DNA of 64,000 bases from Proteiniphilum propionicum. Its GTDB lineage: Bacteria > Bacteroidota > Bacteroidia > Bacteroidales > Dysgonomonadaceae. The DNA lies in the NCBI RefSeq assembly GCF_022267555.1, contig NZ_CP073586.1, forward strand, positions 3,018,501-3,082,500, read 5' to 3'. Both the position numbers and the translations under genes were made by a program. Below, piece by piece: positions 1 through 64,000 of this stretch. The notes under the pieces were generated by a model, which ran no database searches, was not told the DNA's origin, and saw only the letters and a program-made list of their open reading frames with translations. Numbering within the stretch: position 1 is the first letter of the stretch; every line of letters begins with the position of its first letter.

Positions 1-2612
1 ACGACAGCGACCAACTACAAGCCTTGGGCATAACGGTAAACGACATCCGCGAAGCTGTTTCGATGTATTATTCCACCGACTTTCTGGGAATGGCGGAAAC
101 GCAAAACGAAAACGACACGCCTTCGTGGATGCGCATCATGCTGGTATCGGGGGGTAATAACGACCCCTTTGACGCTTCCGCCATTACCGTGAAAAACCGC
201 AGAGGCACACTTATCCGCCTGGATCAACTGGTAAAAGTGGTGCACACCGAACAAGCGCCCAACAGCCATTACCGCATCAACGGTTTGAATTCCATTTACC
301 TGTCGCTCACGGCGGAAGAAACTGCCAATCAGTTACGGTTAAGCAAACAGGTTCACGAAGCCATTGACGAAATCCGCCTTGCCTTACCTCCGGGTTACGA
401 AATCCACTACAGTTACGACGCCACGGAATACATCCGTGCCGAACTGGGAAAAATTTACCTGCGCAGCGGGCTTACGGTACTTATACTGCTGCTTTTCGTG
501 CTGCTCATAACCCGAAACGTGCGCTACCTGTTTCTTATTGCCGTTACGCTGGCAATCAACCTCGCCGTTGCCGTTATTTTTTATTACTTCTTCGGGTTGG
601 AGATTCAGCTCTACTCGCTGGTGGGAATTACTATTTCACTCAGCCTGATTATCGACAATACCATTATTATGACCGACCACCTGATGCACCGAGGTAACCG
701 GAACGCCTTTATGCCCATACTGGCGGCAACGATGACCACGGTGGGTGCGTTGGGCATCATCTTTTTCCTGGACGAGAAGATACGTCTCAACTTGCAGGAT
801 TTTGCCGCAGTGGTGATGATCAACCTCTGCGTATCACTTTTGGTAGCGCTCTTTTTTGTGCCGGCAATGGTGGAAAAGATCAATCTGAAAAAACGCGAAC
901 CGATGAAAAGACGGGGGCTTCTCCGCCGCCTGCCCATCCGTCCGCGCTGTCTGACGGTACACTTCAACCGTTTTTACAGCTGGATGATCCGCATCCTTTC
1001 AAAATACAAATGGATTCCGTTCACGGCGATTGTGTTGATTTTTGGATTACCGGTATTTCTGCTTCCCGACAAAATCGAAAAGAAAACCAGATTCGCGGAA
1101 CGGTACAACAGGATTTTCGACAATTCCACCTACAAGGAGAAAGTAAAACCGGTTGTAAACAAAGCCCTGGGTGGTACGTTGCGCCTGTTTTCGGAAAAAG
1201 TGTATCAAGGAAGTTACTTCACACGAAGCGAAGAGGTGGTGCTTACCATCACCGCTTCGATGCCCAACGGAACCACATTGCCGCAGATGAACGCCCTTAT
1301 CGAAAAGATGGAACGATACCTGAGCGGGTTCCCCGAAATACGTCAGTTTCAGACCGATATACCCAACGCACGCAGGGCATCCATCCGGGTATTTTTCAAC
1401 AGGGAATCGGAACGGAGCGGTTTTCCGTACCAACTTAAAAGCAGTGTCATTACCAAAGCCTTGGAATTGGGTGGCGGAAGTTGGGGCGTTTACGGTTTGC
1501 AAGATCAAGGTTTCAGCAACGATGTTACCGAATTTGCCGGAAGTTACCGCGTGAAACTATACGGCTACAACTACGACGAATTAACGTCATGGGCGGATAC
1601 ACTCAAGAACCGTCTGTTGAACTATCGTCGTATCAAGGAGGTGCTGATTAATTCCAATTTCTCGTGGTACAAGGATGACTACCGCGAGTTCTCTTTCGAT
1701 TTGAACAAGCAGCGGCTGGCTTCCGAAGGCTTTATGCCGGGTGAACTGTTTGCCTCGCTGCAACCCGTTTTTGCCAAAGACGTGTGGGCAGGCTCCTTGG
1801 TCATAGACGGCGAAAGGGAGGATATCAAACTGGCAAGCCGCCAGAGCAGGGATTACGATATCTGGGCGCTGCAATACATCGCCCATAACCTGGGCAACCG
1901 GATGTATCGGTTGGACGAACTGGCGGATATTTCCAAAGGACAGGCTCCGCAGGAAGTGGGCAAGGAAAACCAGCAGTATCGTTTGGCGGTGCAGTTCGAT
2001 TACATCGGCGCCAACACGCAGGCCGGGCGCGTGCTCGACCGCGAAGTGGAAGCGCTCAACAAAATCCTGCCGATGGGATATACCGCAGAGAAAGAAGAGA
2101 GCGGATGGGGTTGGGGTAAGAAAGACAACAGGCAGTATTGGCTGATTGGCTTGCTGATCGTGATCATCTTCTTCACCACATCGGTATTGTTCAACAGCAT
2201 CAAGCAGCCACTGGCGGTTATTTTTGTGATTCCTGTTTCCTTTATCGGGGTGTTTCTTACGTTTTACTGGTTCAAACTGAACTTTGACCAGGGCGGCTTC
2301 GCGTCGTTTATCCTGCTCTCGGGCATTACCGTGAATGCGAGTATTTACATTCTGAATGACTTTAACCGGATTCGTCGCGAACGTCCGGGACTTTCATCGC
2401 TGAAAGCCTACATCAAGGCGTGGAACTCCAAAATTATTCCGATTTTCCTTACGGTGGTTTCCACGATGCTGGGGTTTATTCCGTTTATGGTGGGCACAAC
2501 CAGGGAAGCGTTCTGGTTTCCGCTGGCCGCTGGCACAATCGGCGGGCTGGCCATGTCGATCATCGGGATATTTTTGTTTTTGCCGTTGATGGTGGTGGGG
2601 AGGAAGAAATGA
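1..2612 (+). CDS. RND efflux transporter permease, 5' end cut by window edge
   Basis: Inner-membrane RND-family permease, a proton-driven exporter working with a periplasmic adaptor and outer-membrane channel. The reading frame is open from base 3, so the protein starts before the window; about 870 C-terminal residues remain. Two clusters of hydrophobic segments (about 150-290 and 720-860 of the visible part) flank periplasmic loops, as in AcrB/CusA pumps. The TM4-type segment reads SLIIDNTIIMTDH: of the usual Asp-Asp proton-relay pair only the first Asp is kept and the second is Asn. Substrate cannot be told from sequence. The adaptor and channel genes would be expected upstream, outside the window. 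The gene is visibly richer in G+C than purB downstream. Confidence 0.9.
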   Translation, partial: DSDQLQALGITVNDIREAVSMYYSTDFLGMAETQNENDTPSWMRIMLVSGGNNDPFDASAITVKNRRGTLIRLDQLVKVVHTEQAPNSHYRINGLNSIYLSLTAEETANQLRLSKQVHEAIDEIRLALPPGYEIHYSYDATEYIRAELGKIYLRSGLTVLILLLFVLLITRNVRYLFLIAVTLAINLAVAVIFYYFFGLEIQLYSLVGITISLSLIIDNTIIMTDHLMHRGNRNAFMPILAATMTTVGALGIIFFLDEKIRLNLQDFAAVVMINLCVSLLVALFFVPAMVEKINLKKREPMKRRGLLRRLPIRPRCLTVHFNRFYSWMIRILSKYKWIPFTAIVLIFGLPVFLLPDKIEKKTRFAERYNRIFDNSTYKEKVKPVVNKALGGTLRLFSEKVYQGSYFTRSEEVVLTITASMPNGTTLPQMNALIEKMERYLSGFPEIRQFQTDIPNARRASIRVFFNRESERSGFPYQLKSSVITKALELGGGSWGVYGLQDQGFSNDVTEFAGSYRVKLYGYNYDELTSWADTLKNRLLNYRRIKEVLINSNFSWYKDDYREFSFDLNKQRLASEGFMPGELFASLQPVFAKDVWAGSLVIDGEREDIKLASRQSRDYDIWALQYIAHNLGNRMYRLDELADISKGQAPQEVGKENQQYRLAVQFDYIGANTQAGRVLDREVEALNKILPMGYTAEKEESGWGWGKKDNRQYWLIGLLIVIIFFTTSVLFNSIKQPLAVIFVIPVSFIGVFLTFYWFKLNFDQGGFASFILLSGITVNASIYILNDFNRIRRERPGLSSLKAYIKAWNSKIIPIFLTVVSTMLGFIPFMVGTTREAFWFPLAAGTIGGLAMSIIGIFLFLPLMVVGRKK

Positions 2613-2679
2613 TTTGGGATTTGGAATTTACGATTTTAAGTCGCTGAAAGAGATAAACATAATTCAAAATAACACAAAT

Positions 2680-3012
2680 ATGAAAAACTTTACAACTGAT
2701 GTTCAACGGTTTTGCTTGATGTGTCTTTTATTGACATCGCAAACCGGTTGTTCCAATAAACAATACAACCCAACTGATAAAAATAGATGTAACGAAAAAT
2801 TACCCTGAAAAAAACTGTACATTCAGAACATAGCGGATGTTGAATATGTATCGCTTGAAACCGATGATAACTTGTTGTTTTCCTATCTTTTGGGCATAAG
2901 CGATCATTTTATTGTTTGTGGAAACCACGTTGACAACAGCTTTGTCTTTTTCGACCGGAAAACAGGAAAGCCCGCAAGTAAAATAAGAAAGATGTGTCTT
3001 TACCTCAACTAA
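2680..3012 (+). pseudogene. Decayed 6-bladed beta-propeller lipoprotein fragment
   Basis: An ATG at 2680 opens a lipoprotein signal peptide with a lipobox ending at Cys (LTSQTGC), then the frame is lost. In a second frame IDVTKNYPEK can be read, and after an A-run at 2808-2814 a third frame reads KKLYIQNIADVEYVSLET and later FVFFDRKTGKPASKIRK, ending at TAA 3010-3012. This order matches the N-terminal part of the secreted 6-bladed beta-propeller proteins common in Bacteroidetes (about 350-400 aa). At least two frameshifts and loss of the C-terminal two thirds make it a pseudogene. The family assignment is from recalled consensus. Confidence 0.7.
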
Positions 3013-3019
3013 AACCTTC

Positions 3020-3041
3020 TGTGGGCAAATTGTGGGCAAAT
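3020..3041. repeat. Perfect 11-bp tandem direct repeat
   Basis: TGTGGGCAAAT occurs twice, back to back (3020-3030 and 3031-3041), between the truncated propeller gene and the tRNA-Val terminator. It could be a remnant of a site-specific recombination (attachment) site; no integrase lies in the window. Confidence 0.6.
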
Positions 3042-3084
3042 AAAAAATCAGGAACTTTAGATTTTATCTTAAGTTCCTGATTAT
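3041..3084 (-). terminator. Rho-independent terminator of tRNA-Val
   Basis: On the minus strand, directly after the tRNA, an 11-12 bp stem (AATCAGGAACTT with AAGTTCCTGATT) is followed by a T-rich tract. The loop is about 12 nt. Confidence 0.75.
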
Positions 3085-3088
3085 CAAG

Positions 3089-3163
3089 TGGGCGTTGACG
3101 GATTCGAACCGCCGACCCTCTGCTTGTAAGGCAGATGCTCTGAACCAGCTGAGCTAAACGCCC
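3089..3163 (-). tRNA. tRNA-Val (anticodon TAC)
   Basis: 75 nt. The acceptor stem GGGCGTT pairs with AACGCCC, followed by discriminator A. The D arm contains AGCTCAGCTGGTTC, the anticodon stem-loop is CTGCCTTACAAGCAG with anticodon TAC, and the T arm is GTCGGCGGTTCGAATCCGTC. The 3' CCA is not encoded and must be added by a nucleotidyltransferase; cca is at 38987. A promoter and a terminator flank it. Confidence 0.96.
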
Positions 3164-3217
3164 GATTACTTTTTTGCTTTTGTCCGCGCCCGGAGGTTGC
3201 TTTCTGAAAAAGTGATG

Positions 3218-3248
3218 CAAAGATAGGCTGTTTTTATTTTGCAACAAA
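3218..3248 (-). promoter_or_regulatory. Bacteroidetes-type promoter of tRNA-Val
   Basis: Reading the minus strand, TTTG (3248-3245) is followed by 19 nt and then TATCTTTG (3225-3218), an exact match to the TTTG-19-TAnnTTTG primary sigma consensus of Bacteroidetes. It lies about 55 nt before the tRNA 5' end. Confidence 0.8.
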
Positions 3249-3432
3249 ATTTTTTGCAAATATTTTTATCAAAATTTTTAAGACTCTATAATTATCCGTA
3301 TTTTTGTACCGTAAATGTAAAGGGCTATCTTTTTTAGAAGAAGCACAAAATCAATGAAGCAATGGTGAATGAGCAGAAAAGTGATTTCCCGCCATTCGTA
3401 AAACCGATAATAATCCGCATCACGCACAAAAA

Positions 3433-4776
3433 ATGAACTTAAACCAACTGACAGCCATTTCGCCAATAGACGGCAGATACTGGGATAAAACCAAAGAGCT
3501 TGGAGCTTTTTTCTCTGAATATTCACTTATAAGATATCGTGTGAAGGTAGAAGTGGAGTATTTTATTGCACTTTGTGAATTGGGGATCTCTCCACTTGAC
3601 AAGGTGGATAGCTGTGTGTTTGCTGATTTAAGAGATTTGTATGAAAATTTCAGCGAAGAGGATGCATCAAAGATCAAGGATATTGAAAAGATTACCAACC
3701 ACGATGTAAAAGCAGTTGAATATTTCCTGAAGGAAAAGTTTAATGTGTTGGGTTTGTCGGAACACAAAGAGTTTATCCATTTCGGATTAACATCGCAGGA
3801 TATTAATAATACTGCAACACCAATGATGTGGCAGGATGCATTGCAAACGACTACCATCCCCGCCATGGAGTCGCTTATATCGCAGATGAATGCTCTTGCT
3901 GATGAGTGGAAGGAGATACCGATGCTGGCACGCACACACGGGCAGCCGGCATCGCCTACACGCTTGGGAAAAGAGATAAAGGTATTCTCTTATCGTCTGT
4001 CTAACCAGCTGGAGGCTCTGAAAAAGATTCCTGCAAAAGCAAAATTCGGAGGGGCCACAGGTAATTTTAATGCCCACAAAGTGGCATATCCGGAAATAGA
4101 CTGGAAGAGATTTGCGGAAAAATTCCTTCAGCAGAAGCTGAGCCTGCATAGAGAAGAATATACCACCCAGATATCTAATTACGATGCTTTCGCGGCATCT
4201 TTCGATGCATTGAAAAGGATCCACACAATCCTTATCGATTTTAACCGTGATATGTGGCAATATATCTCAATGGAATATTTTAAACAGAAAATAAAGGAGG
4301 GTGAGGTGGGATCATCAGCCATGCCACACAAGGTAAATCCAATAGATTTTGAAAACGCCGAAGGGAACCTGGGTATTGCCAATGCTCTACTTGAACATCT
4401 GGCAGCCAAACTCCCAGTTTCACGATTACAGAGGGATCTTACCGATTCTACTGTTATCCGTAATACAGGTGTACCTCTTGCGCATGGGTTAATTGCCATT
4501 AAAAGTACAACAAAAGGGCTGAATAAATTGTTATTAAACAGAGAGGCAATCGACAGAGACCTTGATAATAACTGGGCAGTGGTTGCCGAAGGAATTCAAA
4601 CAATATTACGACGTGAAGGATACCCGAAACCCTATGAGGCATTGAAGGCCCTTACCAGAACCAATGTGCATATTACGCGCGAAAGCATCGCGCAGTTTAT
4701 TGAATCACTTAATGTTAGTAGCCGGATAAAGGAAGAACTAATGGAAATAACGCCACAAAATTATACGGGAATTTAA
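3433..4776 (+). CDS. purB: Adenylosuccinate lyase
   Basis: Cleaves SAICAR to AICAR plus fumarate and adenylosuccinate to AMP plus fumarate in purine synthesis. 447 aa, normal for the bacterial family. The fumarase/aspartase superfamily signature loop is seen as SSAMPHKVNPIDFENAEGN, with the catalytic Ser in SSAMPHK. TSQDINN and RTHGQPASPT supply the substrate-binding His and Thr. The ATG at 3433 is preceded by an A-rich stretch without a Shine-Dalgarno, as usual here. A possible -7 box TATTTTTG is at 3299-3306. First gene of a same-strand run to lepA, spaced widely enough that independent promoters are likely. Confidence 0.97.
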   Translation: MNLNQLTAISPIDGRYWDKTKELGAFFSEYSLIRYRVKVEVEYFIALCELGISPLDKVDSCVFADLRDLYENFSEEDASKIKDIEKITNHDVKAVEYFLKEKFNVLGLSEHKEFIHFGLTSQDINNTATPMMWQDALQTTTIPAMESLISQMNALADEWKEIPMLARTHGQPASPTRLGKEIKVFSYRLSNQLEALKKIPAKAKFGGATGNFNAHKVAYPEIDWKRFAEKFLQQKLSLHREEYTTQISNYDAFAASFDALKRIHTILIDFNRDMWQYISMEYFKQKIKEGEVGSSAMPHKVNPIDFENAEGNLGIANALLEHLAAKLPVSRLQRDLTDSTVIRNTGVPLAHGLIAIKSTTKGLNKLLLNREAIDRDLDNNWAVVAEGIQTILRREGYPKPYEALKALTRTNVHITRESIAQFIESLNVSSRIKEELMEITPQNYTGI

Positions 4777-4908
4777 AATTTGAAAAGTAAATAATTATTG
4801 TATGAAAGTCCAATTCCGGTAGTTTTTATATGAAGGCCGGCAGTGTTTTAGGAAAATTAAAAAAACCGTGAGGTTTCATCAGTAAAACAAAAAAGTAATA
4901 AGAGTAAC

Positions 4909-6006
4909 ATGACAACAAACAACGAAGAATCGCGTCCGAAACGAAGTTATCACAGCGCGAGCAATGAGAGACACGCTTCTCCAAACAGAAATTACAACAA
5001 TGAGCGAAGAACACAGGAGGGTTATACCACCTCAGAGAGGCCCTACAATCAGAATTATGGAAATCCCCAACAGGGAAATACTGATGGAGGAGTGAGAAAA
5101 CGCCGCCCGAGAGTAGGTGAACGCATACAGTCGCAGCAGAGAGGAGCAGGGGGAAACTACCCCAATCGCAACAGGGGAAATCAAGGCCAGGGTGCATATC
5201 AGCAACAACCGGTGAGACCGGGAGCAAAAAAGCTCAAAAAGAAAAAACCGTTCAAACAGATTAAATATAAAGAGAATGCCGACCCCAACGCACCTATCCG
5301 TTTGAACAAGTATTTAGCCAATGCCGGAGTTTGCTCACGAAGAGAGGCAGATGAGTTTATTCAGGCCGGAGTAGTGAAAGTGAACGGTCAGGTGGTTACG
5401 GAACTGGGTACCAAGATTACACGTGCCGATGAGGTGGTGTTCCACAATCAGCCGGTACAACTTGAAAGCAAGGTATACGTGCTTTTGAATAAACCGAAAG
5501 GGTTTGTAACTACAACCGATGATCCTGAAAACCGTAAGACGGTTATGGAGCTTGTGAAAAGCGCCTGCTCAGAACGTATTTATCCGGTGGGCCGGCTAGA
5601 CAGGGCTACAACAGGTGTGTTACTGCTGACCAACGATGGAGACCTTGCATCTAAATTAACACATCCTAAATATGAAAAACGGAAGATCTATCAGGTATGG
5701 CTCGATAAGCCCGTAGCTATGGAGCATATGCAGATGATAGCGGATGGCATTGAGCTGGAAGACGGAGAGATCCATGCCGATGCAATCAGTTACGTGACAG
5801 AAGAGGATTTATCACAGGTGGGAATTGAAATACACTCTGGGAAAAACCGTGTCGTGCGACGCATTTTCGAAAAATTAGGTTATAGGGTGATGAAACTCGA
5901 TAGGGTATATTTTGCCGGACTGACCAAGAAAAAATTGTCGCGCGGTAAATGGCGTTACCTGACAGAACAAGAGGTTAACATGCTTCGTATGGGGGCATTT
6001 GATTAA
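4909..6006 (+). CDS. RluB/RsuA-type 23S rRNA pseudouridine synthase with long basic N-terminus
   Basis: Converts a specific uridine of ribosomal RNA to pseudouridine. The first ~120 residues are low-complexity (Asn, Gln, Gly, Arg rich, with RNYNNERRTQ-like stretches) and end in a Lys-rich patch KKLKKKKP. An S4 RNA-binding domain follows (about 126-170; RLNKYLANAGVCSRREADEF). The catalytic domain carries GRLDRATTGVLLLTNDGDL, where the Asp in GRLD (about residue 230) is the catalytic residue. The core matches RluB/RsuA in length. The disordered basic extension occurs in some Bacteroidetes homologues and probably adds RNA contacts (inference). The exact target nucleotide cannot be assigned. Confidence 0.92.
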   Translation: MTTNNEESRPKRSYHSASNERHASPNRNYNNERRTQEGYTTSERPYNQNYGNPQQGNTDGGVRKRRPRVGERIQSQQRGAGGNYPNRNRGNQGQGAYQQQPVRPGAKKLKKKKPFKQIKYKENADPNAPIRLNKYLANAGVCSRREADEFIQAGVVKVNGQVVTELGTKITRADEVVFHNQPVQLESKVYVLLNKPKGFVTTTDDPENRKTVMELVKSACSERIYPVGRLDRATTGVLLLTNDGDLASKLTHPKYEKRKIYQVWLDKPVAMEHMQMIADGIELEDGEIHADAISYVTEEDLSQVGIEIHSGKNRVVRRIFEKLGYRVMKLDRVYFAGLTKKKLSRGKWRYLTEQEVNMLRMGAFD

Positions 6007-6219
6007 CAAAACAGTTTCTTTGCACCTTCCCGGGAATGCAGTGGGTAAAAATAGTTGCCTTTGAATGCGCCTGGAAAGAATGATTTGCAAAAACAAAAAC
6101 GGAATCAGAAAAATCTGATCACCGAAAGAATGATAATAATCCTGCATCCGCATAAAAATGTGGATAAATTATAAATATGCAAACAGAACAGTCTCTTGGA
6201 TAGAGATATTGTGTTGATT

Positions 6220-7617
6220 ATGAAACAACTAAAGCGAACAAAGATTTCGGAAGCCTTACGGCTTAAAAACTTCGGTGAAGAAGTAAACGTAAAAGGGTGG
6301 GTGCGTACCCGCAGAGGAAACAAAAACGTTGGATTTATTGCTCTTAACGACGGCTCGACAATTAATAACATACAGTTAGTCATTAATATAGCCGATTTTG
6401 GTGAAGAGTTTCTTAAGCCTATAACTACCGGTGCATGCCTCAATATAAACGGAAAGTTAGTGGAGTCGCGGGGACAGGGGCAGTCGGTGGAAATTCAGGT
6501 TGAGGAAATTGAAATTTATGGTTCTGCAGATCCTGTAGCCTATCCACTGCAGAAAAAAGGGCACACCTTGGAATTCCTGCGTGAAATAGCTCATCTGCGC
6601 CCTCGTACGAATACTTTCGGTGCCATTTTCAGGATGCGTCACCATATGTCGTACGCCATACATAAATATTTCAACGACAACGGTTTCTATTATTTCCACA
6701 CACCCATCATTACCGCATCAGATGCTGAAGGTGCAGGTTCAATGTTCGAGGTTTCTACACTGGATATAAATAATCCGCCACGCGATGAAGAGGGGAAAGT
6801 GGACTTCACTCAGGATTTTTTTGGCCGTCAGACCAACCTTACCGTTTCCGGACAATTAGAGGGTGAGCTGGGTGCTATGGCATTGGGTGCAATATACACC
6901 TTTGGCCCCACCTTTCGTGCCGAAAACTCAAATACACCGCGTCACCTGGCTGAGTTCTGGATGATTGAGCCGGAAGTAGCCTTTTACAATATCGATGATA
7001 ATATGGATCTGGCAGAAGATTTTCTGAAATACCTTATCCGGTATGCTCTGGATAACTGTATGGAGGATATAGAGTTTCTGACAAAGATGTATGACAAAGA
7101 ATTGACAAGCCGGCTGAAATTTGTTCTGGAAAATGATTTTGTAAGGCTCAAATATACTGAGGGAGTAAAGATACTGGAAGAGTCAGGACAAAAATTCCAA
7201 TATCCGGTTTTTTGGGGGGCTGATCTTCAGTCCGAGCATGAGCGTTATCTGGTAGAGAAGCATTTCAAACGGCCGGTTATCCTGACCGACTACCCGAGGG
7301 AGATAAAATCGTTCTACATGAAACAGAACGATGATGGAAAAACAGTTCGCGCCATGGATGTGCTCTTCCCGAAAATTGGAGAGATTATAGGAGGATCGGA
7401 ACGCGAGACCGATTACGATAAGCTTATGAGCCGTGTGAATGAGACCGGTATGAATACTGAACCAATCTGGTGGTATCTGGAAACCCGCAAGTTTGGTACA
7501 GCCCCGCATTCCGGCTTCGGCCTTGGTTTTGAACGGTTGATGCTATTCGTAACCGGAATGACCAATATTCGCGATGTGATCCCGTTCCCGCGTACACCGA
7601 AAAACGCGGAATTTTAA
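6220..7617 (+). CDS. asnS: Asparagine--tRNA ligase
   Basis: Charges tRNA-Asn with asparagine. The open frame extends upstream to a TTG at 6196, but the ATG at 6220 gives [13 protein letters not shown], which fits the family N-terminus, so 6220 is preferred (465 aa). Residues 20-110 form an OB-fold anticodon-binding domain ([20 protein letters not shown]). Class II catalytic motifs follow: motif 2 region [19 protein letters not shown] and motif 3 [16 protein letters not shown] near the C-terminus. The protein ends [10 protein letters not shown], typical of AsnRS rather than AspRS. Confidence 0.96.
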
Positions 7618-7646
7618 GATTGATTAATAAATAAAATATCCATCGT

Positions 7647-7723
7647 GGCACCTTTCATTATCTGACATGAAAATCAGAATAAGGAGGGTGCCTGTTGGTG
7701 ATGGATCTAAAAAAAATAGATGA
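7647..7723 (+). promoter_or_regulatory. Possible structured leader with 7-codon ORF before lepA
   Basis: GGCACC (7647-7652) can pair with GGTGCC (7687-7692), and TCTGA (7661-7665) with TCAGA (7674-7678). The outer stem covers part of AAGGAGG (7681-7687), a perfect Shine-Dalgarno-like sequence, which is rare in this phylum. An ATG at 7701 starts a 7-codon frame (MDLKKNR) whose TGA stop overlaps the lepA ATG at 7720. This layout could allow translational coupling. It is seen in sequence only; a role is speculative. Confidence 0.3.
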
Positions 7724-9507
7724 AGAATATACGTAATTTTTGCATTATTGCACACATCGACCACGGCAAAAGCACGTTGGCAGACCGTTTGCTTGAGTAT
7801 ACCAAAACTGTTGAAGGAAAAGACCTGCAGGCGCAGGTATTAGACAGCATGGACCTCGAGCGCGAACGGGGTATTACCATTAAAAGCCACGCCATACAGA
7901 TGGATTACGTACACGAAGGGGAATCCTATTCGCTCAACCTGATTGATACTCCGGGACATGTGGATTTCTCGTACGAGGTGTCGCGTTCCATTGCTGCCTG
8001 TGAAGGGGCTTTGCTGGTGGTTGACGCTGCACAGGGAATACAGGCACAGACCATCTCGAATGTATATATGGCCATAGAACACGATCTGGAGATTATTCCT
8101 GTTTTAAATAAAATTGATCTGGAGAGCGCCATGCCTGAAGAGGTGGAAGATCAGATAATTCAACTTCTTGGTATTCCACGTGAAGATATAATTCGCGCAA
8201 GCGGTAAAACCGGCGTTGGCATTGATAATATCCTTAAAGCTATTATTGAGCGCGTTCCGGCACCACAGGGAGATCCTGAGGCACCGCTACAGGCATTGAT
8301 CTTCGACTCGGTATTTAATTCGTTCCGAGGAATTATTGCCTATTACAAGGTTGTAAATGGAAGTATCAAGAAGGGCGATTCGGTGAAATTTATTAATACT
8401 GGAAAAGAGTATGATGCCGACGAGGTGGGAATACTAAGGCTCAGCATGGTCCCTAAAGAAGAGGTGCGCTGTGGCAATGTAGGTTATATCATTTCAGGCA
8501 TAAAAACATCGAAAGAGGTAAAGGTGGGTGATACCATCACTCACGTAAAACGACCTGCGGCAAAAGCTATAGAAGGGTTTGAAGAGGTGAAGCCGATGGT
8601 TTTTGCGGGAGTCTATCCTATTGATACCGAAGATTTTGAGAACCTGCGCTCTTCACTCGAAAAGCTGCAGCTGAACGATGCTTCGCTCACTTTCCAGCCA
8701 GAGTCGTCGGTCGCCCTGGGATTCGGTTTCAGATGTGGTTTCCTGGGATTGCTACATATGGAAATTATACAGGAACGACTCGACCGGGAATTTAACATGG
8801 ATGTGATTACAACGGTACCGAACGTTTCATACCGTGTCTATGACAAGAAAGGGGTGATGAAGGAAGTACACAATCCAAGCGGCTTGCCTGACCCCACACT
8901 TATCGATCATATCGAGGAGCCTTTTATTCGTGCCTCGGTGATAACCAATACTACTTATATTGGCCCTATTATGACGCTCTGTCTGGGGAAAAGAGGTATT
9001 CTGGTAAAACAGGACTATATTTCAGGCGACCGGGTGGAGATAATTTACGATTTGCCATTGGGTGAGATTGTAATCGACTTTTATGATAAACTGAAGAGTA
9101 TTTCTAAAGGATATGCATCTTTTGATTACCATATGCATGACTATCGCCCATCGAAACTGGTTAAGCTTGACATACTTCTCAATGGTGAACCGGTGGATGC
9201 GCTCTCAACGCTTACACACTCCGACAATGCTCAGTCCTTTGGACGGCGTATGTGTGAGAAACTGAAGGAGCTGATTCCACGGCAGCAGTTTGATATTGCC
9301 ATTCAGGCAGCTATCGGGGCAAAGATTATTGCCCGTGAGACAGTGAAAGCCGTACGTAAAGATGTGACAGCCAAATGTTATGGTGGTGATATCTCGAGGA
9401 AGCGAAAATTGCTGGAAAAGCAGAAAGAAGGGAAAAAGCGCATGAAGCAAGTAGGGAACGTGGAGGTGCCGCAGAAAGCGTTTCTTGCAGTGCTTAAACT
9501 GGATTAA
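7720..9507 (+). CDS. lepA: Elongation factor 4 (back-translocating GTPase)
   Basis: Ribosome-binding GTPase, 595 aa, the standard length. G1 is [15 protein letters not shown] (residues about 10-24), G3 DTPGH, and G4 NKIDLE. These are followed by an EF-Tu domain-2-like barrel, EF-G III/V-like domains, and the LepA-specific C-terminal domain ending [19 protein letters not shown]. The ATG at 7720 starts [18 protein letters not shown]. The stop is followed by two hairpins that probably end transcription (9684-9716 and 9738-9765). Confidence 0.97.
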
Positions 9508-9595
9508 AAAATATAGTATCTGGTTTAAGCCTGGTTTTCGAAGCGTTAATCAACAAAAGCACGGGTATTAATAATATAGTATTTGGTTTTGACAG

Positions 9596-9660
9596 GAATC
9601 GGAACTGCGAGCAGAACGAGGATCATAACCGATACCAGGAAGAGGATCGGAACCGCGAGC
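9596..9660. repeat. Degenerate direct repeat in lepA/DUF4465 intergenic region
   Basis: GAATCGGAACTGCGAGC (9596-9612) recurs as GGATCGGAACCGCGAGC (9644-9660). Just upstream, AATATAGTAT followed by CTGG or TTGG occurs at about 9520 and 9573. No coding sense was found. Confidence 0.45.
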
Positions 9661-9683
9661 TCAGATTGGAAGTATAAATAAAA

Positions 9684-9716
9684 GGCGCTCCAATCACTTG
9701 GAGCACCTTTTTCTAA
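9684..9716 (+). terminator. Terminator after lepA (probably bidirectional)
   Basis: The stem GGCGCTCCAA / TTGGAGCACC (one mismatch) with loop TCAC is followed by TTTTTCT on the plus strand. The minus strand also has a T-rich tract after it, so it may also end the minus-strand B12 operon. Confidence 0.75.
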
Positions 9717-9737
9717 AAATAATAAAAAAGTAGAGAG

Positions 9738-9765
9738 AATGCAGCCTAGCGACTGCATTTTTTTA
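9738..9765 (+). terminator. Second terminator-like hairpin
   Basis: The stem AATGCAG / CTGCATT (9738-9744, 9753-9759) is followed by a run of seven T on the plus strand. It abuts the stop codon of the DUF4465 gene on the other strand. Confidence 0.55.
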
Positions 9766-10509
9766 TTCACTTATAACCGCTGTAATATCATCAATACAAA
9801 AATAAGAAGGAGTATTCATTCCCCAGTCTCCGTTATCGGTGGAGGAGAGTTCAAAATGAACACTTTTCACTTCTCCAAGCCCCATGAGATCAACCCATTT
9901 CCATTGATTAAGCAGTTCTGACTTGCCGTTACGGAAATCGGCAAGGTAAAACTCCACTGCCTGCGTGTCATTCCCCGCTTTATCTTTTCCCTTGATCTTG
10001 AGTTTAAACCAGTCGCCTTCCCCGAATTTTTTAGCAAATTGGTCCCCATTTTTCATGGAGAAATAGGCGTAGGTACTGTTGGTAACATACATTCCCTTAA
10101 CCCTGCAGGAAGTGCCTCCTTTGAAAGAAATTACAGCAGGATTATAATCTGTACTGTTTGCCGTAAGGTAAACTTTTCCTGTATATGCTTTTCCGGTGAT
10201 GGCACTATTGTTAGCATAACTTGCAGTTGTGACATCACTTTTATTAGTGTACATGAATCCACTCCAGGAAGAATCGGAAAAATAGTTGTCAAAAACGAAA
10301 AGATTATCCGCACCGCTGAACTGGTTTTTCCATATGGGACCATAATCGCCGGGAATTTCGGTTCCCGACTTGTCTCCGGTCCACTCGGTTTCGACTCCAG
10401 TTAGCTTGTTTTCCAGATCAACAACTTTTGTAACGGTTACATCATCATTCTCGCATGAAACCATCAGAAGAGAGAAAAGAGAAATTAAATAAAACAGGTT
10501 TTTTTTCAT
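9763..10509 (-). CDS. DUF4465-type lipoprotein, last gene of first B12 uptake operon
   Basis: 248 aa. A lipoprotein signal peptide with lipobox LLMVSC (Cys19) is followed by acidic residues (ENDD), which in Bacteroidetes favours export to the cell surface. The remainder looks like a beta-sandwich: aromatic-rich strands, WSGFMYTN, and the C-terminal YFCIDDITAVI typical of DUF4465 proteins. The molecular role is unknown. It sits last after btuB, btuG and another surface lipoprotein downstream of a cobalamin riboswitch, so an accessory part in corrinoid capture is a reasonable inference. About 200 bases separate it from the gene before; that gap shows no clear promoter or terminator. Confidence 0.75.
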   Translation of the reverse strand: MKKNLFYLISLFSLLMVSCENDDVTVTKVVDLENKLTGVETEWTGDKSGTEIPGDYGPIWKNQFSGADNLFVFDNYFSDSSWSGFMYTNKSDVTTASYANNSAITGKAYTGKVYLTANSTDYNPAVISFKGGTSCRVKGMYVTNSTYAYFSMKNGDQFAKKFGEGDWFKLKIKGKDKAGNDTQAVEFYLADFRNGKSELLNQWKWVDLMGLGEVKSVHFELSSTDNGDWGMNTPSYFCIDDITAVISE

Positions 10510-10712
10510 TTTGATACAATTAATTGGTTCAACTTTAGCATGTGTTGCTCTTAGAGCTTAATAGTTCTACATTGTATGTTTAGCTATACACCCATCGCAT
10601 TAACACATGCGAAAGTTCAGTTATTTGATTATTTGACATATAAAAATATACTGTATTTCCTGTAATGATTACTTAGTTGAACAGGCATTACAATTGTTTG
10701 GCATATTAAAAT

Positions 10713-11666
10713 CTACTGTTGTTGGAGCAGGTGCAGATCAATTACTCCACTTACTTCGGTGGAAGACTCTCCAATGCGTCCATTAAATTGGTTCACACCC
10801 GTATATATTTTAACAAAATCTATTCCGTCAAGATGTACTTTCTTACGGTTTGTATCTACAGCCCAGTCTATATCGAACTGAGCTCCTGAGCTGTTGTTAG
10901 GCATATTGTCGGCATAACCCCAGTCGTAAGAGTGCAAGGTGTAAGTATCGTTATCAACAGTGTTGTTGTCGGGAAGCCTTGTCCCGATAAACTGCATTTT
11001 ATCACTGTCTATCCATTGCGGGTAATAACTTTGCTGGTGAAAGGTAGTCTTATAAACATAACCCTCGCCATTTACGTTAGCGGTCCATTTGATATAGGCT
11101 GCATCAGTCACGTAAAAGAGCGATGGGTGAAGGACAGGAGTTTTATTTTCATCGGGCCTGTAGTAAGTGATTTCATAATTGTGTATGGTTTTCTCATTGT
11201 CATGTTCGCTTCCGGCAAGTTCGTACCATGGGTCATCGGGTTTCCCGTTTTTGTTGATGTCGGCAGATACCATCACAATACCCGGTTCACTATTGCCGGC
11301 GTAAGCATTTCCCAGTACTGCAAAATCGGCTTTACCAGGCACATTTTCAATGGTATGATCAAACCCCACTACTACATAACCGCCAAACCCGCCCAGCGAT
11401 ATCAGCCCACCTCTGTCACCGGCGATTTTTTCTTCGGCTTTTTTCGCCATTGTTTCGAATGTATCGCCTTCCTTATATTCCGGCAGTTTGTTCACAAACT
11501 GGCCCGGAGCAGGCATATACTCAAACACGCGGGTGAGATAGGGAGAGTGTTTTATTCCGGGGCCTTCTCCCTCATCAGTCACATCTCCTTCACTGCTGCA
11601 ACCCACTGGCAGAAGAATAAAGAAAAGGAGAAAGAAAAATTGAAAAAGCTGCCTTTGTTTTGTCAT
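10713..11666 (-). CDS. Surface lipoprotein of B12 uptake operon 1
   Basis: 317 aa. Signal peptide with lipobox ending at Cys23 (LLPVGC), then acidic residues. The mature part carries a domain seen again in the protein encoded at 31621-33339. Shared stretches include YMPAPGQFVN, LGGFGGYVVVGFDH, EPGIV and the loop DINKNGKPDDPWYEL, whose Asp/Asn spacing looks like a calcium-binding loop. The domain is typical of Bacteroidetes proteins annotated only as cell surface protein. Its place directly after btuG in a riboswitch-controlled operon suggests a cobalamin-binding or receptor-accessory role, perhaps like BtuH. That is inference; I cannot assign the BtuH family. Confidence 0.72.
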   Translation of the reverse strand: MTKQRQLFQFFFLLFFILLPVGCSSEGDVTDEGEGPGIKHSPYLTRVFEYMPAPGQFVNKLPEYKEGDTFETMAKKAEEKIAGDRGGLISLGGFGGYVVVGFDHTIENVPGKADFAVLGNAYAGNSEPGIVMVSADINKNGKPDDPWYELAGSEHDNEKTIHNYEITYYRPDENKTPVLHPSLFYVTDAAYIKWTANVNGEGYVYKTTFHQQSYYPQWIDSDKMQFIGTRLPDNNTVDNDTYTLHSYDWGYADNMPNNSSGAQFDIDWAVDTNRKKVHLDGIDFVKIYTGVNQFNGRIGESSTEVSGVIDLHLLQQQ

Positions 11667-11752
11667 AAGAATAATTTGATTTTTTTATTATTGCATATAA
11701 ACCTTTGCCATTCCTAATATCTATAAGGATGGAGCAATTAGTTCGATTTTGT

Positions 11753-12916
11753 TTATCTTCTCTTGGGGAGTAAAGCAAAATGCGCGGGAATATCTCCCGT
11801 TTGTATGCTCCATCGCTTTTTCCCTTTCCGGTTGAAACAATACAGAAATCCCGGATTAATATAATCTCCCGCATCAGTTATGTAGATATCTTTTGTTTCG
11901 GGATGTACCATTATACCGTAGGGAGTCTCAAATTGCCTCTCAGTACCGTCTGTAATGAAATGCGTATTTATAACTTCACGGGTAGTTGTATTAATGATGG
12001 TGAAATTGAACTTATTCACATTTGATGCTGCTCTCTCTTCAATACCAAAAAGATACAGTGAATCACCATCTATCTGAAAATTATTGACAGAAAGTAAAAC
12101 AGAATCGCTTACTATCTGCTTTTGCCGGTCGATAAAAAACAACCTGGAAGAATTGCCCCGATGATCACCACGTGAGGTGACCCACAGGTTACCTCTTTTA
12201 TCTGCTTTGATCAGGTGAAGATTGCAGCTCACATCAATACGTTTTTCTTCTTTAAATGTCGCAATATCTATCACAGAAACGGTTCTCTCATAGTTTGCAC
12301 TTTTTCCTGCTCCCTTGTAACCGCCGGAATTTGCTACATAAATCTTACCGTGAGAAATGGCAATTCCATCAGGCTGATATCCTACAACACATCTTTCTTC
12401 AACTTGCAGCGTCGCTGTATCAACCCTAGCCACATAGCCTCTTTGTTTATATTCGGGATCTATCTCGATAGGGCCTGCATAAGATGTAACGTAAGCATAC
12501 CTTTCGTAGAAGGCAATGTACCTGCAGTTGGGAATATCCGCCTGCCCGATTCTTTTTGCCGTATGTGCATCCATCACCTCAATTTTATTGGATGCGTTAA
12601 TGACAGCGTACAAGCGGTTACCATAAAGCTTAATGTCATTACCAACATCACCCAGCTCTTTTGGAACGGATGGATTCTGTACGGCGTAGATATTACGATT
12701 GTAGCTTCCGGAAACAAAGTCGTAATAATCTAGCGTTGCTTTGTTACTCCCCATATTTCCCTCATTCAACAGGTAAAAGCCGGCAAACCGGCCGGCTCCT
12801 GAGGCCCCGGGATCGGTAACGACAGCCTCAGAGAGCAGCAGCTCCACATCTTTTCGGCAAGAAGCAACAAGCATCGCAAAAACCAAAAGTGATAGTATGA
12901 TAATCTGTTTCTTCAT
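11753..12916 (-). CDS. btuG: BtuG-like surface cobalamin-binding beta-propeller lipoprotein
   Basis: 387 aa. Lipobox LVASC at Cys20, followed by RKDVE, compatible with surface export. The mature protein is a DUF5074/YncE-like seven-bladed beta-propeller: repeated strands such as NRLYAVINASNKIEVMDA, HGKIYVANSGGY, ISVID-type blades and DIYITDAGDYINPGFLYCFN. In gut Bacteroides, BtuG proteins of this family sit on the BtuB receptor and bind cobalamin very tightly. The start overlaps the btuB stop by 4 nt (ATGA), showing translational coupling. A paralogue lies at 33375-34511. Confidence 0.85.
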   Translation of the reverse strand: MKKQIIILSLLVFAMLVASCRKDVELLLSEAVVTDPGASGAGRFAGFYLLNEGNMGSNKATLDYYDFVSGSYNRNIYAVQNPSVPKELGDVGNDIKLYGNRLYAVINASNKIEVMDAHTAKRIGQADIPNCRYIAFYERYAYVTSYAGPIEIDPEYKQRGYVARVDTATLQVEERCVVGYQPDGIAISHGKIYVANSGGYKGAGKSANYERTVSVIDIATFKEEKRIDVSCNLHLIKADKRGNLWVTSRGDHRGNSSRLFFIDRQKQIVSDSVLLSVNNFQIDGDSLYLFGIEERAASNVNKFNFTIINTTTREVINTHFITDGTERQFETPYGIMVHPETKDIYITDAGDYINPGFLYCFNRKGKKRWSIQTGDIPAHFALLPKRR

Positions 12917-14955
12917 ATTTCCACTGTCAGTGTAATTCTATAGTTTCTTTTTGGCATTGGGTAGTTCAGAACCACCTCATAATCCTGACTGAACATATTA
13001 TTCACTTCTAAAGAGAGTTTTCCGTTGAATTGTTTCCGGGTGAATGAGCGGGCCAGCGATAAGTCGCTCGTGTACCAGGGTTGTTCATAATTCTCACGTA
13101 TATTGGCTGAGGAACGGTAACGCTCGCCTACATAGATAAAACTGTAGTTCAGATGCCACAGGCGATGACTAAGAGTAGCAACCACAGAACCGCTATGCCA
13201 CGGGATGTAAGCAATTTGTCCGCCATAAGTAATCTTTTCCAGCTCCTTGTTTGTCCGGCGTGTAAGATCCTGTGCCTGCTGCCAGGTATAGTTAAGCTTT
13301 ATGTTCAGGAGCCATTCTTTATTGAGCATTGAAACCGTTGAAACAGCAATATCTAACCCTTTTATCTCCACATTCCCCACATTCATCATCATCCAGCGGT
13401 ACATTCCATTTCCTTTAGGTACCGCGATAATCTTGTTGGTAACCAGGTTGAAATAGCCATCGGCCTGAATATCCCAATGCCGGATAATACCGTATGTGTA
13501 GCTTTTGGTATACTGTACGCCAATATTGTATTGACGGGTATCTTCAGGTTCGAGGAAAATGTCCCCGATATCTGTATAAAAGAGATCGTTGAATGTAGGC
13601 ATCCGGAATATATGTTTATAGAAAGCCCTGAGATTCAAGTCATGCAGAAAGTAAGGTTTGTATGAGACAAACAAGGCAGGGGTAAACCGCTGTATGTTTG
13701 GGCCGTTGTCCGGTGCTGAGGTTTCTGTTTCTGTATGGCCACTGATAAATGTGCCTAAAATGCTTCCCTGCATCTTCACCTTTCCAAGATCAACAGCAGT
13801 AGCAGCAGCAACCAGGTAAGTGCAACGCGAAGGCTGCACAAAACCATCGAGCTCGGAGCGTAGACCGTTCCATTGTAAATCGGCAGCCAGTGAAATATCC
13901 CAGTTCTTCAGAGGTTTATATTTGTTTACCAGAGAGAGATATGCCTCCTGCTGAGTGAAGGTGTTGTCGATATATATCAGAGTGGTATCGGGATTCAGGT
14001 AACGCATATGGTCATTAGCGTATTTTCCATTTATCAGTATATCATATTTCGATGATACCGATTTTTGGAAAGTCCCCTGAGTGAAGAAATTACGGTCCCA
14101 TTGCCTTTGAGAGCGTTTCCATACGTTATTGACAATAGCACCGGGTATACCTCTTTCAGAAGTGTAGAAATAAGTTTTCAGGTTCCAGTTACCTCCCGGA
14201 ACAAAACCATGCAGTCCTGTTTCCAGTCGCCATGCATCAACATCACCGTTTTGCCGTATAGCTGTGGTATCGTAAACTGCTTCTTTTGTGACAGGGTGAA
14301 CACGCTTGTACCGGTACTCGTATTTACCGTTTGCATGCACCCACTCCGCATTGAAATAGCCGGCGAGCGCCGATGCAATTTTTTGTTCCCATAATAACGA
14401 TGGGTTCAAAAGCCCGAACGATCCGGTACGTAAAATTCCTCTCAGATTGTACTGTTTTCCTTTTTTAAAGCGCGGGTAGCGTGTACGGAGATAGATGCTT
14501 CCTGATGAGCCGAAATCTTTGGCGGATTGAAAAATCTCACTTTTCTGTCCATTATAAAGTGTGATCGATTCAATATTATCAAGTGAGAATTTTCCGAGAT
14601 CTATCTGTCCGTTTTGTGCATTCCCGAGCTGAATGCCATCGTAAAATACGCCCATATGGTTTGTACCCATACTACGTATATCTACTGTCTTTAATCCACC
14701 GATGCCGCCATAGTCTTTTATCTGTACACCCGAAAAATAGCGGATGGCATCGGCAACAGACAGGCTGCTTAATCCTTTCAGTTCCTCTCCCGAAAGCTTT
14801 TGTGCAGGAATGATTTCGCGAGAGGACTTAGCGGTCACAATAATTTCAGGCAGTTGTTGCAGGCTGTCAGTATTATACTGAGCATAGATAGGGCTATGAA
14901 TCACCAATAAGGCAGCAAGAAAACAAAAAAGCGCTATTTTTATAAATGAGTACAT
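12913..14955 (-). CDS. btuB: TonB-dependent cobalamin receptor (BtuB), operon 1
   Basis: 680 aa outer-membrane receptor for corrinoid uptake. A signal peptide ends near IYAQ (about residue 26). A TonB-box-like LPEIIVTAKSS precedes the plug domain (about 45-160; LSVADAIRYFSGVQIKDYGG, VFYDGIQLGNAQNGQID). The 22-strand barrel fills the rest and ends in a C-terminal aromatic-alternating strand (NYRITLTVEI). No carboxypeptidase-like N-terminal extension is present, unlike SusC proteins. Specificity is inferred from the cobalamin riboswitch about 130 nt upstream and the btuG neighbour. The ATG at 14955 is preceded by TTCGGTAA, also found before btuB of operon 2. Confidence 0.9.
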   Translation of the reverse strand: MYSFIKIALFCFLAALLVIHSPIYAQYNTDSLQQLPEIIVTAKSSREIIPAQKLSGEELKGLSSLSVADAIRYFSGVQIKDYGGIGGLKTVDIRSMGTNHMGVFYDGIQLGNAQNGQIDLGKFSLDNIESITLYNGQKSEIFQSAKDFGSSGSIYLRTRYPRFKKGKQYNLRGILRTGSFGLLNPSLLWEQKIASALAGYFNAEWVHANGKYEYRYKRVHPVTKEAVYDTTAIRQNGDVDAWRLETGLHGFVPGGNWNLKTYFYTSERGIPGAIVNNVWKRSQRQWDRNFFTQGTFQKSVSSKYDILINGKYANDHMRYLNPDTTLIYIDNTFTQQEAYLSLVNKYKPLKNWDISLAADLQWNGLRSELDGFVQPSRCTYLVAAATAVDLGKVKMQGSILGTFISGHTETETSAPDNGPNIQRFTPALFVSYKPYFLHDLNLRAFYKHIFRMPTFNDLFYTDIGDIFLEPEDTRQYNIGVQYTKSYTYGIIRHWDIQADGYFNLVTNKIIAVPKGNGMYRWMMMNVGNVEIKGLDIAVSTVSMLNKEWLLNIKLNYTWQQAQDLTRRTNKELEKITYGGQIAYIPWHSGSVVATLSHRLWHLNYSFIYVGERYRSSANIRENYEQPWYTSDLSLARSFTRKQFNGKLSLEVNNMFSQDYEVVLNYPMPKRNYRITLTVEI

Positions 14956-15084
14956 TTACCGAATTTTATCCGGCGAAATAAATGCATCAACGAAAGCACG
15001 TTTAACAAAAAAACCAGAAGAAAAGTATGATCTGAAAGTCGTGTCGTTTGCAAGCCTTTTTCCCCGAAAGCCGTTTAACTTTTT

Positions 15085-15280
15085 TGAAACGCCGGCAGGT
15101 CTTCTGACTTACTCCTGTGTCTGAACGCCTTCCCATTCCGGTCTTTCGGAACAGTGGTCATAGAGATGTTTGTTCAGCACATATATGGAGTTCACAGCAG
15201 CGGGCCTGTTCAGGATTTGCACCTGATTCCCTTTTAATCACTCATTCGGTGATAATCACAAATAAGTGAAACCGTTGTTT
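15085..15280 (-). ncRNA. Cobalamin riboswitch controlling btuB operon 1
   Basis: The minus strand shows the ordered B12-riboswitch consensus: AAAAGGGAATCAGGTGCAAA, then TCCTGAACAGGCCCGCTGCTGTGAA, then the B12-box-like CCACTGT, then GGGAAGGCGTTCAGAC and the closing AGTCAGAAGACCTGCC. Core 15091-15236; the 5' boundary is set from the -7 box at 15286. The leader after the aptamer contains CTTTCGGGG (minus strand), a possible expression-platform element shared with the other btuB leader. It represses uptake genes when cobalamin is plentiful (family knowledge). Confidence 0.93.
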
Positions 15281-15285
15281 CGCGA

Positions 15286-15293
15286 CAAAGATA
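15286..15293 (-). promoter_or_regulatory. -7 box for riboswitch-btuB operon 1
   Basis: TATCTTTG on the minus strand matches TAnnTTTG and stands about 50 nt before the conserved aptamer start. No good TTTG -33 box is seen at 19 nt. Confidence 0.6.
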
Positions 15294-15442
15294 TAGAAAA
15301 ATTTCCAATATTTCTTTTTTTATGTAAGAAAACAAATAAACACGTCAACAACCTGAAATGTCTTTGAAATTAAAAACAAAAAGTAGAAAATATAAATAAT
15401 TTATAAATAACAGGTTTGTGTTTATGTTTGCACAGAGTAGGG

Positions 15443-15904
15443 CTATGACTGCATGCGGAAGGTAATATCGATAATATCCTCTTTACTGATTCGATACAAC
15501 CTCTGATTGGTCGTTTTTTTGCTTAACCCTCCCAGCGCTTCCAGATAGGGGCCTGTTTTCACATAATCAAAACGACCGGCAGCCATAGGATGCAGGTTGC
15601 TGTTTCCTGAATACCAGGCCGTTTTGAGCCATTCTCCCCAATTCATCCGGATATAGTATGCCAGCCGGCATACTTCTTCGGCATGAGCATCGCCCCCCAT
15701 AAAACAGATGCAGGTGATTGAATGCTCATAGAGCTGCAGCAGCCGCGAAATGGCCTCTTCGTTCAGTTCTTCACCTATGTCTTGCTGCAGGTGGGGACTG
15801 TGACACCCCTTGCAGCGGTGTGGACAACCCGACAGGTTGACGGCTAACGTCACCTCATCGGGAATTTCCTGAAAAACGATATCATAGTCTGTGTATTTAA
15901 GCAT
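15443..15904 (-). CDS. nrdG: Anaerobic ribonucleotide reductase activating protein
   Basis: 153 aa radical-SAM activase that installs the glycyl radical on NrdD. The [4Fe-4S] cysteines are C27, C31 and C34 in CPHRCKGC. CICFMGGDA is the GGE-like SAM-binding motif with a modified third residue. The C-terminal half contains the ETGPY-like KTGPYLE stretch typical of NrdG. It lies 100 nt after nrdD on the same strand, so the two are co-transcribed from the riboswitch-controlled promoter at 18531. Confidence 0.94.
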   Translation of the reverse strand: MLKYTDYDIVFQEIPDEVTLAVNLSGCPHRCKGCHSPHLQQDIGEELNEEAISRLLQLYEHSITCICFMGGDAHAEEVCRLAYYIRMNWGEWLKTAWYSGNSNLHPMAAGRFDYVKTGPYLEALGGLSKKTTNQRLYRISKEDIIDITFRMQS

Positions 15905-16004
15905 AAAAATTATCTTATGGTTGAAATATTAGCTTTTCTGTAATACCTTTATGGCATCTCATTCTCAAACATAGCTTTGGTATGCTTGAGACTAATGTAC
16001 AGCC

Positions 16005-18134
16005 TTAATAAATAATAGGTTCCTCTTTAGTCTTCTCTGTTATGTCCGGCTTTCCGTAATGTCTTCTTTCCGCTTCCGCCTGCCGAGCAGCCGAGAAGTT
16101 GCTCACTCTCTTCATATAACCGATAATGCGTGTGAGGTAATCCACATTCCGGGAGCCACACTGGGGGCATTCCTTCAGGTAACGCTTGTCGATGGCACCA
16201 CAATCGTTGCATACAGTGTTTGGAATGTTGAAGGTGAAATAGTTGCAGCCCTCGTGGGCTGCTACACGCAACAGCTGTCGGTATTGTGCTTTTGAGAGGT
16301 GTTCCTCCAGGTTCAGGTGGAGTGCCGATCCGCCCGTCAAATGTTCAATATAGTTACGTCCGTGCAGTCGGAACTTGTCGATCACATTTAGCGATGGATC
16401 TTCCACCCGGTAAAAATAGCTATTGTAGCAGTCGCGCGGCACGAAATAGCCGTCCTCCCTGTCCCATTTGGCATGTTTTACGCCTACATTTTCGGCAGGG
16501 ATCATCTCACAATTGAACATCAGTTCTTTAGATCGGTATTTTTTGTTGTATTGCTCAATAATTCCGAGCACCTCCTGCACGAAGGCCTTATATTGAGGAT
16601 TGTGATTGATGGCTATCCCCAGCGATTCGGCTGCTTCCACTAATCCATTTACGCCGATTGTAAGGTATTGGCGTCCGAGGTTGATGTATCCAGCGTCGAA
16701 CAATGGCAGCATCCCTTTTTGTTGGAACATCTTCAGGTTTTCATTATAGGCGATCTGCACCTTGTGTGTCAAATCCACCACCTCTTCAAGGAAAGTACCA
16801 TAGGGTTGTCCCGTACGTTTTGCAAACTGAACACAGCGGTTAAGGTTGATGGTGAGCACGCTTTTGGAACCGGTGGATACTCCACCCGCACCTAAGGTGT
16901 AGCTGAACCCGTTGTCCTGAATCTCGTTGCGCAGGCGGCAGCAGCTCGATAACGAGTCGGCATTGTCGCTCATATAGGTAAAGAAAGAGTGTCCTTCAGC
17001 ATACATTTCGGCGGTAAAATCGGCATATTCTGTATCAATCACATCCTCTTCCCGCGAGAGCAATGCCATCGTTTCCACCGGAAAAGTAAGTACGGTTTTG
17101 GTGCGTTCCTTGTTAAACCATTTCATAAAGCGTTTCTGCAACCAACTGAGCGATTCCCATACGGGGCGTGAGCCATCGGGGAACCGGAACTCGCCGAACA
17201 GGCTTTCGAAGTAGTACCTGTCGTAATAGGAAATGTTCCAGAAGACAGCCTGGAAATTGCGTGCTCCTGTGGGCTGGTTGATGGAGTAGACTATCTGTTC
17301 GAAACAGTCGGTAATTACCTTGTCGAGTGTACGCCTTCGTCTTGACAGATCTACTACCTCTGTGGTATGTAAAAAATAGTTGTCGCCATACTCTTTCCGG
17401 ATAAAATAATCAAGGTACATCAGAAACTCAGGAGTGGCGCAGGCACCACTAAGCATGCTCGATACAATGAATACCATATTGATGAATCCGCCGCAGAACG
17501 ATTTCAGGTTGGTGGGTGGGGTGGAGTTGCCCCCGACAGACAGGGTGCCGTTCAGCAGCCAGGGATACATGGTAATGCTGGCGCAGTAGTTGGCCAGGCT
17601 GGTTTCGTCGTTTTTATAAATGAAATGTTCTTTCAGCATGCCGATGTATTTGTCGGCAAGCTCCTTCCCGTACATCTCCTTCATCCTGTCTGTTATCATC
17701 TTCCTATTCAGGTCAATGAAGTTCTTTTTGGGTAGCTCGCCGATGAGTGTGGCAATGTTTTTCTTCTCTACATTGGCATTGGAATCGAACTTGCTTCCCG
17801 TGGCAGCATTCTGAGCGTTGCAATAGCTCATCAGGAAGTTCATCTTGCTCTGGATCTCACGTGTTTCGGTATGTTTCTGCCGGTAGAGCATGTATGATTT
17901 TGCAACAGCAAAGTATCTTTCCCGCATCAATGCTGTCTCCACCTGGTTCTGGATCTCTTCCACAGTCATTCCGTCAGAAATATGAAGGTGGGCAAGGAGA
18001 GTAGTGAAGTCCTCTTCTGTAGCAAACGAACCTACCGACAAAAATGCTTTCGCAATGGCATTTTCAATTTTTTTGAGGGAAAATAGCACCCGTTTCCCGT
18101 CGCGTTTCACAATCTGAATTTCATTGTTACCCAT
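16005..18134 (-). CDS. nrdD: Anaerobic (class III) ribonucleoside-triphosphate reductase
   Basis: 709 aa, normal length. Makes deoxyribonucleotides without oxygen and without B12. An N-terminal ATP-cone (about 5-95; IVKRDGKRVLFSLKKIENAI) gives allosteric control. The C-terminus holds the zinc site (CNDC and CPQC) and the glycyl-radical site RIIGYM, with the radical Gly at 672. The ATG at 18134 gives MGNNEIQIVKRDGKR. A cobalamin riboswitch precedes it, so the enzyme is made when B12 is scarce. This implies that a B12-dependent class II reductase is used otherwise; none is in the window. Confidence 0.96.
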   Translation of the reverse strand: MGNNEIQIVKRDGKRVLFSLKKIENAIAKAFLSVGSFATEEDFTTLLAHLHISDGMTVEEIQNQVETALMRERYFAVAKSYMLYRQKHTETREIQSKMNFLMSYCNAQNAATGSKFDSNANVEKKNIATLIGELPKKNFIDLNRKMITDRMKEMYGKELADKYIGMLKEHFIYKNDETSLANYCASITMYPWLLNGTLSVGGNSTPPTNLKSFCGGFINMVFIVSSMLSGACATPEFLMYLDYFIRKEYGDNYFLHTTEVVDLSRRRRTLDKVITDCFEQIVYSINQPTGARNFQAVFWNISYYDRYYFESLFGEFRFPDGSRPVWESLSWLQKRFMKWFNKERTKTVLTFPVETMALLSREEDVIDTEYADFTAEMYAEGHSFFTYMSDNADSLSSCCRLRNEIQDNGFSYTLGAGGVSTGSKSVLTINLNRCVQFAKRTGQPYGTFLEEVVDLTHKVQIAYNENLKMFQQKGMLPLFDAGYINLGRQYLTIGVNGLVEAAESLGIAINHNPQYKAFVQEVLGIIEQYNKKYRSKELMFNCEMIPAENVGVKHAKWDREDGYFVPRDCYNSYFYRVEDPSLNVIDKFRLHGRNYIEHLTGGSALHLNLEEHLSKAQYRQLLRVAAHEGCNYFTFNIPNTVCNDCGAIDKRYLKECPQCGSRNVDYLTRIIGYMKRVSNFSAARQAEAERRHYGKPDITEKTKEEPIIY

Positions 18135-18334
18135 TTTTTTAGACCGTTAAATAGTTAGATAAATAGATTGTAAGACTTTTTGATTATTGAATTTTAAAAT
18201 GTTGGGAGTGGGGCAGTCCTTCAGTCTATTAGTCTGAAAACCTCATGTCCAATAGTCTAAAACAATATGGATATTATGTGTATATCAATATTTCGACTGT
18301 CTTTTTACCCGAAAGAGATCAAAAAGTGTATAAC

Positions 18335-18524
18335 GCACCTGGCAGGTCTTCTGACTTACTCCCGTGTCTGAACGCCTTCCCGTTCCTGCTTATCGGAACA
18401 GTGGCTATGAAGATGTTTGTTCAGCACATAAAAGGAGCTTACAGCAGCGGGAACTGTTGCTGATTTTCACAGCATTCCCTTTTCATTTTATTTATAAAAG
18501 ACGACTATAAATAAAAACCAGATG
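18335..18524 (-). ncRNA. Cobalamin riboswitch controlling nrdDG
   Basis: The minus strand carries AAAGGGAATGCTGTGAAAAT, the CCCGCTGCTGTAA core, the B12-box-like CCACTGT, GGGAAGGCGTTCAGAC and AGTCAGAAGACCTGCC. Core 18338-18484, about 200 nt before the nrdD start. A CTTTCGGGT element follows at 18307-18316, resembling the one after the btuB aptamers. The 18135-18334 gap otherwise shows only loosely repeated AGTCT motifs. Confidence 0.93.
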
Positions 18525-18530
18525 TTGTCA

Positions 18531-18561
18531 CAAAGGTAGATTTACTTTTTTGAAAAAACAA
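18531..18561 (-). promoter_or_regulatory. Promoter of nrdDG riboswitch transcript
   Basis: On the minus strand TTG (18561-18559) and TACCTTTG (18538-18531) are separated by 20 nt, close to the Bacteroidetes consensus. The -7 box lies about 47 nt before the aptamer core. Confidence 0.65.
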
Positions 18562-18760
18562 TAATGTTTTCCTAAAAAGTTATCAACAGTTATGATTTGA
18601 AATCCTATACATTTGATTATTAATTTATTATATATTTTAGCAGGAAATTTGCATTGATTAATAAGATTAAAAGTTGTTCGTTTTGGTGAATAATAAAAAT
18701 TCAGTGGAGGATAAATAAGCCAAAGATAATTGCCTGCACGGGTTACTTTTTTAAAACGGA

Positions 18761-19255
18761 TTACAGAAACATCAAGATCAATATCAATATCTGCGCCGAG
18801 ATCACCCAGAGGAACATGGTCAGCGGGTAAACGGTAGAATAAGCCACTGCCGGGGGATCGTTTCCCGCTATGGAGTTGGAGTAAGCCAATGCCGGAGGAT
18901 CGGTCATGCTTCCCGACAACAATCCCGTCAAGGTAAAATAATCCAAGTGGAGCATTTTTCTGGCCACGCATTCTGTGAGCAGTAGCGGAACCGTCGTGAC
19001 GACGATCCGGTGTGAGATCAGCACCTTGTCCAATTCTTTCCAGTCCAGCTCCGTTGTTTCTCCCAGAAACGCCGTGACGGCTTCGGCCGCTGCTCCGGCG
19101 GTGATCAGTACAAATGTCACACCTAGGGAGATACCGAAGATCCTGATCTTTCCTAATGCCACTCCCGCAGATATCGTCAACGCGTATAGCAGGACGGTAT
19201 GGGCAATACCATCCTCGAAAAGAAGCGAATGGAACCACTCCATAAAGCTTGTCAA
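18761..19255 (-). pseudogene. Internally deleted YidE/AspT-family transporter gene
   Basis: Open frame of 164 aa that joins the two ends of a much longer protein. Residues 1-48 (FEDGIAHTVLLYALTISAG, KIRIFGISLGVTFVL) match the N-terminus of Bacteroidetes YidE/YbjL-type transporters, and residues from about 80 on (LDYFTLTGLLSGSMTDPPAL, VAYSTVYPLTMFLWVISAQ) match their C-terminus. The family is normally about 550 aa, so nearly 400 residues are missing, including the central TrkA-C domains and most helices. The junction is in frame around LITAGAAAEA. The product is very unlikely to transport anything. A different-frame ORF of 245 codons on the same strand is a shadow. Confidence 0.75.
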
Positions 19256-19337
19256 TTAAATTCAATAATGATTTTTAAGGCAGATGCCTAAGCCATGCCA
19301 TTTTTATATTTATTCCACTATTGATGCAAAATCGGTA

Positions 19338-21069
19338 TTACCTGAGTCCTTTCCGCATTTGCCGGGCGGCTTGCACCATTCTGGTCAACGATTCTTCGGT
19401 TTCTTTCCAGGTTCTTGTCTTCAATCCGCAGTCGGGATTGACCCATAACTGTTCCTGAGGAATGACATTAGCAGCTTTTTTCAACAGATGAACAATCTCG
19501 TTCACGCTCGGTACGCGAGGTGAATGGATGTCGTACACCCCGGGACCGATATCGTTCGGATATCTGAACCGGACAAAAGCATCCAGCAGTTCCATTTGTG
19601 AACGGGAGCATTCTATGGTGATCACATCGGCATCCATCAATGCCATGTGTTCGATAATATCATTGAATTCGGAATAACACATATGCGTATGGATCTGCGT
19701 TCGGTCTTTAACTCCACCCGAAGCAATACAAAACGATCTCACCGCCCAATTTAAATAGGTTTTCCAGTCGCTCTTCCAGACCGGCAATCCTTCCCTTATT
19801 GCCGGTTCGTCGATCTGTATAATTCCTATTCCGGCCTGTTCCAAATCATCAACTTCATCCCTGATAGCTAATGCTATCTGCAGACAAGTCTCGGAACGTT
19901 TCTGGTCGTTTCTTACAAATGACCACTGCAAGATTGTAACCGGTCCAGTGAGCATTCCTTTCACCGGCCTGGATGTAAGCGACTGTGCGTAGCTTGTCCA
20001 ATAGAGGGTCATGGGGTGGGATCGGGAGACATCTCCGTAAATAACGGGAGGTTTTACGCATCGTGAGCCGTAACTTTGCACCCATCCGTGCTGTGTAAAG
20101 GTGAATCCGTTGAGTTGTTCCCCAAAATATTCCACCATATCGTTTCGCTCGAATTCCCCATGTACCAGAATGTCCAGTCCTATTTTCTCCTGCCATTCGA
20201 CGGCCTTTCGGGTTTCGGACTTCAGTCGTTGGTCGTATTCCGCTGCCGATAATTCTCCTTTTCTAAATTTTGCTCGCCAGGCGCGTACTTCTTTGGTCTG
20301 AGGAAAAGAGCCTATCGTTGTTGTTGGATAGAGGGGGAGGTTTAGTTCCTTATGCTGGATTTTTTTTCTTACTGGAAACGGGCTTTTCCGTTTAGCATCA
20401 TCCTCCGATATGGCTTTGCAACGATTCTCTACATTTTTGTTGTGGATTAGGGAAGATGTTCGTTTACTCTCCATTGCCCGCTTGTTTTCTTTTAGTTTGT
20501 TCTGAACGGACAGATCTCCTTTCGCCAGTTTCTGTAGTATGGTTAATTCTTCCGTTTTTTGTTTTGCAAAAGCCATCCATTGTTTTATTTCAGGAGTAAG
20601 TATGTTTTCATCCGTTTCCTGTTCCAGATCGTATGGCACATGAAGGAATGAAGAGGAGCCTGCAATCATCACCCGGTCGGGACCAAGTTTGCCTATTGCT
20701 TTGACGATTATTCTCAAAGATTGTTCAAAGTCGTTTTTCCAGATATTACGTCCGTCAACGACACCCAAAGATAATATCTTGTGTGTCGGAAATTGTTCCA
20801 ATACATCGTCCAATTGAGATGGCGAACGAACCAGATCAATATGTAAGGCGTCTGCAGGCAAGCCAACAGCAAGCCTCGTGTTATCCCTCAACCCATCAAA
20901 ATATGTAGCAATCATCAGTTTTAACTGTGGACATGCCTCTTTTATGGTCTTGTAAGCTTTTATGTATGCCTTTTTTGTCCATTCGTCGATATCGGTTACC
21001 AGGTAAGGTTCGTCAAGTTGAATCCATTCGGTTCCTTCGTTCTTCAGTTCCTTTAGTAATTCGATATAT
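19338..21069 (-). pseudogene. metE: C-terminal three quarters of metE, separated by IS insertion
   Basis: Cobalamin-independent methionine synthase, transferring the methyl of 5-methyltetrahydropteroyl-tri-glutamate to homocysteine. This piece is open from the IS edge (YIELLKELKNEGTEW, then QLDEPYLV) to the C-terminus. It keeps the catalytic barrel: TTTIGSFPQTKEVRAWR, ILVHGEFERNDMVEYFG, the zinc ligands in HTHMCYSEF and NPDCGLKTRTW, and a normal end. The residues themselves look intact, so inactivation came from the insertion. An internal ATG (MIATYFDG, from 20915) could start a 525-aa fragment, but this would lack the N-terminal half needed for folate binding and activity. Confidence 0.93.
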
Positions 21070-21106
21070 GGGGCTGTTCCAAAAGGACAGCTCCTTTTTT
21101 AATTTT

Positions 21107-21721
21107 TCATGCTGCTATTTTCTGATTGTTGTTATTAATTGATGAGAAACTTTTAGAGTTGATCTCTATTTTTATAAAAAACAGAATAATATCTCCTTTA
21201 TGACCATATTTCTCCAAAAAATAGAGTATTTCTTTATCGGCTAATCCCTTCAAGTGTAGTTTTCCGAGGTTAAACGCGATAGCGAAGATTGCAAAGTCCA
21301 TCAAAACCTTGTCTTTATTAAAGTGTCTGAACCTATTGTAGTGTTTGTTGGATTTAATTTGGCCGAACACTGACTCCGGCTCTATAGGACGCTGACTTCG
21401 ATGATAAATTCCTTCTTCGCATGTCAACAGTTCCCTTGCTTTCTGTTTATGGCGGTTAAGGTTATGATTTACTTCCACCCTTCTATTGCCTTTTGCATTA
21501 CTACAGAGACATTTCAAAGGACAACCCTTACAGTTTTTCGCCTCGTAAATAGTTGTTGTTGATGTGTACCCACTAGCTGTTTTGCTTCTTTTCTTTCCTA
21601 CCTTGTTCATGTGCTGACCCATGGGACAAACATAGTAATCTTCATCCGCGTTATAATAAAGGTTTTGAGAGAGAAAGCCGTTCTTTTTAAATGCCCTTTT
21701 CTGTTCTTTATGAAAGTAGCC
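21107..21721 (-). pseudogene. IS1182-type transposase, C-terminal part after frameshift
   Basis: The +1 frame continues the transposase from 21721: [15 protein letters not shown], a Cys-rich segment (CPMGQH, NCKGCPLKCLC), then RPIEPESVFGQIKSNKHYNR with the third catalytic acidic residue. The window shows one extra C in GGGCTAC relative to the expected reading. This may be a true inactivating frameshift, a sequencing or assembly error, or less likely a programmed shift. Confidence 0.8.
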
Positions 21722-22757
21722 CTAACTTTACAAATGGCTCAATATCATTCCCCTGCATAAACTCATAGTTTTCTTCACTACCATAACCTGAGTCAGCCAC
21801 AACCTTGACGGGCAAAATATTATAACGATTCTCAAATCCATTCAAAAAGGGAATCAGTGTTAATGTATCGGTGGGGTTTGGATAAAAATCATAATGGCTT
21901 ATAAACTGGTTCTCTGTACTTATCTGAACATTATATGCAGGCTTTAGCTGTCCATTGAGCATATGATCCTCTTTCATACGCATAAAGGTTGCATCGCAGT
22001 CTGTCTTGGAATAACTATTACGATTTGCCAGAGTATCTAAATGCCGCTCATACTCTTCAAGTTTAGGTAAAAGCTTGTTCTCAAGTGTCTTTATTGCTTT
22101 TTGTTCTTCTTTGCTCCGGTTCTCTTTATTAATCTGAGCAACACGCTTTCTTAACTCTTCGCTGTTGAATGGTGTAGGTGGATCATCCTCAGGGTTATTA
22201 TCCTGGGCGATACCCTCCTCAATCATTCCAAGGACTTTAAGTATCTTTTCTTCGAGTCTCTCTTTGTATTTTTCAATGGATTTACGCCAGACAAAAGTGT
22301 AGCGGTTGGCTCGTGATTCAATTTTTGTTCCGTCGATATATGCAACTTCAAGACTTAAACAACCCATTTCAACAAGCATAACCACTACCTGGGTAAAGAC
22401 CTCATGTATTGAGTCTTTTAAATGGGATGAACGAAAACGGTTTATGGTGTTATGGTCAGGTGTTTGATTGCCTGAGAGCCACATGAAACTAACTCGATCA
22501 GTAAGTGCCTGCTCGATCTTACGACTTGAATAAATATTGTTCAGATAGCCGTATAGAACAACTTTAAGCATCATGCGTGGATTATAGGCAGTTGTACCCC
22601 CACCTTTATACGTGTCGAAGACTTTACTCAAGTCCAGGTTATCCACAATTTGATTAATGATACGGGCAGGAGAGTTTTGAGGGACCTTTTCATCCAGAGT
22701 GGGAGGGAAAAGACTTACTTGACCTTGATTATAGGATTTAAACTTAGGCTTAGCCAT
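21708..22757 (-). pseudogene. IS1182-type transposase, N-terminal part
   Basis: 349 codons from [19 protein letters not shown] to a stop after VKLGLLS. An N-terminal DUF772-like helical domain ([31 protein letters not shown]) is followed by the first half of the DDE nuclease fold. Catalytic Asp residues lie in [14 protein letters not shown] and [15 protein letters not shown]. The last acidic residue is in the downstream frame. As one continuous chain the protein would be about 555 aa, normal for IS1182. Confidence 0.88.
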
Positions 22758-22884
22758 ATCTTATGTGTTTGATATATAGACATAAAGATATGAAAAAGTG
22801 GTTTAAATAACAATATTTGAGGAGGTTTTTTTAAGAAAAATTTGATACTAAAAAAAGAGGCTGCCTTTCTTTTGAGACAGCCCC

Positions 22885-23428
22885 CTAGCAGTTCCAGACG
22901 GTGGAAGCCCTCTTCTTTTTCTTTTCCAGATAACAGGTAAGAGACCGGTCCGGGCAGTACCGGTTTGGTTTCGATCCCTTGCTCTCTCCCTTCCTTATAC
23001 TCCTCAAGTGCTTTGTTATAAATAAGAGAAAATGCTTGTGTTTTGGTAAATTCAGGAACGATATAGTGATAATTTGTGTCGAACCATTTGGTCATTTCCA
23101 TTGCGGTGATATCTTTTTCTCCCTGTTGATATCCGCGAGCCATGGCGAAGTAGAGCGCCAGCTTATCATCCCGGAGGCAGTCATAACGTGTCGGAATGGC
23201 TCCTACCGCTAGGGTGGTATCTAACACCTGATCATAAAAAGAGAAATCGTTCGAAGGGATAAGGTCTATTCCGGCCTCTTTTTGGAGAATGCGGTTTTGT
23301 TGCCTGATGGACCTTCCCGTACTGAAAAGTTCATCTTCCGTGATTTTTCCTGCCCAGAAACTTTCGCAGGCTTTTTTCAGTTCGCGCCGGTTGCCGATGC
23401 GAGGGTAACCGAGAATGTTTGTTTGCAT
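22885..23428 (-). pseudogene. metE: N-terminal part of metE
   Basis: Starts at ATG 23428 (MQTNILGYPRIGNRRELKKA), the classic MetE N-terminus; a longer upstream reading to 23491 is not supported by the family. It continues to PVSYLLSGKEKEEGFHRLEL, then runs into IS sequence and stops inside the element. It contains most of the N-terminal folate-side barrel half only. A cobalamin riboswitch and -7 box stand upstream, the usual regulation of metE in bacteria that also have MetH. With the C-terminal piece at 19338-21069 it forms a single gene interrupted by the IS. Confidence 0.93.
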
Positions 23429-23609
23429 TGCTTTTAATTTTTTAAAGTGAATACCCATGAAGCTAAAAGCTCTTTTCCCGAACTTTCGCAATACAACGGC
23501 TAATAAAAGAAGGATGAAGTAAACGCAAGGATATATTTCTTCCTATCCGCATAGGAAGGAATGGATGAGTCTGACAACATACTTTTATCGCGAAGCATTG
23601 TCAATCCGA

Positions 23610-23804
23610 ATTAAGGCAGGTCTCCTGACTTGCACAATTTCCGCCATCCTTCCCATTTCGCAAAGCGGAACAGTGGATTTTAACGGGCGGAAACGTTGAC
23701 CGTGCTTACAGTTGCGCGACAGTCCACGATTCTCACGTGGTTCCCTATTATACCCTTTTTTGGGGGGCACCTTACCGGTTGAAGAAATGATAAAAAGAAC
23801 TTTA
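23610..23804 (-). ncRNA. Cobalamin riboswitch controlling metE
   Basis: The minus strand shows GGGAACCACGTGAGAATCGT, the GCGCAACTGTAAGCACGG core, CCACTGTTCCG, ATGGGAAGG and AGTCAGGAGACCTGCC. Core 23612-23745. The core uses the GCGCAACTGTA form, while the other three riboswitches in this window use CCGCTGCTGTA. The 3' leader (23429-23609) has an 8-bp hairpin (CTTCCTAT at 23539-23546 with ATAGGAAG at 23551-23558). Confidence 0.93.
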
Positions 23805-23810
23805 GTACGG

Positions 23811-23818
23811 CAAAGATA
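23811..23818 (-). promoter_or_regulatory. -7 box of metE riboswitch transcript
   Basis: TATCTTTG on the minus strand, matching TAnnTTTG, about 65 nt before the aptamer core and only about 25 nt downstream of the larB stop. No clear -33 box. Confidence 0.55.
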
Positions 23819-23843
23819 GAAAAAATAGGTAGATATTCCAGCT

Positions 23844-24524
23844 TTATCCTATCTTATTAATTTTGCTTGCCTGGCAGGCGGCGCCGTAGCCGTTATCTAT
23901 ATTTACCACACACAGCGAAGAACAACTGTTGAGCATGGATAATAGAGCGGCGATGCCGTTCAGGTTCGCCCCGTAACCCACGCTGGTGGGAACTGCTATG
24001 ACCGGACTGCTTACCAGGGCCGCCACTACCGATGCCAAAGCTCCTTCCATGCCGGCCACGACAATCACCACCCTAGCGCCCCTAATAAGGTCGAGTTTAT
24101 CGAACAGGCGGTGGATGCCGGCAACCCCCACATCCATAATTTTCTCTACCTTGTTGCCTAAAAATAGGGCGGTTTCATACGCCTCTTCAACTACCGGCAA
24201 ATCGGATGTGCCGGCAGACACAATGGCAATGTAACTGTCGGTTGTTTCCTCCCGGTTCCCCATCAGGCGGATCGTTTTGGCTACTGGGTTGTATACAACC
24301 CCCTCGACACGAGTGGAAACGTAGTCATACATTTCTCTTGTCGCTTTTGTACCGAATACGTCGTTCCCGTTGCGGAGCAGGGATCTTATTATACCCACAA
24401 CCTGTTCGGGGGTTTTTCCCTGACAGAAGATCACTTCCGGTTGTCCCGTCCGTTCTCGGCGAAGATAGTCGACCTTGGCAAAGTCGATGTCTTCATAACC
24501 TTTGTCTTTTTGTTTTGTCGTCAT
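23844..24524 (-). CDS. larB: Nickel-pincer cofactor biosynthesis protein LarB
   Basis: 226 aa. LarB carboxylates and hydrolyses nicotinic acid adenine dinucleotide to start synthesis of the nickel-pincer nucleotide used by lactate racemase and relatives. An AIR-carboxylase (PurE)-like domain is visible: AIVSAGTSDLPVVEEAYETA, DVGVAGIHRLF, VVAGMEGALASVVAALV and VPTSVGYGANLNGIAALL. The N-terminal part (CQGKTPEQVVGIIRSLL) is typical of LarB. The start overlaps the larE stop by 4 nt, so the two are translationally coupled in a larA-larE-larB order. Confidence 0.93.
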   Translation of the reverse strand: MTTKQKDKGYEDIDFAKVDYLRRERTGQPEVIFCQGKTPEQVVGIIRSLLRNGNDVFGTKATREMYDYVSTRVEGVVYNPVAKTIRLMGNREETTDSYIAIVSAGTSDLPVVEEAYETALFLGNKVEKIMDVGVAGIHRLFDKLDLIRGARVVIVVAGMEGALASVVAALVSSPVIAVPTSVGYGANLNGIAALLSMLNSCSSLCVVNIDNGYGAACQASKINKIG

Positions 24525-25330
24525 TGTAAATTCCTGTTTAAACTTCCCATGGAGTAGCCCTCCAATTCCATACAGACATAGAGGAACCCGTATTCTTTAA
24601 GTTGCCGCGACACCCTGTCCAGGATTGCGGGGTCGCAAAATCGCGCCCTCTCTTCCGGCTCTAGTTCGATACGAGCGATCAGATCGTGGCTGCGTACTCT
24701 TACCTGCGCATATCCGAGGGAATGCAGGTATTTCTCCGCTTTTTCAATGCGGTTCAATTTCCCGGCCGTGATCTCTTCACCGTATGATATACGGGTTGCC
24801 AGGCAGGCGTAAGCGGGTTTATCCCAAGTGGATAACCCGAGTTGCTTTGACAACAGCCTGATCTCTTTTTTATTCAGGCCGGCCGTTTTTAGCGGACTGA
24901 TAACGTTTAACTCTTCTATTGCTTTTGTACCCGGACGGTAATCTTTCGTGTCGTCCGCGTTGGAACCGTCCAATACGGCATTGAATCCTCTTTCTTTGGC
25001 TATTTCCACGATTGCCCGGAATGCTGTCTTTTTGCAATGGTAACAACGGTTTTCAGGGTTCTGTCTGACAACCGTATCAATCGTCGCTTTTTCTAAGAGG
25101 ATATGTTCTATTCCTATTTGGGATGCGATTGCTTTCGCATCGTCTAAGTCCCAAGCGGGAATCATGGGTGAGACAACGGTAACGGCAATCGCTCTGTCGC
25201 TCAACACTTCCCGGCAGACTTTCGCCAGGAAAGAACTGTCCACTCCGCCCGAGAAAGCCACAACAACGCTTTCAAGTTGTCCGAGATGATCTATCAGGGA
25301 TTGGTATTTAAATAGCGTATGGGTATCCAT
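24521..25330 (-). CDS. larE: Nickel-pincer cofactor sulfur transferase LarE
   Basis: 269 aa from ATG 25330 (MDTHTLFKYQSLI). The frame is open upstream to 25507 but that stretch overlaps the end of larA and does not look like LarE, so the shorter start is chosen. The PP-loop ATPase motif SGGVDSS is at 27-33. Cysteines at 96 and 99 (RCYHCK) and 176 (PAYACLATR) are notable: Cys176 is the position that gives up sulfur in the lactobacillar enzyme, and the extra pair suggests the three-cysteine, Fe-S-cluster-type LarE that can act repeatedly (inference). It adds sulfur to the pyridinium dicarboxylate precursor made by LarB. Confidence 0.92.
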   Translation of the reverse strand: MDTHTLFKYQSLIDHLGQLESVVVAFSGGVDSSFLAKVCREVLSDRAIAVTVVSPMIPAWDLDDAKAIASQIGIEHILLEKATIDTVVRQNPENRCYHCKKTAFRAIVEIAKERGFNAVLDGSNADDTKDYRPGTKAIEELNVISPLKTAGLNKKEIRLLSKQLGLSTWDKPAYACLATRISYGEEITAGKLNRIEKAEKYLHSLGYAQVRVRSHDLIARIELEPEERARFCDPAILDRVSRQLKEYGFLYVCMELEGYSMGSLNRNLQ

Positions 25331-25340
25331 GAGAAGGATA

Positions 25341-26624
25341 TTATGTATTGAGATTCTCTTTGATCGTCCACAAGCCGGCCGACGGCGTGCTGATAAAGTA
25401 TATCTCTTCTCCGCCTGGCAACCGGTTGAATCCGTTTCGTAACTTGTCGGGAGAATACACCTCCATCGCCTGATGATAATCGAGGTAATTAAAATTGACC
25501 GATTCAATATCCTCCTTCGACAGGTGTCCGGGGGCGTAAGTGATTTTAAACCGCCCTTCCGACGAACCGTGTATCAAGTGGGCCGTAGCATGGGTCAGAT
25601 CCTGCAAGTCTTCATTTTCTTTCCAGAGTTTCATTATTTTTTCAGTTCCCGCATACCCGTATTTCCGGATGACCTTGTCCACCTCATCCTGTTCGCCGAA
25701 ACGTTTCAACCCGGGAGCGATGATGATGAGTTCCCCTCCGTTGGCCATCGCCTTGCGTGTCCGGTATATTGCCTTGTTGGCTACCCACGTACTGAAAAAC
25801 TCATCTCCCTGCATGACGGCAACCACTTTTTTTAACGGAGGAACAACGGTGATATTTTCGGCCATTGATTGTTTGGCAGCCTGTAAGTAAGTATCCAGGT
25901 CGTTGCCGCAATAAAATCCTGTGTGTACAAGTTCTCCTTGTTCATTGTAGGCCATTACCACCTGGATATATACATCCGGCAAGCGGTTCATAAATTCGTT
26001 CTCGGCTTTATTGAAACAATGCCTCAGGGGCGTCACCAGCGAACCCAGGTTATTTTCAATGCCGTAACTGGCCGCCGCCATATGCGAGGCGCAAATGGTA
26101 TCCTTGCCGCCCAGCCCGATAAAATAGTTCTTGTTGTGGTTGGCAAATCCCAGTACCTCATGCGGTACCACATGCCCTACATTGATGATCATATCCCAGG
26201 GTTCTTCCATCACATACCGGTTTATGGAGATAGGAATATCCCAATCGGCACAGCCTCCGGTGATTTTTTCCACGTAGTTCCCCGGCACGATGCCCAACCG
26301 TTTGCCGTCGCGGAGCCAATCGTGTTTCAGTATTTTGTTTTCGGGGATATTCCCGAACATCCATCGGTTTTGCTCGACGGTATGGGGAACATGCTGTCCC
26401 AATGTGGGAATTACATATACATCAGCCATCGGTTCAAAAAAATGATACAATATTTCGGTCATCCAACCGGCCCCGCTGTGGGCACGCGTAATATCCGGAG
26501 GAAGTAATAAAACCCGTTTCGGATTTTTGCAAACACGGATTAAACATTCGTTTGCACTTTTTACAACAAGAGCTTCCATCTCCTTCCAGCCAATCTCTTT
26601 TTTCCTTTCAAAAAACCAAGCCAT
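25341..26624 (-). CDS. larA: Nickel-dependent lactate racemase-type enzyme (LarA family)
   Basis: 427 aa from ATG 26624; a TTG two codons upstream is less likely. A DUF2088/LarA two-domain protein that uses the nickel-pincer nucleotide to racemise or epimerise 2-hydroxy acids by hydride transfer. Visible motifs: GQHVPHT (about 77-82), GHVVPHEV (His151, His155), the cofactor-anchoring Lys region GLGGKDT (Lys174) and His181, matching the catalytic His and Lys pattern. Members differ in substrate, so lactate is not certain. Only 10 nt separate it from larE. LarC, needed for nickel insertion, is not in the window. The 270 bases upstream show no clear -7 box. Confidence 0.88.
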   Translation of the reverse strand: MAWFFERKKEIGWKEMEALVVKSANECLIRVCKNPKRVLLLPPDITRAHSGAGWMTEILYHFFEPMADVYVIPTLGQHVPHTVEQNRWMFGNIPENKILKHDWLRDGKRLGIVPGNYVEKITGGCADWDIPISINRYVMEEPWDMIINVGHVVPHEVLGFANHNKNYFIGLGGKDTICASHMAAASYGIENNLGSLVTPLRHCFNKAENEFMNRLPDVYIQVVMAYNEQGELVHTGFYCGNDLDTYLQAAKQSMAENITVVPPLKKVVAVMQGDEFFSTWVANKAIYRTRKAMANGGELIIIAPGLKRFGEQDEVDKVIRKYGYAGTEKIMKLWKENEDLQDLTHATAHLIHGSSEGRFKITYAPGHLSKEDIESVNFNYLDYHQAMEVYSPDKLRNGFNRLPGGEEIYFISTPSAGLWTIKENLNT

Positions 26625-26895
26625 AATCAATTTTGTTTAGTTAATCACATAATTAAAACACTCCGCTAAAATTAGCTAATTTCCTGCCACGCCATGACTC
26701 AAACATACTTGGCTTTGACCGCACTATTTAACGCAAATAAATTGCTTCGCTTGTGTTTAAGCGCATAGATATTTGAAGTAGTGAGGCGAAATTACTAAAT
26801 GATCGGAAAAGAAACAAAGGCATATCACGCATTTCTACTTTCAAAAAACGGCCCAATGGATGGATTGATGAAATATAATGAGAAATAGGCTTGTC

Positions 26896-27486
26896 TTACG
26901 TATCCTTCCTCTCCCAATTTTGAGGGTGTATACGCAGCCCGGGAAACCACGAAAGCGATATTTCGAATAACCCGAAGAGGGCCGTCGAATATACCAAGTC
27001 GCCCAACACCGTGTTTTTAAAGAACGGGATTCCCGCCGCATAGCAGGCTGAAAGACCGGCTGCGGTTTTGGGATACATTGTTGTGGAAAACCACACGCCG
27101 AAGTTGGAGACCAAAAAGAAGATGATGGACGCGCCCAAAGCAGAGAACAGCAAGCGGGGAACACGCACTTTGCGCAGCGTGAATGTACCCATCAGCACGA
27201 TAAGGGCAAAAGCGCCGTAGGTGAACAGAGAGCCGGAGTAGAACCAGACAAACCGGTCGAAATATTGCGCGTAAACCACATTGTTCAGGATTAAATCGCT
27301 TATCCACATGGCCGCGATAGGCACTAAATACGCCCACCCTTTGCGGGTGTAATACGTCGCCCCGAAAAGAGCCATGCCGCCAATGGGCGCGAAGTTGGCG
27401 GGGTGGGGGATCAGGCGGCTGAATGCCGCAAGGAGAATTATCACCGTTATGACGGAAAAACGAAGGGTTAATTTTTTGTTGTTCAT
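26896..27486 (-). CDS. DUF6580 family putative membrane transport protein
   Basis: 196 aa from ATG 27486 (MNNKKLTLRFSVITV); an upstream start at 27528 adds a hydrophilic stretch unlikely to be real. Five or six hydrophobic helices, with the conserved-looking LIPHPANFAPIGGMALFGATYY near the N-terminus, resemble ECF-transporter substrate-binding (S) subunits in size and layout. Function is unproven. It is the last gene of the second btuB operon, so it may move cobalamin, a corrinoid precursor or cobalt across the inner membrane. No ECF ATPase or btuCD gene is nearby. Confidence 0.7.
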   Translation of the reverse strand: MNNKKLTLRFSVITVIILLAAFSRLIPHPANFAPIGGMALFGATYYTRKGWAYLVPIAAMWISDLILNNVVYAQYFDRFVWFYSGSLFTYGAFALIVLMGTFTLRKVRVPRLLFSALGASIIFFLVSNFGVWFSTTMYPKTAAGLSACYAAGIPFFKNTVLGDLVYSTALFGLFEISLSWFPGLRIHPQNWERKDT

Positions 27487-27675
27487 ATTATTTGTGAGTT
27501 TTGGCTGTTGGTGTAGGCAATCAGCCATCGGCTTTGCGCGAACCTATTGAGCCGTTGGTTTAAATTAGTTGTTTGACGAATACTTGTTTTTCAATATCCT
27601 GGTTTGTGAAAAAACCGCTTACCAATGTGAGATATTCGGGGAGCACACCGTTGCAGCTCCACTTCATTTTAATAA

Positions 27676-29607
27676 CTACGGTTTCACATATCGCCCGGCT
27701 TTCAGGTCTTCGAAAGTGGGATTGTACGCATTATCGTGAACGGTATTGCCGTTCCATTTCTTTTCGGTGATAGATCCTGATTCTACCGCTTTTTTCAGTC
27801 CGGAAAAGTCGGTCAGAAACTTACAAAACTTGATCTCTAATTTTTCCACCGAAGTGAGCGCTGCGAGAAAACTTAAATCGGTTAGTTTCTCATTTTGCCA
27901 ACCCGACCAGGATCCGCCAACTTCTAAATTCCCCACCGATGTAAGTTTAGGCAGATAAACGGCCTCTAAAAATTTTCCAAACAAACTTAGTTTGCCTATG
28001 ACTTTTTCCAAATTTGGGAACGACATAGAAGCCAACTCGTTGGATGAAATGGATATCTCACCAGCCTCCAGTAGGTTCTCTCCCGAAACAGCGGTTACAT
28101 TACTATACGAGGATAAGCTGTTGCTTATTTTCTTAAGAGATGCAGGCAATACTATTTCTGTAATTCCCGGTGCATTTTGTACTCGGAAATTTTCACACTC
28201 TTCCAACCCTGTTATCAGGGGAAGTTGCGTTATGGAAGGATCGGATGCAAAATTAAGTTCGAGTGTTTTTTGAATCAGCTTAGGCAGTTTAATTTTGGTA
28301 ACATCTGCAAGAGATCCGACAAACTCCACCGATCCGTTTATGGTAACCCCCGATAAATCTATTTCACCCTTATGCGGTATTTTATAAATCCGTATATTTC
28401 CAATTAATTTTAAATGCGATAATAACGGGTCGATAGAAGTGATTTTGGGGCATTCCGAAATTCCCATATATTGGTTAACTTCCTCAAGCATGGTTGTTGA
28501 AATGTTCTCAAGGTTCGGACAATTACTGATAGTTATCCTGTCATTAACCGATTTTAAAAGGGCGATTTTTAAGTCCTTTAACTCTTCGCACCTTTCCACA
28601 TTTATTTTATTGGCCGTTTTCATCAATCCCATATTTAAGAGGGACACCATTTTTAGATTGGCAATATTGACGTCTCCGGCGTTTTCCAATTTTTCCAAAT
28701 CAATCGTTTCTAAATTCAACAGATTTTTTATATCTAATTTTTTACAACTCTGCAGGTTTGGAAAGGATATCTCTTTAATCGTTGACACGTCCACTTCCGA
28801 CCATCCCTCTTTTCCGGAGAAAGACATTTGCCCGGCCCTTTCTAATCTAGGGGCGGAAAATTCTGCCAGTTGGGTAGATTTAACCGTTATGTTTCCAGCT
28901 GAAGTAAGAGCATCAAACGAAATTTTGGAGATGTTGTTGGAACGAGAGATAAAATCTTCAAACAGATATTGCAGGTTGGGCAAAACAATCTCTTTAAGTT
29001 GCTTTGGCTCGCCGTTGACCATAATTCCGCCTACCGATCTCAAATTTTGCAGCGGTTTCAAGTCTCCTTTAAAGGTGGGGTTCACAATCAATTTGTATTT
29101 TATCTCGTTCAGCAGATTCAGAGCATCGATATTGGATATGGAGTCCGTCCCTTTTTCAGCGCCGATAATTAGATTACCGTTTATGATATTGATTTTTTTC
29201 TTTGCAAACACATCCACCTCCTCATCGGTTTGTAAAAAGACGTTATCGCCCAAAACCACATCCTCTTTCAATATTTTTACCTTATAGTCGCGTTTCGTTC
29301 CGTTATACGATGTTACCGTTAGTCTTTGTTCGCCGCTCCACTCTTTTATCGTCTCGGGTTTGGGATCAATCGTCGCTAACTCGCTGAGCATATATTTTGC
29401 CGTAAGTTTGTCCATCTCTAAATTCTTCGGCATTGATACCTCTATGACATTGTCTGTGATTTTTCCCTCATATACCATTTTGTCCGCACTCTGCAGTGAA
29501 AATTCCAAAAAGTAGTTATCCAACCCTTCGAAAGGCTCTTTGGTACATCCGGAAAAAAGCAAAGTGCCTATAATGACAGCCCCAAAACTCTGTTTTATTG
29601 TTTTCAT
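27676..29607 (-). CDS. Repeat-rich surface lipoprotein B of B12 operon 2
   Basis: 643 aa. Lipobox LLFSGC (Cys21) then TKE. Residues about 30-115 form a DUF5018-like Ig-type domain (YEGKITDNVIEVSMPKNLE, RLTVTSYNGTKRDYKVKIL). The rest is a long run of irregular leucine-rich or L-domain-like units of about 20-25 residues, with LKEIVLPNLQYL, LEEVNQYMGISECPKITSI and similar strands, predicted to form an extended solenoid. The C-terminus ends YNPTFEDLKAGRYVK, shared with the paralogue just upstream. It lies 17 nt after that gene and well inside the riboswitch-led btuB operon. No enzyme motif was seen; a binding or scaffold role at the cell surface is inferred. Confidence 0.7.
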   Translation of the reverse strand: MKTIKQSFGAVIIGTLLFSGCTKEPFEGLDNYFLEFSLQSADKMVYEGKITDNVIEVSMPKNLEMDKLTAKYMLSELATIDPKPETIKEWSGEQRLTVTSYNGTKRDYKVKILKEDVVLGDNVFLQTDEEVDVFAKKKINIINGNLIIGAEKGTDSISNIDALNLLNEIKYKLIVNPTFKGDLKPLQNLRSVGGIMVNGEPKQLKEIVLPNLQYLFEDFISRSNNISKISFDALTSAGNITVKSTQLAEFSAPRLERAGQMSFSGKEGWSEVDVSTIKEISFPNLQSCKKLDIKNLLNLETIDLEKLENAGDVNIANLKMVSLLNMGLMKTANKINVERCEELKDLKIALLKSVNDRITISNCPNLENISTTMLEEVNQYMGISECPKITSIDPLLSHLKLIGNIRIYKIPHKGEIDLSGVTINGSVEFVGSLADVTKIKLPKLIQKTLELNFASDPSITQLPLITGLEECENFRVQNAPGITEIVLPASLKKISNSLSSYSNVTAVSGENLLEAGEISISSNELASMSFPNLEKVIGKLSLFGKFLEAVYLPKLTSVGNLEVGGSWSGWQNEKLTDLSFLAALTSVEKLEIKFCKFLTDFSGLKKAVESGSITEKKWNGNTVHDNAYNPTFEDLKAGRYVKP

Positions 29608-29623
29608 CTTTTTATTCTGTTTT

Positions 29624-31603
29624 TTATTGTTTTACGTAGTGTCCGGCCTGTAAATCTTGAAAAGTCGGATTATAGCCGTTATTGGCAATACTGAAATTCC
29701 TGTTCCAAATCTCTTTTGTTATTGAGCCGTTGGTGATTGCTTTTTTTAAGAATGAGTAATCATTAAAATTACTGATATTTTTAAGTGTCAGAAATTCAAT
29801 TTTTTCAAGAGAAGATAGCCCATTCAGATGGGTCAACTTCTCGTTTTTATCTTTCCAGTCACTTATTGATAGGGTATTTATCTCTTGCAGCATCGGACAT
29901 TCGATTGTTTTCAAAGAGAACATTTGAACGCAATTGAGTTTATTTAACTTAGTTAGCTTTGCAAAAGATATGCTTTCCCAATGTTTACTATTTCTATCCT
30001 CTCTAATCCATAATTCTTTGGCTTCTTTTAGGTCGGGAGCCGAAAAACTTTTCAGATTCATACTGTTTTTGATAAATATTGAACCCGATTCCAATCCCGT
30101 TAAAACCCAATCTTGAGGCTCTGACAGGATTAGGTTACTGATTTCAATTTTTTGTTCTACCTCTTTTAAACCGGATATCCGGATCGGTTTTTTACGAGGA
30201 GCATTCGTGTCCCCTCCAACGTATAACTCTTTCATTACCTCCGGCACAATAATCTCTTCCAAGTTGTTGCACTGATCCAACAGAACTTGTTCCACGCCCG
30301 TTTTGCTGACATCCACAACTCCTTCGCAAAGCACGAAAGTCATTGAGAGTTCAGAGAGATTAGTCAGGTTTCTAAAAATCGGTGATATGTCTTTTAGTGA
30401 TGGGAGGTTGTTAGTAATCAATTTACCGTCAATACTGTTGATGTTAGCCATATCTTCAACAGAAGTTATTGGTATGGAACGGAGTTCCAAATTTCCCTTT
30501 ACTGTTTTTAAGTTTTTGAGAGATATATTTTTAAGATTATTATTGTTGACGATAAACAGGTCACCCGTTTCTGTTAATGAGGGAAAGAGGGCTGAAGTGA
30601 TTTTTGAATTATTGATGTTCAGGTTGCCTCCTACCCGGGTTAAATTATTCAACTTTAACCCAACCAGCTCGGGCCCTTTAATGATTAAATCTCCGCGAAT
30701 TTCCTTCAATTTCGAGAGGTCCAAGGTTGTGAGCGATGGCACTTCCTGCAAAATAATGGAGTTGAGTGTCTCTTCCAGCTCTCTTAGTTTTAAAATGCCG
30801 AGGGAGCTGCCGCTTATCTTTATATCTCCTCCTCGCTTAAGTATCGGCAACTGTAAATCCGTGAGCTTGTTGGAGGAGATGAACAGCTTACTGTCTACTG
30901 TCTCCAGCATGGGTAGAACTATTTGTTTTACACTGTGGCTGTTCACAAAGAGGTCCTGTCCAACCTTTTTTAAATTCTTTAACGTGATATCCGAAAGATA
31001 CTTATTCGCATTAACGATAATAGACCCGGTCTCCTCAAGGTTTCTCAGCCCGGAGAGGTCTTTTCCTTTGTATGTGGAATTGATAATCAGCTTATATCCT
31101 ACCTTTGTCACGTACGTTAACGCGTCTATATTACTGATGGAGTCCGTTCCCGTTTCATTTCCAATAATCAGATCACCCTCTACGGCTGTGATGTTTTTTT
31201 CGGCGAATGCTTTCACGTCGCCGTCGGTTGCCAATAAAACGGTTCCCTCCGCTTGCCCGAGTTGCCTCTTGATATGAATCACATAGGTTCGTTTCACGCC
31301 GTTGTATGAAAAGACGTTGAACACCTGCTCATCGTTCCAGTTGGTTATTTTTTCGGGTTCGGGAAGGATAGTGGCATTTTCACTGAGAGTGTATGCGACT
31401 TTGGCGTTGTTCAGATCGGTCTCCACCGGCAGTGATATGATTATCTCACTGTTTTTCACCGCCCCTTTATACTCTTTCCCTCCGGTTGTTAAAGAGAAGG
31501 ATAGCAAACGGTTATCCTCACCGTTAAAAGGGCTTTCGGTAGCACATGATAGGAGCATGACCGCAAAAAAACCCGCAAGTAATCCAATATATGTTTTTTT
31601 CAT
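29624..31603 (-). CDS. Repeat-rich surface lipoprotein A of B12 operon 2
   Basis: 659 aa, clear paralogue of the next gene in the operon. Lipobox MLLSC (Cys20), then a DUF5018-like domain (YKGAVKNSEIIISLPVETD, VFNVFSYNGVKRTYVIHIK). The segment TDSISNIDAL is identical in both. The solenoid-like repeats use phrases such as LRNLEETGSIIVNANKYLSD and TRVGGNLNINNSKITSALFP, resembling receptor-L-domain units. The tail is YNPTFQDLQAGHYVK. Expression should follow the cobalamin riboswitch at 36690. I do not know of a described cobalamin role for this family. Confidence 0.7.
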   Translation of the reverse strand: MKKTYIGLLAGFFAVMLLSCATESPFNGEDNRLLSFSLTTGGKEYKGAVKNSEIIISLPVETDLNNAKVAYTLSENATILPEPEKITNWNDEQVFNVFSYNGVKRTYVIHIKRQLGQAEGTVLLATDGDVKAFAEKNITAVEGDLIIGNETGTDSISNIDALTYVTKVGYKLIINSTYKGKDLSGLRNLEETGSIIVNANKYLSDITLKNLKKVGQDLFVNSHSVKQIVLPMLETVDSKLFISSNKLTDLQLPILKRGGDIKISGSSLGILKLRELEETLNSIILQEVPSLTTLDLSKLKEIRGDLIIKGPELVGLKLNNLTRVGGNLNINNSKITSALFPSLTETGDLFIVNNNNLKNISLKNLKTVKGNLELRSIPITSVEDMANINSIDGKLITNNLPSLKDISPIFRNLTNLSELSMTFVLCEGVVDVSKTGVEQVLLDQCNNLEEIIVPEVMKELYVGGDTNAPRKKPIRISGLKEVEQKIEISNLILSEPQDWVLTGLESGSIFIKNSMNLKSFSAPDLKEAKELWIREDRNSKHWESISFAKLTKLNKLNCVQMFSLKTIECPMLQEINTLSISDWKDKNEKLTHLNGLSSLEKIEFLTLKNISNFNDYSFLKKAITNGSITKEIWNRNFSIANNGYNPTFQDLQAGHYVKQ

Positions 31604-31620
31604 CTTCTGTTTTGTTTAAA

Positions 31621-33339
31621 TTATTCTACTTGTATATCCACAAACTTGAATACCTCGGTGGAATTTTCACCCAACCAGCCGGCTTTCACGTTCAGCCCTG
31701 TTTGTACTTTAATAAAATCGATATATTCGAGATGAATCTTCTTTCCCTCGAAGGTAATGGCGTTGCTTATTTTAAAGTGGTTCGAGTTTGCCGCCGCCCC
31801 GTAGTTGATGTCGTCCGTAAGGCGGTCGATGGGACTGAAATTATCTGCATATCCCCAATCGAACTCCTTGTTAACCCAATAAGTGCCTTGCCCCGATTCA
31901 TCTTCCGTTCTCGCTTCTAGTCGGGTTCCCCGCAGCGTATATGTGTTCTCCTTTACCCAGTTGGGGTAATAGAACGGTTGTTGGTGAAATCCCAACCAAT
32001 CCACTTTACCTTTTCCTCCCAGATTGTCTATCCACAAGGTGTTGGATTTTGGAATGGCAGGACGAAAGTAAGTCGCCTCGTAATCTTGGATTGTTCCCGG
32101 TTTGCCGGTCTCGCTCCCTTTCAGCTCATACCAGTTGTCGTCGGGCAAACCGTTTCCGTTCTCATCCTGCATCACCCACACGATACCCGGCTCGGAACTT
32201 CCTTTAAAGGAGTTTCCCATAATAGCGAAATCATATCCCGCTGCAGTCGTGGTGCTGAGGTTGGATTGGCTCCTATTTTTGATGCTGTGGTCGAATCCAA
32301 CCACAATATATCCTCCGAATCCCCCTAAGGAGACATACGCCTTCTGCGCTAAACGACCTTCCGCGTATTGGCAGGCCTCCTCCATGGTGTTTGCGGTGTA
32401 CCCCTCGTTCACGAACTGTCCCGGTGCCGGAAGAAATTCATAAACCTTTGTGGAGTAGGGTGAACTTCCCGGTTGGGCGGCCCGGAAATGTTGCTCCGGA
32501 TTTACCGTGTTCACAACGATGGAGGCTTCGCCTTTTTTTCCGCCCTTTGTGGCGACCACTTTTATATTTGTTTTCCCAAGCGCCGAAGGCTTATAGACAT
32601 ATTTGTCAGAAGTTTGTGTTGGGTCTTCTTTCCCATTCACAAACCACTTGAATGTGACATTTTTGGTGCTCGACATATCAGGAATGAGCCGAATGGCTCT
32701 TCCCAACGATGCCGACTGTTCGGGATAAGCGAACGATAGGCTTAACGGCACCTCTTTAACCACCAATATCTGTATGAGGTATTCATCATCACCGTCATCA
32801 TTCTCAGCTTTGAGAATGATGAAAAAGTTTCCCTCTTGTTGTGAGCTGAAGGCATATTCATCAGCCGTGGAAACCTCTTCCCCATCTATCTCCCAGCTTA
32901 ACTTCAAGCCCTCTTTGTTGGCAATCTCCGGCTTGAAAACGTACTCTTCGCCTGTTTCCAAGATAAACCCGTCACCCGTTTCGTCCAAAGAAATGATGGG
33001 TGGAATCAAATCAGTAACTTCAACTTTCACCTCTATTTGCGCTGTCCCGTGTTCGGTGACGGTTTTAAATTTAAGGTAATACTCTCCCGTCTCTCTCTCT
33101 TTAAACAGGATATTTTTTTCTGTTCCTATTATTTTGCCATTAAGAGACCACGAATAAACCGTTCTCTCATCAACATTCTCCACTTTGGGCTAAATAAGCA
33201 CGCTGCGGTTCGGTTTAACGGTAAACGTTGTTTTCTCCATTTCAATTGTTGGCGGAACAACGGTCTCTATATCGTGACATGACGTGAATGCCGCTATCAA
33301 TACCGTAACCCCGATTAAAAAATAACTTCGTCTTTTCAT
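31621..33339 (-). pseudogene. PKD-like surface lipoprotein of B12 operon 2 with premature TAG
   Basis: The full frame would be 572 aa plus stop: ATG 33339, MKRRSYFLIG, lipobox FTSC (Cys21), then a TAG at codon 50 (33190-33192), after which the frame stays open to 31621. Downstream are two or three PKD/Ig-like repeats (YSWSLNGKIIGTE, LSWEIDGEEVSTADEY, VTFKWFVNGKEDP). The C-terminal domain is shared with the lipoprotein at 10713 (LPAPGQFVN, LGGFGGYIVVGFDHSI, loop DENGNGLPDDNWYEL). With the stop, no secreted full-length protein can be made; an internal start at 33183 would lack the signal peptide. The reading after the stop is undamaged, so the mutation is recent or is an error. Confidence 0.85.
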
Positions 33340-33374
33340 GTTTTACATAAATTAATGATTATTAAATCTTTGTT

Positions 33375-34511
33375 CTATTCGAATAAAAAGGCAAAATGCC
33401 CGGGAATGTCTCCGGTATCCACTTTCCATTTCAACTTGCCGAATTTGTTGTAGCACAAAAGGGTTCCCGGCGTGACATAATCAATGGCATCGGTCACATA
33501 GATGTCTTTGGTAACGGGATTCACCTTCACTCCGTAGGGAATGACAATATCCTTGTCTGTGCCGTCTTTAATAAAGTTTCTCGACACTATTTCCTTGGTT
33601 TTTATATTCAATATACCGTAGGTAATGGTGTTTTTTTGAGTGTTGTGGCTCCACTCCACGGCATAGATGTAAGCCGAGTCTCCCACTATATCCAAGTTGC
33701 TGACCGCCATCTCGATGGTTTGAGTCACCTCCTCTCTGTCTAAGTCGATCACAAACAGCTTTGACGGTTCATTGTAGTAATCGCCCCTGCTGCTTACTAT
33801 CAACTCATGGTAAGGGGTTTTTCGCAGGCGGTGCAAGTTGATGCCCACATCTATCTTCTTCTCTTCTTTAAATGTCTCCAAATCGATAACCGATACCGTG
33901 CGGTCGTAATTGGGAAACATATACCCTCCCGAGTTGGCAACGTATATCTTGTTGTTTGCGATTACTAACTCTTCGGGCTGGTAGCCTACATTTACCGTAC
34001 GTAGCACCTCAAGTGTTGCGGTATCTATTTCGGCGACATAGCCCACGCGGGCGTTTTGGTCGAATTTTACCGGAGCCACGTAGGACGAGGCATACGCTTT
34101 TCCGTTGTGGAATTTAATATAGCGCACATTGGGTATTTCGATTTTACCGATATGTTTGGCGGTTTTGGCCTCCATCACTTCAATGTAATTGGATACATTG
34201 ATGACCGCATACAGCTTGCTTCCATAAATTTGGATGTCGTTTCCCACATCCCCTAATTCTTTAACAATAAAGGGATTTGCCTCGGCATATATATTTCTGT
34301 GGTATATACCCGTTGCGAAGTCGAAATAATCGAGGCTAGCTTTGTTACTACCCATGTTTCCCTCGTTTAAGAGGTAAAAACCCTTTAAATTTCCCGTATT
34401 CTCTTCACCTAGGCTTGTTTGGGTTTGTGAAGAGTGGAGGATCTCATACTCTTCCCTGCATCCAAGAAGAATCAGCATGAGACTGATAAGTATGAATTTT
34501 TTTCTAGCCAT
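33375..34511 (-). CDS. btuG: BtuG-like surface cobalamin-binding beta-propeller lipoprotein, operon 2
   Basis: 378 aa. Lipobox LILLGC (Cys18), then REEYE. DUF5074/YncE-like propeller closely parallel to the product at 11753, sharing GFYLLNEGNMGSNKA, KELGDVGNDI, LYAVINVSNYIEVM, GYQPEELVIANNKIYVAN and a C-terminal DIPGHFAFL. It starts 6 nt after btuB. By family it should bind cobalamin above the BtuB pore. The two BtuG copies differ over much of their length, so ligand preference may differ. Confidence 0.84.
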   Translation of the reverse strand: MARKKFILISLMLILLGCREEYEILHSSQTQTSLGEENTGNLKGFYLLNEGNMGSNKASLDYFDFATGIYHRNIYAEANPFIVKELGDVGNDIQIYGSKLYAVINVSNYIEVMEAKTAKHIGKIEIPNVRYIKFHNGKAYASSYVAPVKFDQNARVGYVAEIDTATLEVLRTVNVGYQPEELVIANNKIYVANSGGYMFPNYDRTVSVIDLETFKEEKKIDVGINLHRLRKTPYHELIVSSRGDYYNEPSKLFVIDLDREEVTQTIEMAVSNLDIVGDSAYIYAVEWSHNTQKNTITYGILNIKTKEIVSRNFIKDGTDKDIVIPYGVKVNPVTKDIYVTDAIDYVTPGTLLCYNKFGKLKWKVDTGDIPGHFAFLFE

Positions 34512-34517
34512 ATCCGC

Positions 34518-36533
34518 TTATATCATAAAAGTTACAGTTAGACGATAATTTCTTCCCGGCATCGGGTAATTGAGCACCACATCGTAGTGTTGATTCAACA
34601 GGTTGTTAATATCCAAAGCAGCCCGTAAACCTATTCTGCGGCAAACGGCGGAAAAATCTTTCCTGATACTTATATCACTTGTGTACCACGGTTGCATGTG
34701 GCTGTTTACATCGTTGTACTTGGCATTGTATCTCTCTCCGGTGTATATAAAACTGTAATTCACTCCCCAGTTTTTGTAGTCAGCCGAAAAGATGATTGAA
34801 CCGCTATGGCGCGGGATATACACAATTTGGTGTTTATAGTTTTTCGCTTTTTCATCGGTTATGTCCAACGCCTGTTGATAAGTGTAATTCAGTCTCAAGG
34901 AGGCAAACAGCTCATTGATGGGTTCCACAGTCGTGTTTGTGTTTATCTCCATCCCTTTTATTTGCACTTTCCCTAAATTCAGCATCATCCAACGAAACAT
35001 GTTACCTGCAGGAACAGCCACAATTTTATCGTCTATCTCATTATAATACACATCGGTTTGCAGATAGATCGTTTTAAAAACGGACTCTTTAGGCGATACG
35101 GTATAATTGAGACCAATGTTATATTGGGTGGCGTACTCGGGATTTAATACCGAATTTCCGATAAAGGTGTAATACAAGTCGTTAAAAGTGGGTATCCTGA
35201 ATATTTTTTTATAGAAGCTTTGCAGGTATAATTGGTGCTGCTTGAATGGCTTAATGGAGAGGATAACCGCCGGAGTGTAGATGTCCTTTTTGGGAGCGGC
35301 TTTGTTCATCTTCACCTTCTCGCGGACAAATGTTCCGAGCAGGCTTGCCTGGAGGGTGAGCCTATCAAAAGAGAACTCTCCCGCGGCGGCGGTTAAGATT
35401 GTGTGACGCGTGGGGTTGGCGAAATTAACCAAGTTTGCCTTCATCTTATTCAATTGATAGTCGGCGGAGAGATTGAAGCGCAGCCATCTGGCAATTACGA
35501 ACTTGTTAGCCGAGGAGATATAAAAATCGTGCTGCAGGTATTTATTGTCCACATATAACGGGCTTGTCCACTCGTTGTCAATATAACGCGTATAGTCGTT
35601 GGCATATTTCGCGTTTAATTTTAGACTGTATATGTTGTTGAACTTTTTCCTGAATTTGCTTTGAATGAAAAAGTTTTCATCGTGCAAGCGTTGCCCGTGT
35701 TCAAAAACATTCTTCACGATAGGACCGGGCAACCCTCTGTGCGATTTGTAAAAATAGCCGTGCAGATCCCATTCGCCATCGTTCAATGCTTTGTAAAGGG
35801 AGCTCTCTAATCGGCAGGCTTTGATGTCACCGTTTTTTCGGATGGCTACGGTATCGTATGCCACTGTCTTGTCTTCAAACACTCTTTTGTAACGAAAAGG
35901 ATACTTCCCGTGTGAATAAATCCATTCGGCATTAAAGTTAAAGGCATAATCGGCAGGCAGTTTTTGTTCTATCAAGAGCGAGGGGTTGACAAGTCCGAAC
36001 GACCCTGTTTTGAACGTGAAACGCGCATGGGTTCTCTTTCCCCTATCGAATGTGGGGCGTTTGGTCTGTAAATAGATCGTTCCCGCCGACCCGAAGTCTT
36101 TGGCCGGTTGAAAAATATCGCTCTTTTGTCCATTATACAAAGTGACTTGTTCTATATTATCCAATGAGAATTTACCCAAGTCTATTTGTCCGTTTTGTGC
36201 GTTCCCCAACTGAATCCCATCATAGAAAACGCCCATGTGGTTCGTACCCATACTGCGGATATTCACGGTTTTTAATCCCCCCAATCCTCCATAGTCTTTG
36301 ATCTGCACGCCGGAAAAGTAGCGGATGGCATCGGCCACGGAAAAACTGCTTAGCTTTTTCAACTCCTTGCCCGATAGTTTTTGGCCGGGTATCACCTCTT
36401 TGGGAGCATCAGCCGTAACCACCACTTCGGGTAAGTGATGCAAACTGTCGAGTTTATTTTGAGCGAACGTTTTCCCTGCCGCAACCTGAAAACAGATTGC
36501 AGCAAAAAGAGTGGTTTTATTACATATATTCAT
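34518..36533 (-). CDS. btuB: TonB-dependent cobalamin receptor (BtuB), operon 2
   Basis: 671 aa. Signal peptide to about residue 25 (VAAGKTFAQ). The plug domain is nearly identical to the first BtuB over IRSMGTNHMGVFYDGIQLG and LGKFSLDNIE, whereas the barrel is much more divergent. It ends NYRLTVTFMI. The ATG at 36533 is preceded by TTTTCGGTAAG. A hairpin beside the start (CCGAAAG at 36556-36550 with TTTTCGG at 36544-36538 on the minus strand) may take part in riboswitch control. Confidence 0.9.
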   Translation of the reverse strand: MNICNKTTLFAAICFQVAAGKTFAQNKLDSLHHLPEVVVTADAPKEVIPGQKLSGKELKKLSSFSVADAIRYFSGVQIKDYGGLGGLKTVNIRSMGTNHMGVFYDGIQLGNAQNGQIDLGKFSLDNIEQVTLYNGQKSDIFQPAKDFGSAGTIYLQTKRPTFDRGKRTHARFTFKTGSFGLVNPSLLIEQKLPADYAFNFNAEWIYSHGKYPFRYKRVFEDKTVAYDTVAIRKNGDIKACRLESSLYKALNDGEWDLHGYFYKSHRGLPGPIVKNVFEHGQRLHDENFFIQSKFRKKFNNIYSLKLNAKYANDYTRYIDNEWTSPLYVDNKYLQHDFYISSANKFVIARWLRFNLSADYQLNKMKANLVNFANPTRHTILTAAAGEFSFDRLTLQASLLGTFVREKVKMNKAAPKKDIYTPAVILSIKPFKQHQLYLQSFYKKIFRIPTFNDLYYTFIGNSVLNPEYATQYNIGLNYTVSPKESVFKTIYLQTDVYYNEIDDKIVAVPAGNMFRWMMLNLGKVQIKGMEINTNTTVEPINELFASLRLNYTYQQALDITDEKAKNYKHQIVYIPRHSGSIIFSADYKNWGVNYSFIYTGERYNAKYNDVNSHMQPWYTSDISIRKDFSAVCRRIGLRAALDINNLLNQHYDVVLNYPMPGRNYRLTVTFMI

Positions 36534-36689
36534 CTTACCGAAAATTTAGCTTTCGGAAAGTGAGATTTGGAAGTAGAGTTAACACACAATTGAAGTGTTC
36601 TTGTAAACAGAGTGACCCAAATAAAGAAAAACGGCTGTAACGCATGTTTGTTCTTCAAGCTCCAATCCCCGAAAGCTATTAAACGTCAA

Positions 36690-36877
36690 TGAATTTGGCA
36701 GGTCTTCTGACTTACTCCCGTGTCTGAACGCCTTCCCATCCCCAGGGGGACAGTGGCAATTGAGGTATTTGTTCGGCACGTAAGCGGAGCTTACAGCAGC
36801 GGGTCTGTTCAGGATTTTCACCTGATTCCCTTTTCATTGTTCACTTCGAAGCCGTGTGAAGTGAGCAATACCAAAAT
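36690..36877 (-). ncRNA. Cobalamin riboswitch controlling btuB operon 2
   Basis: The minus strand reads AAAAGGGAATCAGGTGAAAA, TCCTGAACAGACCCGCTGCTGTAAG, then the B12-box region CCACTGTCC, GGGAAGGCGTTCAGAC and AGTCAGAAGACCTGCC. Core 36696-36834. Sequence is very close to the first btuB riboswitch. The leader after it carries CTTTCGGGG at 36675-36667, as in operon 1. Confidence 0.93.
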
Positions 36878-36883
36878 TCTATG

Positions 36884-36891
36884 CAAAGTTA
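36884..36891 (-). promoter_or_regulatory. -7 box of btuB operon 2
   Basis: TAACTTTG on the minus strand, about 50 nt before the aptamer core. A -33 box is not evident. Confidence 0.5.
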
Positions 36892-37145
36892 AAATTATAT
36901 TTTTACATACGAAAAGGTTTAAGGTAAGATTTCCAGAAAATATATGGCACCTTTTTGACAGTCTTTTTGATTATCATTAAAATATTTTATCAGGTATTTA
37001 ATGATAACAGTCCGGTAAAATAGTGCCGAGAAGCCATGTAATCCATTAATTAGCAACTAAATAGATCTATCCAAAACTCAGTAGTACTTTTTACTATTGC
37101 CGCCTGCCTGGCTAAGGCACGTATAACATGCAATAGTTCAAGGCA

Positions 37146-37170
37146 GAGGAAGAGGAAGAGGAAGAGGAAG
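37146..37170. repeat. Short tandem repeat (GAGGAA)4
   Basis: Four copies of the hexamer GAGGAA lie just after the 3' end of the lipoprotein gene at 37183. It is a candidate length-variable microsatellite; no coding frame was found over it. The surrounding 36892-37182 region shows nothing else recognisable. Confidence 0.6.
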
Positions 37171-37182
37171 ATCCATAATACC

Positions 37183-37653
37183 TTAAAATCCCTCTATCAC
37201 TCCCGTATAAAAACCCTTAAGACACCTGTTATCATTAAGAGCCAGAGAATATTTAAGGTTACAGGTGCCAGCCCCGTCAAGAATGCGGATCTTAACATTT
37301 CCACTCTGGAAACCGTTTCTGCTTGAACGATTACCTGTATATAGGATATTGTCTGCTTTTCCCTTCACACTCCACTCACCTTTAGATAAAGGTATAGTGA
37401 AAAGGGTGTCTTTCATTGTTTCGGGAAAGGACAGTTCTATAAAAAAATTACTTTCGGACGAGTCGCCATTTGAATACAAATAAAATATAAACGAACCGTC
37501 GGATCTGATTGATTTTGAATTTCTGATAGGAATTTTCTGATCACCCAGAGTGAAATAATTATTGTTGCTTATTCCCATCTCTTCACCCAATTGGTCGCAT
37601 GCTGTTACAAGCACTAAAAGGGCAGTCAATAATGTGCAAACAATTTTTTTCAT
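37183..37653 (-). CDS. Small lipoprotein of unknown function
   Basis: 156 aa. Lipobox LVLVTAC (Cys19) followed by DQLGEE, consistent with an exported lipoprotein. The mature part is short beta-strand-like (SFIFYLYSNGDSSE, FFIELSFPET) with no known motif. I do not recognise the family. It is unlinked to the btuB operon by the riboswitch and promoter lying between them, and no -7 box is clear upstream. Confidence 0.6.
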   Translation of the reverse strand: MKKIVCTLLTALLVLVTACDQLGEEMGISNNNYFTLGDQKIPIRNSKSIRSDGSFIFYLYSNGDSSESNFFIELSFPETMKDTLFTIPLSKGEWSVKGKADNILYTGNRSSRNGFQSGNVKIRILDGAGTCNLKYSLALNDNRCLKGFYTGVIEGF

Positions 37654-37969
37654 AATTTAATTGCTTTTTTGTTTGTATGATAATTGTTTTTCAGTTTGCT
37701 ACGTAATATTTTGAACATTTAATATAAATCAAACTCACGGAAGTAGTTTATTACAGAAAAATGCAATAAATGAATTTTGATATTCAATGTATTATAAATA
37801 TAATGAATTTGATTCAATATATCAGGAGCCAGACTCTATGTTTATATTTTTTTGTAATGTAACTAAATAATAATTGAATTATTTAGATCTTTAGTTTTAG
37901 TATTTTTATGTGCTTTGTTGAATATATCCGGACAATGATCGCGCATACTCAAAGCCGGAATATTTTATT
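37654..37969. other. AT-rich intergenic region, nothing recognised
   Basis: About 316 bases, very AT-rich, between two minus-strand lipoprotein genes. No ORF, tRNA, strong hairpin or TAnnTTTG box was found by eye on either strand. Confidence 0.5.
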
Positions 37970-38791
37970 TTACTGTTTCCTGCTTTCCAGATATTTTATC
38001 AACGCCTCGCTTTTTTCCTTCTCCAGCTTGAGCTGCTCAATGTTTAGCAAAAGTCTGGAAAGCTCAAAGGATTGGGAAATCCCTTTTTTTGAAGCATTAC
38101 TGAGTGTAACGTTGATGGTGCGATTGCCTATAATATGCACTGTCAATGGCTCATCTTGAAAAGTATAAATAAACTGTGCCACTCCATTTTCGTCTGTTCC
38201 GCTATATCGAACTATCTCATAGTTCCTGTCAATTGTGTTAAATCGATAATTCAGCCCATCAGAGGTCACAGCAAGAGTTTCTGCAAAACTGCCATCGCGT
38301 GAGGTGACTCTTATTTTATTATGTTTTATTCCACTGCCCAAAACTATGCTCTCTATAAAAAAGACGCCCTTTTCCCGCACTCCCGAACGAAGCCCGTTCC
38401 TGTTTAAGGAGCTATGATAGGGATAGGACTTGGGATAATACTCTCCAAACTCCTGGTAGCGGCCGTCTCTCACATAATCAAATTTTGTGAGCATCTCATT
38501 GAGCGAGTCATAGCTTTCACGAAGCATTGAATCACAAAATACAATATTTCTTATGTTCTCGGACATTCGTATTTGTTGCATAAGAGAAAAACCGGCATTA
38601 ATCTCATCAAAAGATTTAGGATAGAGCATTTTTATGCTGTCTATCTTCAACTTAGCCAGTGAATAGTTCCCCTCTTGATATGCGATAGCTGCATCTGAAA
38701 GATATTTTTTTGCACCGTTGCCTCCGGAACAGGAGATTAAGAGAACATTGATAAACAATAAAATATGGGTTCTAAAATAAAAACGCATCAT
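37970..38791 (-). CDS. Lipoprotein of unknown function with helical ends
   Basis: 273 aa. Lipobox LLISC (Cys21). Residues 30-60 look like a single TPR-type helical hairpin (DAAIAYQEGNYSLAKLKI). The middle is beta-rich, and the C-terminus is a charged helix or coiled coil (LLLNIEQLKLEKEKSEALIK). This layout recurs in unnamed Bacteroidetes proteins; function unknown. The start may be either of two adjacent ATG codons (38791 or 38788). A -7 box TAAATTTG lies at 38850-38843. Confidence 0.65.
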   Translation of the reverse strand: MMRFYFRTHILLFINVLLISCSGGNGAKKYLSDAAIAYQEGNYSLAKLKIDSIKMLYPKSFDEINAGFSLMQQIRMSENIRNIVFCDSMLRESYDSLNEMLTKFDYVRDGRYQEFGEYYPKSYPYHSSLNRNGLRSGVREKGVFFIESIVLGSGIKHNKIRVTSRDGSFAETLAVTSDGLNYRFNTIDRNYEIVRYSGTDENGVAQFIYTFQDEPLTVHIIGNRTINVTLSNASKKGISQSFELSRLLLNIEQLKLEKEKSEALIKYLESRKQ

Positions 38792-38842
38792 TAATAATAT
38801 ATTGAATGTACGATTATAACCCCGTTATCGACTTATATCTTG

Positions 38843-38850
38843 CAAATTTA
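38843..38850 (-). promoter_or_regulatory. -7 box for lipoprotein at 37970
   Basis: TAAATTTG on the minus strand matches TAnnTTTG, about 50 nt before the start codon; no good -33. Confidence 0.45.
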
Positions 38851-38895
38851 CTAAATATATTCATCATAAAAAGCTGTTTTGAAGTACAATTATTG

Positions 38896-38903
38896 TAATT
38901 TTG
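38896..38903 (+). promoter_or_regulatory. -7 box for cca
   Basis: TAATTTTG, matching TAnnTTTG, about 85 nt before the cca start. Back to back with the minus-strand box at 38843. Confidence 0.45.
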
Positions 38904-38986
38904 TAATTTGTAACAGATAATTGGCTGATGGAAAATAAATTACACAATAGTTATTCTAGGCCGTAAAGTTTAAAAACCAAAAGGTT

Positions 38987-40447
38987 ATGGATATATCTCA
39001 TGAGGAGATACTGTCATATTTAGATAAAAAAATTTTTAGGATTATTTCAAGTGCTGCAGATGAAATGGAGCTGGAGTGCTATTTAATCGGAGGATACGTA
39101 CGAGATTTTTTTCTCTTCCGCCCATCGAACGATATAGATATTGTGGCAGTGGGAAAAGGAATTGAACTGGCTCAATTGGTAGCTAAAAAACTGGGGAAAA
39201 ATACAAAAATTACTGTTTTTAAAAACTTCGGTACAGCACAGATAAAGCATAAAGGGTACGAAATTGAGTTTGTAGGTGCCAGGAAAGAGTCGTACAGCCA
39301 CGATTCCCGAAAGCCGATTGTGGAAGAAGGCACTCTTGAGGACGACCAGAAGCGGCGCGATTTTACCATTAACGCCATGGCTTTCTGCCTTAATAAAGAG
39401 CAGTATGGGAAGTTGGTTGACCCGTTCGACGGCCTTAGTGATCTGGATAATCTGATTATAAAGACACCTCTTGATCCTGACATCACCTTCAGTGACGATC
39501 CGTTGCGTATGATGCGTGCCATTCGTTTTGCATCACAACTTGGATTTGATATTTTTCCCGATACGTTCGATGCCATAATCCGAAACAGGGAGCGTATTCT
39601 TATAGTATCGATGGAAAGGGTGGCTGATGAGCTCAATAAAATTATATTGTCACCCAAACCTTCTGTCGGATTTATTTTACTGGATAAAACAGGATTGCTG
39701 GATATCATCTTTCCTGAACTAACAGAGCTGAAAGGAGCGGAAACCAAGGATGGGGTAGGGCATAAAGATAATTTCTATCATACACTTGTTGTCCTTGACA
39801 ATATTGCAAAGAATACCGATAATCTTTGGCTGCGATGGTCGGCATTACTTCACGACATAGCCAAACCGGCTACCAAACGATGGGATCCGAAATTGGGATG
39901 GACATTCTACAACCATAACTATTTTGGTGAAAAAATGATCCCTAAAATCTTCCGGAGAATGAAACTTCCGCAAAATGAGAAGATGAAATATACGCAGAAG
40001 ATGGTTTCACTTCATATGCGACCCATGCAGCTGGTAGAGGAAGAGGTTACCGACTCGGCGGTTCGCCGGCTCCTTTTCGATGCGGGTAACGACATTGATG
40101 ATTTGATGATGCTGTGCGAGGCTGATATAACTTCAAAGAACCCTGAAAAGGTAAGGCGGTTCCTGAACAACTTCAAAATTGTAAGGAGAAAGCTTCAGGA
40201 GATAGAGGAGAAAGACAGGGTACGCAACTTCCAGCCTCCTGTTGATGGCAAAGAGATAATGGAGGTGTTCGGACTTCCGCCGGGACGTGAGGTGGGATTG
40301 CTGAAATCGGCTATAAAAGAGGCTATCCTCGATGGTGTAATACCCAATGAACATGAAGCAGCCTTCCTTTTTATGATGGAAAAGGCCAGCGAACTCAATT
40401 TGAAGCCGATTAACATTGATCATAAAAAAGGTCAGCAGGAGCAGTAA
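38987..40447 (+). CDS. cca: CCA-adding tRNA nucleotidyltransferase with HD domain
   Basis: 486 aa. Adds or repairs the 3' CCA of tRNAs; the tRNA-Val gene here does not encode CCA, so the activity is needed. A class II nucleotidyltransferase head ([11 protein letters not shown], then NDIDIVAVG with the metal-binding Asp pair) and [11 protein letters not shown] (about residue 122) are typical of CCA enzymes rather than poly(A) polymerase. An HD phosphohydrolase domain follows, with [11 protein letters not shown] near 288. The ATG at 38987 fits. Confidence 0.93.
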
Positions 40448-40558
40448 ATGTATTATATACCACTGCACTACCGTTACATATAGCTATTGCATATAGCAAG
40501 TACAAGTACAAGTACGAAAGTTTTTTTAGGTTATTATATTATTTAAATTGTTTATTAG

Positions 40559-41554
40559 ATGGAAGTTAGTTCAAAATTTTGGGTTGGGTTTATCATCCTG
40601 ATCATTACCCTTCTTTCCCTTGACATGTTTGTTTTTCACAAAAAAGGAGAAGTCGTAAATATAAAAAAAGCATTATGGTTAAGTCTGTTCTGGATTGGTT
40701 TTGCACTTATTTTTAATGTTGGAGTCCTGTTTATCTTCGGTAAAGAACCTGCCTTGGAGTTCCTTACTGCATATCTGATTGAAAAGTCGCTGAGTATTGA
40801 CAATCTTTTTGTTTTTATTCTCATATTCACCTCGTTTAAGATCGATTTCAGGTATCAGCATGATGTACTTTTCTGGGGAATCATTGGAGCTCTCATTTTC
40901 AGGGCGATATTTATCTTTGCCGGTATCACGCTTATTGAAAGGTTTGCATGGATTATGTATCTGTTCGGCGGATTTCTGGTTATAACAGGAATAAAGATGA
41001 TTACAGACCACCTCAGAGAAAAGGCAGGAATAAAAAAGGAAAAAGAGAAGGATCTGAATAAAAGTTCATTTGTGAAATTTATCCGCAGAATTTTCCCCGT
41101 GACTGACGACATGTCAGAACCAAAATTTTTCACAAAGATTGATCATAAAATGGTTGCAACACCTTTTTTTCTTGCGCTTCTTGTAATTGAGATGACCGAT
41201 CTGGTATTTGCGATAGATTCAATTCCGGCAGTGCTGGCAGTCTCTACCAATATGTTTATCGTTTATACATCCAATATTTTCGCTATTCTGGGCCTTCGCT
41301 CACTATATTTTGCTCTAAGAGGAGTAATGGACTATTTCATTTACCTGAAGTATGCGCTCAGTGCCATCCTTGTTTTTATAGGCAGCAAGATGATTATCAA
41401 CCACTATTCTGATGCCAATGGCACGGAATTTTATATTCCAACTGCTATGTCGCTTCTCATTATCCTTTTTTTGATATTGATATCTGTTGCAGCATCGATT
41501 ATAAGGAGTAAACAAAAACAAAAGATTGCTGTAACAAAGAAGTTTGATAAATGA
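40559..41554 (+). CDS. TerC/Alx family integral membrane protein
   Basis: 331 aa with about eight hydrophobic helices. The TerC signature is seen in EKSLSIDNLFVFILIF and VIEMTDLVFAIDSIPAVLAV, whose conserved acidic residues lie in membrane segments. Relatives export manganese or affect tellurite and metal resistance; the substrate here is unproven. The 110 bases upstream contain a short GTACAA repeat and no yybP-ykoY manganese riboswitch that I could see. Confidence 0.88.
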   Translation: MEVSSKFWVGFIILIITLLSLDMFVFHKKGEVVNIKKALWLSLFWIGFALIFNVGVLFIFGKEPALEFLTAYLIEKSLSIDNLFVFILIFTSFKIDFRYQHDVLFWGIIGALIFRAIFIFAGITLIERFAWIMYLFGGFLVITGIKMITDHLREKAGIKKEKEKDLNKSSFVKFIRRIFPVTDDMSEPKFFTKIDHKMVATPFFLALLVIEMTDLVFAIDSIPAVLAVSTNMFIVYTSNIFAILGLRSLYFALRGVMDYFIYLKYALSAILVFIGSKMIINHYSDANGTEFYIPTAMSLLIILFLILISVAASIIRSKQKQKIAVTKKFDK

Positions 41555-41615
41555 AAAATTAAGTTTATTTCCCTTAATATTTTCCATTCTATCCTGTTTT
41601 ATGCAATTAATTTTA

Positions 41616-41623
41616 TTACTTTG
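41616..41623 (+). promoter_or_regulatory. Probable -7 box of the ftsX cluster
   Basis: TTACTTTG followed by CA, a common variant of the Bacteroidetes -7 element, about 60 nt before the ftsX ATG. Confidence 0.45.
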
Positions 41624-41683
41624 CAGTTTATTTGGAAATGGGCTCTTTTGTTGAATTTTCGCCTCTCGTTATTGCAATCACCT

Positions 41684-42562
41684 ATGTCTAACAAAAAAAA
41701 AGTATCCACGGCAAGATTCCTGAATGCAAAAATAACATCAACAATCAGTATTTCGCTGGTTTTGGTGTTGTTGGGTATTACTATTTTAATTCTGTTCATG
41801 GGGAATGAGATGTCGAAATTCCTGAAAGAGAATATGAGTTTTAGCGTAATGCTCTCTTCCAATGTAACAGATTCACAAATAAGCGCTATCAGGAAAAACC
41901 TCGATGGACAACCATTTGTAAAATCATCGCGTTTTATTAGCAAGCAAGAAGCAAAAGAACAGCTTATTAAAGATCTGGGCGAAGACCCCGAAGAGTTACT
42001 AGGGTACAATCCTGCACAAGACTGCATTGAGATTTTTCTCCATTCGGAATATGCCAATAGCGACAGTATTGCCGTTATAAACAAGTTGGTCAGGCAAAAT
42101 ACCAATATAACTGATCTGCTTTATCAGCAGGAGGCGATAGATCTTATCAACAACAATCTTGCCAGGGTTATGACTGTGTTGCTCATTCTGGCAGCTGTGC
42201 TCCTTTTCATATCATTCACACTTATTCGGAATACAATCAGGCTAAGTGTCTATTCAAAACGATTTCTTATCAATACAATGAAACTGGTAGGTGCCACAGG
42301 CGGTTTTATAAGAAAACCATTCGTAATAAGTAATATTTTCACCGGTTTGATTGCCGGAATTATTGCGGACCTAATCATTTTATCGCTGATAACCTACTTC
42401 GGTAAAGAGTACGCTGAGATTCAATCTGTTGTACCTTTTTCCGGTTTGTCTGTAATTTTCGTCATTGTGATAATACTGGGTGTGATTATTTCCACCGTAG
42501 CTACCGCTTTTGCTGTAAACCGATATGTGAAAATGAGTTCTGACAAGCTTTATTATGTATAA
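41684..42562 (+). CDS. ftsX: Cell division protein FtsX
   Basis: Inner-membrane permease-like partner of the ATPase FtsE, which activates septal peptidoglycan hydrolases. The ATG at 41684 (MSNKKKVSTARF) is preferred over an upstream TTG because it follows the promoter and matches the family start. 292 aa. One N-terminal helix (ISLVLVLLGITILILF), a periplasmic domain (KQEAKEQLIKDLGEDPEELL), then three C-terminal helices with the conserved LRxx-like LIRNTIRLSVYSKR before KLVGATGGFIRKPF. First gene of a cluster through folK. Confidence 0.93.
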   Translation: MSNKKKVSTARFLNAKITSTISISLVLVLLGITILILFMGNEMSKFLKENMSFSVMLSSNVTDSQISAIRKNLDGQPFVKSSRFISKQEAKEQLIKDLGEDPEELLGYNPAQDCIEIFLHSEYANSDSIAVINKLVRQNTNITDLLYQQEAIDLINNNLARVMTVLLILAAVLLFISFTLIRNTIRLSVYSKRFLINTMKLVGATGGFIRKPFVISNIFTGLIAGIIADLIILSLITYFGKEYAEIQSVVPFSGLSVIFVIVIILGVIISTVATAFAVNRYVKMSSDKLYYV

Positions 42563-42577
42563 ATTTTAAAATATAAT

Positions 42578-42826
42578 ATGTCTAATAAAAACGTAGCCCT
42601 AAGTAAAAAAAACCTGATCATATGCGGCATTGCTGTTTTGCTTATTATTATCGGATTTGTATTGATGACCGGCCCATCAACATCTTTCGAAAACGGTTTC
42701 GAATCCGAAATTTTCAGTGCAAGGCGCATTAAACTTGCTCCCGTTGTATGTCTTGCCGGATTTGTACTGATGATAGTAGGTATTTTGTATCCTACGAAAG
42801 AGTATAAAAGTGAAAAAGAAAAATAA
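42578..42826 (+). CDS. DUF3098 small membrane protein
   Basis: 82 aa, two hydrophobic helices (LIICGIAVLLIIIGFVLMTG and LAPVVCLAGFVLMIVGIL) flanking a loop with FENGFESEIFSARRIKLAP. This is the DUF3098 pattern, usually found between ftsX and uppP in Bacteroidetes. Function is unknown; location suggests a link to cell-envelope growth. 15 nt after ftsX. Confidence 0.85.
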   Translation: MSNKNVALSKKNLIICGIAVLLIIIGFVLMTGPSTSFENGFESEIFSARRIKLAPVVCLAGFVLMIVGILYPTKEYKSEKEK

Positions 42827-42859
42827 TCACTTGGAACATCGTACAAAAACATCATCTTC

Positions 42860-43744
42860 ATGAGTATTTTAGAAGCGCTCATTATTGCTGTAGTGGAAGG
42901 GCTAACTGAATTTCTGCCTGTGTCATCTACCGGTCATATGATTATAACCCAGGCGTTGCTGGGAATGGAAATTACCCCTTTTGTGAAAGCCTTTACTGTA
43001 ATTATTCAGTTTGGTGCTATATTGTCGGTAGTGCTCCTCTACCATAAACGTTTTTTTCGCCTCAGGCCTGTTCATATATCCCAAAAAGAGGATGTTGCCG
43101 GAGCGAAGGCAGGAAAAAAAGTATTGAACCGGCTCACTCAGTTCGTTTATAAATTCGATTTCTACTGGAAATTGTTCATTGCTGTTATTCCTGCTGGTGT
43201 TATAGGGTTGCTTCTTAGTGACCGGATAGATGCTTTGCTGGAGAATGTGACAGTTGTGGCTGCGATGCTTGTACTGGGAGGGATCCTCATGCTTTACGTG
43301 GATAAATGGTTTGACAAACCGTCAGAAGACCAGGAGATGGGATGGAAGAGGGCATTGAAGATAGGTCTTTATCAATGTATTGCCATGATACCCGGCGTAT
43401 CACGTTCAATGGCAACCATTGTAGGAGGTATGACAACAAAGCTTTCCCGGAAAAACGCTGCTGAATTTTCTTTTTTTCTGGCTGTACCAACTATGGCGGC
43501 AGCATCGGGTTACAAACTGTACCAGCTGATGAAAGACCCTATCAGTGCCGAAATGCTGAAAGAAAACATGCTGTTGCTGACAATCGGCAGCATGGTTGCA
43601 TTCATTGTAGCAATTTTTGCCATAAAATTCTTTATTAATTTCCTCACCAGATACGGATTCAAGGCATTTGGCGTATATCGAATAATTGTCGGTGGTATTT
43701 TGCTGGTGCTAATTTTTTCAGGTGTAAGCTTAAGTATGGTGTAG
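42860..43744 (+). CDS. uppP: Undecaprenyl-diphosphate phosphatase
   Basis: 294 aa polytopic enzyme that recycles the lipid carrier for peptidoglycan and other surface polymers, and can give bacitracin resistance. Signature motifs are [15 protein letters not shown] (about 12-26), with catalytic Glu and Ser/His, and [14 protein letters not shown] around residue 175. Eight hydrophobic helices. In the cluster after DUF3098; truB follows 4 nt later. Confidence 0.95.
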
Positions 43745-43748
43745 CAAT

Positions 43749-44441
43749 ATGGATTTTATCGAAGGTGAAATTTTACATATCGATAAACCTCTTCACTGGA
43801 CATCATTCAGGGTTGTTCGTGTTGTTCGTGCAAAGCTGTGTCAAAAGCTGAAGATAAAAAAATTGAAGGTTGGTCATGCAGGCACACTCGATCCATTGGC
43901 GACCGGTGTAATGACAATCTGTACTGGTAAAAAAACCAAACTTATAGAGGAGCTGCAGTCACAGACAAAAGAGTATATTGCAGATATCCGTCTTGGAGCA
44001 ACTACACCGTCGTTCGATCTTGAGACGGAAATAGATGCAGAATACCCTACACAGCATATAACAAAGGAAATGGTGGAGAAAACTCTTCTTCGTTTCACAG
44101 GATCTATAGAACAGGTACCACCTCTGTTTTCGGCTGTTAAGGTTGATGGTAAAAGGGCTTACGAATTTGCCAGAAAAAATGAAAATATTGAACTAAAACC
44201 CAAATTATTGGTTATAGATAGTATCGCATTGATTTTTTACAATATGCCGTACATCACTATCCGTGTAGTCTGCAGCAAGGGTACTTATATCAGGGCACTG
44301 GCCAGAGATATTGGAGAAGCTTTGAACTCAGGTGCTCACCTTACAGGGCTTGTACGCACGAGGGTAGGAGAGATTACGTTGGATAAATGTTTGAAAATGG
44401 ACGAATTGGACCATTTTATAGACGAGAATGTCCAGCAATAA
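43749..44441 (+). CDS. truB: tRNA pseudouridine-55 synthase
   Basis: 230 aa. Makes pseudouridine 55 in the tRNA T loop. Catalytic Asp in HAGTLDPLATG (about residue 47), then KKTKLIEELQSQTKEYIA and the Tyr/Arg regions PPLFSAVKVDGKRAYEFAR and CSKGTYIRALARDIG. Shorter than E. coli TruB because the C-terminal PUA-like part is missing, which is normal for this phylum. Confidence 0.95.
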   Translation: MDFIEGEILHIDKPLHWTSFRVVRVVRAKLCQKLKIKKLKVGHAGTLDPLATGVMTICTGKKTKLIEELQSQTKEYIADIRLGATTPSFDLETEIDAEYPTQHITKEMVEKTLLRFTGSIEQVPPLFSAVKVDGKRAYEFARKNENIELKPKLLVIDSIALIFYNMPYITIRVVCSKGTYIRALARDIGEALNSGAHLTGLVRTRVGEITLDKCLKMDELDHFIDENVQQ

Positions 44442-44494
44442 GATGATATTTAGATTGACTATAAAATATAATTGATACAGGATTTATTTAACTT

Positions 44495-45547
44495 ATGAAA
44501 CTTTCGCAATTCAAATTTAATTTGCCGGAAGAACTCATTGCGAAATACCCTTCTTTTCATCGCGATGAAGCCCGGCTGATGGTAGTACACAGAAAATCGG
44601 ATAAACTGGAGCATGTAGTTTTCAAAGATGTTCTTGACTATTTTAATGAAAAAGATTTTTTTATCTTTAACGACACTAAGGTTTTTCCTGCAAGACTGTT
44701 TGGTAACAAAGAAAAAACAGGTGCAAAGATTGAGGTTTTTTTATTGAGAGAACTTAATCCCGATCAGCACTTGTGGGATGTGCTGGTAAATCCGGCACGA
44801 AAAATAAGAATCGGAAACAAACTCTATTTTGGAGAAAACGAAGAGCTTGTTGCTGAGGTGATTGATAATACAACATCGCGTGGACGCACACTGCGATTTC
44901 TTTATGACGGGCCATACGATGAGTTTAAATGCCAGCTGTTTGCAATTGGGGAAACACCAATACCTGAATATCTGGAGCGAAATGCTGTTCCCGAAGATAT
45001 GGAAAGGTACCAGAACATATTTGCCAGAAACGAGGGGGCTGTTGTTGCTCCTGCAGCCGGGCTGCATTTCAGTCGCGAGCTGATGAAGAGGATGGAGATA
45101 AAGGATATTGAGTTCGGTTTCCTCACTCTACATAACGGTCTGGGGGCATATCGCATGATTGATGTGGAGGACCTCACTAAACATAAGATGGAATCGGAAC
45201 AGATGATCATTTCAGAAGAGTTGTGCAGTAGAGTAAACAAGGCAAAGGATGAAGAGAGAAGCATTTGTGCAGTAGGCACATCTGTACTACGCGCTGTGGA
45301 AACCACTGTAAGCACCGACGGGCATTTGAAGCCAAGGAGCGGTTGGACAAATAAGTTTATTTTTCCTCCTTACGACTTCACACTAACAAACAGCCTTATC
45401 ACCAACTTTCACCTGCCATACTCCACGCTGCTAATGATGGCTTGCGCATTTGGAGGCTACGAAAAAATAATGGAAGCATATGAGGTGGCAATTGAAGAAA
45501 AATATCAATTTGGCGCATATGGTGATGCCATGCTGATAATAGATTAA
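44495..45547 (+). CDS. queA: S-adenosylmethionine:tRNA ribosyltransferase-isomerase
   Basis: 350 aa. Transfers the ribose part of SAM to 7-aminomethyl-7-deazaguanine in tRNA to form epoxyqueuosine. Visible family blocks: [78 protein letters not shown] and [19 protein letters not shown]. Full length, 50 nt after truB. Confidence 0.95.
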
Positions 45548-45576
45548 CTATACATATTGCAATAGTTGGAGCAGGT

Positions 45577-46050
45577 ATGGAATACTCTCTTTTTTTAGCC
45601 CTAGGCTCAAACCTTGGTGATAAACAAAAAAATATTGAGGATGCTTATCAAAAAATTGAAGAGCGGATTGGAAGAATATGTTCCTTCTCCGCTCTTTATA
45701 TTACAACACCAGTTGATTTTCAGTCGGAGAACAATTTCATCAACTGTGTATGCGAAGTGGCAACATCTTTAGAGATTGATAGTGTATTCTCAATAACACG
45801 GGAGATTGAAATAGAAATAGGTAGAACTGCAAAAAGCAGTAATTGCAGATATGTCGACCGTTTGATTGATATAGACCTGATTCTTGCAGGAGATTTGGTT
45901 ATTAATACTCCCGGCCTGGTAGTTCCTCACCCAAGGTTTCATACACGCAGCTTCGTTCTCGAACCGCTATGTGAAATAGCCCCAGAAGTAATCCATCCGG
46001 TATTGGGAAAAACAATACAACAGCTGAAAAATGATTTGAAACTCCTTTAG
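45577..46050 (+). CDS. folK: 2-amino-4-hydroxy-6-hydroxymethyldihydropteridine diphosphokinase
   Basis: 157 aa. Pyrophosphorylates the pterin precursor in folate synthesis. LALGSNLGDKQKNIEDAY at the N-terminus, RYVDRLIDIDLILAGD with the metal-binding Asp pair, and PHPRFHTRSFVLEPLCEIAP are the HPPK hallmarks. Stop at 46050; the gap after it contains a MITE-like sequence. Confidence 0.95.
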   Translation: MEYSLFLALGSNLGDKQKNIEDAYQKIEERIGRICSFSALYITTPVDFQSENNFINCVCEVATSLEIDSVFSITREIEIEIGRTAKSSNCRYVDRLIDIDLILAGDLVINTPGLVVPHPRFHTRSFVLEPLCEIAPEVIHPVLGKTIQQLKNDLKLL

Positions 46051-46100
46051 TCTGATATTCTCTAGAAAATAGTTTTTTAATGGTTACAGTGTTAATAGAT

Positions 46101-46209
46101 GAGTCTCCTCCGATAAGTCTTTTTTCTTGAAAATTTCACAAGATAAACATTGATTTTCAATAAGTTACAAACAGATAAAATTGGGTTTTGAGGTTTTCGG
46201 AGAGGACTC
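46101..46209. repeat. MITE-like element with 16-bp imperfect inverted ends
   Basis: GAGTCTCCTCCGATAA at 46101-46116 and TTTTCGGAGAGGACTC at 46194-46209 are inverted copies with three mismatches, enclosing about 77 AT-rich bases with no ORF. Size and ends fit a miniature inverted-repeat element; an alternative is a long-range RNA hairpin. No clear target duplication. Confidence 0.4.
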
Positions 46210-46271
46210 ATTGATAAATCAAAAAAAAATTAGCATATTTGTAAAGTATAATAATATAAGAAGATTTGATT

Positions 46272-47165
46272 ATGGCAATCTTCGGAAAAAGCTATGATTA
46301 TTTTTTAGGCTATGCGCTTAGTGGAGGAGGAGCCAAGGGTTTCGCCCACCTGGGGGCGTTGCAGGTACTTGAAAAATGCGGATTAAAGCCAGATGTAATT
46401 TCAGGTACAAGTGCAGGAGCTCTCGCAGGTGTTTTTTATGCCGATGGCTTTCATCCCGAAGAGATATCCGAACTTTTTAAAAAGAAAGAGTTCAGGGAGT
46501 TTGTCGAATTCACTTTACCCAAGACTGGTTTTTTTAAAAGTACCGGTTTGCACAACTTCCTTAAAAAAAATCTCAGGGCCAAACGATTTGAAGAGTTACA
46601 GATGCCGTTCTATGTTGTAGCTACAGACTGGGACAGGGCCTGTACGGTTACTTTCTCAAACGGAGATAATCTGATAGACGCAGTGGTGGCTTCCTGTTCC
46701 ATTCCAGTTATCTTTCATCCTCAGATAATTAACGATGTTTCTTATGTAGATGGAGGATTGCTAAAAAATTTCCCTGTCTCTGTCATCCGAAAAAAATGTA
46801 AATATGTTATAGGTGTGAATGTGTCATTAATGATTCCTCCGGCCGGAAAAAACAACATCCGCACTATGCTGGAACGAACATTCAATTTGATGTCAAACTC
46901 CAATACCGTTTTCGATAAAACCTACTGTGATATACTCATTGAGACAAAAGGACTTGAAAAATTCTCCATGTTCGACCTTCATAATCAGAAAACCATAATT
47001 GAGCATGGATATAATTTTGCCGCTATGAAGATGAGCGAAAAAGAGTCGTGGCAGGTTGTTAAAAAGTGCCATAGGCATTATGAACTGACCGAAAAGGTAC
47101 GGGCCCAGATTAAACGCTTAAGACTGGCAAAGCGTGATAACTCCCCTAATAAACAAGATTTATGA
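46272..47165 (+). CDS. Patatin-like phospholipase family protein
   Basis: 297 aa from ATG 46272; a TTG two codons upstream is less likely. Patatin fold with oxyanion loop SGGGAKGFAHLGAL, nucleophile Ser47 in GTSAG, and catalytic Asp in DGG (VDGGLLKNFPV). Probably a cytoplasmic or membrane-associated lipid acyl hydrolase. No signal peptide or C-terminal barrel is present, so it is the short NTE/YjjU-like type. Substrate unknown. Confidence 0.9.
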   Translation: MAIFGKSYDYFLGYALSGGGAKGFAHLGALQVLEKCGLKPDVISGTSAGALAGVFYADGFHPEEISELFKKKEFREFVEFTLPKTGFFKSTGLHNFLKKNLRAKRFEELQMPFYVVATDWDRACTVTFSNGDNLIDAVVASCSIPVIFHPQIINDVSYVDGGLLKNFPVSVIRKKCKYVIGVNVSLMIPPAGKNNIRTMLERTFNLMSNSNTVFDKTYCDILIETKGLEKFSMFDLHNQKTIIEHGYNFAAMKMSEKESWQVVKKCHRHYELTEKVRAQIKRLRLAKRDNSPNKQDL

Positions 47166-47313
47166 AGCTGACATAAATAATAGAGTTTTGCTCAGTTACA
47201 AGATTGCAGACTGTAATTAAACCATAAAGCAAAAACAGAGTATCTGAAAACAAACGCTGAGAAATAAAATCTGTTCCGTTTGATATATCATATCGTAAAT
47301 ATTAACCATTTGT

Positions 47314-49011
47314 ATGCAAAATAATAAACTGTTTATTTATCAATTACTACCAAGGCTTTTCGGAAACAGTTTTTCCGAAAACAAACACAACGGATCAATT
47401 GAAGAGAACGGATGCGGAAAATTCAATGATATCACGGACAAGGTGTTAAGGCAGATCGGGGAGAACGGATATACGCATGTGTGGTATATTGGTGTGCTGG
47501 CACATGCATCAGTTACCGATTATACAGCTTTCGGCATTCCTGAAGAGTACCCGGGGATCATTAAGGGAAAAGCAGGATCGCCATATGCTGTTCGTGACTA
47601 CTACGATGTAGATCCAGATCTGGCGGTTGACATTCACAACAGAATGGATGAGTTTGAAAACCTTATTAAACGCACTCACAAAGCAGGACTAAAGGTAATT
47701 ATCGACAATGTTCCCAATCATGTGGCAAGGAACTACCGGTCTGTCAGCAAACCGGATAATGTAAGAGATTTCGGGCAGGATGACAATACATCCATTGCAT
47801 TCTCTTCGAAAAACAATTTTTATTATATTCCCGGGCAATTGCTGGAGATACAGCTTTCGCACGTAAAAAAGGCAGAGTGTGAATACCTTGAGTATCCTGC
47901 TAAAGCGACTGGCAACGACTGTTTCAACAGTAAACCTACTCATTACGACTGGTACGATACGGTAAAACTAAATTACGGTATAGACTACCCTGGAGGAGGT
48001 ACTTCTCATTTTAATCCTGTTCCGGATACATGGATTAAGATGAGAGACATATTTATATTTTGGGCAAAAAAGAAGGTTGACGGCTTCCGTTGCGATATGG
48101 CAGAGATGGTACCACTGGAGTTTTGGCAGTGGCTTATTCCACAGGTTAAAGCAAAATTCAAAGAAATTATCTTTCTTGCCGAGATTTATAATCCTTCAGC
48201 ATACCGAGGTTTTCTGGGCAACAACATTTTCGATTACCTGTACGACAAAGTAGGTTTATACGACGTATTGCGTGACGTTGCATGCGGTTACAGGCCCTCA
48301 TCAGATATAACATTTGCATTAAACAATGTGGGTGATATCCAGCATAAGATGCTTAACTTCATGGAAAATCATGATGAACAACGAATTGCTTCCGATTACT
48401 TCCTGAAAAAGGGTGAAAAAGGTAAAGCCGCAATGATTGTTACGTGCACAATAAATACTAACCCGGTTATGATTCATGCAGGGCAAGAATTTGGTGAAAG
48501 GGGAATGGATGAAGAGGGTTTCAGCGGGAAAAACGGACGTACTACTATTTTCGATTATTGGTCGGTGGATACAATACGACGGTGGAACAACAACGGAAAG
48601 TGGAACGATGAACAACTCTGCAAGGAAGAAAAGGAGCTTCGTGATTTCTACACCGGGCTCATAAGGATATGTAATAAGGAAACGGCCCTTTCCGAAGGCC
48701 TATTCTATGATCTGATGCCGTACAATTATGACAATCTGGAATTCGACTCTACCCGGTTATTCGCATTTTTACGAGGTGACGGGAAAGATCTGCTCCTTAT
48801 TGCAACAAATTTTGATAATGAACCGAAAGAGTGCACTGTAAATATTCCACCACATGCACTGTCGTTTTTTGGGATTGATAACACCGGAAACGGTAAAATC
48901 ACTCCCCTGTTGAACAAAGCGAGCGAAGTAATAACATTTTCTTCGGTTTTCTCTTTAAAAATGAGACTTGAAAATAACTCTGGAGAAATATACCGAATTT
49001 CTTTTGATTAA
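47314..49011 (+). CDS. GH13 alpha-amylase family glycoside hydrolase
   Basis: 565 aa, no signal peptide, so cytoplasmic. Family 13 (beta/alpha)8 barrel with its conserved regions: VIIDNVPNHV (region I), VDGFRCDMAEM (II, nucleophile Asp about 261), IIFLAEIYN (III, acid/base Glu about 289) and FMENHDEQ (IV, Asp about 353). Likely acts on internal maltodextrin or glycogen-derived alpha-glucans. It stands alone, with no sus-like genes around, so a storage-polymer role is more likely than a polysaccharide utilisation locus. Confidence 0.9.
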   Translation: MQNNKLFIYQLLPRLFGNSFSENKHNGSIEENGCGKFNDITDKVLRQIGENGYTHVWYIGVLAHASVTDYTAFGIPEEYPGIIKGKAGSPYAVRDYYDVDPDLAVDIHNRMDEFENLIKRTHKAGLKVIIDNVPNHVARNYRSVSKPDNVRDFGQDDNTSIAFSSKNNFYYIPGQLLEIQLSHVKKAECEYLEYPAKATGNDCFNSKPTHYDWYDTVKLNYGIDYPGGGTSHFNPVPDTWIKMRDIFIFWAKKKVDGFRCDMAEMVPLEFWQWLIPQVKAKFKEIIFLAEIYNPSAYRGFLGNNIFDYLYDKVGLYDVLRDVACGYRPSSDITFALNNVGDIQHKMLNFMENHDEQRIASDYFLKKGEKGKAAMIVTCTINTNPVMIHAGQEFGERGMDEEGFSGKNGRTTIFDYWSVDTIRRWNNNGKWNDEQLCKEEKELRDFYTGLIRICNKETALSEGLFYDLMPYNYDNLEFDSTRLFAFLRGDGKDLLLIATNFDNEPKECTVNIPPHALSFFGIDNTGNGKITPLLNKASEVITFSSVFSLKMRLENNSGEIYRISFD

Positions 49012-49038
49012 ATTATTCTTTATTGAAGTTAGTTTTTG

Positions 49039-49046
49039 TAATTTTG
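49039..49046 (+). promoter_or_regulatory. -7 box upstream of prs
   Basis: TAATTTTG, matching TAnnTTTG, about 76 nt before the prs ATG; no convincing -33 at 19 nt. Confidence 0.4.
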
Positions 49047-49121
49047 TCGAAACTTTCACATTTTTCCGAAGATAAAAGTTGTATAAAACCTATATATTTA
49101 GTTCTTAGAAAATTATAAAAC

Positions 49122-50057
49122 ATGCAGGAGAGACCATTTAAAATCTTTTCGGGAAGTAAATCACGTTACTTCGCTGAGAAGGTTTGTAACAGTTTGGGTT
49201 GCCCGTTGGGTAACATGATAATTGAACATTTTGCCGATGGTGAGTTTGCCGTTTCATACGAAGAATCAATTCGCGGCAAGCAGGTATTTCTTATCCAATC
49301 TACCTTTCCGAATTCTGATAACCTCATGGAGTTGCTGCTGATGATTGACGCTGCAAAACGTGCATCAGCTAAATCCATTGTGGCAGTAATTCCTTACTTT
49401 GGATGGGCAAGGCAGGACAGAAAAGACAAACCACGTGTAAGCATAGGCGCAAAGCTTATTGCCGATATGCTGGCAGCAGCGGGAATTAACCGTCTGATAA
49501 CAATGGATCTGCATGCTGACCAGATCCAGGGATTTTTTAATGTGCCTGTAGATCACCTATACGCTTCAGGTGTATTCGTGGAGTATATAAAGCAGCTTGA
49601 CTTAAGAAATATGGTTATTGCGACACCTGATGTGGGCGGTACCAAACGCGCCAGCGCTTACTCAAAGTTTCTCGGCTGTCCAATGGTGATTTGTTACAAG
49701 ATCAGGAAGAAAGCCAATGAGATATCTGATATGCAGATTATTGGTGATGTGCGCGGAATGGATGTCCTGCTTATAGATGATATTGTAGATACCGCGGGGA
49801 CCATTACAAAAGCAGCCGATCTTATTATGGATAACGGTGCCAGTTCCGTGAGGGCTATTGCCAGCCATGCTGTAATGTCAGATCCGGCATCTTCGCGGAT
49901 TGATAAGTCGAAACTTAAAGAATTAATATTTACAGACAGTATCCCATACCCCCGTAAATCAGATAAAGTAAAGATCCTTTCAGTAGCAGATATGTTTGCA
50001 AATTCCATTATTCGCGTATGCAATAACGAGTCCATAAGTTCCCTTTATGTGGTTTAA
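49122..50057 (+). CDS. prs: Ribose-phosphate pyrophosphokinase
   Basis: 311 aa. Makes PRPP for nucleotide, His and Trp synthesis. The ATP-binding region YFGWARQDRK, the DLHADQIQGFF flexible loop and the PRPP-binding motif VLLIDDIVDTAGTI are present. Full family length. A strong hairpin terminator (50186-50220) follows. Confidence 0.96.
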   Translation: MQERPFKIFSGSKSRYFAEKVCNSLGCPLGNMIIEHFADGEFAVSYEESIRGKQVFLIQSTFPNSDNLMELLLMIDAAKRASAKSIVAVIPYFGWARQDRKDKPRVSIGAKLIADMLAAAGINRLITMDLHADQIQGFFNVPVDHLYASGVFVEYIKQLDLRNMVIATPDVGGTKRASAYSKFLGCPMVICYKIRKKANEISDMQIIGDVRGMDVLLIDDIVDTAGTITKAADLIMDNGASSVRAIASHAVMSDPASSRIDKSKLKELIFTDSIPYPRKSDKVKILSVADMFANSIIRVCNNESISSLYVV

Positions 50058-50185
50058 CCAACATTTGTTTCACGAACTGTACCGATATAATAATAAAGTA
50101 GGTTACCGGAATTGATTGTAGAGGGGGAGTAAGTTTGAAGCGAAAATGGCCTGTTAAAGAATAGAAAAAGAGAGGTACGGATCAA

Positions 50186-50220
50186 TAAAAAAACAGCTGA
50201 ATTTCAGCTGTTTTTTTATT
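50186..50220. terminator. Bidirectional terminator between prs and phosphatase
   Basis: Stem AAACAGCTGA / TCAGCTGTTT with 3-nt loop ATT, flanked by an A-run on the left and a T-run on the right, so it can stop transcripts arriving from both sides. Confidence 0.85.
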
Positions 50221-50222
50221 GC

Positions 50223-50732
50223 TTAAAACAATGAACAATCTTTCTTTATGGCTTGGAGCAGCCCTTCACAGGCATCCTCCAGTAAATCCAGCACCAGTTC
50301 AAATCCTGAAGACCCACCGTAATATGGATCCGGAATATGATCATAATAACTGTACTGCAAAGAGTAATTGGCCATCATGTGAATTTTGTTGACCTGTTCG
50401 CTGGTTGAAGCCATCGACTTCACATTATTGTAGTTGCTATCATCCATTACAATGATATAATCGAAATCATCGAGATCAGATTTTCTGAATTTCCGTGCAC
50501 GACTGCAGAAATCGTACCCCCTTTTCTCGCCATGTGAACGCATGCGTTCATCGGGGAGCTCTTCTTCATGCCATCCAGATGTACCCGCAGAATCAACCTC
50601 TATTATATCCTGAAGATCATTTTTTTCCACAATCCTGCGCATGATGCCTTCGGCGGCAGGTGAGCGGCAGATATTTCCAAGACATACGAAAAGTAGCCGG
50701 ATTTTTTTCATCTTCTCTATTTTGGGATCCAT
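50223..50732 (-). CDS. Low-molecular-weight protein-tyrosine phosphatase
   Basis: 169 aa, or 162 if the second ATG at 50711 (MKKIRLLFVCLGN) is used, which looks like the natural family start. The catalytic P-loop VCLGNICRSPAAEG carries the CX5R nucleophile, and the general acid Asp pair is in HIPDPYYGG. Such enzymes dephosphorylate tyrosine kinases of capsule synthesis or small signalling targets; none is next door. Strong promoter at 50774-50804. Confidence 0.92.
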   Translation of the reverse strand: MDPKIEKMKKIRLLFVCLGNICRSPAAEGIMRRIVEKNDLQDIIEVDSAGTSGWHEEELPDERMRSHGEKRGYDFCSRARKFRKSDLDDFDYIIVMDDSNYNNVKSMASTSEQVNKIHMMANYSLQYSYYDHIPDPYYGGSSGFELVLDLLEDACEGLLQAIKKDCSLF

Positions 50733-50773
50733 ATGCTCTATGTAGATTTCAATTCTAACCTTAACAATTTACG

Positions 50774-50804
50774 CAAAGATAGTAGAAATTAAAATGACTG
50801 CAAA
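50774..50804 (-). promoter_or_regulatory. Promoter of the phosphatase gene
   Basis: Minus strand: TTTG (50804-50801), 19 nt spacer, TATCTTTG (50781-50774). Exact Bacteroidetes consensus. Confidence 0.8.
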
Positions 50805-50846
50805 AAATTATATTCCTGAAAATCATAGAGGTTTGAATAATACAGG

Positions 50847-50877
50847 CTTGGGCATTATGAATATTTAATTAACTTTG
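50847..50877 (+). promoter_or_regulatory. Promoter of the DUF454 gene
   Basis: CTTG (50847-50850), 19 nt spacer, TAACTTTG (50870-50877), about 40 nt before the ATG. Divergent from the phosphatase promoter. Confidence 0.75.
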
Positions 50878-50915
50878 CAAATTCATGATTTTAACACGAA
50901 AAAACAAGTTTATTG

Positions 50916-51428
50916 ATGGAAAATGGTTTTAATGAACATAACCGTCCGGTAGCGCGTGATATCTCTATAGCTTTGTCTGAAAAAAAAGTAAATTCGGAGA
51001 TCAAAAAAAACAGAATTACACGTGGCCTGTATATTGCGGGGGGTACTCTTTCCCTTGTATTGGCTACCCTGGGCATTGTTGTGCCAGGGCTCCCGGTTAC
51101 TCCGCTGGCATTATTGGCGGCTTTCCTATATGCCAAAAGTTCCGAGAAACTATACAACCGGCTTATAGATAATAAAATATTGGGCCCAAGGATAAAAAAT
51201 TACCAGCGCAGGAAAGGGATAACCCGCAAAGGAAAGTTAGGTGTAATTGCCTTTATGTCTATTATGGTATCGTTCTCCTCTTTTGTTGTGGTAAGCGGAG
51301 GAGCGCTCAGGTGGGTGATTCTGTCCCTTGGAGTAACCGGCAGCATTGTTGTCTGGTTTTTTGTCCCAACAGCAAAAAATGATCGGGCAGTCACAAGCAA
51401 TGACAATAAATACAAATCAGCATCTTAA
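50916..51428 (+). CDS. DUF454 (YbaN-like) membrane protein
   Basis: 170 aa from ATG 50916; the frame also opens one codon earlier with TTG. Helical hairpin GLYIAGGTLSLVLATLGIVV then PGLPVTPLALLAAFLYAKSSEK, the DUF454 signature, and two more hydrophobic segments (VIAFMSIMVSFSSFVVVSGG, WVILSLGVTGSIVVWFFV). Function unknown in general. It ends 12 nt inside the 3' end of the convergent HD-domain gene. Confidence 0.85.
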   Translation: MENGFNEHNRPVARDISIALSEKKVNSEIKKNRITRGLYIAGGTLSLVLATLGIVVPGLPVTPLALLAAFLYAKSSEKLYNRLIDNKILGPRIKNYQRRKGITRKGKLGVIAFMSIMVSFSSFVVVSGGALRWVILSLGVTGSIVVWFFVPTAKNDRAVTSNDNKYKSAS

Positions 51429-52637
51429 GTAGGCAAAATAGTATTTTACAACTTTTTTCGACAGCAGCTCAATATTCAGCATGTCTGATGCCACGGATAT
51501 ATCTTTCACCATACCGTTTTTATAGAGTATATCAATACTATCGTCTTTTTCGCTGTACATATCTGTAGTAACGATGTCTGACGAGATGAAATAAGAAGCT
51601 TCGTGAAGAGTGAGGCCATACTTTTTCATGTATGATTTCAGATAATTGCCAACTTTCTCTTCTCCTGCTTTTTCATCAGTTATTTCAATCTTGAAGAGCC
51701 TCCGGTTTACCATTCCGTCGCTTAATATCGATAGCACAGTGTCAGGATGTGAAGTCCACACTTTCAGCGCCGACCATATATCATTATCATCGAGGTCGAC
51801 AAATTGGCGGAGTGCTTCGCCGTTATTTTCAAAATCGGCAATTGTGGTCTCATTTGACAAAAAATAGGAGAGGGCAGGGGAGGCAAAAAGATGTTCGCCG
51901 TTCATAGAGAGCTCCTTGGCACGCCTGAGCGTGTTAATCATCATTTTCTCTGCAGCCACGGCCGTTTTATGCAGATATACCTGCCAGTACATGAGCCTGC
52001 GTGACATAAGGAAGTTCTCAATGGAATAGATCCCCTTTGATTCAACAACAAGCTCATCATCCTTCACATCAAGCATCTTTATTATACGCGCCGAACCAAT
52101 ATTACCTTCAACCACACCGGTAAAAAAACTGTCGCGGCGAAGATAGTCAAGCCTATCCACATCTAATTGACTGCTAACCAACTGGTAAAGGAAGCGTTTT
52201 GGGTAGCTGTCGGTAAAAATATCGATTGCCACCTGCAATTCTCCTCTCCATTGCCTGTTCATCTGATGCATAAGCTGTAAAGAGATGGCCTCATGATGAA
52301 TAGTGGTGACAAGTGTATTTTCCAGTACATGCGAAAATGGACCATGCCCGATATCATGCATCAGGATTGCAGCCAATGCACCGTTATATTCATCGGGCGA
52401 TATTTCATGCCCTTTCTCTTTCAGAGTTTTAAGTGCTTCGTCCATAAGGAACATAGCCCCTATTGAATGATGAAAGCGTGTATGTTGTGCTCCCGGATAA
52501 ACAAATGGTGCAAGTCCCAATTGACGGATACGGTTCAGCCTCTGCAGATAAGGATGTTGAATTATATCATATACAAAATCGTTCGGTATATTTATAAAGC
52601 CGAAAACCGGATCGTTAATTATTTTTCGTTTTTTCAC
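51417..52637 (-). CDS. HD-domain phosphohydrolase
   Basis: 406 aa, related to dGTPase/SAMHD1-like HD proteins (YdhJ type). Metal ligands are seen in TRFHHSIGAMFLMDEAL and AILMHDIGHGPFSHVLENT, with a later Asp in SSQLDVDRLDYLRRDSFF, the pattern of nucleotide triphosphohydrolases. Substrate unproven. 22 nt downstream of pyrF in the purM-prfA-pyrF direction. The 12-nt overlap with the convergent DUF454 gene is real in both frames. Confidence 0.88.
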   Translation of the reverse strand: MKKRKIINDPVFGFINIPNDFVYDIIQHPYLQRLNRIRQLGLAPFVYPGAQHTRFHHSIGAMFLMDEALKTLKEKGHEISPDEYNGALAAILMHDIGHGPFSHVLENTLVTTIHHEAISLQLMHQMNRQWRGELQVAIDIFTDSYPKRFLYQLVSSQLDVDRLDYLRRDSFFTGVVEGNIGSARIIKMLDVKDDELVVESKGIYSIENFLMSRRLMYWQVYLHKTAVAAEKMMINTLRRAKELSMNGEHLFASPALSYFLSNETTIADFENNGEALRQFVDLDDNDIWSALKVWTSHPDTVLSILSDGMVNRRLFKIEITDEKAGEEKVGNYLKSYMKKYGLTLHEASYFISSDIVTTDMYSEKDDSIDILYKNGMVKDISVASDMLNIELLSKKVVKYYFAYLRC

Positions 52638-52659
52638 TGCCTTACCTTGTCTTCTGATC

Positions 52660-53484
52660 TTACAAATATTTCTCCAGCATCTTCATCATCTGCTGCCGGA
52701 GTTTCATTGCCTCTTCACCTGCTGCACGGGCAAAGTCTTCACCGTTATCAGCATATATTATTCCCCGTGAAGAGTTCACGAGCAAGCCACAGGTTCTGTT
52801 CATGCCGTAACTGCACACCTCTTCAAGTGATCCCCCCTGAGCGCCTATGCCGGGAACCAGCAGGAAATGTGTTGGAACAATTTTTCTGACATCTTCAAAC
52901 AGTTTTCCTTGAGTGGCACCCACCACATACATCATCTGTTCATCAGTAGCCCATCGTTTTGAAATACGCAAAACTTTCTCGAACAAGCGTTCCCCGTTTT
53001 CATCTTTTGTTAGCTGAAAATCTAGTGAACCCCTGTTGCTGGTAAGAGCCAGTAGAACGACCCACCGTTCGGGATACAAAAGAAACGGGATTACACTGTC
53101 TTCACCCATGTATGGTGCCACTGTTACCGCATCTAATTTTATTTTATCGAAAAATGAGCGGGCATACATCTCGCTTGTATTACCAATGTCTCCACGTTTG
53201 GCATCAGCAATAATAAACATTTCCGGGTACCTCTGTTTAATATATTCGACTGTTTTCTCGAAGGAAAGCCATCCACTTACACCTTCGCTCTCATAGAAAG
53301 CAAGATTGGGCTTATAAGCAACGCAATATGCCGCTGTGGCATCAATAATTGCTTTATTGAAGTCATATATGGGATCTTCCGAATCGAGCACATGTTCCGG
53401 AATCTTTTTGATATCTGTATCCAACCCCACACAAAGGAAAGATTGCTTTTTCTTTATCTGCTCAAAAAGCTGTTGTTTATTCAT
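52660..53484 (-). CDS. pyrF: Orotidine 5'-phosphate decarboxylase (type 2)
   Basis: 274 aa. Last step of UMP synthesis. [17 protein letters not shown] at the N-terminus and the catalytic [17 protein letters not shown] (Asp-Lys-Asp array) are typical of the long, type-2 enzyme. [10 protein letters not shown] binds phosphate, and [12 protein letters not shown] is near the end. 29 nt after prfA. Confidence 0.95.
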
Positions 53485-53513
53485 TTTTTTTTTTTGAAAC
53501 GTCTATTAATATA

Positions 53514-54599
53514 TTACATTTCAGCCTCTTTCATTCTTTCTGCGTTTTCGCTCACCATCAGCTTATCGATAACATCTTGAATATCACCATCCATAAATGC
53601 AGAAAGATTGTACACAGTGTAGTTAATACGGTGATCTGTTATGCGACCCTGGGGATAATTGTAAGTACGTATTTTTGCGGAACGGTCTCCTGTGGAAACC
53701 ATGGTTTTACGACGCGAAGCTATATCGCCCTGTCGTTTTGTAAGTTCAATATCGTAAAGCTTTGTACGAAGCATTTGCATGGCAATCTCCCGATTTTTAA
53801 GCTGTGAACGAGCCTGTTGACATACCACTACAATACCTGTAGGCTTATGGGTAAGTTGCACTTTAGTCTCCACTTTATTCACATTTTGGCCGCCAGCACC
53901 GCTGGAGCGGGCGGTATGAAAATCGATATCGGCCGGATTTAGATCCACATCGAACTCTTCAGCTTCAGGTAGCACAGCTACCGTAGCAGCTGAAGTATGA
54001 ACACGGCCCTGCGTCTCCGTTTGAGGTATACGCTGTACCCTGTGTACGCCCGACTCATATTTTAATGTTCCGTATACGTCAGTACCACTGACAGTAAATA
54101 TAATCTCTTTAAAACCTCCTGCTGTACCTTCCGTAAAGCTAACCAGCTCAGTGGTCCACCCCTTGCTTTCGCAATATTTGAGGTACATCTTATAGAGATC
54201 GCCGGCAAATATAGCTGCTTCGTCGCCGCCCGTACCACCACGAATCTCCATAACTACATTCTTGGCATCTTCGGGGTTTGAAGGAATAAGCAACAGTTTA
54301 ATTTTCTCTTCCAGCAGAGGCAATTTTTCCGTATTGATTGATAGCTCATCGCTGGCCAATTGCCTCAAATCGCTATCAGATTCATTTTCGAGAATTTTTT
54401 TTGCTTCTGCCACGCTGTCCAAAGCTGCTTTATATTCATTTCTAACACCAATAATTTTTTGCAGGTCGCTATACTCTTTGTTCAGCTTAACATAACGATC
54501 CATCTCGGCAATGACTGACGGATCGGTAATGAGTGTAGCCACCTCTTCGAAGCGGGTTACAAGATGTTGTAATTTATCGAGTAATGAGTTTTCAGACAT
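53514..54599 (-). CDS. prfA: Peptide chain release factor 1
   Basis: 361 aa. Recognises UAA and UAG. The peptidyl-tRNA hydrolysis motif GGQ is in [20 protein letters not shown] (Gln is normally methylated by PrmC), and the family block [20 protein letters not shown] precedes it. Full length, no internal frameshift, so it is RF1 and not RF2. In a purM-prfA-pyrF-HD run. Confidence 0.95.
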
Positions 54600-54699
54600 A
54601 AAAAATCCAATCTTATTTTTATAAAAATCTGACAGGCCCTGTTTTTGATCTGATATTTAGTTATGTTTATGTATCGGCGGTATAAATGTGAAAATGAAA

Positions 54700-55875
54700 T
54701 TATGAGTAAATAAAGCGGCCTGATTCGCTTTCTATAATCAGTTCCCTCACATCCGACTTTTCAACATATCCTACAATTTGTGCATCCACATTGAACGAGC
54801 GTGAGATGTCGATTACCTGTTGTGCATATGCTTCGGATAAATAAATCTCCATACGATGTCCCATGTTAAATACTTTATACATCTCTTCCCAGCAGGTTCC
54901 CGATTGACTCTGAATAAGCCGGAAAAGGGGAGGGACAGTGAAAAGATTATTCTTTACAACTCTAAGCCTGTCACCCAGAAAATGCATGATTTTTGTCTGT
55001 GCACCACCTGAACAGTGGATCATTCCATGGATATTAGGGTTTATCTCTTTGATTATCAATGATATAATTGGCGAATAGGTGCGGGTAGGGGATAGGACCA
55101 GTTTTCCGGCGTCAATTCCCAGATCTTCAATCTGATCTGTCAGTTTCATCTTGCCAGAATAGATAAGATCTTCAGGGATAGAGGCATCATAGCTCTCAGG
55201 ATACTTTTGTGCCAGATAGTTGGCAAAAACATCGTGCCGGGCCGATGTTAGCCCGTTGCTTCCCATACCTCCGTTGTATTCCTGTTCATATGAAGCTTTC
55301 CCGGATGATGACAGCCCAACAATAACATCACCGGCCTGAATATTATTGTTGTCTATTACATCGGAACGTTTCATGCGGCAGGTAACCGTACTGTCTACAA
55401 TAATTGTACGCACCAGATCGCCTACATCGGCCGTTTCACCACCTGTGGGATAAATATGAACCCCCATGCCGGAAAGCTCTTCGCATAGCTCATTGGTCCC
55501 GTTTATAATGGCTGAAATCACTTCACCGGGAATTAAATTTTTGTTGCGTCCAATGGTCGAAGAGGCCAGGATGTTATCGGTAGCACCTACGCAAAGAAGA
55601 TCGTCCACATTCATAATCAATGCATCCTGAGCTATTCCTTTCCATACGGAAATATCACCGGTCTCACGCCAGTAAATATATGCAAGTGACGATTTTGTTC
55701 CGGCACCATCGGCATGCATGATATTGCAGTATTGCGGGTCGTTGCCCAGGATATCGGGAATAATTTTACAGAATGCTTTTGGGAAAATTCCCTTGTCGAT
55801 GTTTTTTATGGCGTTGTGCACATCTTCCTTCGATGCAGATACACCTCGCTGATTGTATCGTTGATTGATTGTCAT
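54700..55875 (-). CDS. purM: Phosphoribosylformylglycinamidine cyclo-ligase (AIR synthase)
   Basis: 391 aa, the longer Bacteroidetes form. Closes the imidazole ring in purine synthesis. GVSASKEDVHNAIKNI at the N-terminus, MHADGAGTKSSLAYIYW with ATP-binding residues, YPTGGETADVGDLVRTI, and VGLSSSGKASYEQEYNGGMG are family blocks. The phosphate-loop-like GMIHCSGGAQTKIM is in the C-terminal half. Confidence 0.93.
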   Translation of the reverse strand: MTINQRYNQRGVSASKEDVHNAIKNIDKGIFPKAFCKIIPDILGNDPQYCNIMHADGAGTKSSLAYIYWRETGDISVWKGIAQDALIMNVDDLLCVGATDNILASSTIGRNKNLIPGEVISAIINGTNELCEELSGMGVHIYPTGGETADVGDLVRTIIVDSTVTCRMKRSDVIDNNNIQAGDVIVGLSSSGKASYEQEYNGGMGSNGLTSARHDVFANYLAQKYPESYDASIPEDLIYSGKMKLTDQIEDLGIDAGKLVLSPTRTYSPIISLIIKEINPNIHGMIHCSGGAQTKIMHFLGDRLRVVKNNLFTVPPLFRLIQSQSGTCWEEMYKVFNMGHRMEIYLSEAYAQQVIDISRSFNVDAQIVGYVEKSDVRELIIESESGRFIYS

Positions 55876-56457
55876 AAATTATATGTTTCATATGCCGGCG
55901 TCAAATGATAAGTTATATATAACGGGCAAATTAAATTAAAACTTTTTTTTTTTCTTTTCTAATGGCTGAAATTGCCGATCATTTGATCTCAAGTGCAAAA
56001 GTAATAAAAAAGTATGAATTCAGGGTAATGATACATAATTCAGCATTTAACTTCATATTTAATTTTTCCTATAATTACTATTATGTTTAATCGTCTTATG
56101 AAACAATAATCATTTTCTCCTTTTTTCTCTCGCGGTTGAAGCCCTTTTTTCATTACTTCCCTTTTAGTTGTTCGTCCTCTTTTTTATTTCCATTCCGGTT
56201 GAATATCAAATGTTTCTTTCTCTTCCGGTTTTGTGCTTACTTTATTCGTTTTTTTGGAAAATTAAAATCAGGAAGAAATAAAAACATAAATCAAACAGAA
56301 TTTTAACATTGTATGCTGTATGCTATTGACAATTATTTTTTTATTTTACGACTATTTTTTTATTTTACGACGATAAAAAGTCTTGTTTCCTTCAAAATTT
56401 CTGATTAAACATTTTTTGTGCATTTTAAATTGGCAATTACAAGTAGTGACTAAAACG
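55876..56457. other. AT-rich intergenic region with -7 box and short direct repeat
   Basis: About 580 bases without a convincing gene. Near the purM side, TACTTTTG on the minus strand (56003-55996) matches TAnnTTTG and is a candidate purM promoter about 120 nt upstream. TTTTTATTTTACGAC occurs twice close together at about 56336-56370. An ORF of 67 codons here looks fortuitous. Base composition resembles a spacer or decayed sequence. Confidence 0.5.
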
Positions 56458-56495
56458 AGAGCAGGAAGAAAACCAAGTGGTTTTCTTCCTGCTCT
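56458..56495 (-). terminator. Perfect 18-bp inverted repeat after TPR gene
   Basis: AGAGCAGGAAGAAAACCA at 56458-56475 is exactly complementary to TGGTTTTCTTCCTGCTCT at 56478-56495, with two bases between. It stands 60 nt after the stop of the minus-strand TPR gene and is followed on that strand by CGTTTTAG, a weak T tract. A strong transcription terminator is the simplest reading. Confidence 0.6.
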
Positions 56496-56555
56496 TAATA
56501 ATGTTAAATGTTATTTGAAAGGTACCTCAAAAAAATTGATTATGAATATTTTGAA

Positions 56556-57851
56556 TCAATTTGAACCATTATTGAGATTCAATTGACTTTCTATGACTTT
56601 CAATTCTGCTGATTTATCAACACCCATTACGCTTAAATTATAATAGACATTTCTAAGTAACAAAAGAATTCCATTGACTTCACTATCAGTAGCATTCCTT
56701 TCTTTTAATAGTCCATCTAATTTTTCCAGCAGAGGAAGTGATTTTTGATACAACTCAACAGTTATTTTATCGTTTTCTACTTGTTGTTGCCTATTTGTCA
56801 ACATTGCTGTTTTCTCCTTGATGTCCTGTGCCTGGAGAATATAATTTCTGGCAAGATTTTCAAGGGCTCTTTCGCAATTGGGATCCTGAGCAAGAGCTTT
56901 GTTGTATTCAACCTCTGCTCCGTCGTAATTACCCTTTTCAGCCAATAAAGCACCTTTCACACTATTCAGGTCGCATGCGTTAGACGGATCGTTTTTGATA
57001 GCCTGGTCCAGGTATTGCATAGCTTTTTCAGAGTCACCCTGGCGAATAAATATATTTACCAGGTTTGGAACAAAATATTTACTCTTGGGGAATTTTTCAG
57101 CTCCATCATACAGGGCTTTAATGTAACTAACCGAATCTCCAATATTTAAATATTCGCTAGCCATCAATTCATATATGTCACTTTCCTTATAAGCACTGTT
57201 TTCAATGAAAGGCTCCTTGGCTGCACGTTCCAGCATAGCCAATGCTCTTTTGTGATCTTCTGCCTGTATAGCCGTGATTATTGCATAGTATTTGATTGTC
57301 TGGTAGGTGCTGTCGAGCACAAATGCATCTTTCTGATCTTCATACATTGGTAATGTTGGAATGTCCCAATATATCTGGAAAAAATCGGTTGATTTCTTGT
57401 AATCCTTTTGCTCGTTGTAAAATACACCTCCATTGATATAAAACTGATGGTTGGCACGAAGAATTCCGGCAATATCTTTGCGGTATTTATTCTTGACTTT
57501 GCCTTTATTATCCGGGAGTTGTCCCAGGGAATCAGCCTTCAAATAAGGCTTATATGACTCCAATAATCCATCGTACATCACCTTATCTTTAGATTTCTGA
57601 CCCAGCATTGTTTTGGTTCTTTCGTTATCGAAAGCTTTGTTGCCTATGTCGCCCATTATCTTCCACGTCTCTGCATCAAGGGCAGTTTCGTCGTTTGTTG
57701 ACGCCTGTTTGATCAATGTCCTTGCCTCATTCAGATCGTCGCGGCCTAATGCTCTCTTTGCATCTTTAAGTGCCGATTTCTGAGCAAAAATGCCACCTGC
57801 AGAAAAAACGGCTACCACTGTTAGGAATAGGATCTTTCTCATTTCATTCAT
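56556..57851 (-). CDS. Exported tetratricopeptide-repeat protein
   Basis: 431 aa. Signal peptide MRKILFLTVVAVFSAGGIFA with cleavage before QKSALK (the start may be the ATG at 57842 rather than 57851). TPR-type helices include YNEQKDYKKSTDFFQIYW, GDSEKAMQYLDQAIKNDPSN and KGNYDGAEVEYNKALAQDPN. Likely a periplasmic scaffold; no partner gene is adjacent. Confidence 0.85.
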   Translation of the reverse strand: MNEMRKILFLTVVAVFSAGGIFAQKSALKDAKRALGRDDLNEARTLIKQASTNDETALDAETWKIMGDIGNKAFDNERTKTMLGQKSKDKVMYDGLLESYKPYLKADSLGQLPDNKGKVKNKYRKDIAGILRANHQFYINGGVFYNEQKDYKKSTDFFQIYWDIPTLPMYEDQKDAFVLDSTYQTIKYYAIITAIQAEDHKRALAMLERAAKEPFIENSAYKESDIYELMASEYLNIGDSVSYIKALYDGAEKFPKSKYFVPNLVNIFIRQGDSEKAMQYLDQAIKNDPSNACDLNSVKGALLAEKGNYDGAEVEYNKALAQDPNCERALENLARNYILQAQDIKEKTAMLTNRQQQVENDKITVELYQKSLPLLEKLDGLLKERNATDSEVNGILLLLRNVYYNLSVMGVDKSAELKVIESQLNLNNGSN

Positions 57852-57942
57852 ATTTTTTGTGATTAAACTAAATTCTTTATCAGATTTTGATTGTTTTATC
57901 TTTTTTGACTAAAATGTACCAAAAAGTTTAAATTGGATTATA

Positions 57943-60483
57943 TTATTCTACACTGTCCGATTCCTGCAGATCATCATCAGGCTCCGTAGATTTATTGTTT
58001 ATCTCATCATCTGAATCTTCAGAGTTTACCTTACAAACCGAAGCAATCTGATCATTTCTTTTATCCAAATTAATAAGGCGCACACCCTGTGTAGCTCTTC
58101 CCATTGTGCGAATATCGGAAATTTTCAGACGTATCGTTATGCCTGATTTGTTAATTATCATTAAATCATTTTCATCGGTCACACTCTTGATTGCCACCAG
58201 TTTACCTGTTTTATCTGTAATGTTCAGTGTTTTAACACCTTTACCTCCTCTGCGTGTGATACGATATACAGGTTCACCATCCTCGTCATTGAGGTAAGTT
58301 CTCTTTCCATATCCCTGTTCCGATACCACAAGAATGGTATTTTCGGAATCGGGAGCCATACAGATCATTCCAATCACACAGTCTTCCCCATCTTCATCAA
58401 GAGTCATACCTCTGACTCCCGTCGCAGTACGTCCCATCGGCCTTACATCATCTTCACTGAAGCGGATGGCCCGACCATTCCTGTTTGCCAGGATCACGTG
58501 TTTGCTGCCGTCGGTCAAACGAACAGATATAACCTGATCGTCATCCCTTATGGTTATAGCGTTTACACCATTCTGTCTGGGACGGGAATAGGCTTCTAAC
58601 AGAGTCTTTTTAACCACACCCTGCTGGGTGCAGAATATAAGATAATGTGAATTGATGTAATCTTCATCCGAAAGGGTCTCCACACGAACAAATGCGGTAA
58701 CTGTGTCATCAGAATCGATATTCAGCAAGTTTTGAATTGCCCGTCCCTTAGAAATTTTGGTACCTTCGGGAATTTCAAATACACGCAACCAGTAACATTT
58801 CCCTTTCTGTGTAAAAAAGAGCATATAGTTGTGATTGGTAGCCGGATAGATATATTCCACGAAATCCTCTTCCCTGGTATCGGACCCCCTGGCCCCTACT
58901 CCACCCCTGTTTTGAGTATGGAAATCTGTAAGAGGAGTACGTTTGATGTATCCCATATGCGAGATAGTAATCACCATCTCTTCGTCTGCATAGAAATCCT
59001 CAGGGTTCATCTCTTCCGATGCAAAGATAATCTCTGAACGGCGTTCATCACCATATTTATTTCGGATCTCTATCAGTTCATCCTTGATAACCTGCATACA
59101 AAGCTCCTCATTGCTCAGTATCTCATTCAGATAGGTGATCAGTTTCTGTATCTCATTATATTCGGCATGCAGCTTATCCTGTTCCAGCCCGGTTAGCTGT
59201 CTTAAACGCATTTCCACGATGGCACGGGACTGAATCTCACTAAGTTCAAATCGCTCCATCAATCGCTGAATGGCTTCCTGCGGAGTGGAAGAACTCCGGA
59301 TGATGGCAATAACCTCGTCAATATTGTCTGAGGCGATAATCAATCCTTCAAGAATATGAGCCCTCTCCTCAGCTTTGCGCAGATCATACTTGGTACGCCT
59401 GATCACCACCTCGTGACGATGTTCCACAAAGAGTTCAATCATCCGTTTAAGTGATAGTAGTTCGGGGCGTCCATTTACCAGCGCTATATTATTTACACTG
59501 AAAGAGGACTGGAGTGCAGTCATTTTATATAACTTGTTAAGCACTACATTGGCGTTACCGTCTCTTTTTATATCTACCACTATGCGCATACCGTCCCTGT
59601 CGGACTCATCATTGATATTGGAAATGCCATCAATTTTCTTGTCTGACACCAGATCGGCAATATTCCTTATCAGGTCGGCTTTATTCACCAGATAGGGTAT
59701 TTCGTATATGATGATTCTATCGTGTGTCTTACCCGATTCAATCTCGGCTTTACCACGCATAACGATGCGCCCCCTGCCAGTTTCAAAAGCCTCCTCAACA
59801 CCTTTGTATCCGTAAATATAGGCTCCGGTAGGAAAATCGGGAGCTTTAATATAATGCATCAATCCTTTGGTATCGATATCATTGTCGTCGATATATGCAA
59901 TTATACCGTTTATACACTCCGTTAGGTTGTGAGGTGCAATATTGGTTGCCATACCCACGGCAATACCTGATGAACCGTTAATTAGAAGGTTGGGGATTCG
60001 TGTGGGGAGAACAGTAGGTTCCAGTAATGTATCGTCAAAGTTAAGTTTAAAATCGACAGTCTCCTTGTCGATATCCCTTAGCATCTCTTCAGCCAGCTTA
60101 TTAAGCCGTGCCTCGGTGTAACGCATGGCAGCGGGGCTGTCTCCGTCAACACTTCCCATGTTTCCCTGTCCATCCACCAGGGTGTAGCGCATGCTCCAAT
60201 CCTGAGCCAGGCGCACCATGGCGTTATACACTGATGAGTCGCCATGGGGATGGAATTTACCCAGAACTTCGCCGACAATCCTCGCGGATTTTTTATGTGG
60301 CTTATCTGATGTGTTTCCAAGTTCAGACATACCGTAAAGGATACGCCTGTGGACCGGTTTGAATCCGTCACGCACATCGGGAAGAGCACGTGAAACGATC
60401 ACTGACATCGAATAATCGATGTATGACGATTTCATTTCATCTTCGATATTAATCTTGATGATTCTGTCTTGCTGATCAATCAT
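57943..60483 (-). CDS. gyrA: DNA gyrase subunit A
   Basis: 846 aa. Introduces negative supercoils with GyrB. The catalytic Tyr is in [13 protein letters not shown], the winged-helix region holds [19 protein letters not shown], and the C-terminal domain has beta-pinwheel repeats with the GyrA box QNRGGVGAR. Position 87 (E. coli numbering, and also the real residue number here) is Asn, encoded by AAC at 60223-60225, where Asp is usual. Position 83 is Ser. The C-terminus is acidic ([18 protein letters not shown]). Confidence 0.96.
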
Positions 60484-60604
60484 ATTAAAAAGTGATTTTT
60501 CTCTTCAAAAAATATTCTCTATGTAGTTTATTTACAGGTAAATAATGTTTTATTATTACTCACATTTTGACTACACTAAGGTACTGCTTTTCTTTGAATT
60601 TCAC

Positions 60605-60634
60605 AAAAAAACAGGGAGATAATTTCTCCCTGTC
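60605..60634 (-). terminator. Terminator of secA
   Basis: On the minus strand the stem ACAGGGAGA / TCTCCCTGT with a short AATTA-type loop is followed by a run of seven T, about 35 nt after the secA stop. Confidence 0.85.
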
Positions 60635-60666
60635 TAAATGTTTTAAAGGCTTTGCATTCAGTCCTC

Positions 60667-63600
60667 TTATCTGCCGTGGCAGTTTTTGTATTTCTTGCCG
60701 CTGCCACATGGACAGAGATCGTTACGGCCGACTTTTTTTTCTACCCTGATAGGTTCGAGTTTCTGCTTGCGCTGCTGTTGCGGTGAACCGTTGCCATTGC
60801 CATCTCCATCCCCGCCAGGTATTCCTCTTCCTGATTCATCCTTCTGCGTGCGGTATTTGCTGTAATCGGTTTTCTGTTCGGGAGCAGCCCTTCTTACACT
60901 TCCTGGATCCTGTATTGGAATCTGCCCGCGCATTAGAATAGAGACCGCCTTGGAGTTGATATCGTTTACCATTGAATTAAAGAGGTTGAACGATTCCAGT
61001 TTGTAGATCAACAGCGGGTCTTTCTGTTCGTAACTTGCATTTTGTACGGAGTGGCGCAGTTCGTCCATCTCGCGGAGGTGCTCCTTCCAGTCTTCATCGA
61101 TAGTAAGAAGCAATATCGATTTTTCAAACGCTTTTACAAGTGCCTTCGAACCCGATTCATAGGCCTCCTTCAAATTGCATCCGATATTATATACTCTTTT
61201 GCCGTCGGTTATAGGAATCAGAATATTCTCATACATTGCACCTTGATTTTCATAAACCTGCTTTATAACAGGCTGAGCAATCTCGGCAAGCCGTTCCGTT
61301 TTGCGCTTGAATGTTTCAAAAGCTTTGTCTGTTACCGCTTCCAGAATTTCATCGTCCTTCATCTTTTTCATATCTTCCTCTTTGAAAGGAATTTCGAGTG
61401 CCATTACACGAAGAAGGTCGAGCTTCATATTAGTGTAATCATCTTCATTTAGCTCAACAATATTTCTGGCAGTATCAGAAATCATGTTGGCCACGTCATT
61501 ATCGATACGTTCACCCATAAGAGCGTGACGGCGGCGTTTGTAGATAACCTCGCGCTGCGAATTCATAACATCGTCATATTCGAGCAAACGCTTGCGAATT
61601 CCGAAGTTATTCTCTTCAACCTTTTTCTGAGCACGCTCTACCGATTTGCTCAACATACTGTGTTCCAGAACATCCCCCTCTTTGAACCCCATTCGGTCCA
61701 TCAGTCCTGCAATTTTTTCGGTAGCGAACAAGCGCATCAGGTCATCTTCAAGAGATACGAAGAATACTGATGATCCCGGGTCTCCCTGACGTCCGGCGCG
61801 CCCTCGCAACTGCCGGTCTACACGTCGCGACTCATGCCGTTCCGTACCAATTATAGCCAAACCTCCTGCATCTCTTACAGCAGGTGTCAGCTTGATATCG
61901 GTACCACGCCCGGCCATGTTGGTAGCAATAGTTACCACTCCACTCTGGCCGGCATTGGCCACAATTTCGGCTTCTCGCTGGTGAAGCTTGGCATTCAGCA
62001 CATTATGTTTGATCTTACGTAGTGTGAGCATTCGGCTTAGCAGCTCGGAGATCTCCACTGATGTAGTACCCACCAGTACCGGGCGTCCTTTTGAGATAAG
62101 GCTTTCTATCTCTTCTATAACAGCGGTATATTTTTCGCGTTTTGTCTTATATATGCGATCGTTCTGATCGTCACGAACAATAGGTTTGTTGGTAGGTATC
62201 ACCACCACATCAAGTTTGTAGATATCCCAGAACTCGCCTGCTTCGGTCTCAGCTGTTCCAGTCATACCTGCAAGCTTACTATACATCCTGAAAAAATTCT
62301 GCAGTGTAATGGTCGCAAAAGTCTGTGTGGCCGCCTCCACCTTCACCCTCTCTTTTGCCTCAATAGCCTGATGCAGGCCGTCGGAGTAACGGCGTCCCTC
62401 CATCACGCGTCCGGTCTGCTCATCCACTATCTTAACTTTGTTGTCGATCACCACATACTCATCGTCACGATCGAACAGTGTATAAGCCTTCAATAACTGG
62501 TTAACAGTATGTACGCGTTCCGACTTAATGGCGTAGTTCTGGAGAAGTTCGTCCTTTTTGGCTGCTTTCTCTTCATCGTTTAGCGATGCATTTTCCAGAT
62601 CAGACAGCTGAGACGCAATATCGGGCAGGATAAAGAAATGCGGATCGTCAGATTTCCCGGTCAGCATATCTATACCTTTATCTGTCAGCTCAATACTGTT
62701 CATTTTCTCATCAATAACAAAATAAAGCGGATCAGTAACGATATGCATATTACGCATCTGTTCCTGCATGTAGAATGCTTCGGTTTTAAGCATTGCAGCT
62801 TTTACTCCCTGTTCACTGAGATACTTGATAAGAGGTTTGTATTTAGGCATCCCTTTATATGAACGGAAAAGCAGAAGAGTCCCTTCCTCCTGTTCCTTCT
62901 GATCAGATGATGCCATCAATGTTTTGGCTTCGGCAAGCAGGCGTGTTGTAAGCTCCCGTTGTGCTTTCACAATCAATTCAACACGCGGGCGAAACTGATC
63001 AAAAAGCTGATCATCACCTTTGGGGACAGGTCCGGAAATGATTAACGGTGTACGGGCGTCATCAATCAGCACCGAGTCAACCTCGTCCACTATCGCGTAG
63101 TTGTGTTTGCGCTGTACAAGGTCCTTCGGAGAGATAGCCATATTGTCGCGAAGATAATCGAACCCGAACTCGTTGTTTGTACCGAATGTGACATCTGCCT
63201 CGTAAGCTTTGCGCCGAGCGTCGGAATTGGGTTCATGCTTGTCGATGCAATCAACAGACAACCCGTGGAACATGTACATTGGCCCCATCCATTCAGAGTC
63301 ACGCTTGGAGAGATAGTCGTTCACGGTAACCACATGTACCCCCTCATGGGTTAATGCGTTAAGAAATACCGGAAGAGTAGCCACTAGCGTTTTACCTTCT
63401 CCCGTTGCCATCTCTGCAATTTTCCCCTGGTGAAGTACTACACCTCCAAAAAGCTGCACATCGTAGTGAATCATGTCCCAGGTGATCTCGTTTCCACCGG
63501 CAATCCAGTGATTCTGATAAATAGCCTTATCACCTTCAACACGTACAAAGTCGTGTGCAGCAGCCAGGTCACGGTCGAAATCGGTAGCAGTAACCACTAT

Positions 63601-63978
63601 CTCCCCGTTCTGTGTAAAACGGCGGGCTGTATCTTTCATGACAGAGAAGGCCAAAGGCAATACTTCACTTAAGATCTTTTCATATTTCTCAGTGATCTCC
63701 TTTTCCAACTTGTCTATCTGGTTCCAGACAGCTTCACGTTCATCCAGCTCTATCTCTTCCATGCCGGCTTTCAGGTTATCTATCTGGGCTTTCTCTTCGG
63801 AAACATATTCTTGAATACGTTTCTCCAGCTCTTTGGTCTTTGCACGAAGTTCATCGTTAGAGAGGCTCTCTACTTCTAAATAGGCTTCTTTAATTTTTGT
63901 TACAACCGGATTGATTTCGTTCAGGTCGCGTTGTGCTTTATTACCAAATATTTTTGATATAATATCGTTGAATCCCAT
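60667..63978 (-). CDS. secA: Preprotein translocase ATPase SecA
   Basis: 1103 aa, long form usual in Bacteroidetes. Drives proteins through SecYEG. Walker A region [21 protein letters not shown] box in [19 protein letters not shown], and helicase motifs [12 protein letters not shown] and [10 protein letters not shown]. An insert of about 200 residues lies within the N-terminal ATPase region (including [20 protein letters not shown]). The C-terminus has a Gly/Asn-rich linker and the zinc-binding [14 protein letters not shown] that contacts SecB or ribosomes. The start ATG at 63978 leaves 22 nt to the window edge. Confidence 0.97.
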
Positions 63979-64000
63979 AGTTTTATTATTGTGAGGCAGG

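Follow-up and report, generated by a model that had tools for sequence, protein, structure and literature searches.

A proposed cobalamin-responsive locus of a probable B12 scavenger, Proteiniphilum propionicum, apparently built at a lepA-pcnB hotspot and now partly decayed

RESULTS

A B12 locus between lepA and pcnB

The window, the 64,000-nucleotide stretch of Proteiniphilum propionicum DNA that was analysed, contains between lepA and a pcnB-like gene what we interpret, with a probability of about 0.8, as the cobalamin-responsive locus of a B12 scavenger of the Dysgonomonadaceae, built at a genomic hotspot and now partly decayed. The parts of such a locus are known; the points that may be new are the fixed hotspot, the mosaic build and the decay. 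A literature search on Proteiniphilum together with riboswitches found no paper. The flanking features were as follows.

7720..9507, plus strand: lepA, left flank, with LepA_C and GTP_EFTU domains; the same flank is found in relatives
38987..40447, plus strand: pcnB-like nucleotidyltransferase gene, right flank, with PolyA_pol domains; the same flank is found in relatives
37183..38791, minus strand: two lipoprotein-like genes (156 and 273 aa); their position beside pcnB is kept in relatives

An earlier reading of the window, made from the sequence only, had described an uninterrupted minus-strand block. From 9763 to 38791 the recognised genes indeed all share the minus strand, and lepA and pcnB, outside the block, lie on the opposite one; plus-strand open reading frames of at least 100 aa also occur inside the block, outside the scope of the domain scan.

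Four cobalamin riboswitches and their predicted control

The sequence-only reading had also claimed four cobalamin riboswitches, and the Rfam covariance model RF00174 accepted all four. The matches were all on the minus strand, each spanned model positions 1 to 189 of 189, and they scored 95.4 to 107.6 bits against a gathering cut-off of 31.5. When the model was run on the complete genome, one contig of 3,906,720 bases, it returned the same four only.

15077-15291, minus strand: cobalamin riboswitch of uptake operon 1; 97.3 bits; platform complement present
18324-18537, minus strand: cobalamin riboswitch of nrdDG; 107.6 bits; platform complement present
23598-23787, minus strand: cobalamin riboswitch of metE; 95.4 bits; CGCG loop and CGCG platform
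36680-36890, minus strand: cobalamin riboswitch of uptake operon 2; 103.6 bits; platform complement present

The genes 3' of these riboswitches were, in order of position, btuB1-btuG1-btuH-btuJ; nrdD-nrdG; metE; and btuB2-btuG2-btuH2, two leucine-rich-repeat-like genes and a DUF6580 gene. Binding of cobamides to cobalamin riboswitches represses expression, according to passages of two reports (PMC12751083; PMC8941943). Judged by base complementarity, all four riboswitches of the window are followed by a complement of the loop.

The collected loci provided 139 distinct cobalamin boxes for comparison, 124 of them readable by a loop pattern that was CNCG only, other loop types being invisible to the count. 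The last four loop bases were complemented at most 60 bases past the box in 109 of the 124, compared with 13% for shuffled platforms, and the complement was absent in 15, including the riboswitch of metE in genome G048. The loop was CCCG in 120 cases and CGCG in 4. A CGCG platform accompanied the CGCG loop in three of the four (metE of the window, metE of G012 and one riboswitch in G110) and was lacking at G048 metE; CGCG also occurred, by chance or otherwise, in the platform of 16 of the 120 CCCG-loop riboswitches. The matching, two-sided change of loop and platform in the metE-type riboswitches appears to support a loop-platform contact. No clear intrinsic terminator was found in the riboswitch platforms.

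Two putative uptake operons

The two sets of uptake genes were assigned as listed here.

12913..14955, minus strand: btuB1, TonB-dependent receptor with a plug domain; TIGR01779, 84.5 bits, under the cut-off
11753..12916, minus strand: btuG1; PF16819
10713..11666, minus strand: btuH-type B12-binding lipoprotein gene of operon 1; PDB 8blw, E 3e-72, and 7biz, E 9e-50
9763..10509, minus strand: btuJ-like DUF4465 lipoprotein gene, last of operon 1; PF14717, 178 bits; PDB 9fct, E 5e-49
34518..36533, minus strand: btuB2, TonB-dependent receptor with barrel and plug domains; TIGR01779, 104 bits, under the cut-off
33375..34511, minus strand: btuG2; PF16819; PDB 8blw, E 3.5e-45
31621..33339, minus strand: btuH2 with an in-frame stop; the part after the stop matches PDB 7biz, E 3e-106
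27676..31603, minus strand: two leucine-rich-repeat-like lipoprotein genes of operon 2; weak LRR and DUF5018 matches; kept in the G010 and G098 operons
26896..27528, minus strand: DUF6580 hydrophobic protein gene, last of operon 2; PF20221, 188 bits

Two gene pairs, each of a receptor and a beta-propeller lipoprotein, were thus assigned to BtuB-BtuG, the BtuB equivalog scores being under the cut-off, and their binding and transport of cobamides is putative. The names BtuG, BtuH and BtuJ rest on matches to solved B12-binding BtuG, BtuH and DUF4465 proteins. BtuH-domain matches to the solved chains 8blw and 7biz were obtained for two proteins, of 317 and 520 aa, and DUF4465 proteins are described as binding B12 in passages of PMC13398666 and PMC12751083. 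The stop in btuH2 (33190-33192) is in frame and lies 49 codons past the likely start; as a single-base event, it could be an assembly error. No BtuFCD was recognised within the block.

The metE gene is split by an IS1182-type element

The methionine synthase gene was broken: from its start at 23428 it runs for 181 codons, is interrupted, and resumes at 21069 to continue down to 19338, so that no single open reading frame holds both MetE domains.

22885..23428, minus strand: metE 5' part, 181 codons; Meth_synt_1
21070..22884, minus strand: IS1182-family element inside metE; NF033551; 16-bp inverted ends with 2 mismatches
19338..21069, minus strand: metE 3' part; Meth_synt_2, 522.6 bits; 573 codons aligned to G012 metE

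The element is 1815 bp long, and its transposase consists of two open reading frames in different frames, the N part scoring 315 bits against a cut-off of 270 and the C part lying in another frame. This is the one full copy in the genome, where two pieces of its ends, 103 and 35 bases long, were also found. At the join, about six codons are missing relative to the intact G012 metE, and no target duplication was seen at the insertion. Compared with G012, both parts of metE gave a dN/dS of about 0.05, with dS near saturation, and internal stops were absent; the low ratio in both parts and the lack of stops fit a recent break. Among the 101 family genomes, TIGR01371 matched in four, the gene being intact in G012, G048 and G050 and split in the window genome. 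The earlier proposal of a metE behind its own B12 riboswitch was right about the riboswitch and the gene, but the gene is split and is not a working isozyme. The leader still looks regulatory even though the gene is broken, since its CGCG loop is matched by a CGCG platform.

Short, folate-independent methionine synthases are known, and the catalytic domain survives complete in the 3' part, which aligns over 573 codons without an internal stop and has the low dN/dS given above. It might be supposed from this that the 3' part still acts as a short methionine synthase and that the strain keeps a B12-free route. We consider this very unlikely: the N-terminal domain is severed, the 3' part is separated from the riboswitch leader, and, because dS is near saturation, the low dN/dS mostly records time before the insertion. 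Loss of the MetE function remains the preferred reading, and it carries a warning for annotation, as a count of domains would label the strain B12-independent for methionine despite the split gene.

nrdDG and its kinship

The class III ribonucleotide reductase was represented by a full-length NrdD and its activase NrdG, both above the curated cut-offs.

16005..18134, minus strand: nrdD, class III ribonucleotide reductase; TIGR02827, 964 bits against a cut-off of 568
15443..15904, minus strand: nrdG; TIGR02826, 160 bits against a cut-off of 152

In phylogenetic trees, LepA of the window fell within its own genus (97/92), and NrdD grouped with another genus, namely with two Petrimonas-like genomes (support 90/81) and, with a third, at 96/95. 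A tree in which the window NrdD was constrained to join six NrdD sequences of the genus, chosen after the identities had been seen, was rejected (AU p 0.0002), and the NrdD tree did not gather the genus sequences as one group even when the window sequence was left out. An exchange of nrdDG without its riboswitch was considered and dropped, as the aptamer is about equally alike in the genus member G010 (93% identity) and the Petrimonas-like G089 (92%).

The lepA-pcnB interval as a hotspot in the genus

The genus sample comprised 25 genomes (G000 to G024, the window genome included), 13 of which had lepA and pcnB on one contig. In all 13, at least one RF00174 match lay between the two genes, and the interval, 4.7 to 43.5 kb long, held 23 of their 30 matches. 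These totals may be low, because the riboswitch survey used stricter filters that drop weak matches. The seven matches outside the interval included a corrin-synthesis operon in each of G014 and G021. Of the other 12 genomes, seven had a riboswitch on the lepA or the pcnB contig (G002, G004, G005, G007, G009, G012 and G020), three had riboswitches on different contigs only (G001, G018 and G019) and two had no match (G006 and G013). Five more family genomes (G081, G082, G090, G091 and G099) had a riboswitch in the interval, bringing the count to 28 of 40 matches in 18 genomes, although these five were reached through riboswitch neighbourhoods and are not an unbiased sample. In G039, which belongs to another family, one contig carries both lepA and pcnB, and the roughly 8 kb that separate them contain no match.

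The simplest form of the interval is a lone riboswitch-btuB-btuG operon, seen in G003, G008, G011, G016, G017, G022, G023 and G099 and also in the Petrimonas-like G081, G082 and G090. Beyond this, the larger intervals carry nrdDG, more uptake operons, metE (G012), nrdIAB (by domain check in G014, by size and order in G012 and G021) or a biotin-dependent carboxylase set. Operon 1 of the window was like that of G024 and G091, with 71 to 75% identity for its four proteins, its metE was like that of G012, and its operon 2 was like that of G010. The window locus combines modules that are found separately in congeners, with cargo varying by lineage.

These comparisons bear on two other accounts of the cluster. 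If coincidence alone had brought the B12 genes together, the place of each riboswitch operon would be arbitrary, and some features of the relatives would suit this: gene order in the interval is not conserved, nrdDG lies outside it in G081, G090 and G091, and in Dysgonomonas-like single-contig genomes the riboswitches are spread across the chromosome (9 matches in G064, 8 in G075). The riboswitch positions nevertheless make chance clustering hardly credible, as four uniformly placed sites would fall within 21.8 kb of a 3.9-Mb genome with a probability of about 7e-7 and all 13 testable genus genomes have a riboswitch in the interval. The earlier idea of an organised B12 locus is upheld by this recurrence, uptake operons and B12-independent isozymes being found there repeatedly; in the comparison of synteny that it proposed, the exact gene order was found in no other genome, and nrdDG of the Petrimonas-like G081 and G090 lies elsewhere.

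A single arrival of one mobile island carrying the B12 genes as a unit would be in keeping with the patchy distribution of metE (4 of 101 family genomes) and DUF6580 (18 of 101) and with the insertion element inside the block. We regard it as improbable, mainly on account of mixed nearest kin: the parts of the block differ in their closest relatives and occur separately in congeners, and Petrimonas-like genomes have a lone btuBG operon at this site. The protein scan between the flanks recognised no mobile-element gene other than the IS transposase in metE, and the single tRNA of the window (3088-3163) does not border the block. The reading that we prefer is that the locus grew by gain or exchange of separate riboswitch-plus-gene modules and not as one unit, and that it would now be losing some of them.

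DUF6580 and the lar genes

The sequence-only reading had suggested that the DUF6580 gene and the lar operon might belong to the locus functionally, and the two fared differently. All 13 full-length DUF6580 copies in the family adjoin B12 uptake genes or directly follow a riboswitch box, some of these neighbours being distant matches only (to BtuG in G077 and to a DUF4465 stretch in G109), which bears out the suggestion for DUF6580. The protein looks hydrophobic and has many invariant residues. No PDB relative was found by sequence or profile, solved ECF-type S-components included; the structure model had a pLDDT of 40.5, too low for fold comparison; and a literature search found no paper on DUF6580. 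DUF6580 represents a candidate membrane family with a tight B12 association.

23844..26630, minus strand: larB, larE and a LarA-type (putative hexonate epimerase) gene; NF033503, TIGR00268 and NF052594, each above its cut-off
18761..19255, minus strand: AspT-type permease gene remnant; PF06826 fragment, profile positions 89-166 of 167

The LarA-type family occurs in 55 of 101 family genomes. Two copies are present in the window's own genome, and the one with the higher score is not in the window. Of the 12 other testable genus genomes, two had no match, and in the 10 that have the family it never lies within the interval. The AspT-type permease has an intact-length gene (532 aa) in G008. In G007, decayed ends of larE, larB and the permease gene lie behind riboswitch-DUF6580 in the order of the window, and this shared order indicates that the lar neighbourhood is older than the window genome. 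A role for lar as functional cargo is disfavoured by the second epimerase copy and by its absence from the interval in the 12 congeners; lar is probably an old passenger.

DISCUSSION

B12 metabolism and a proposed explanation

MetH was found in 98 and NrdJ in 97 of the 101 family genomes, that of the window included in both cases. The corrin-synthesis marker CbiC was found in 22 of the 101 and gave no match in the window's own genome. The best reading is that the organism is a B12 scavenger, auxotrophy being judged by this one absent marker.

As expected of such riboswitches, a loop-loop contact would hold down all four transcripts when cobamide is plentiful. At low cobamide, more capture and transport proteins would be made, and NrdDG would be able to cover for NrdJ. 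The metE response would fail, the leader looking sound but the gene being split, with loss of the MetE backup; for methionine the cell should then depend on MetH supplied with cobamide from outside, or on uptake of methionine itself. A bolder reading, which we consider less likely than not, is that the stretch between lepA and pcnB would serve as a permanent docking site, where B12 modules of a riboswitch and its genes (uptake sets, nrdDG, nrdIAB, metE and perhaps queH) join, pass from one genus to another and drop out, and that DUF6580 would be an inner-membrane protein dedicated to the transport or processing of cobamides and accompanying the uptake modules.

For bacteria that live in anaerobic communities, the locus brings together where genes lie, how riboswitches control them and how they are lost, all around a single cofactor. 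As relatives keep different B12 backups at one site, the interval might reveal to a large extent how far each of them depends on B12.

Comparison with known systems

Candidatus Chlorobium antarcticum belongs to a phylum other than that of the window organism. Its cobalamin riboswitches are described before btuB, btuF, metE and nrdD in population-variable regions (PMC8620254), and the window is similar in that genes of these kinds follow riboswitches in variable regions; the parts of that paper drawn on here describe no fixed interval common to species. In Bacteroides thetaiotaomicron, cobamide uptake loci 1 to 3 encode BtuB, BtuG, BtuH, BtuJ, BtuK, BtuL and BtuFCD, as set out in passages of PMC12751083 and PMC8941943, and they share with the window riboswitch-led BtuB operons with the surface lipoproteins BtuG, BtuH and the DUF4465 protein BtuJ. 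They form four operons at three loci, with no metE or nrdDG named among them in those passages. In the window, by contrast, all riboswitches lie in one interval together with isozymes, and DUF6580 is present instead of a recognised BtuFCD.

In genomes that encode both isozymes, the B12-independent one is put under cobalamin-riboswitch control and is repressed by cobalamin, as noted in part of PMC2211319, which cites earlier work. The window fits this rule for metE and nrdD, MetH and NrdJ being encoded in the genome, but differs from the systems described there in that metE is broken and its riboswitch remains.

Other genes in the B12 loci of relatives

A set of carboxyltransferase, biotin carrier and biotin carboxylase genes resembling the propionyl-CoA type (locus L116, 2079-5735) recurs in the interval in G007, G010, G012, G015, G021, G024 and G091. 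The carboxylase-set calls rest on checked domains in G014, on sequence in G007 and G091, and on size only in G010, G012, G015, G021 and G024. A more distant biotin carboxylase set lies among riboswitches in G110.

QueG is the B12-dependent counterpart of QueH, an epoxyqueuosine reductase that is B12 independent and may be one more B12-sparing isozyme. Genes for QueH were seen in B12 loci of G048 (L160, 5427-5966), directly 3' of riboswitch-nrdI-nrdA-nrdB as called by size and order; of G012 (L123, 1132-1671), upstream of another riboswitch; of G104 (L238, 3878-4371), after a DUF6580 remnant; and, as a remnant behind riboswitch-DUF6580, of G007 (L172, about 1020-1140). A motif scan saw no QueH in the window.

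BtuR-type corrinoid adenosyltransferase genes were present in relatives' B12 operons in L038 (8122-9349), L040 (3559-4074) and L163 (10262-10777), as were DUF2284 genes in L038 (8122-9349) and L159 (10031-10654). Riboswitch-led corrin-synthesis genes comprised a CbiC fusion in L114 (G014) and CobN in L120 (G021), these being the two genus genomes with CbiC matches. In G050 (L161, 10491-14163), a cobalamin riboswitch box precedes genes for an iron-type alcohol dehydrogenase, an aldehyde dehydrogenase-like protein and a protein of metallo-beta-lactamase fold. An unusual target was found in G012 (L126, 505-2491), where the box lies ahead of ThrE-type exporter genes and a DUF6064 gene.
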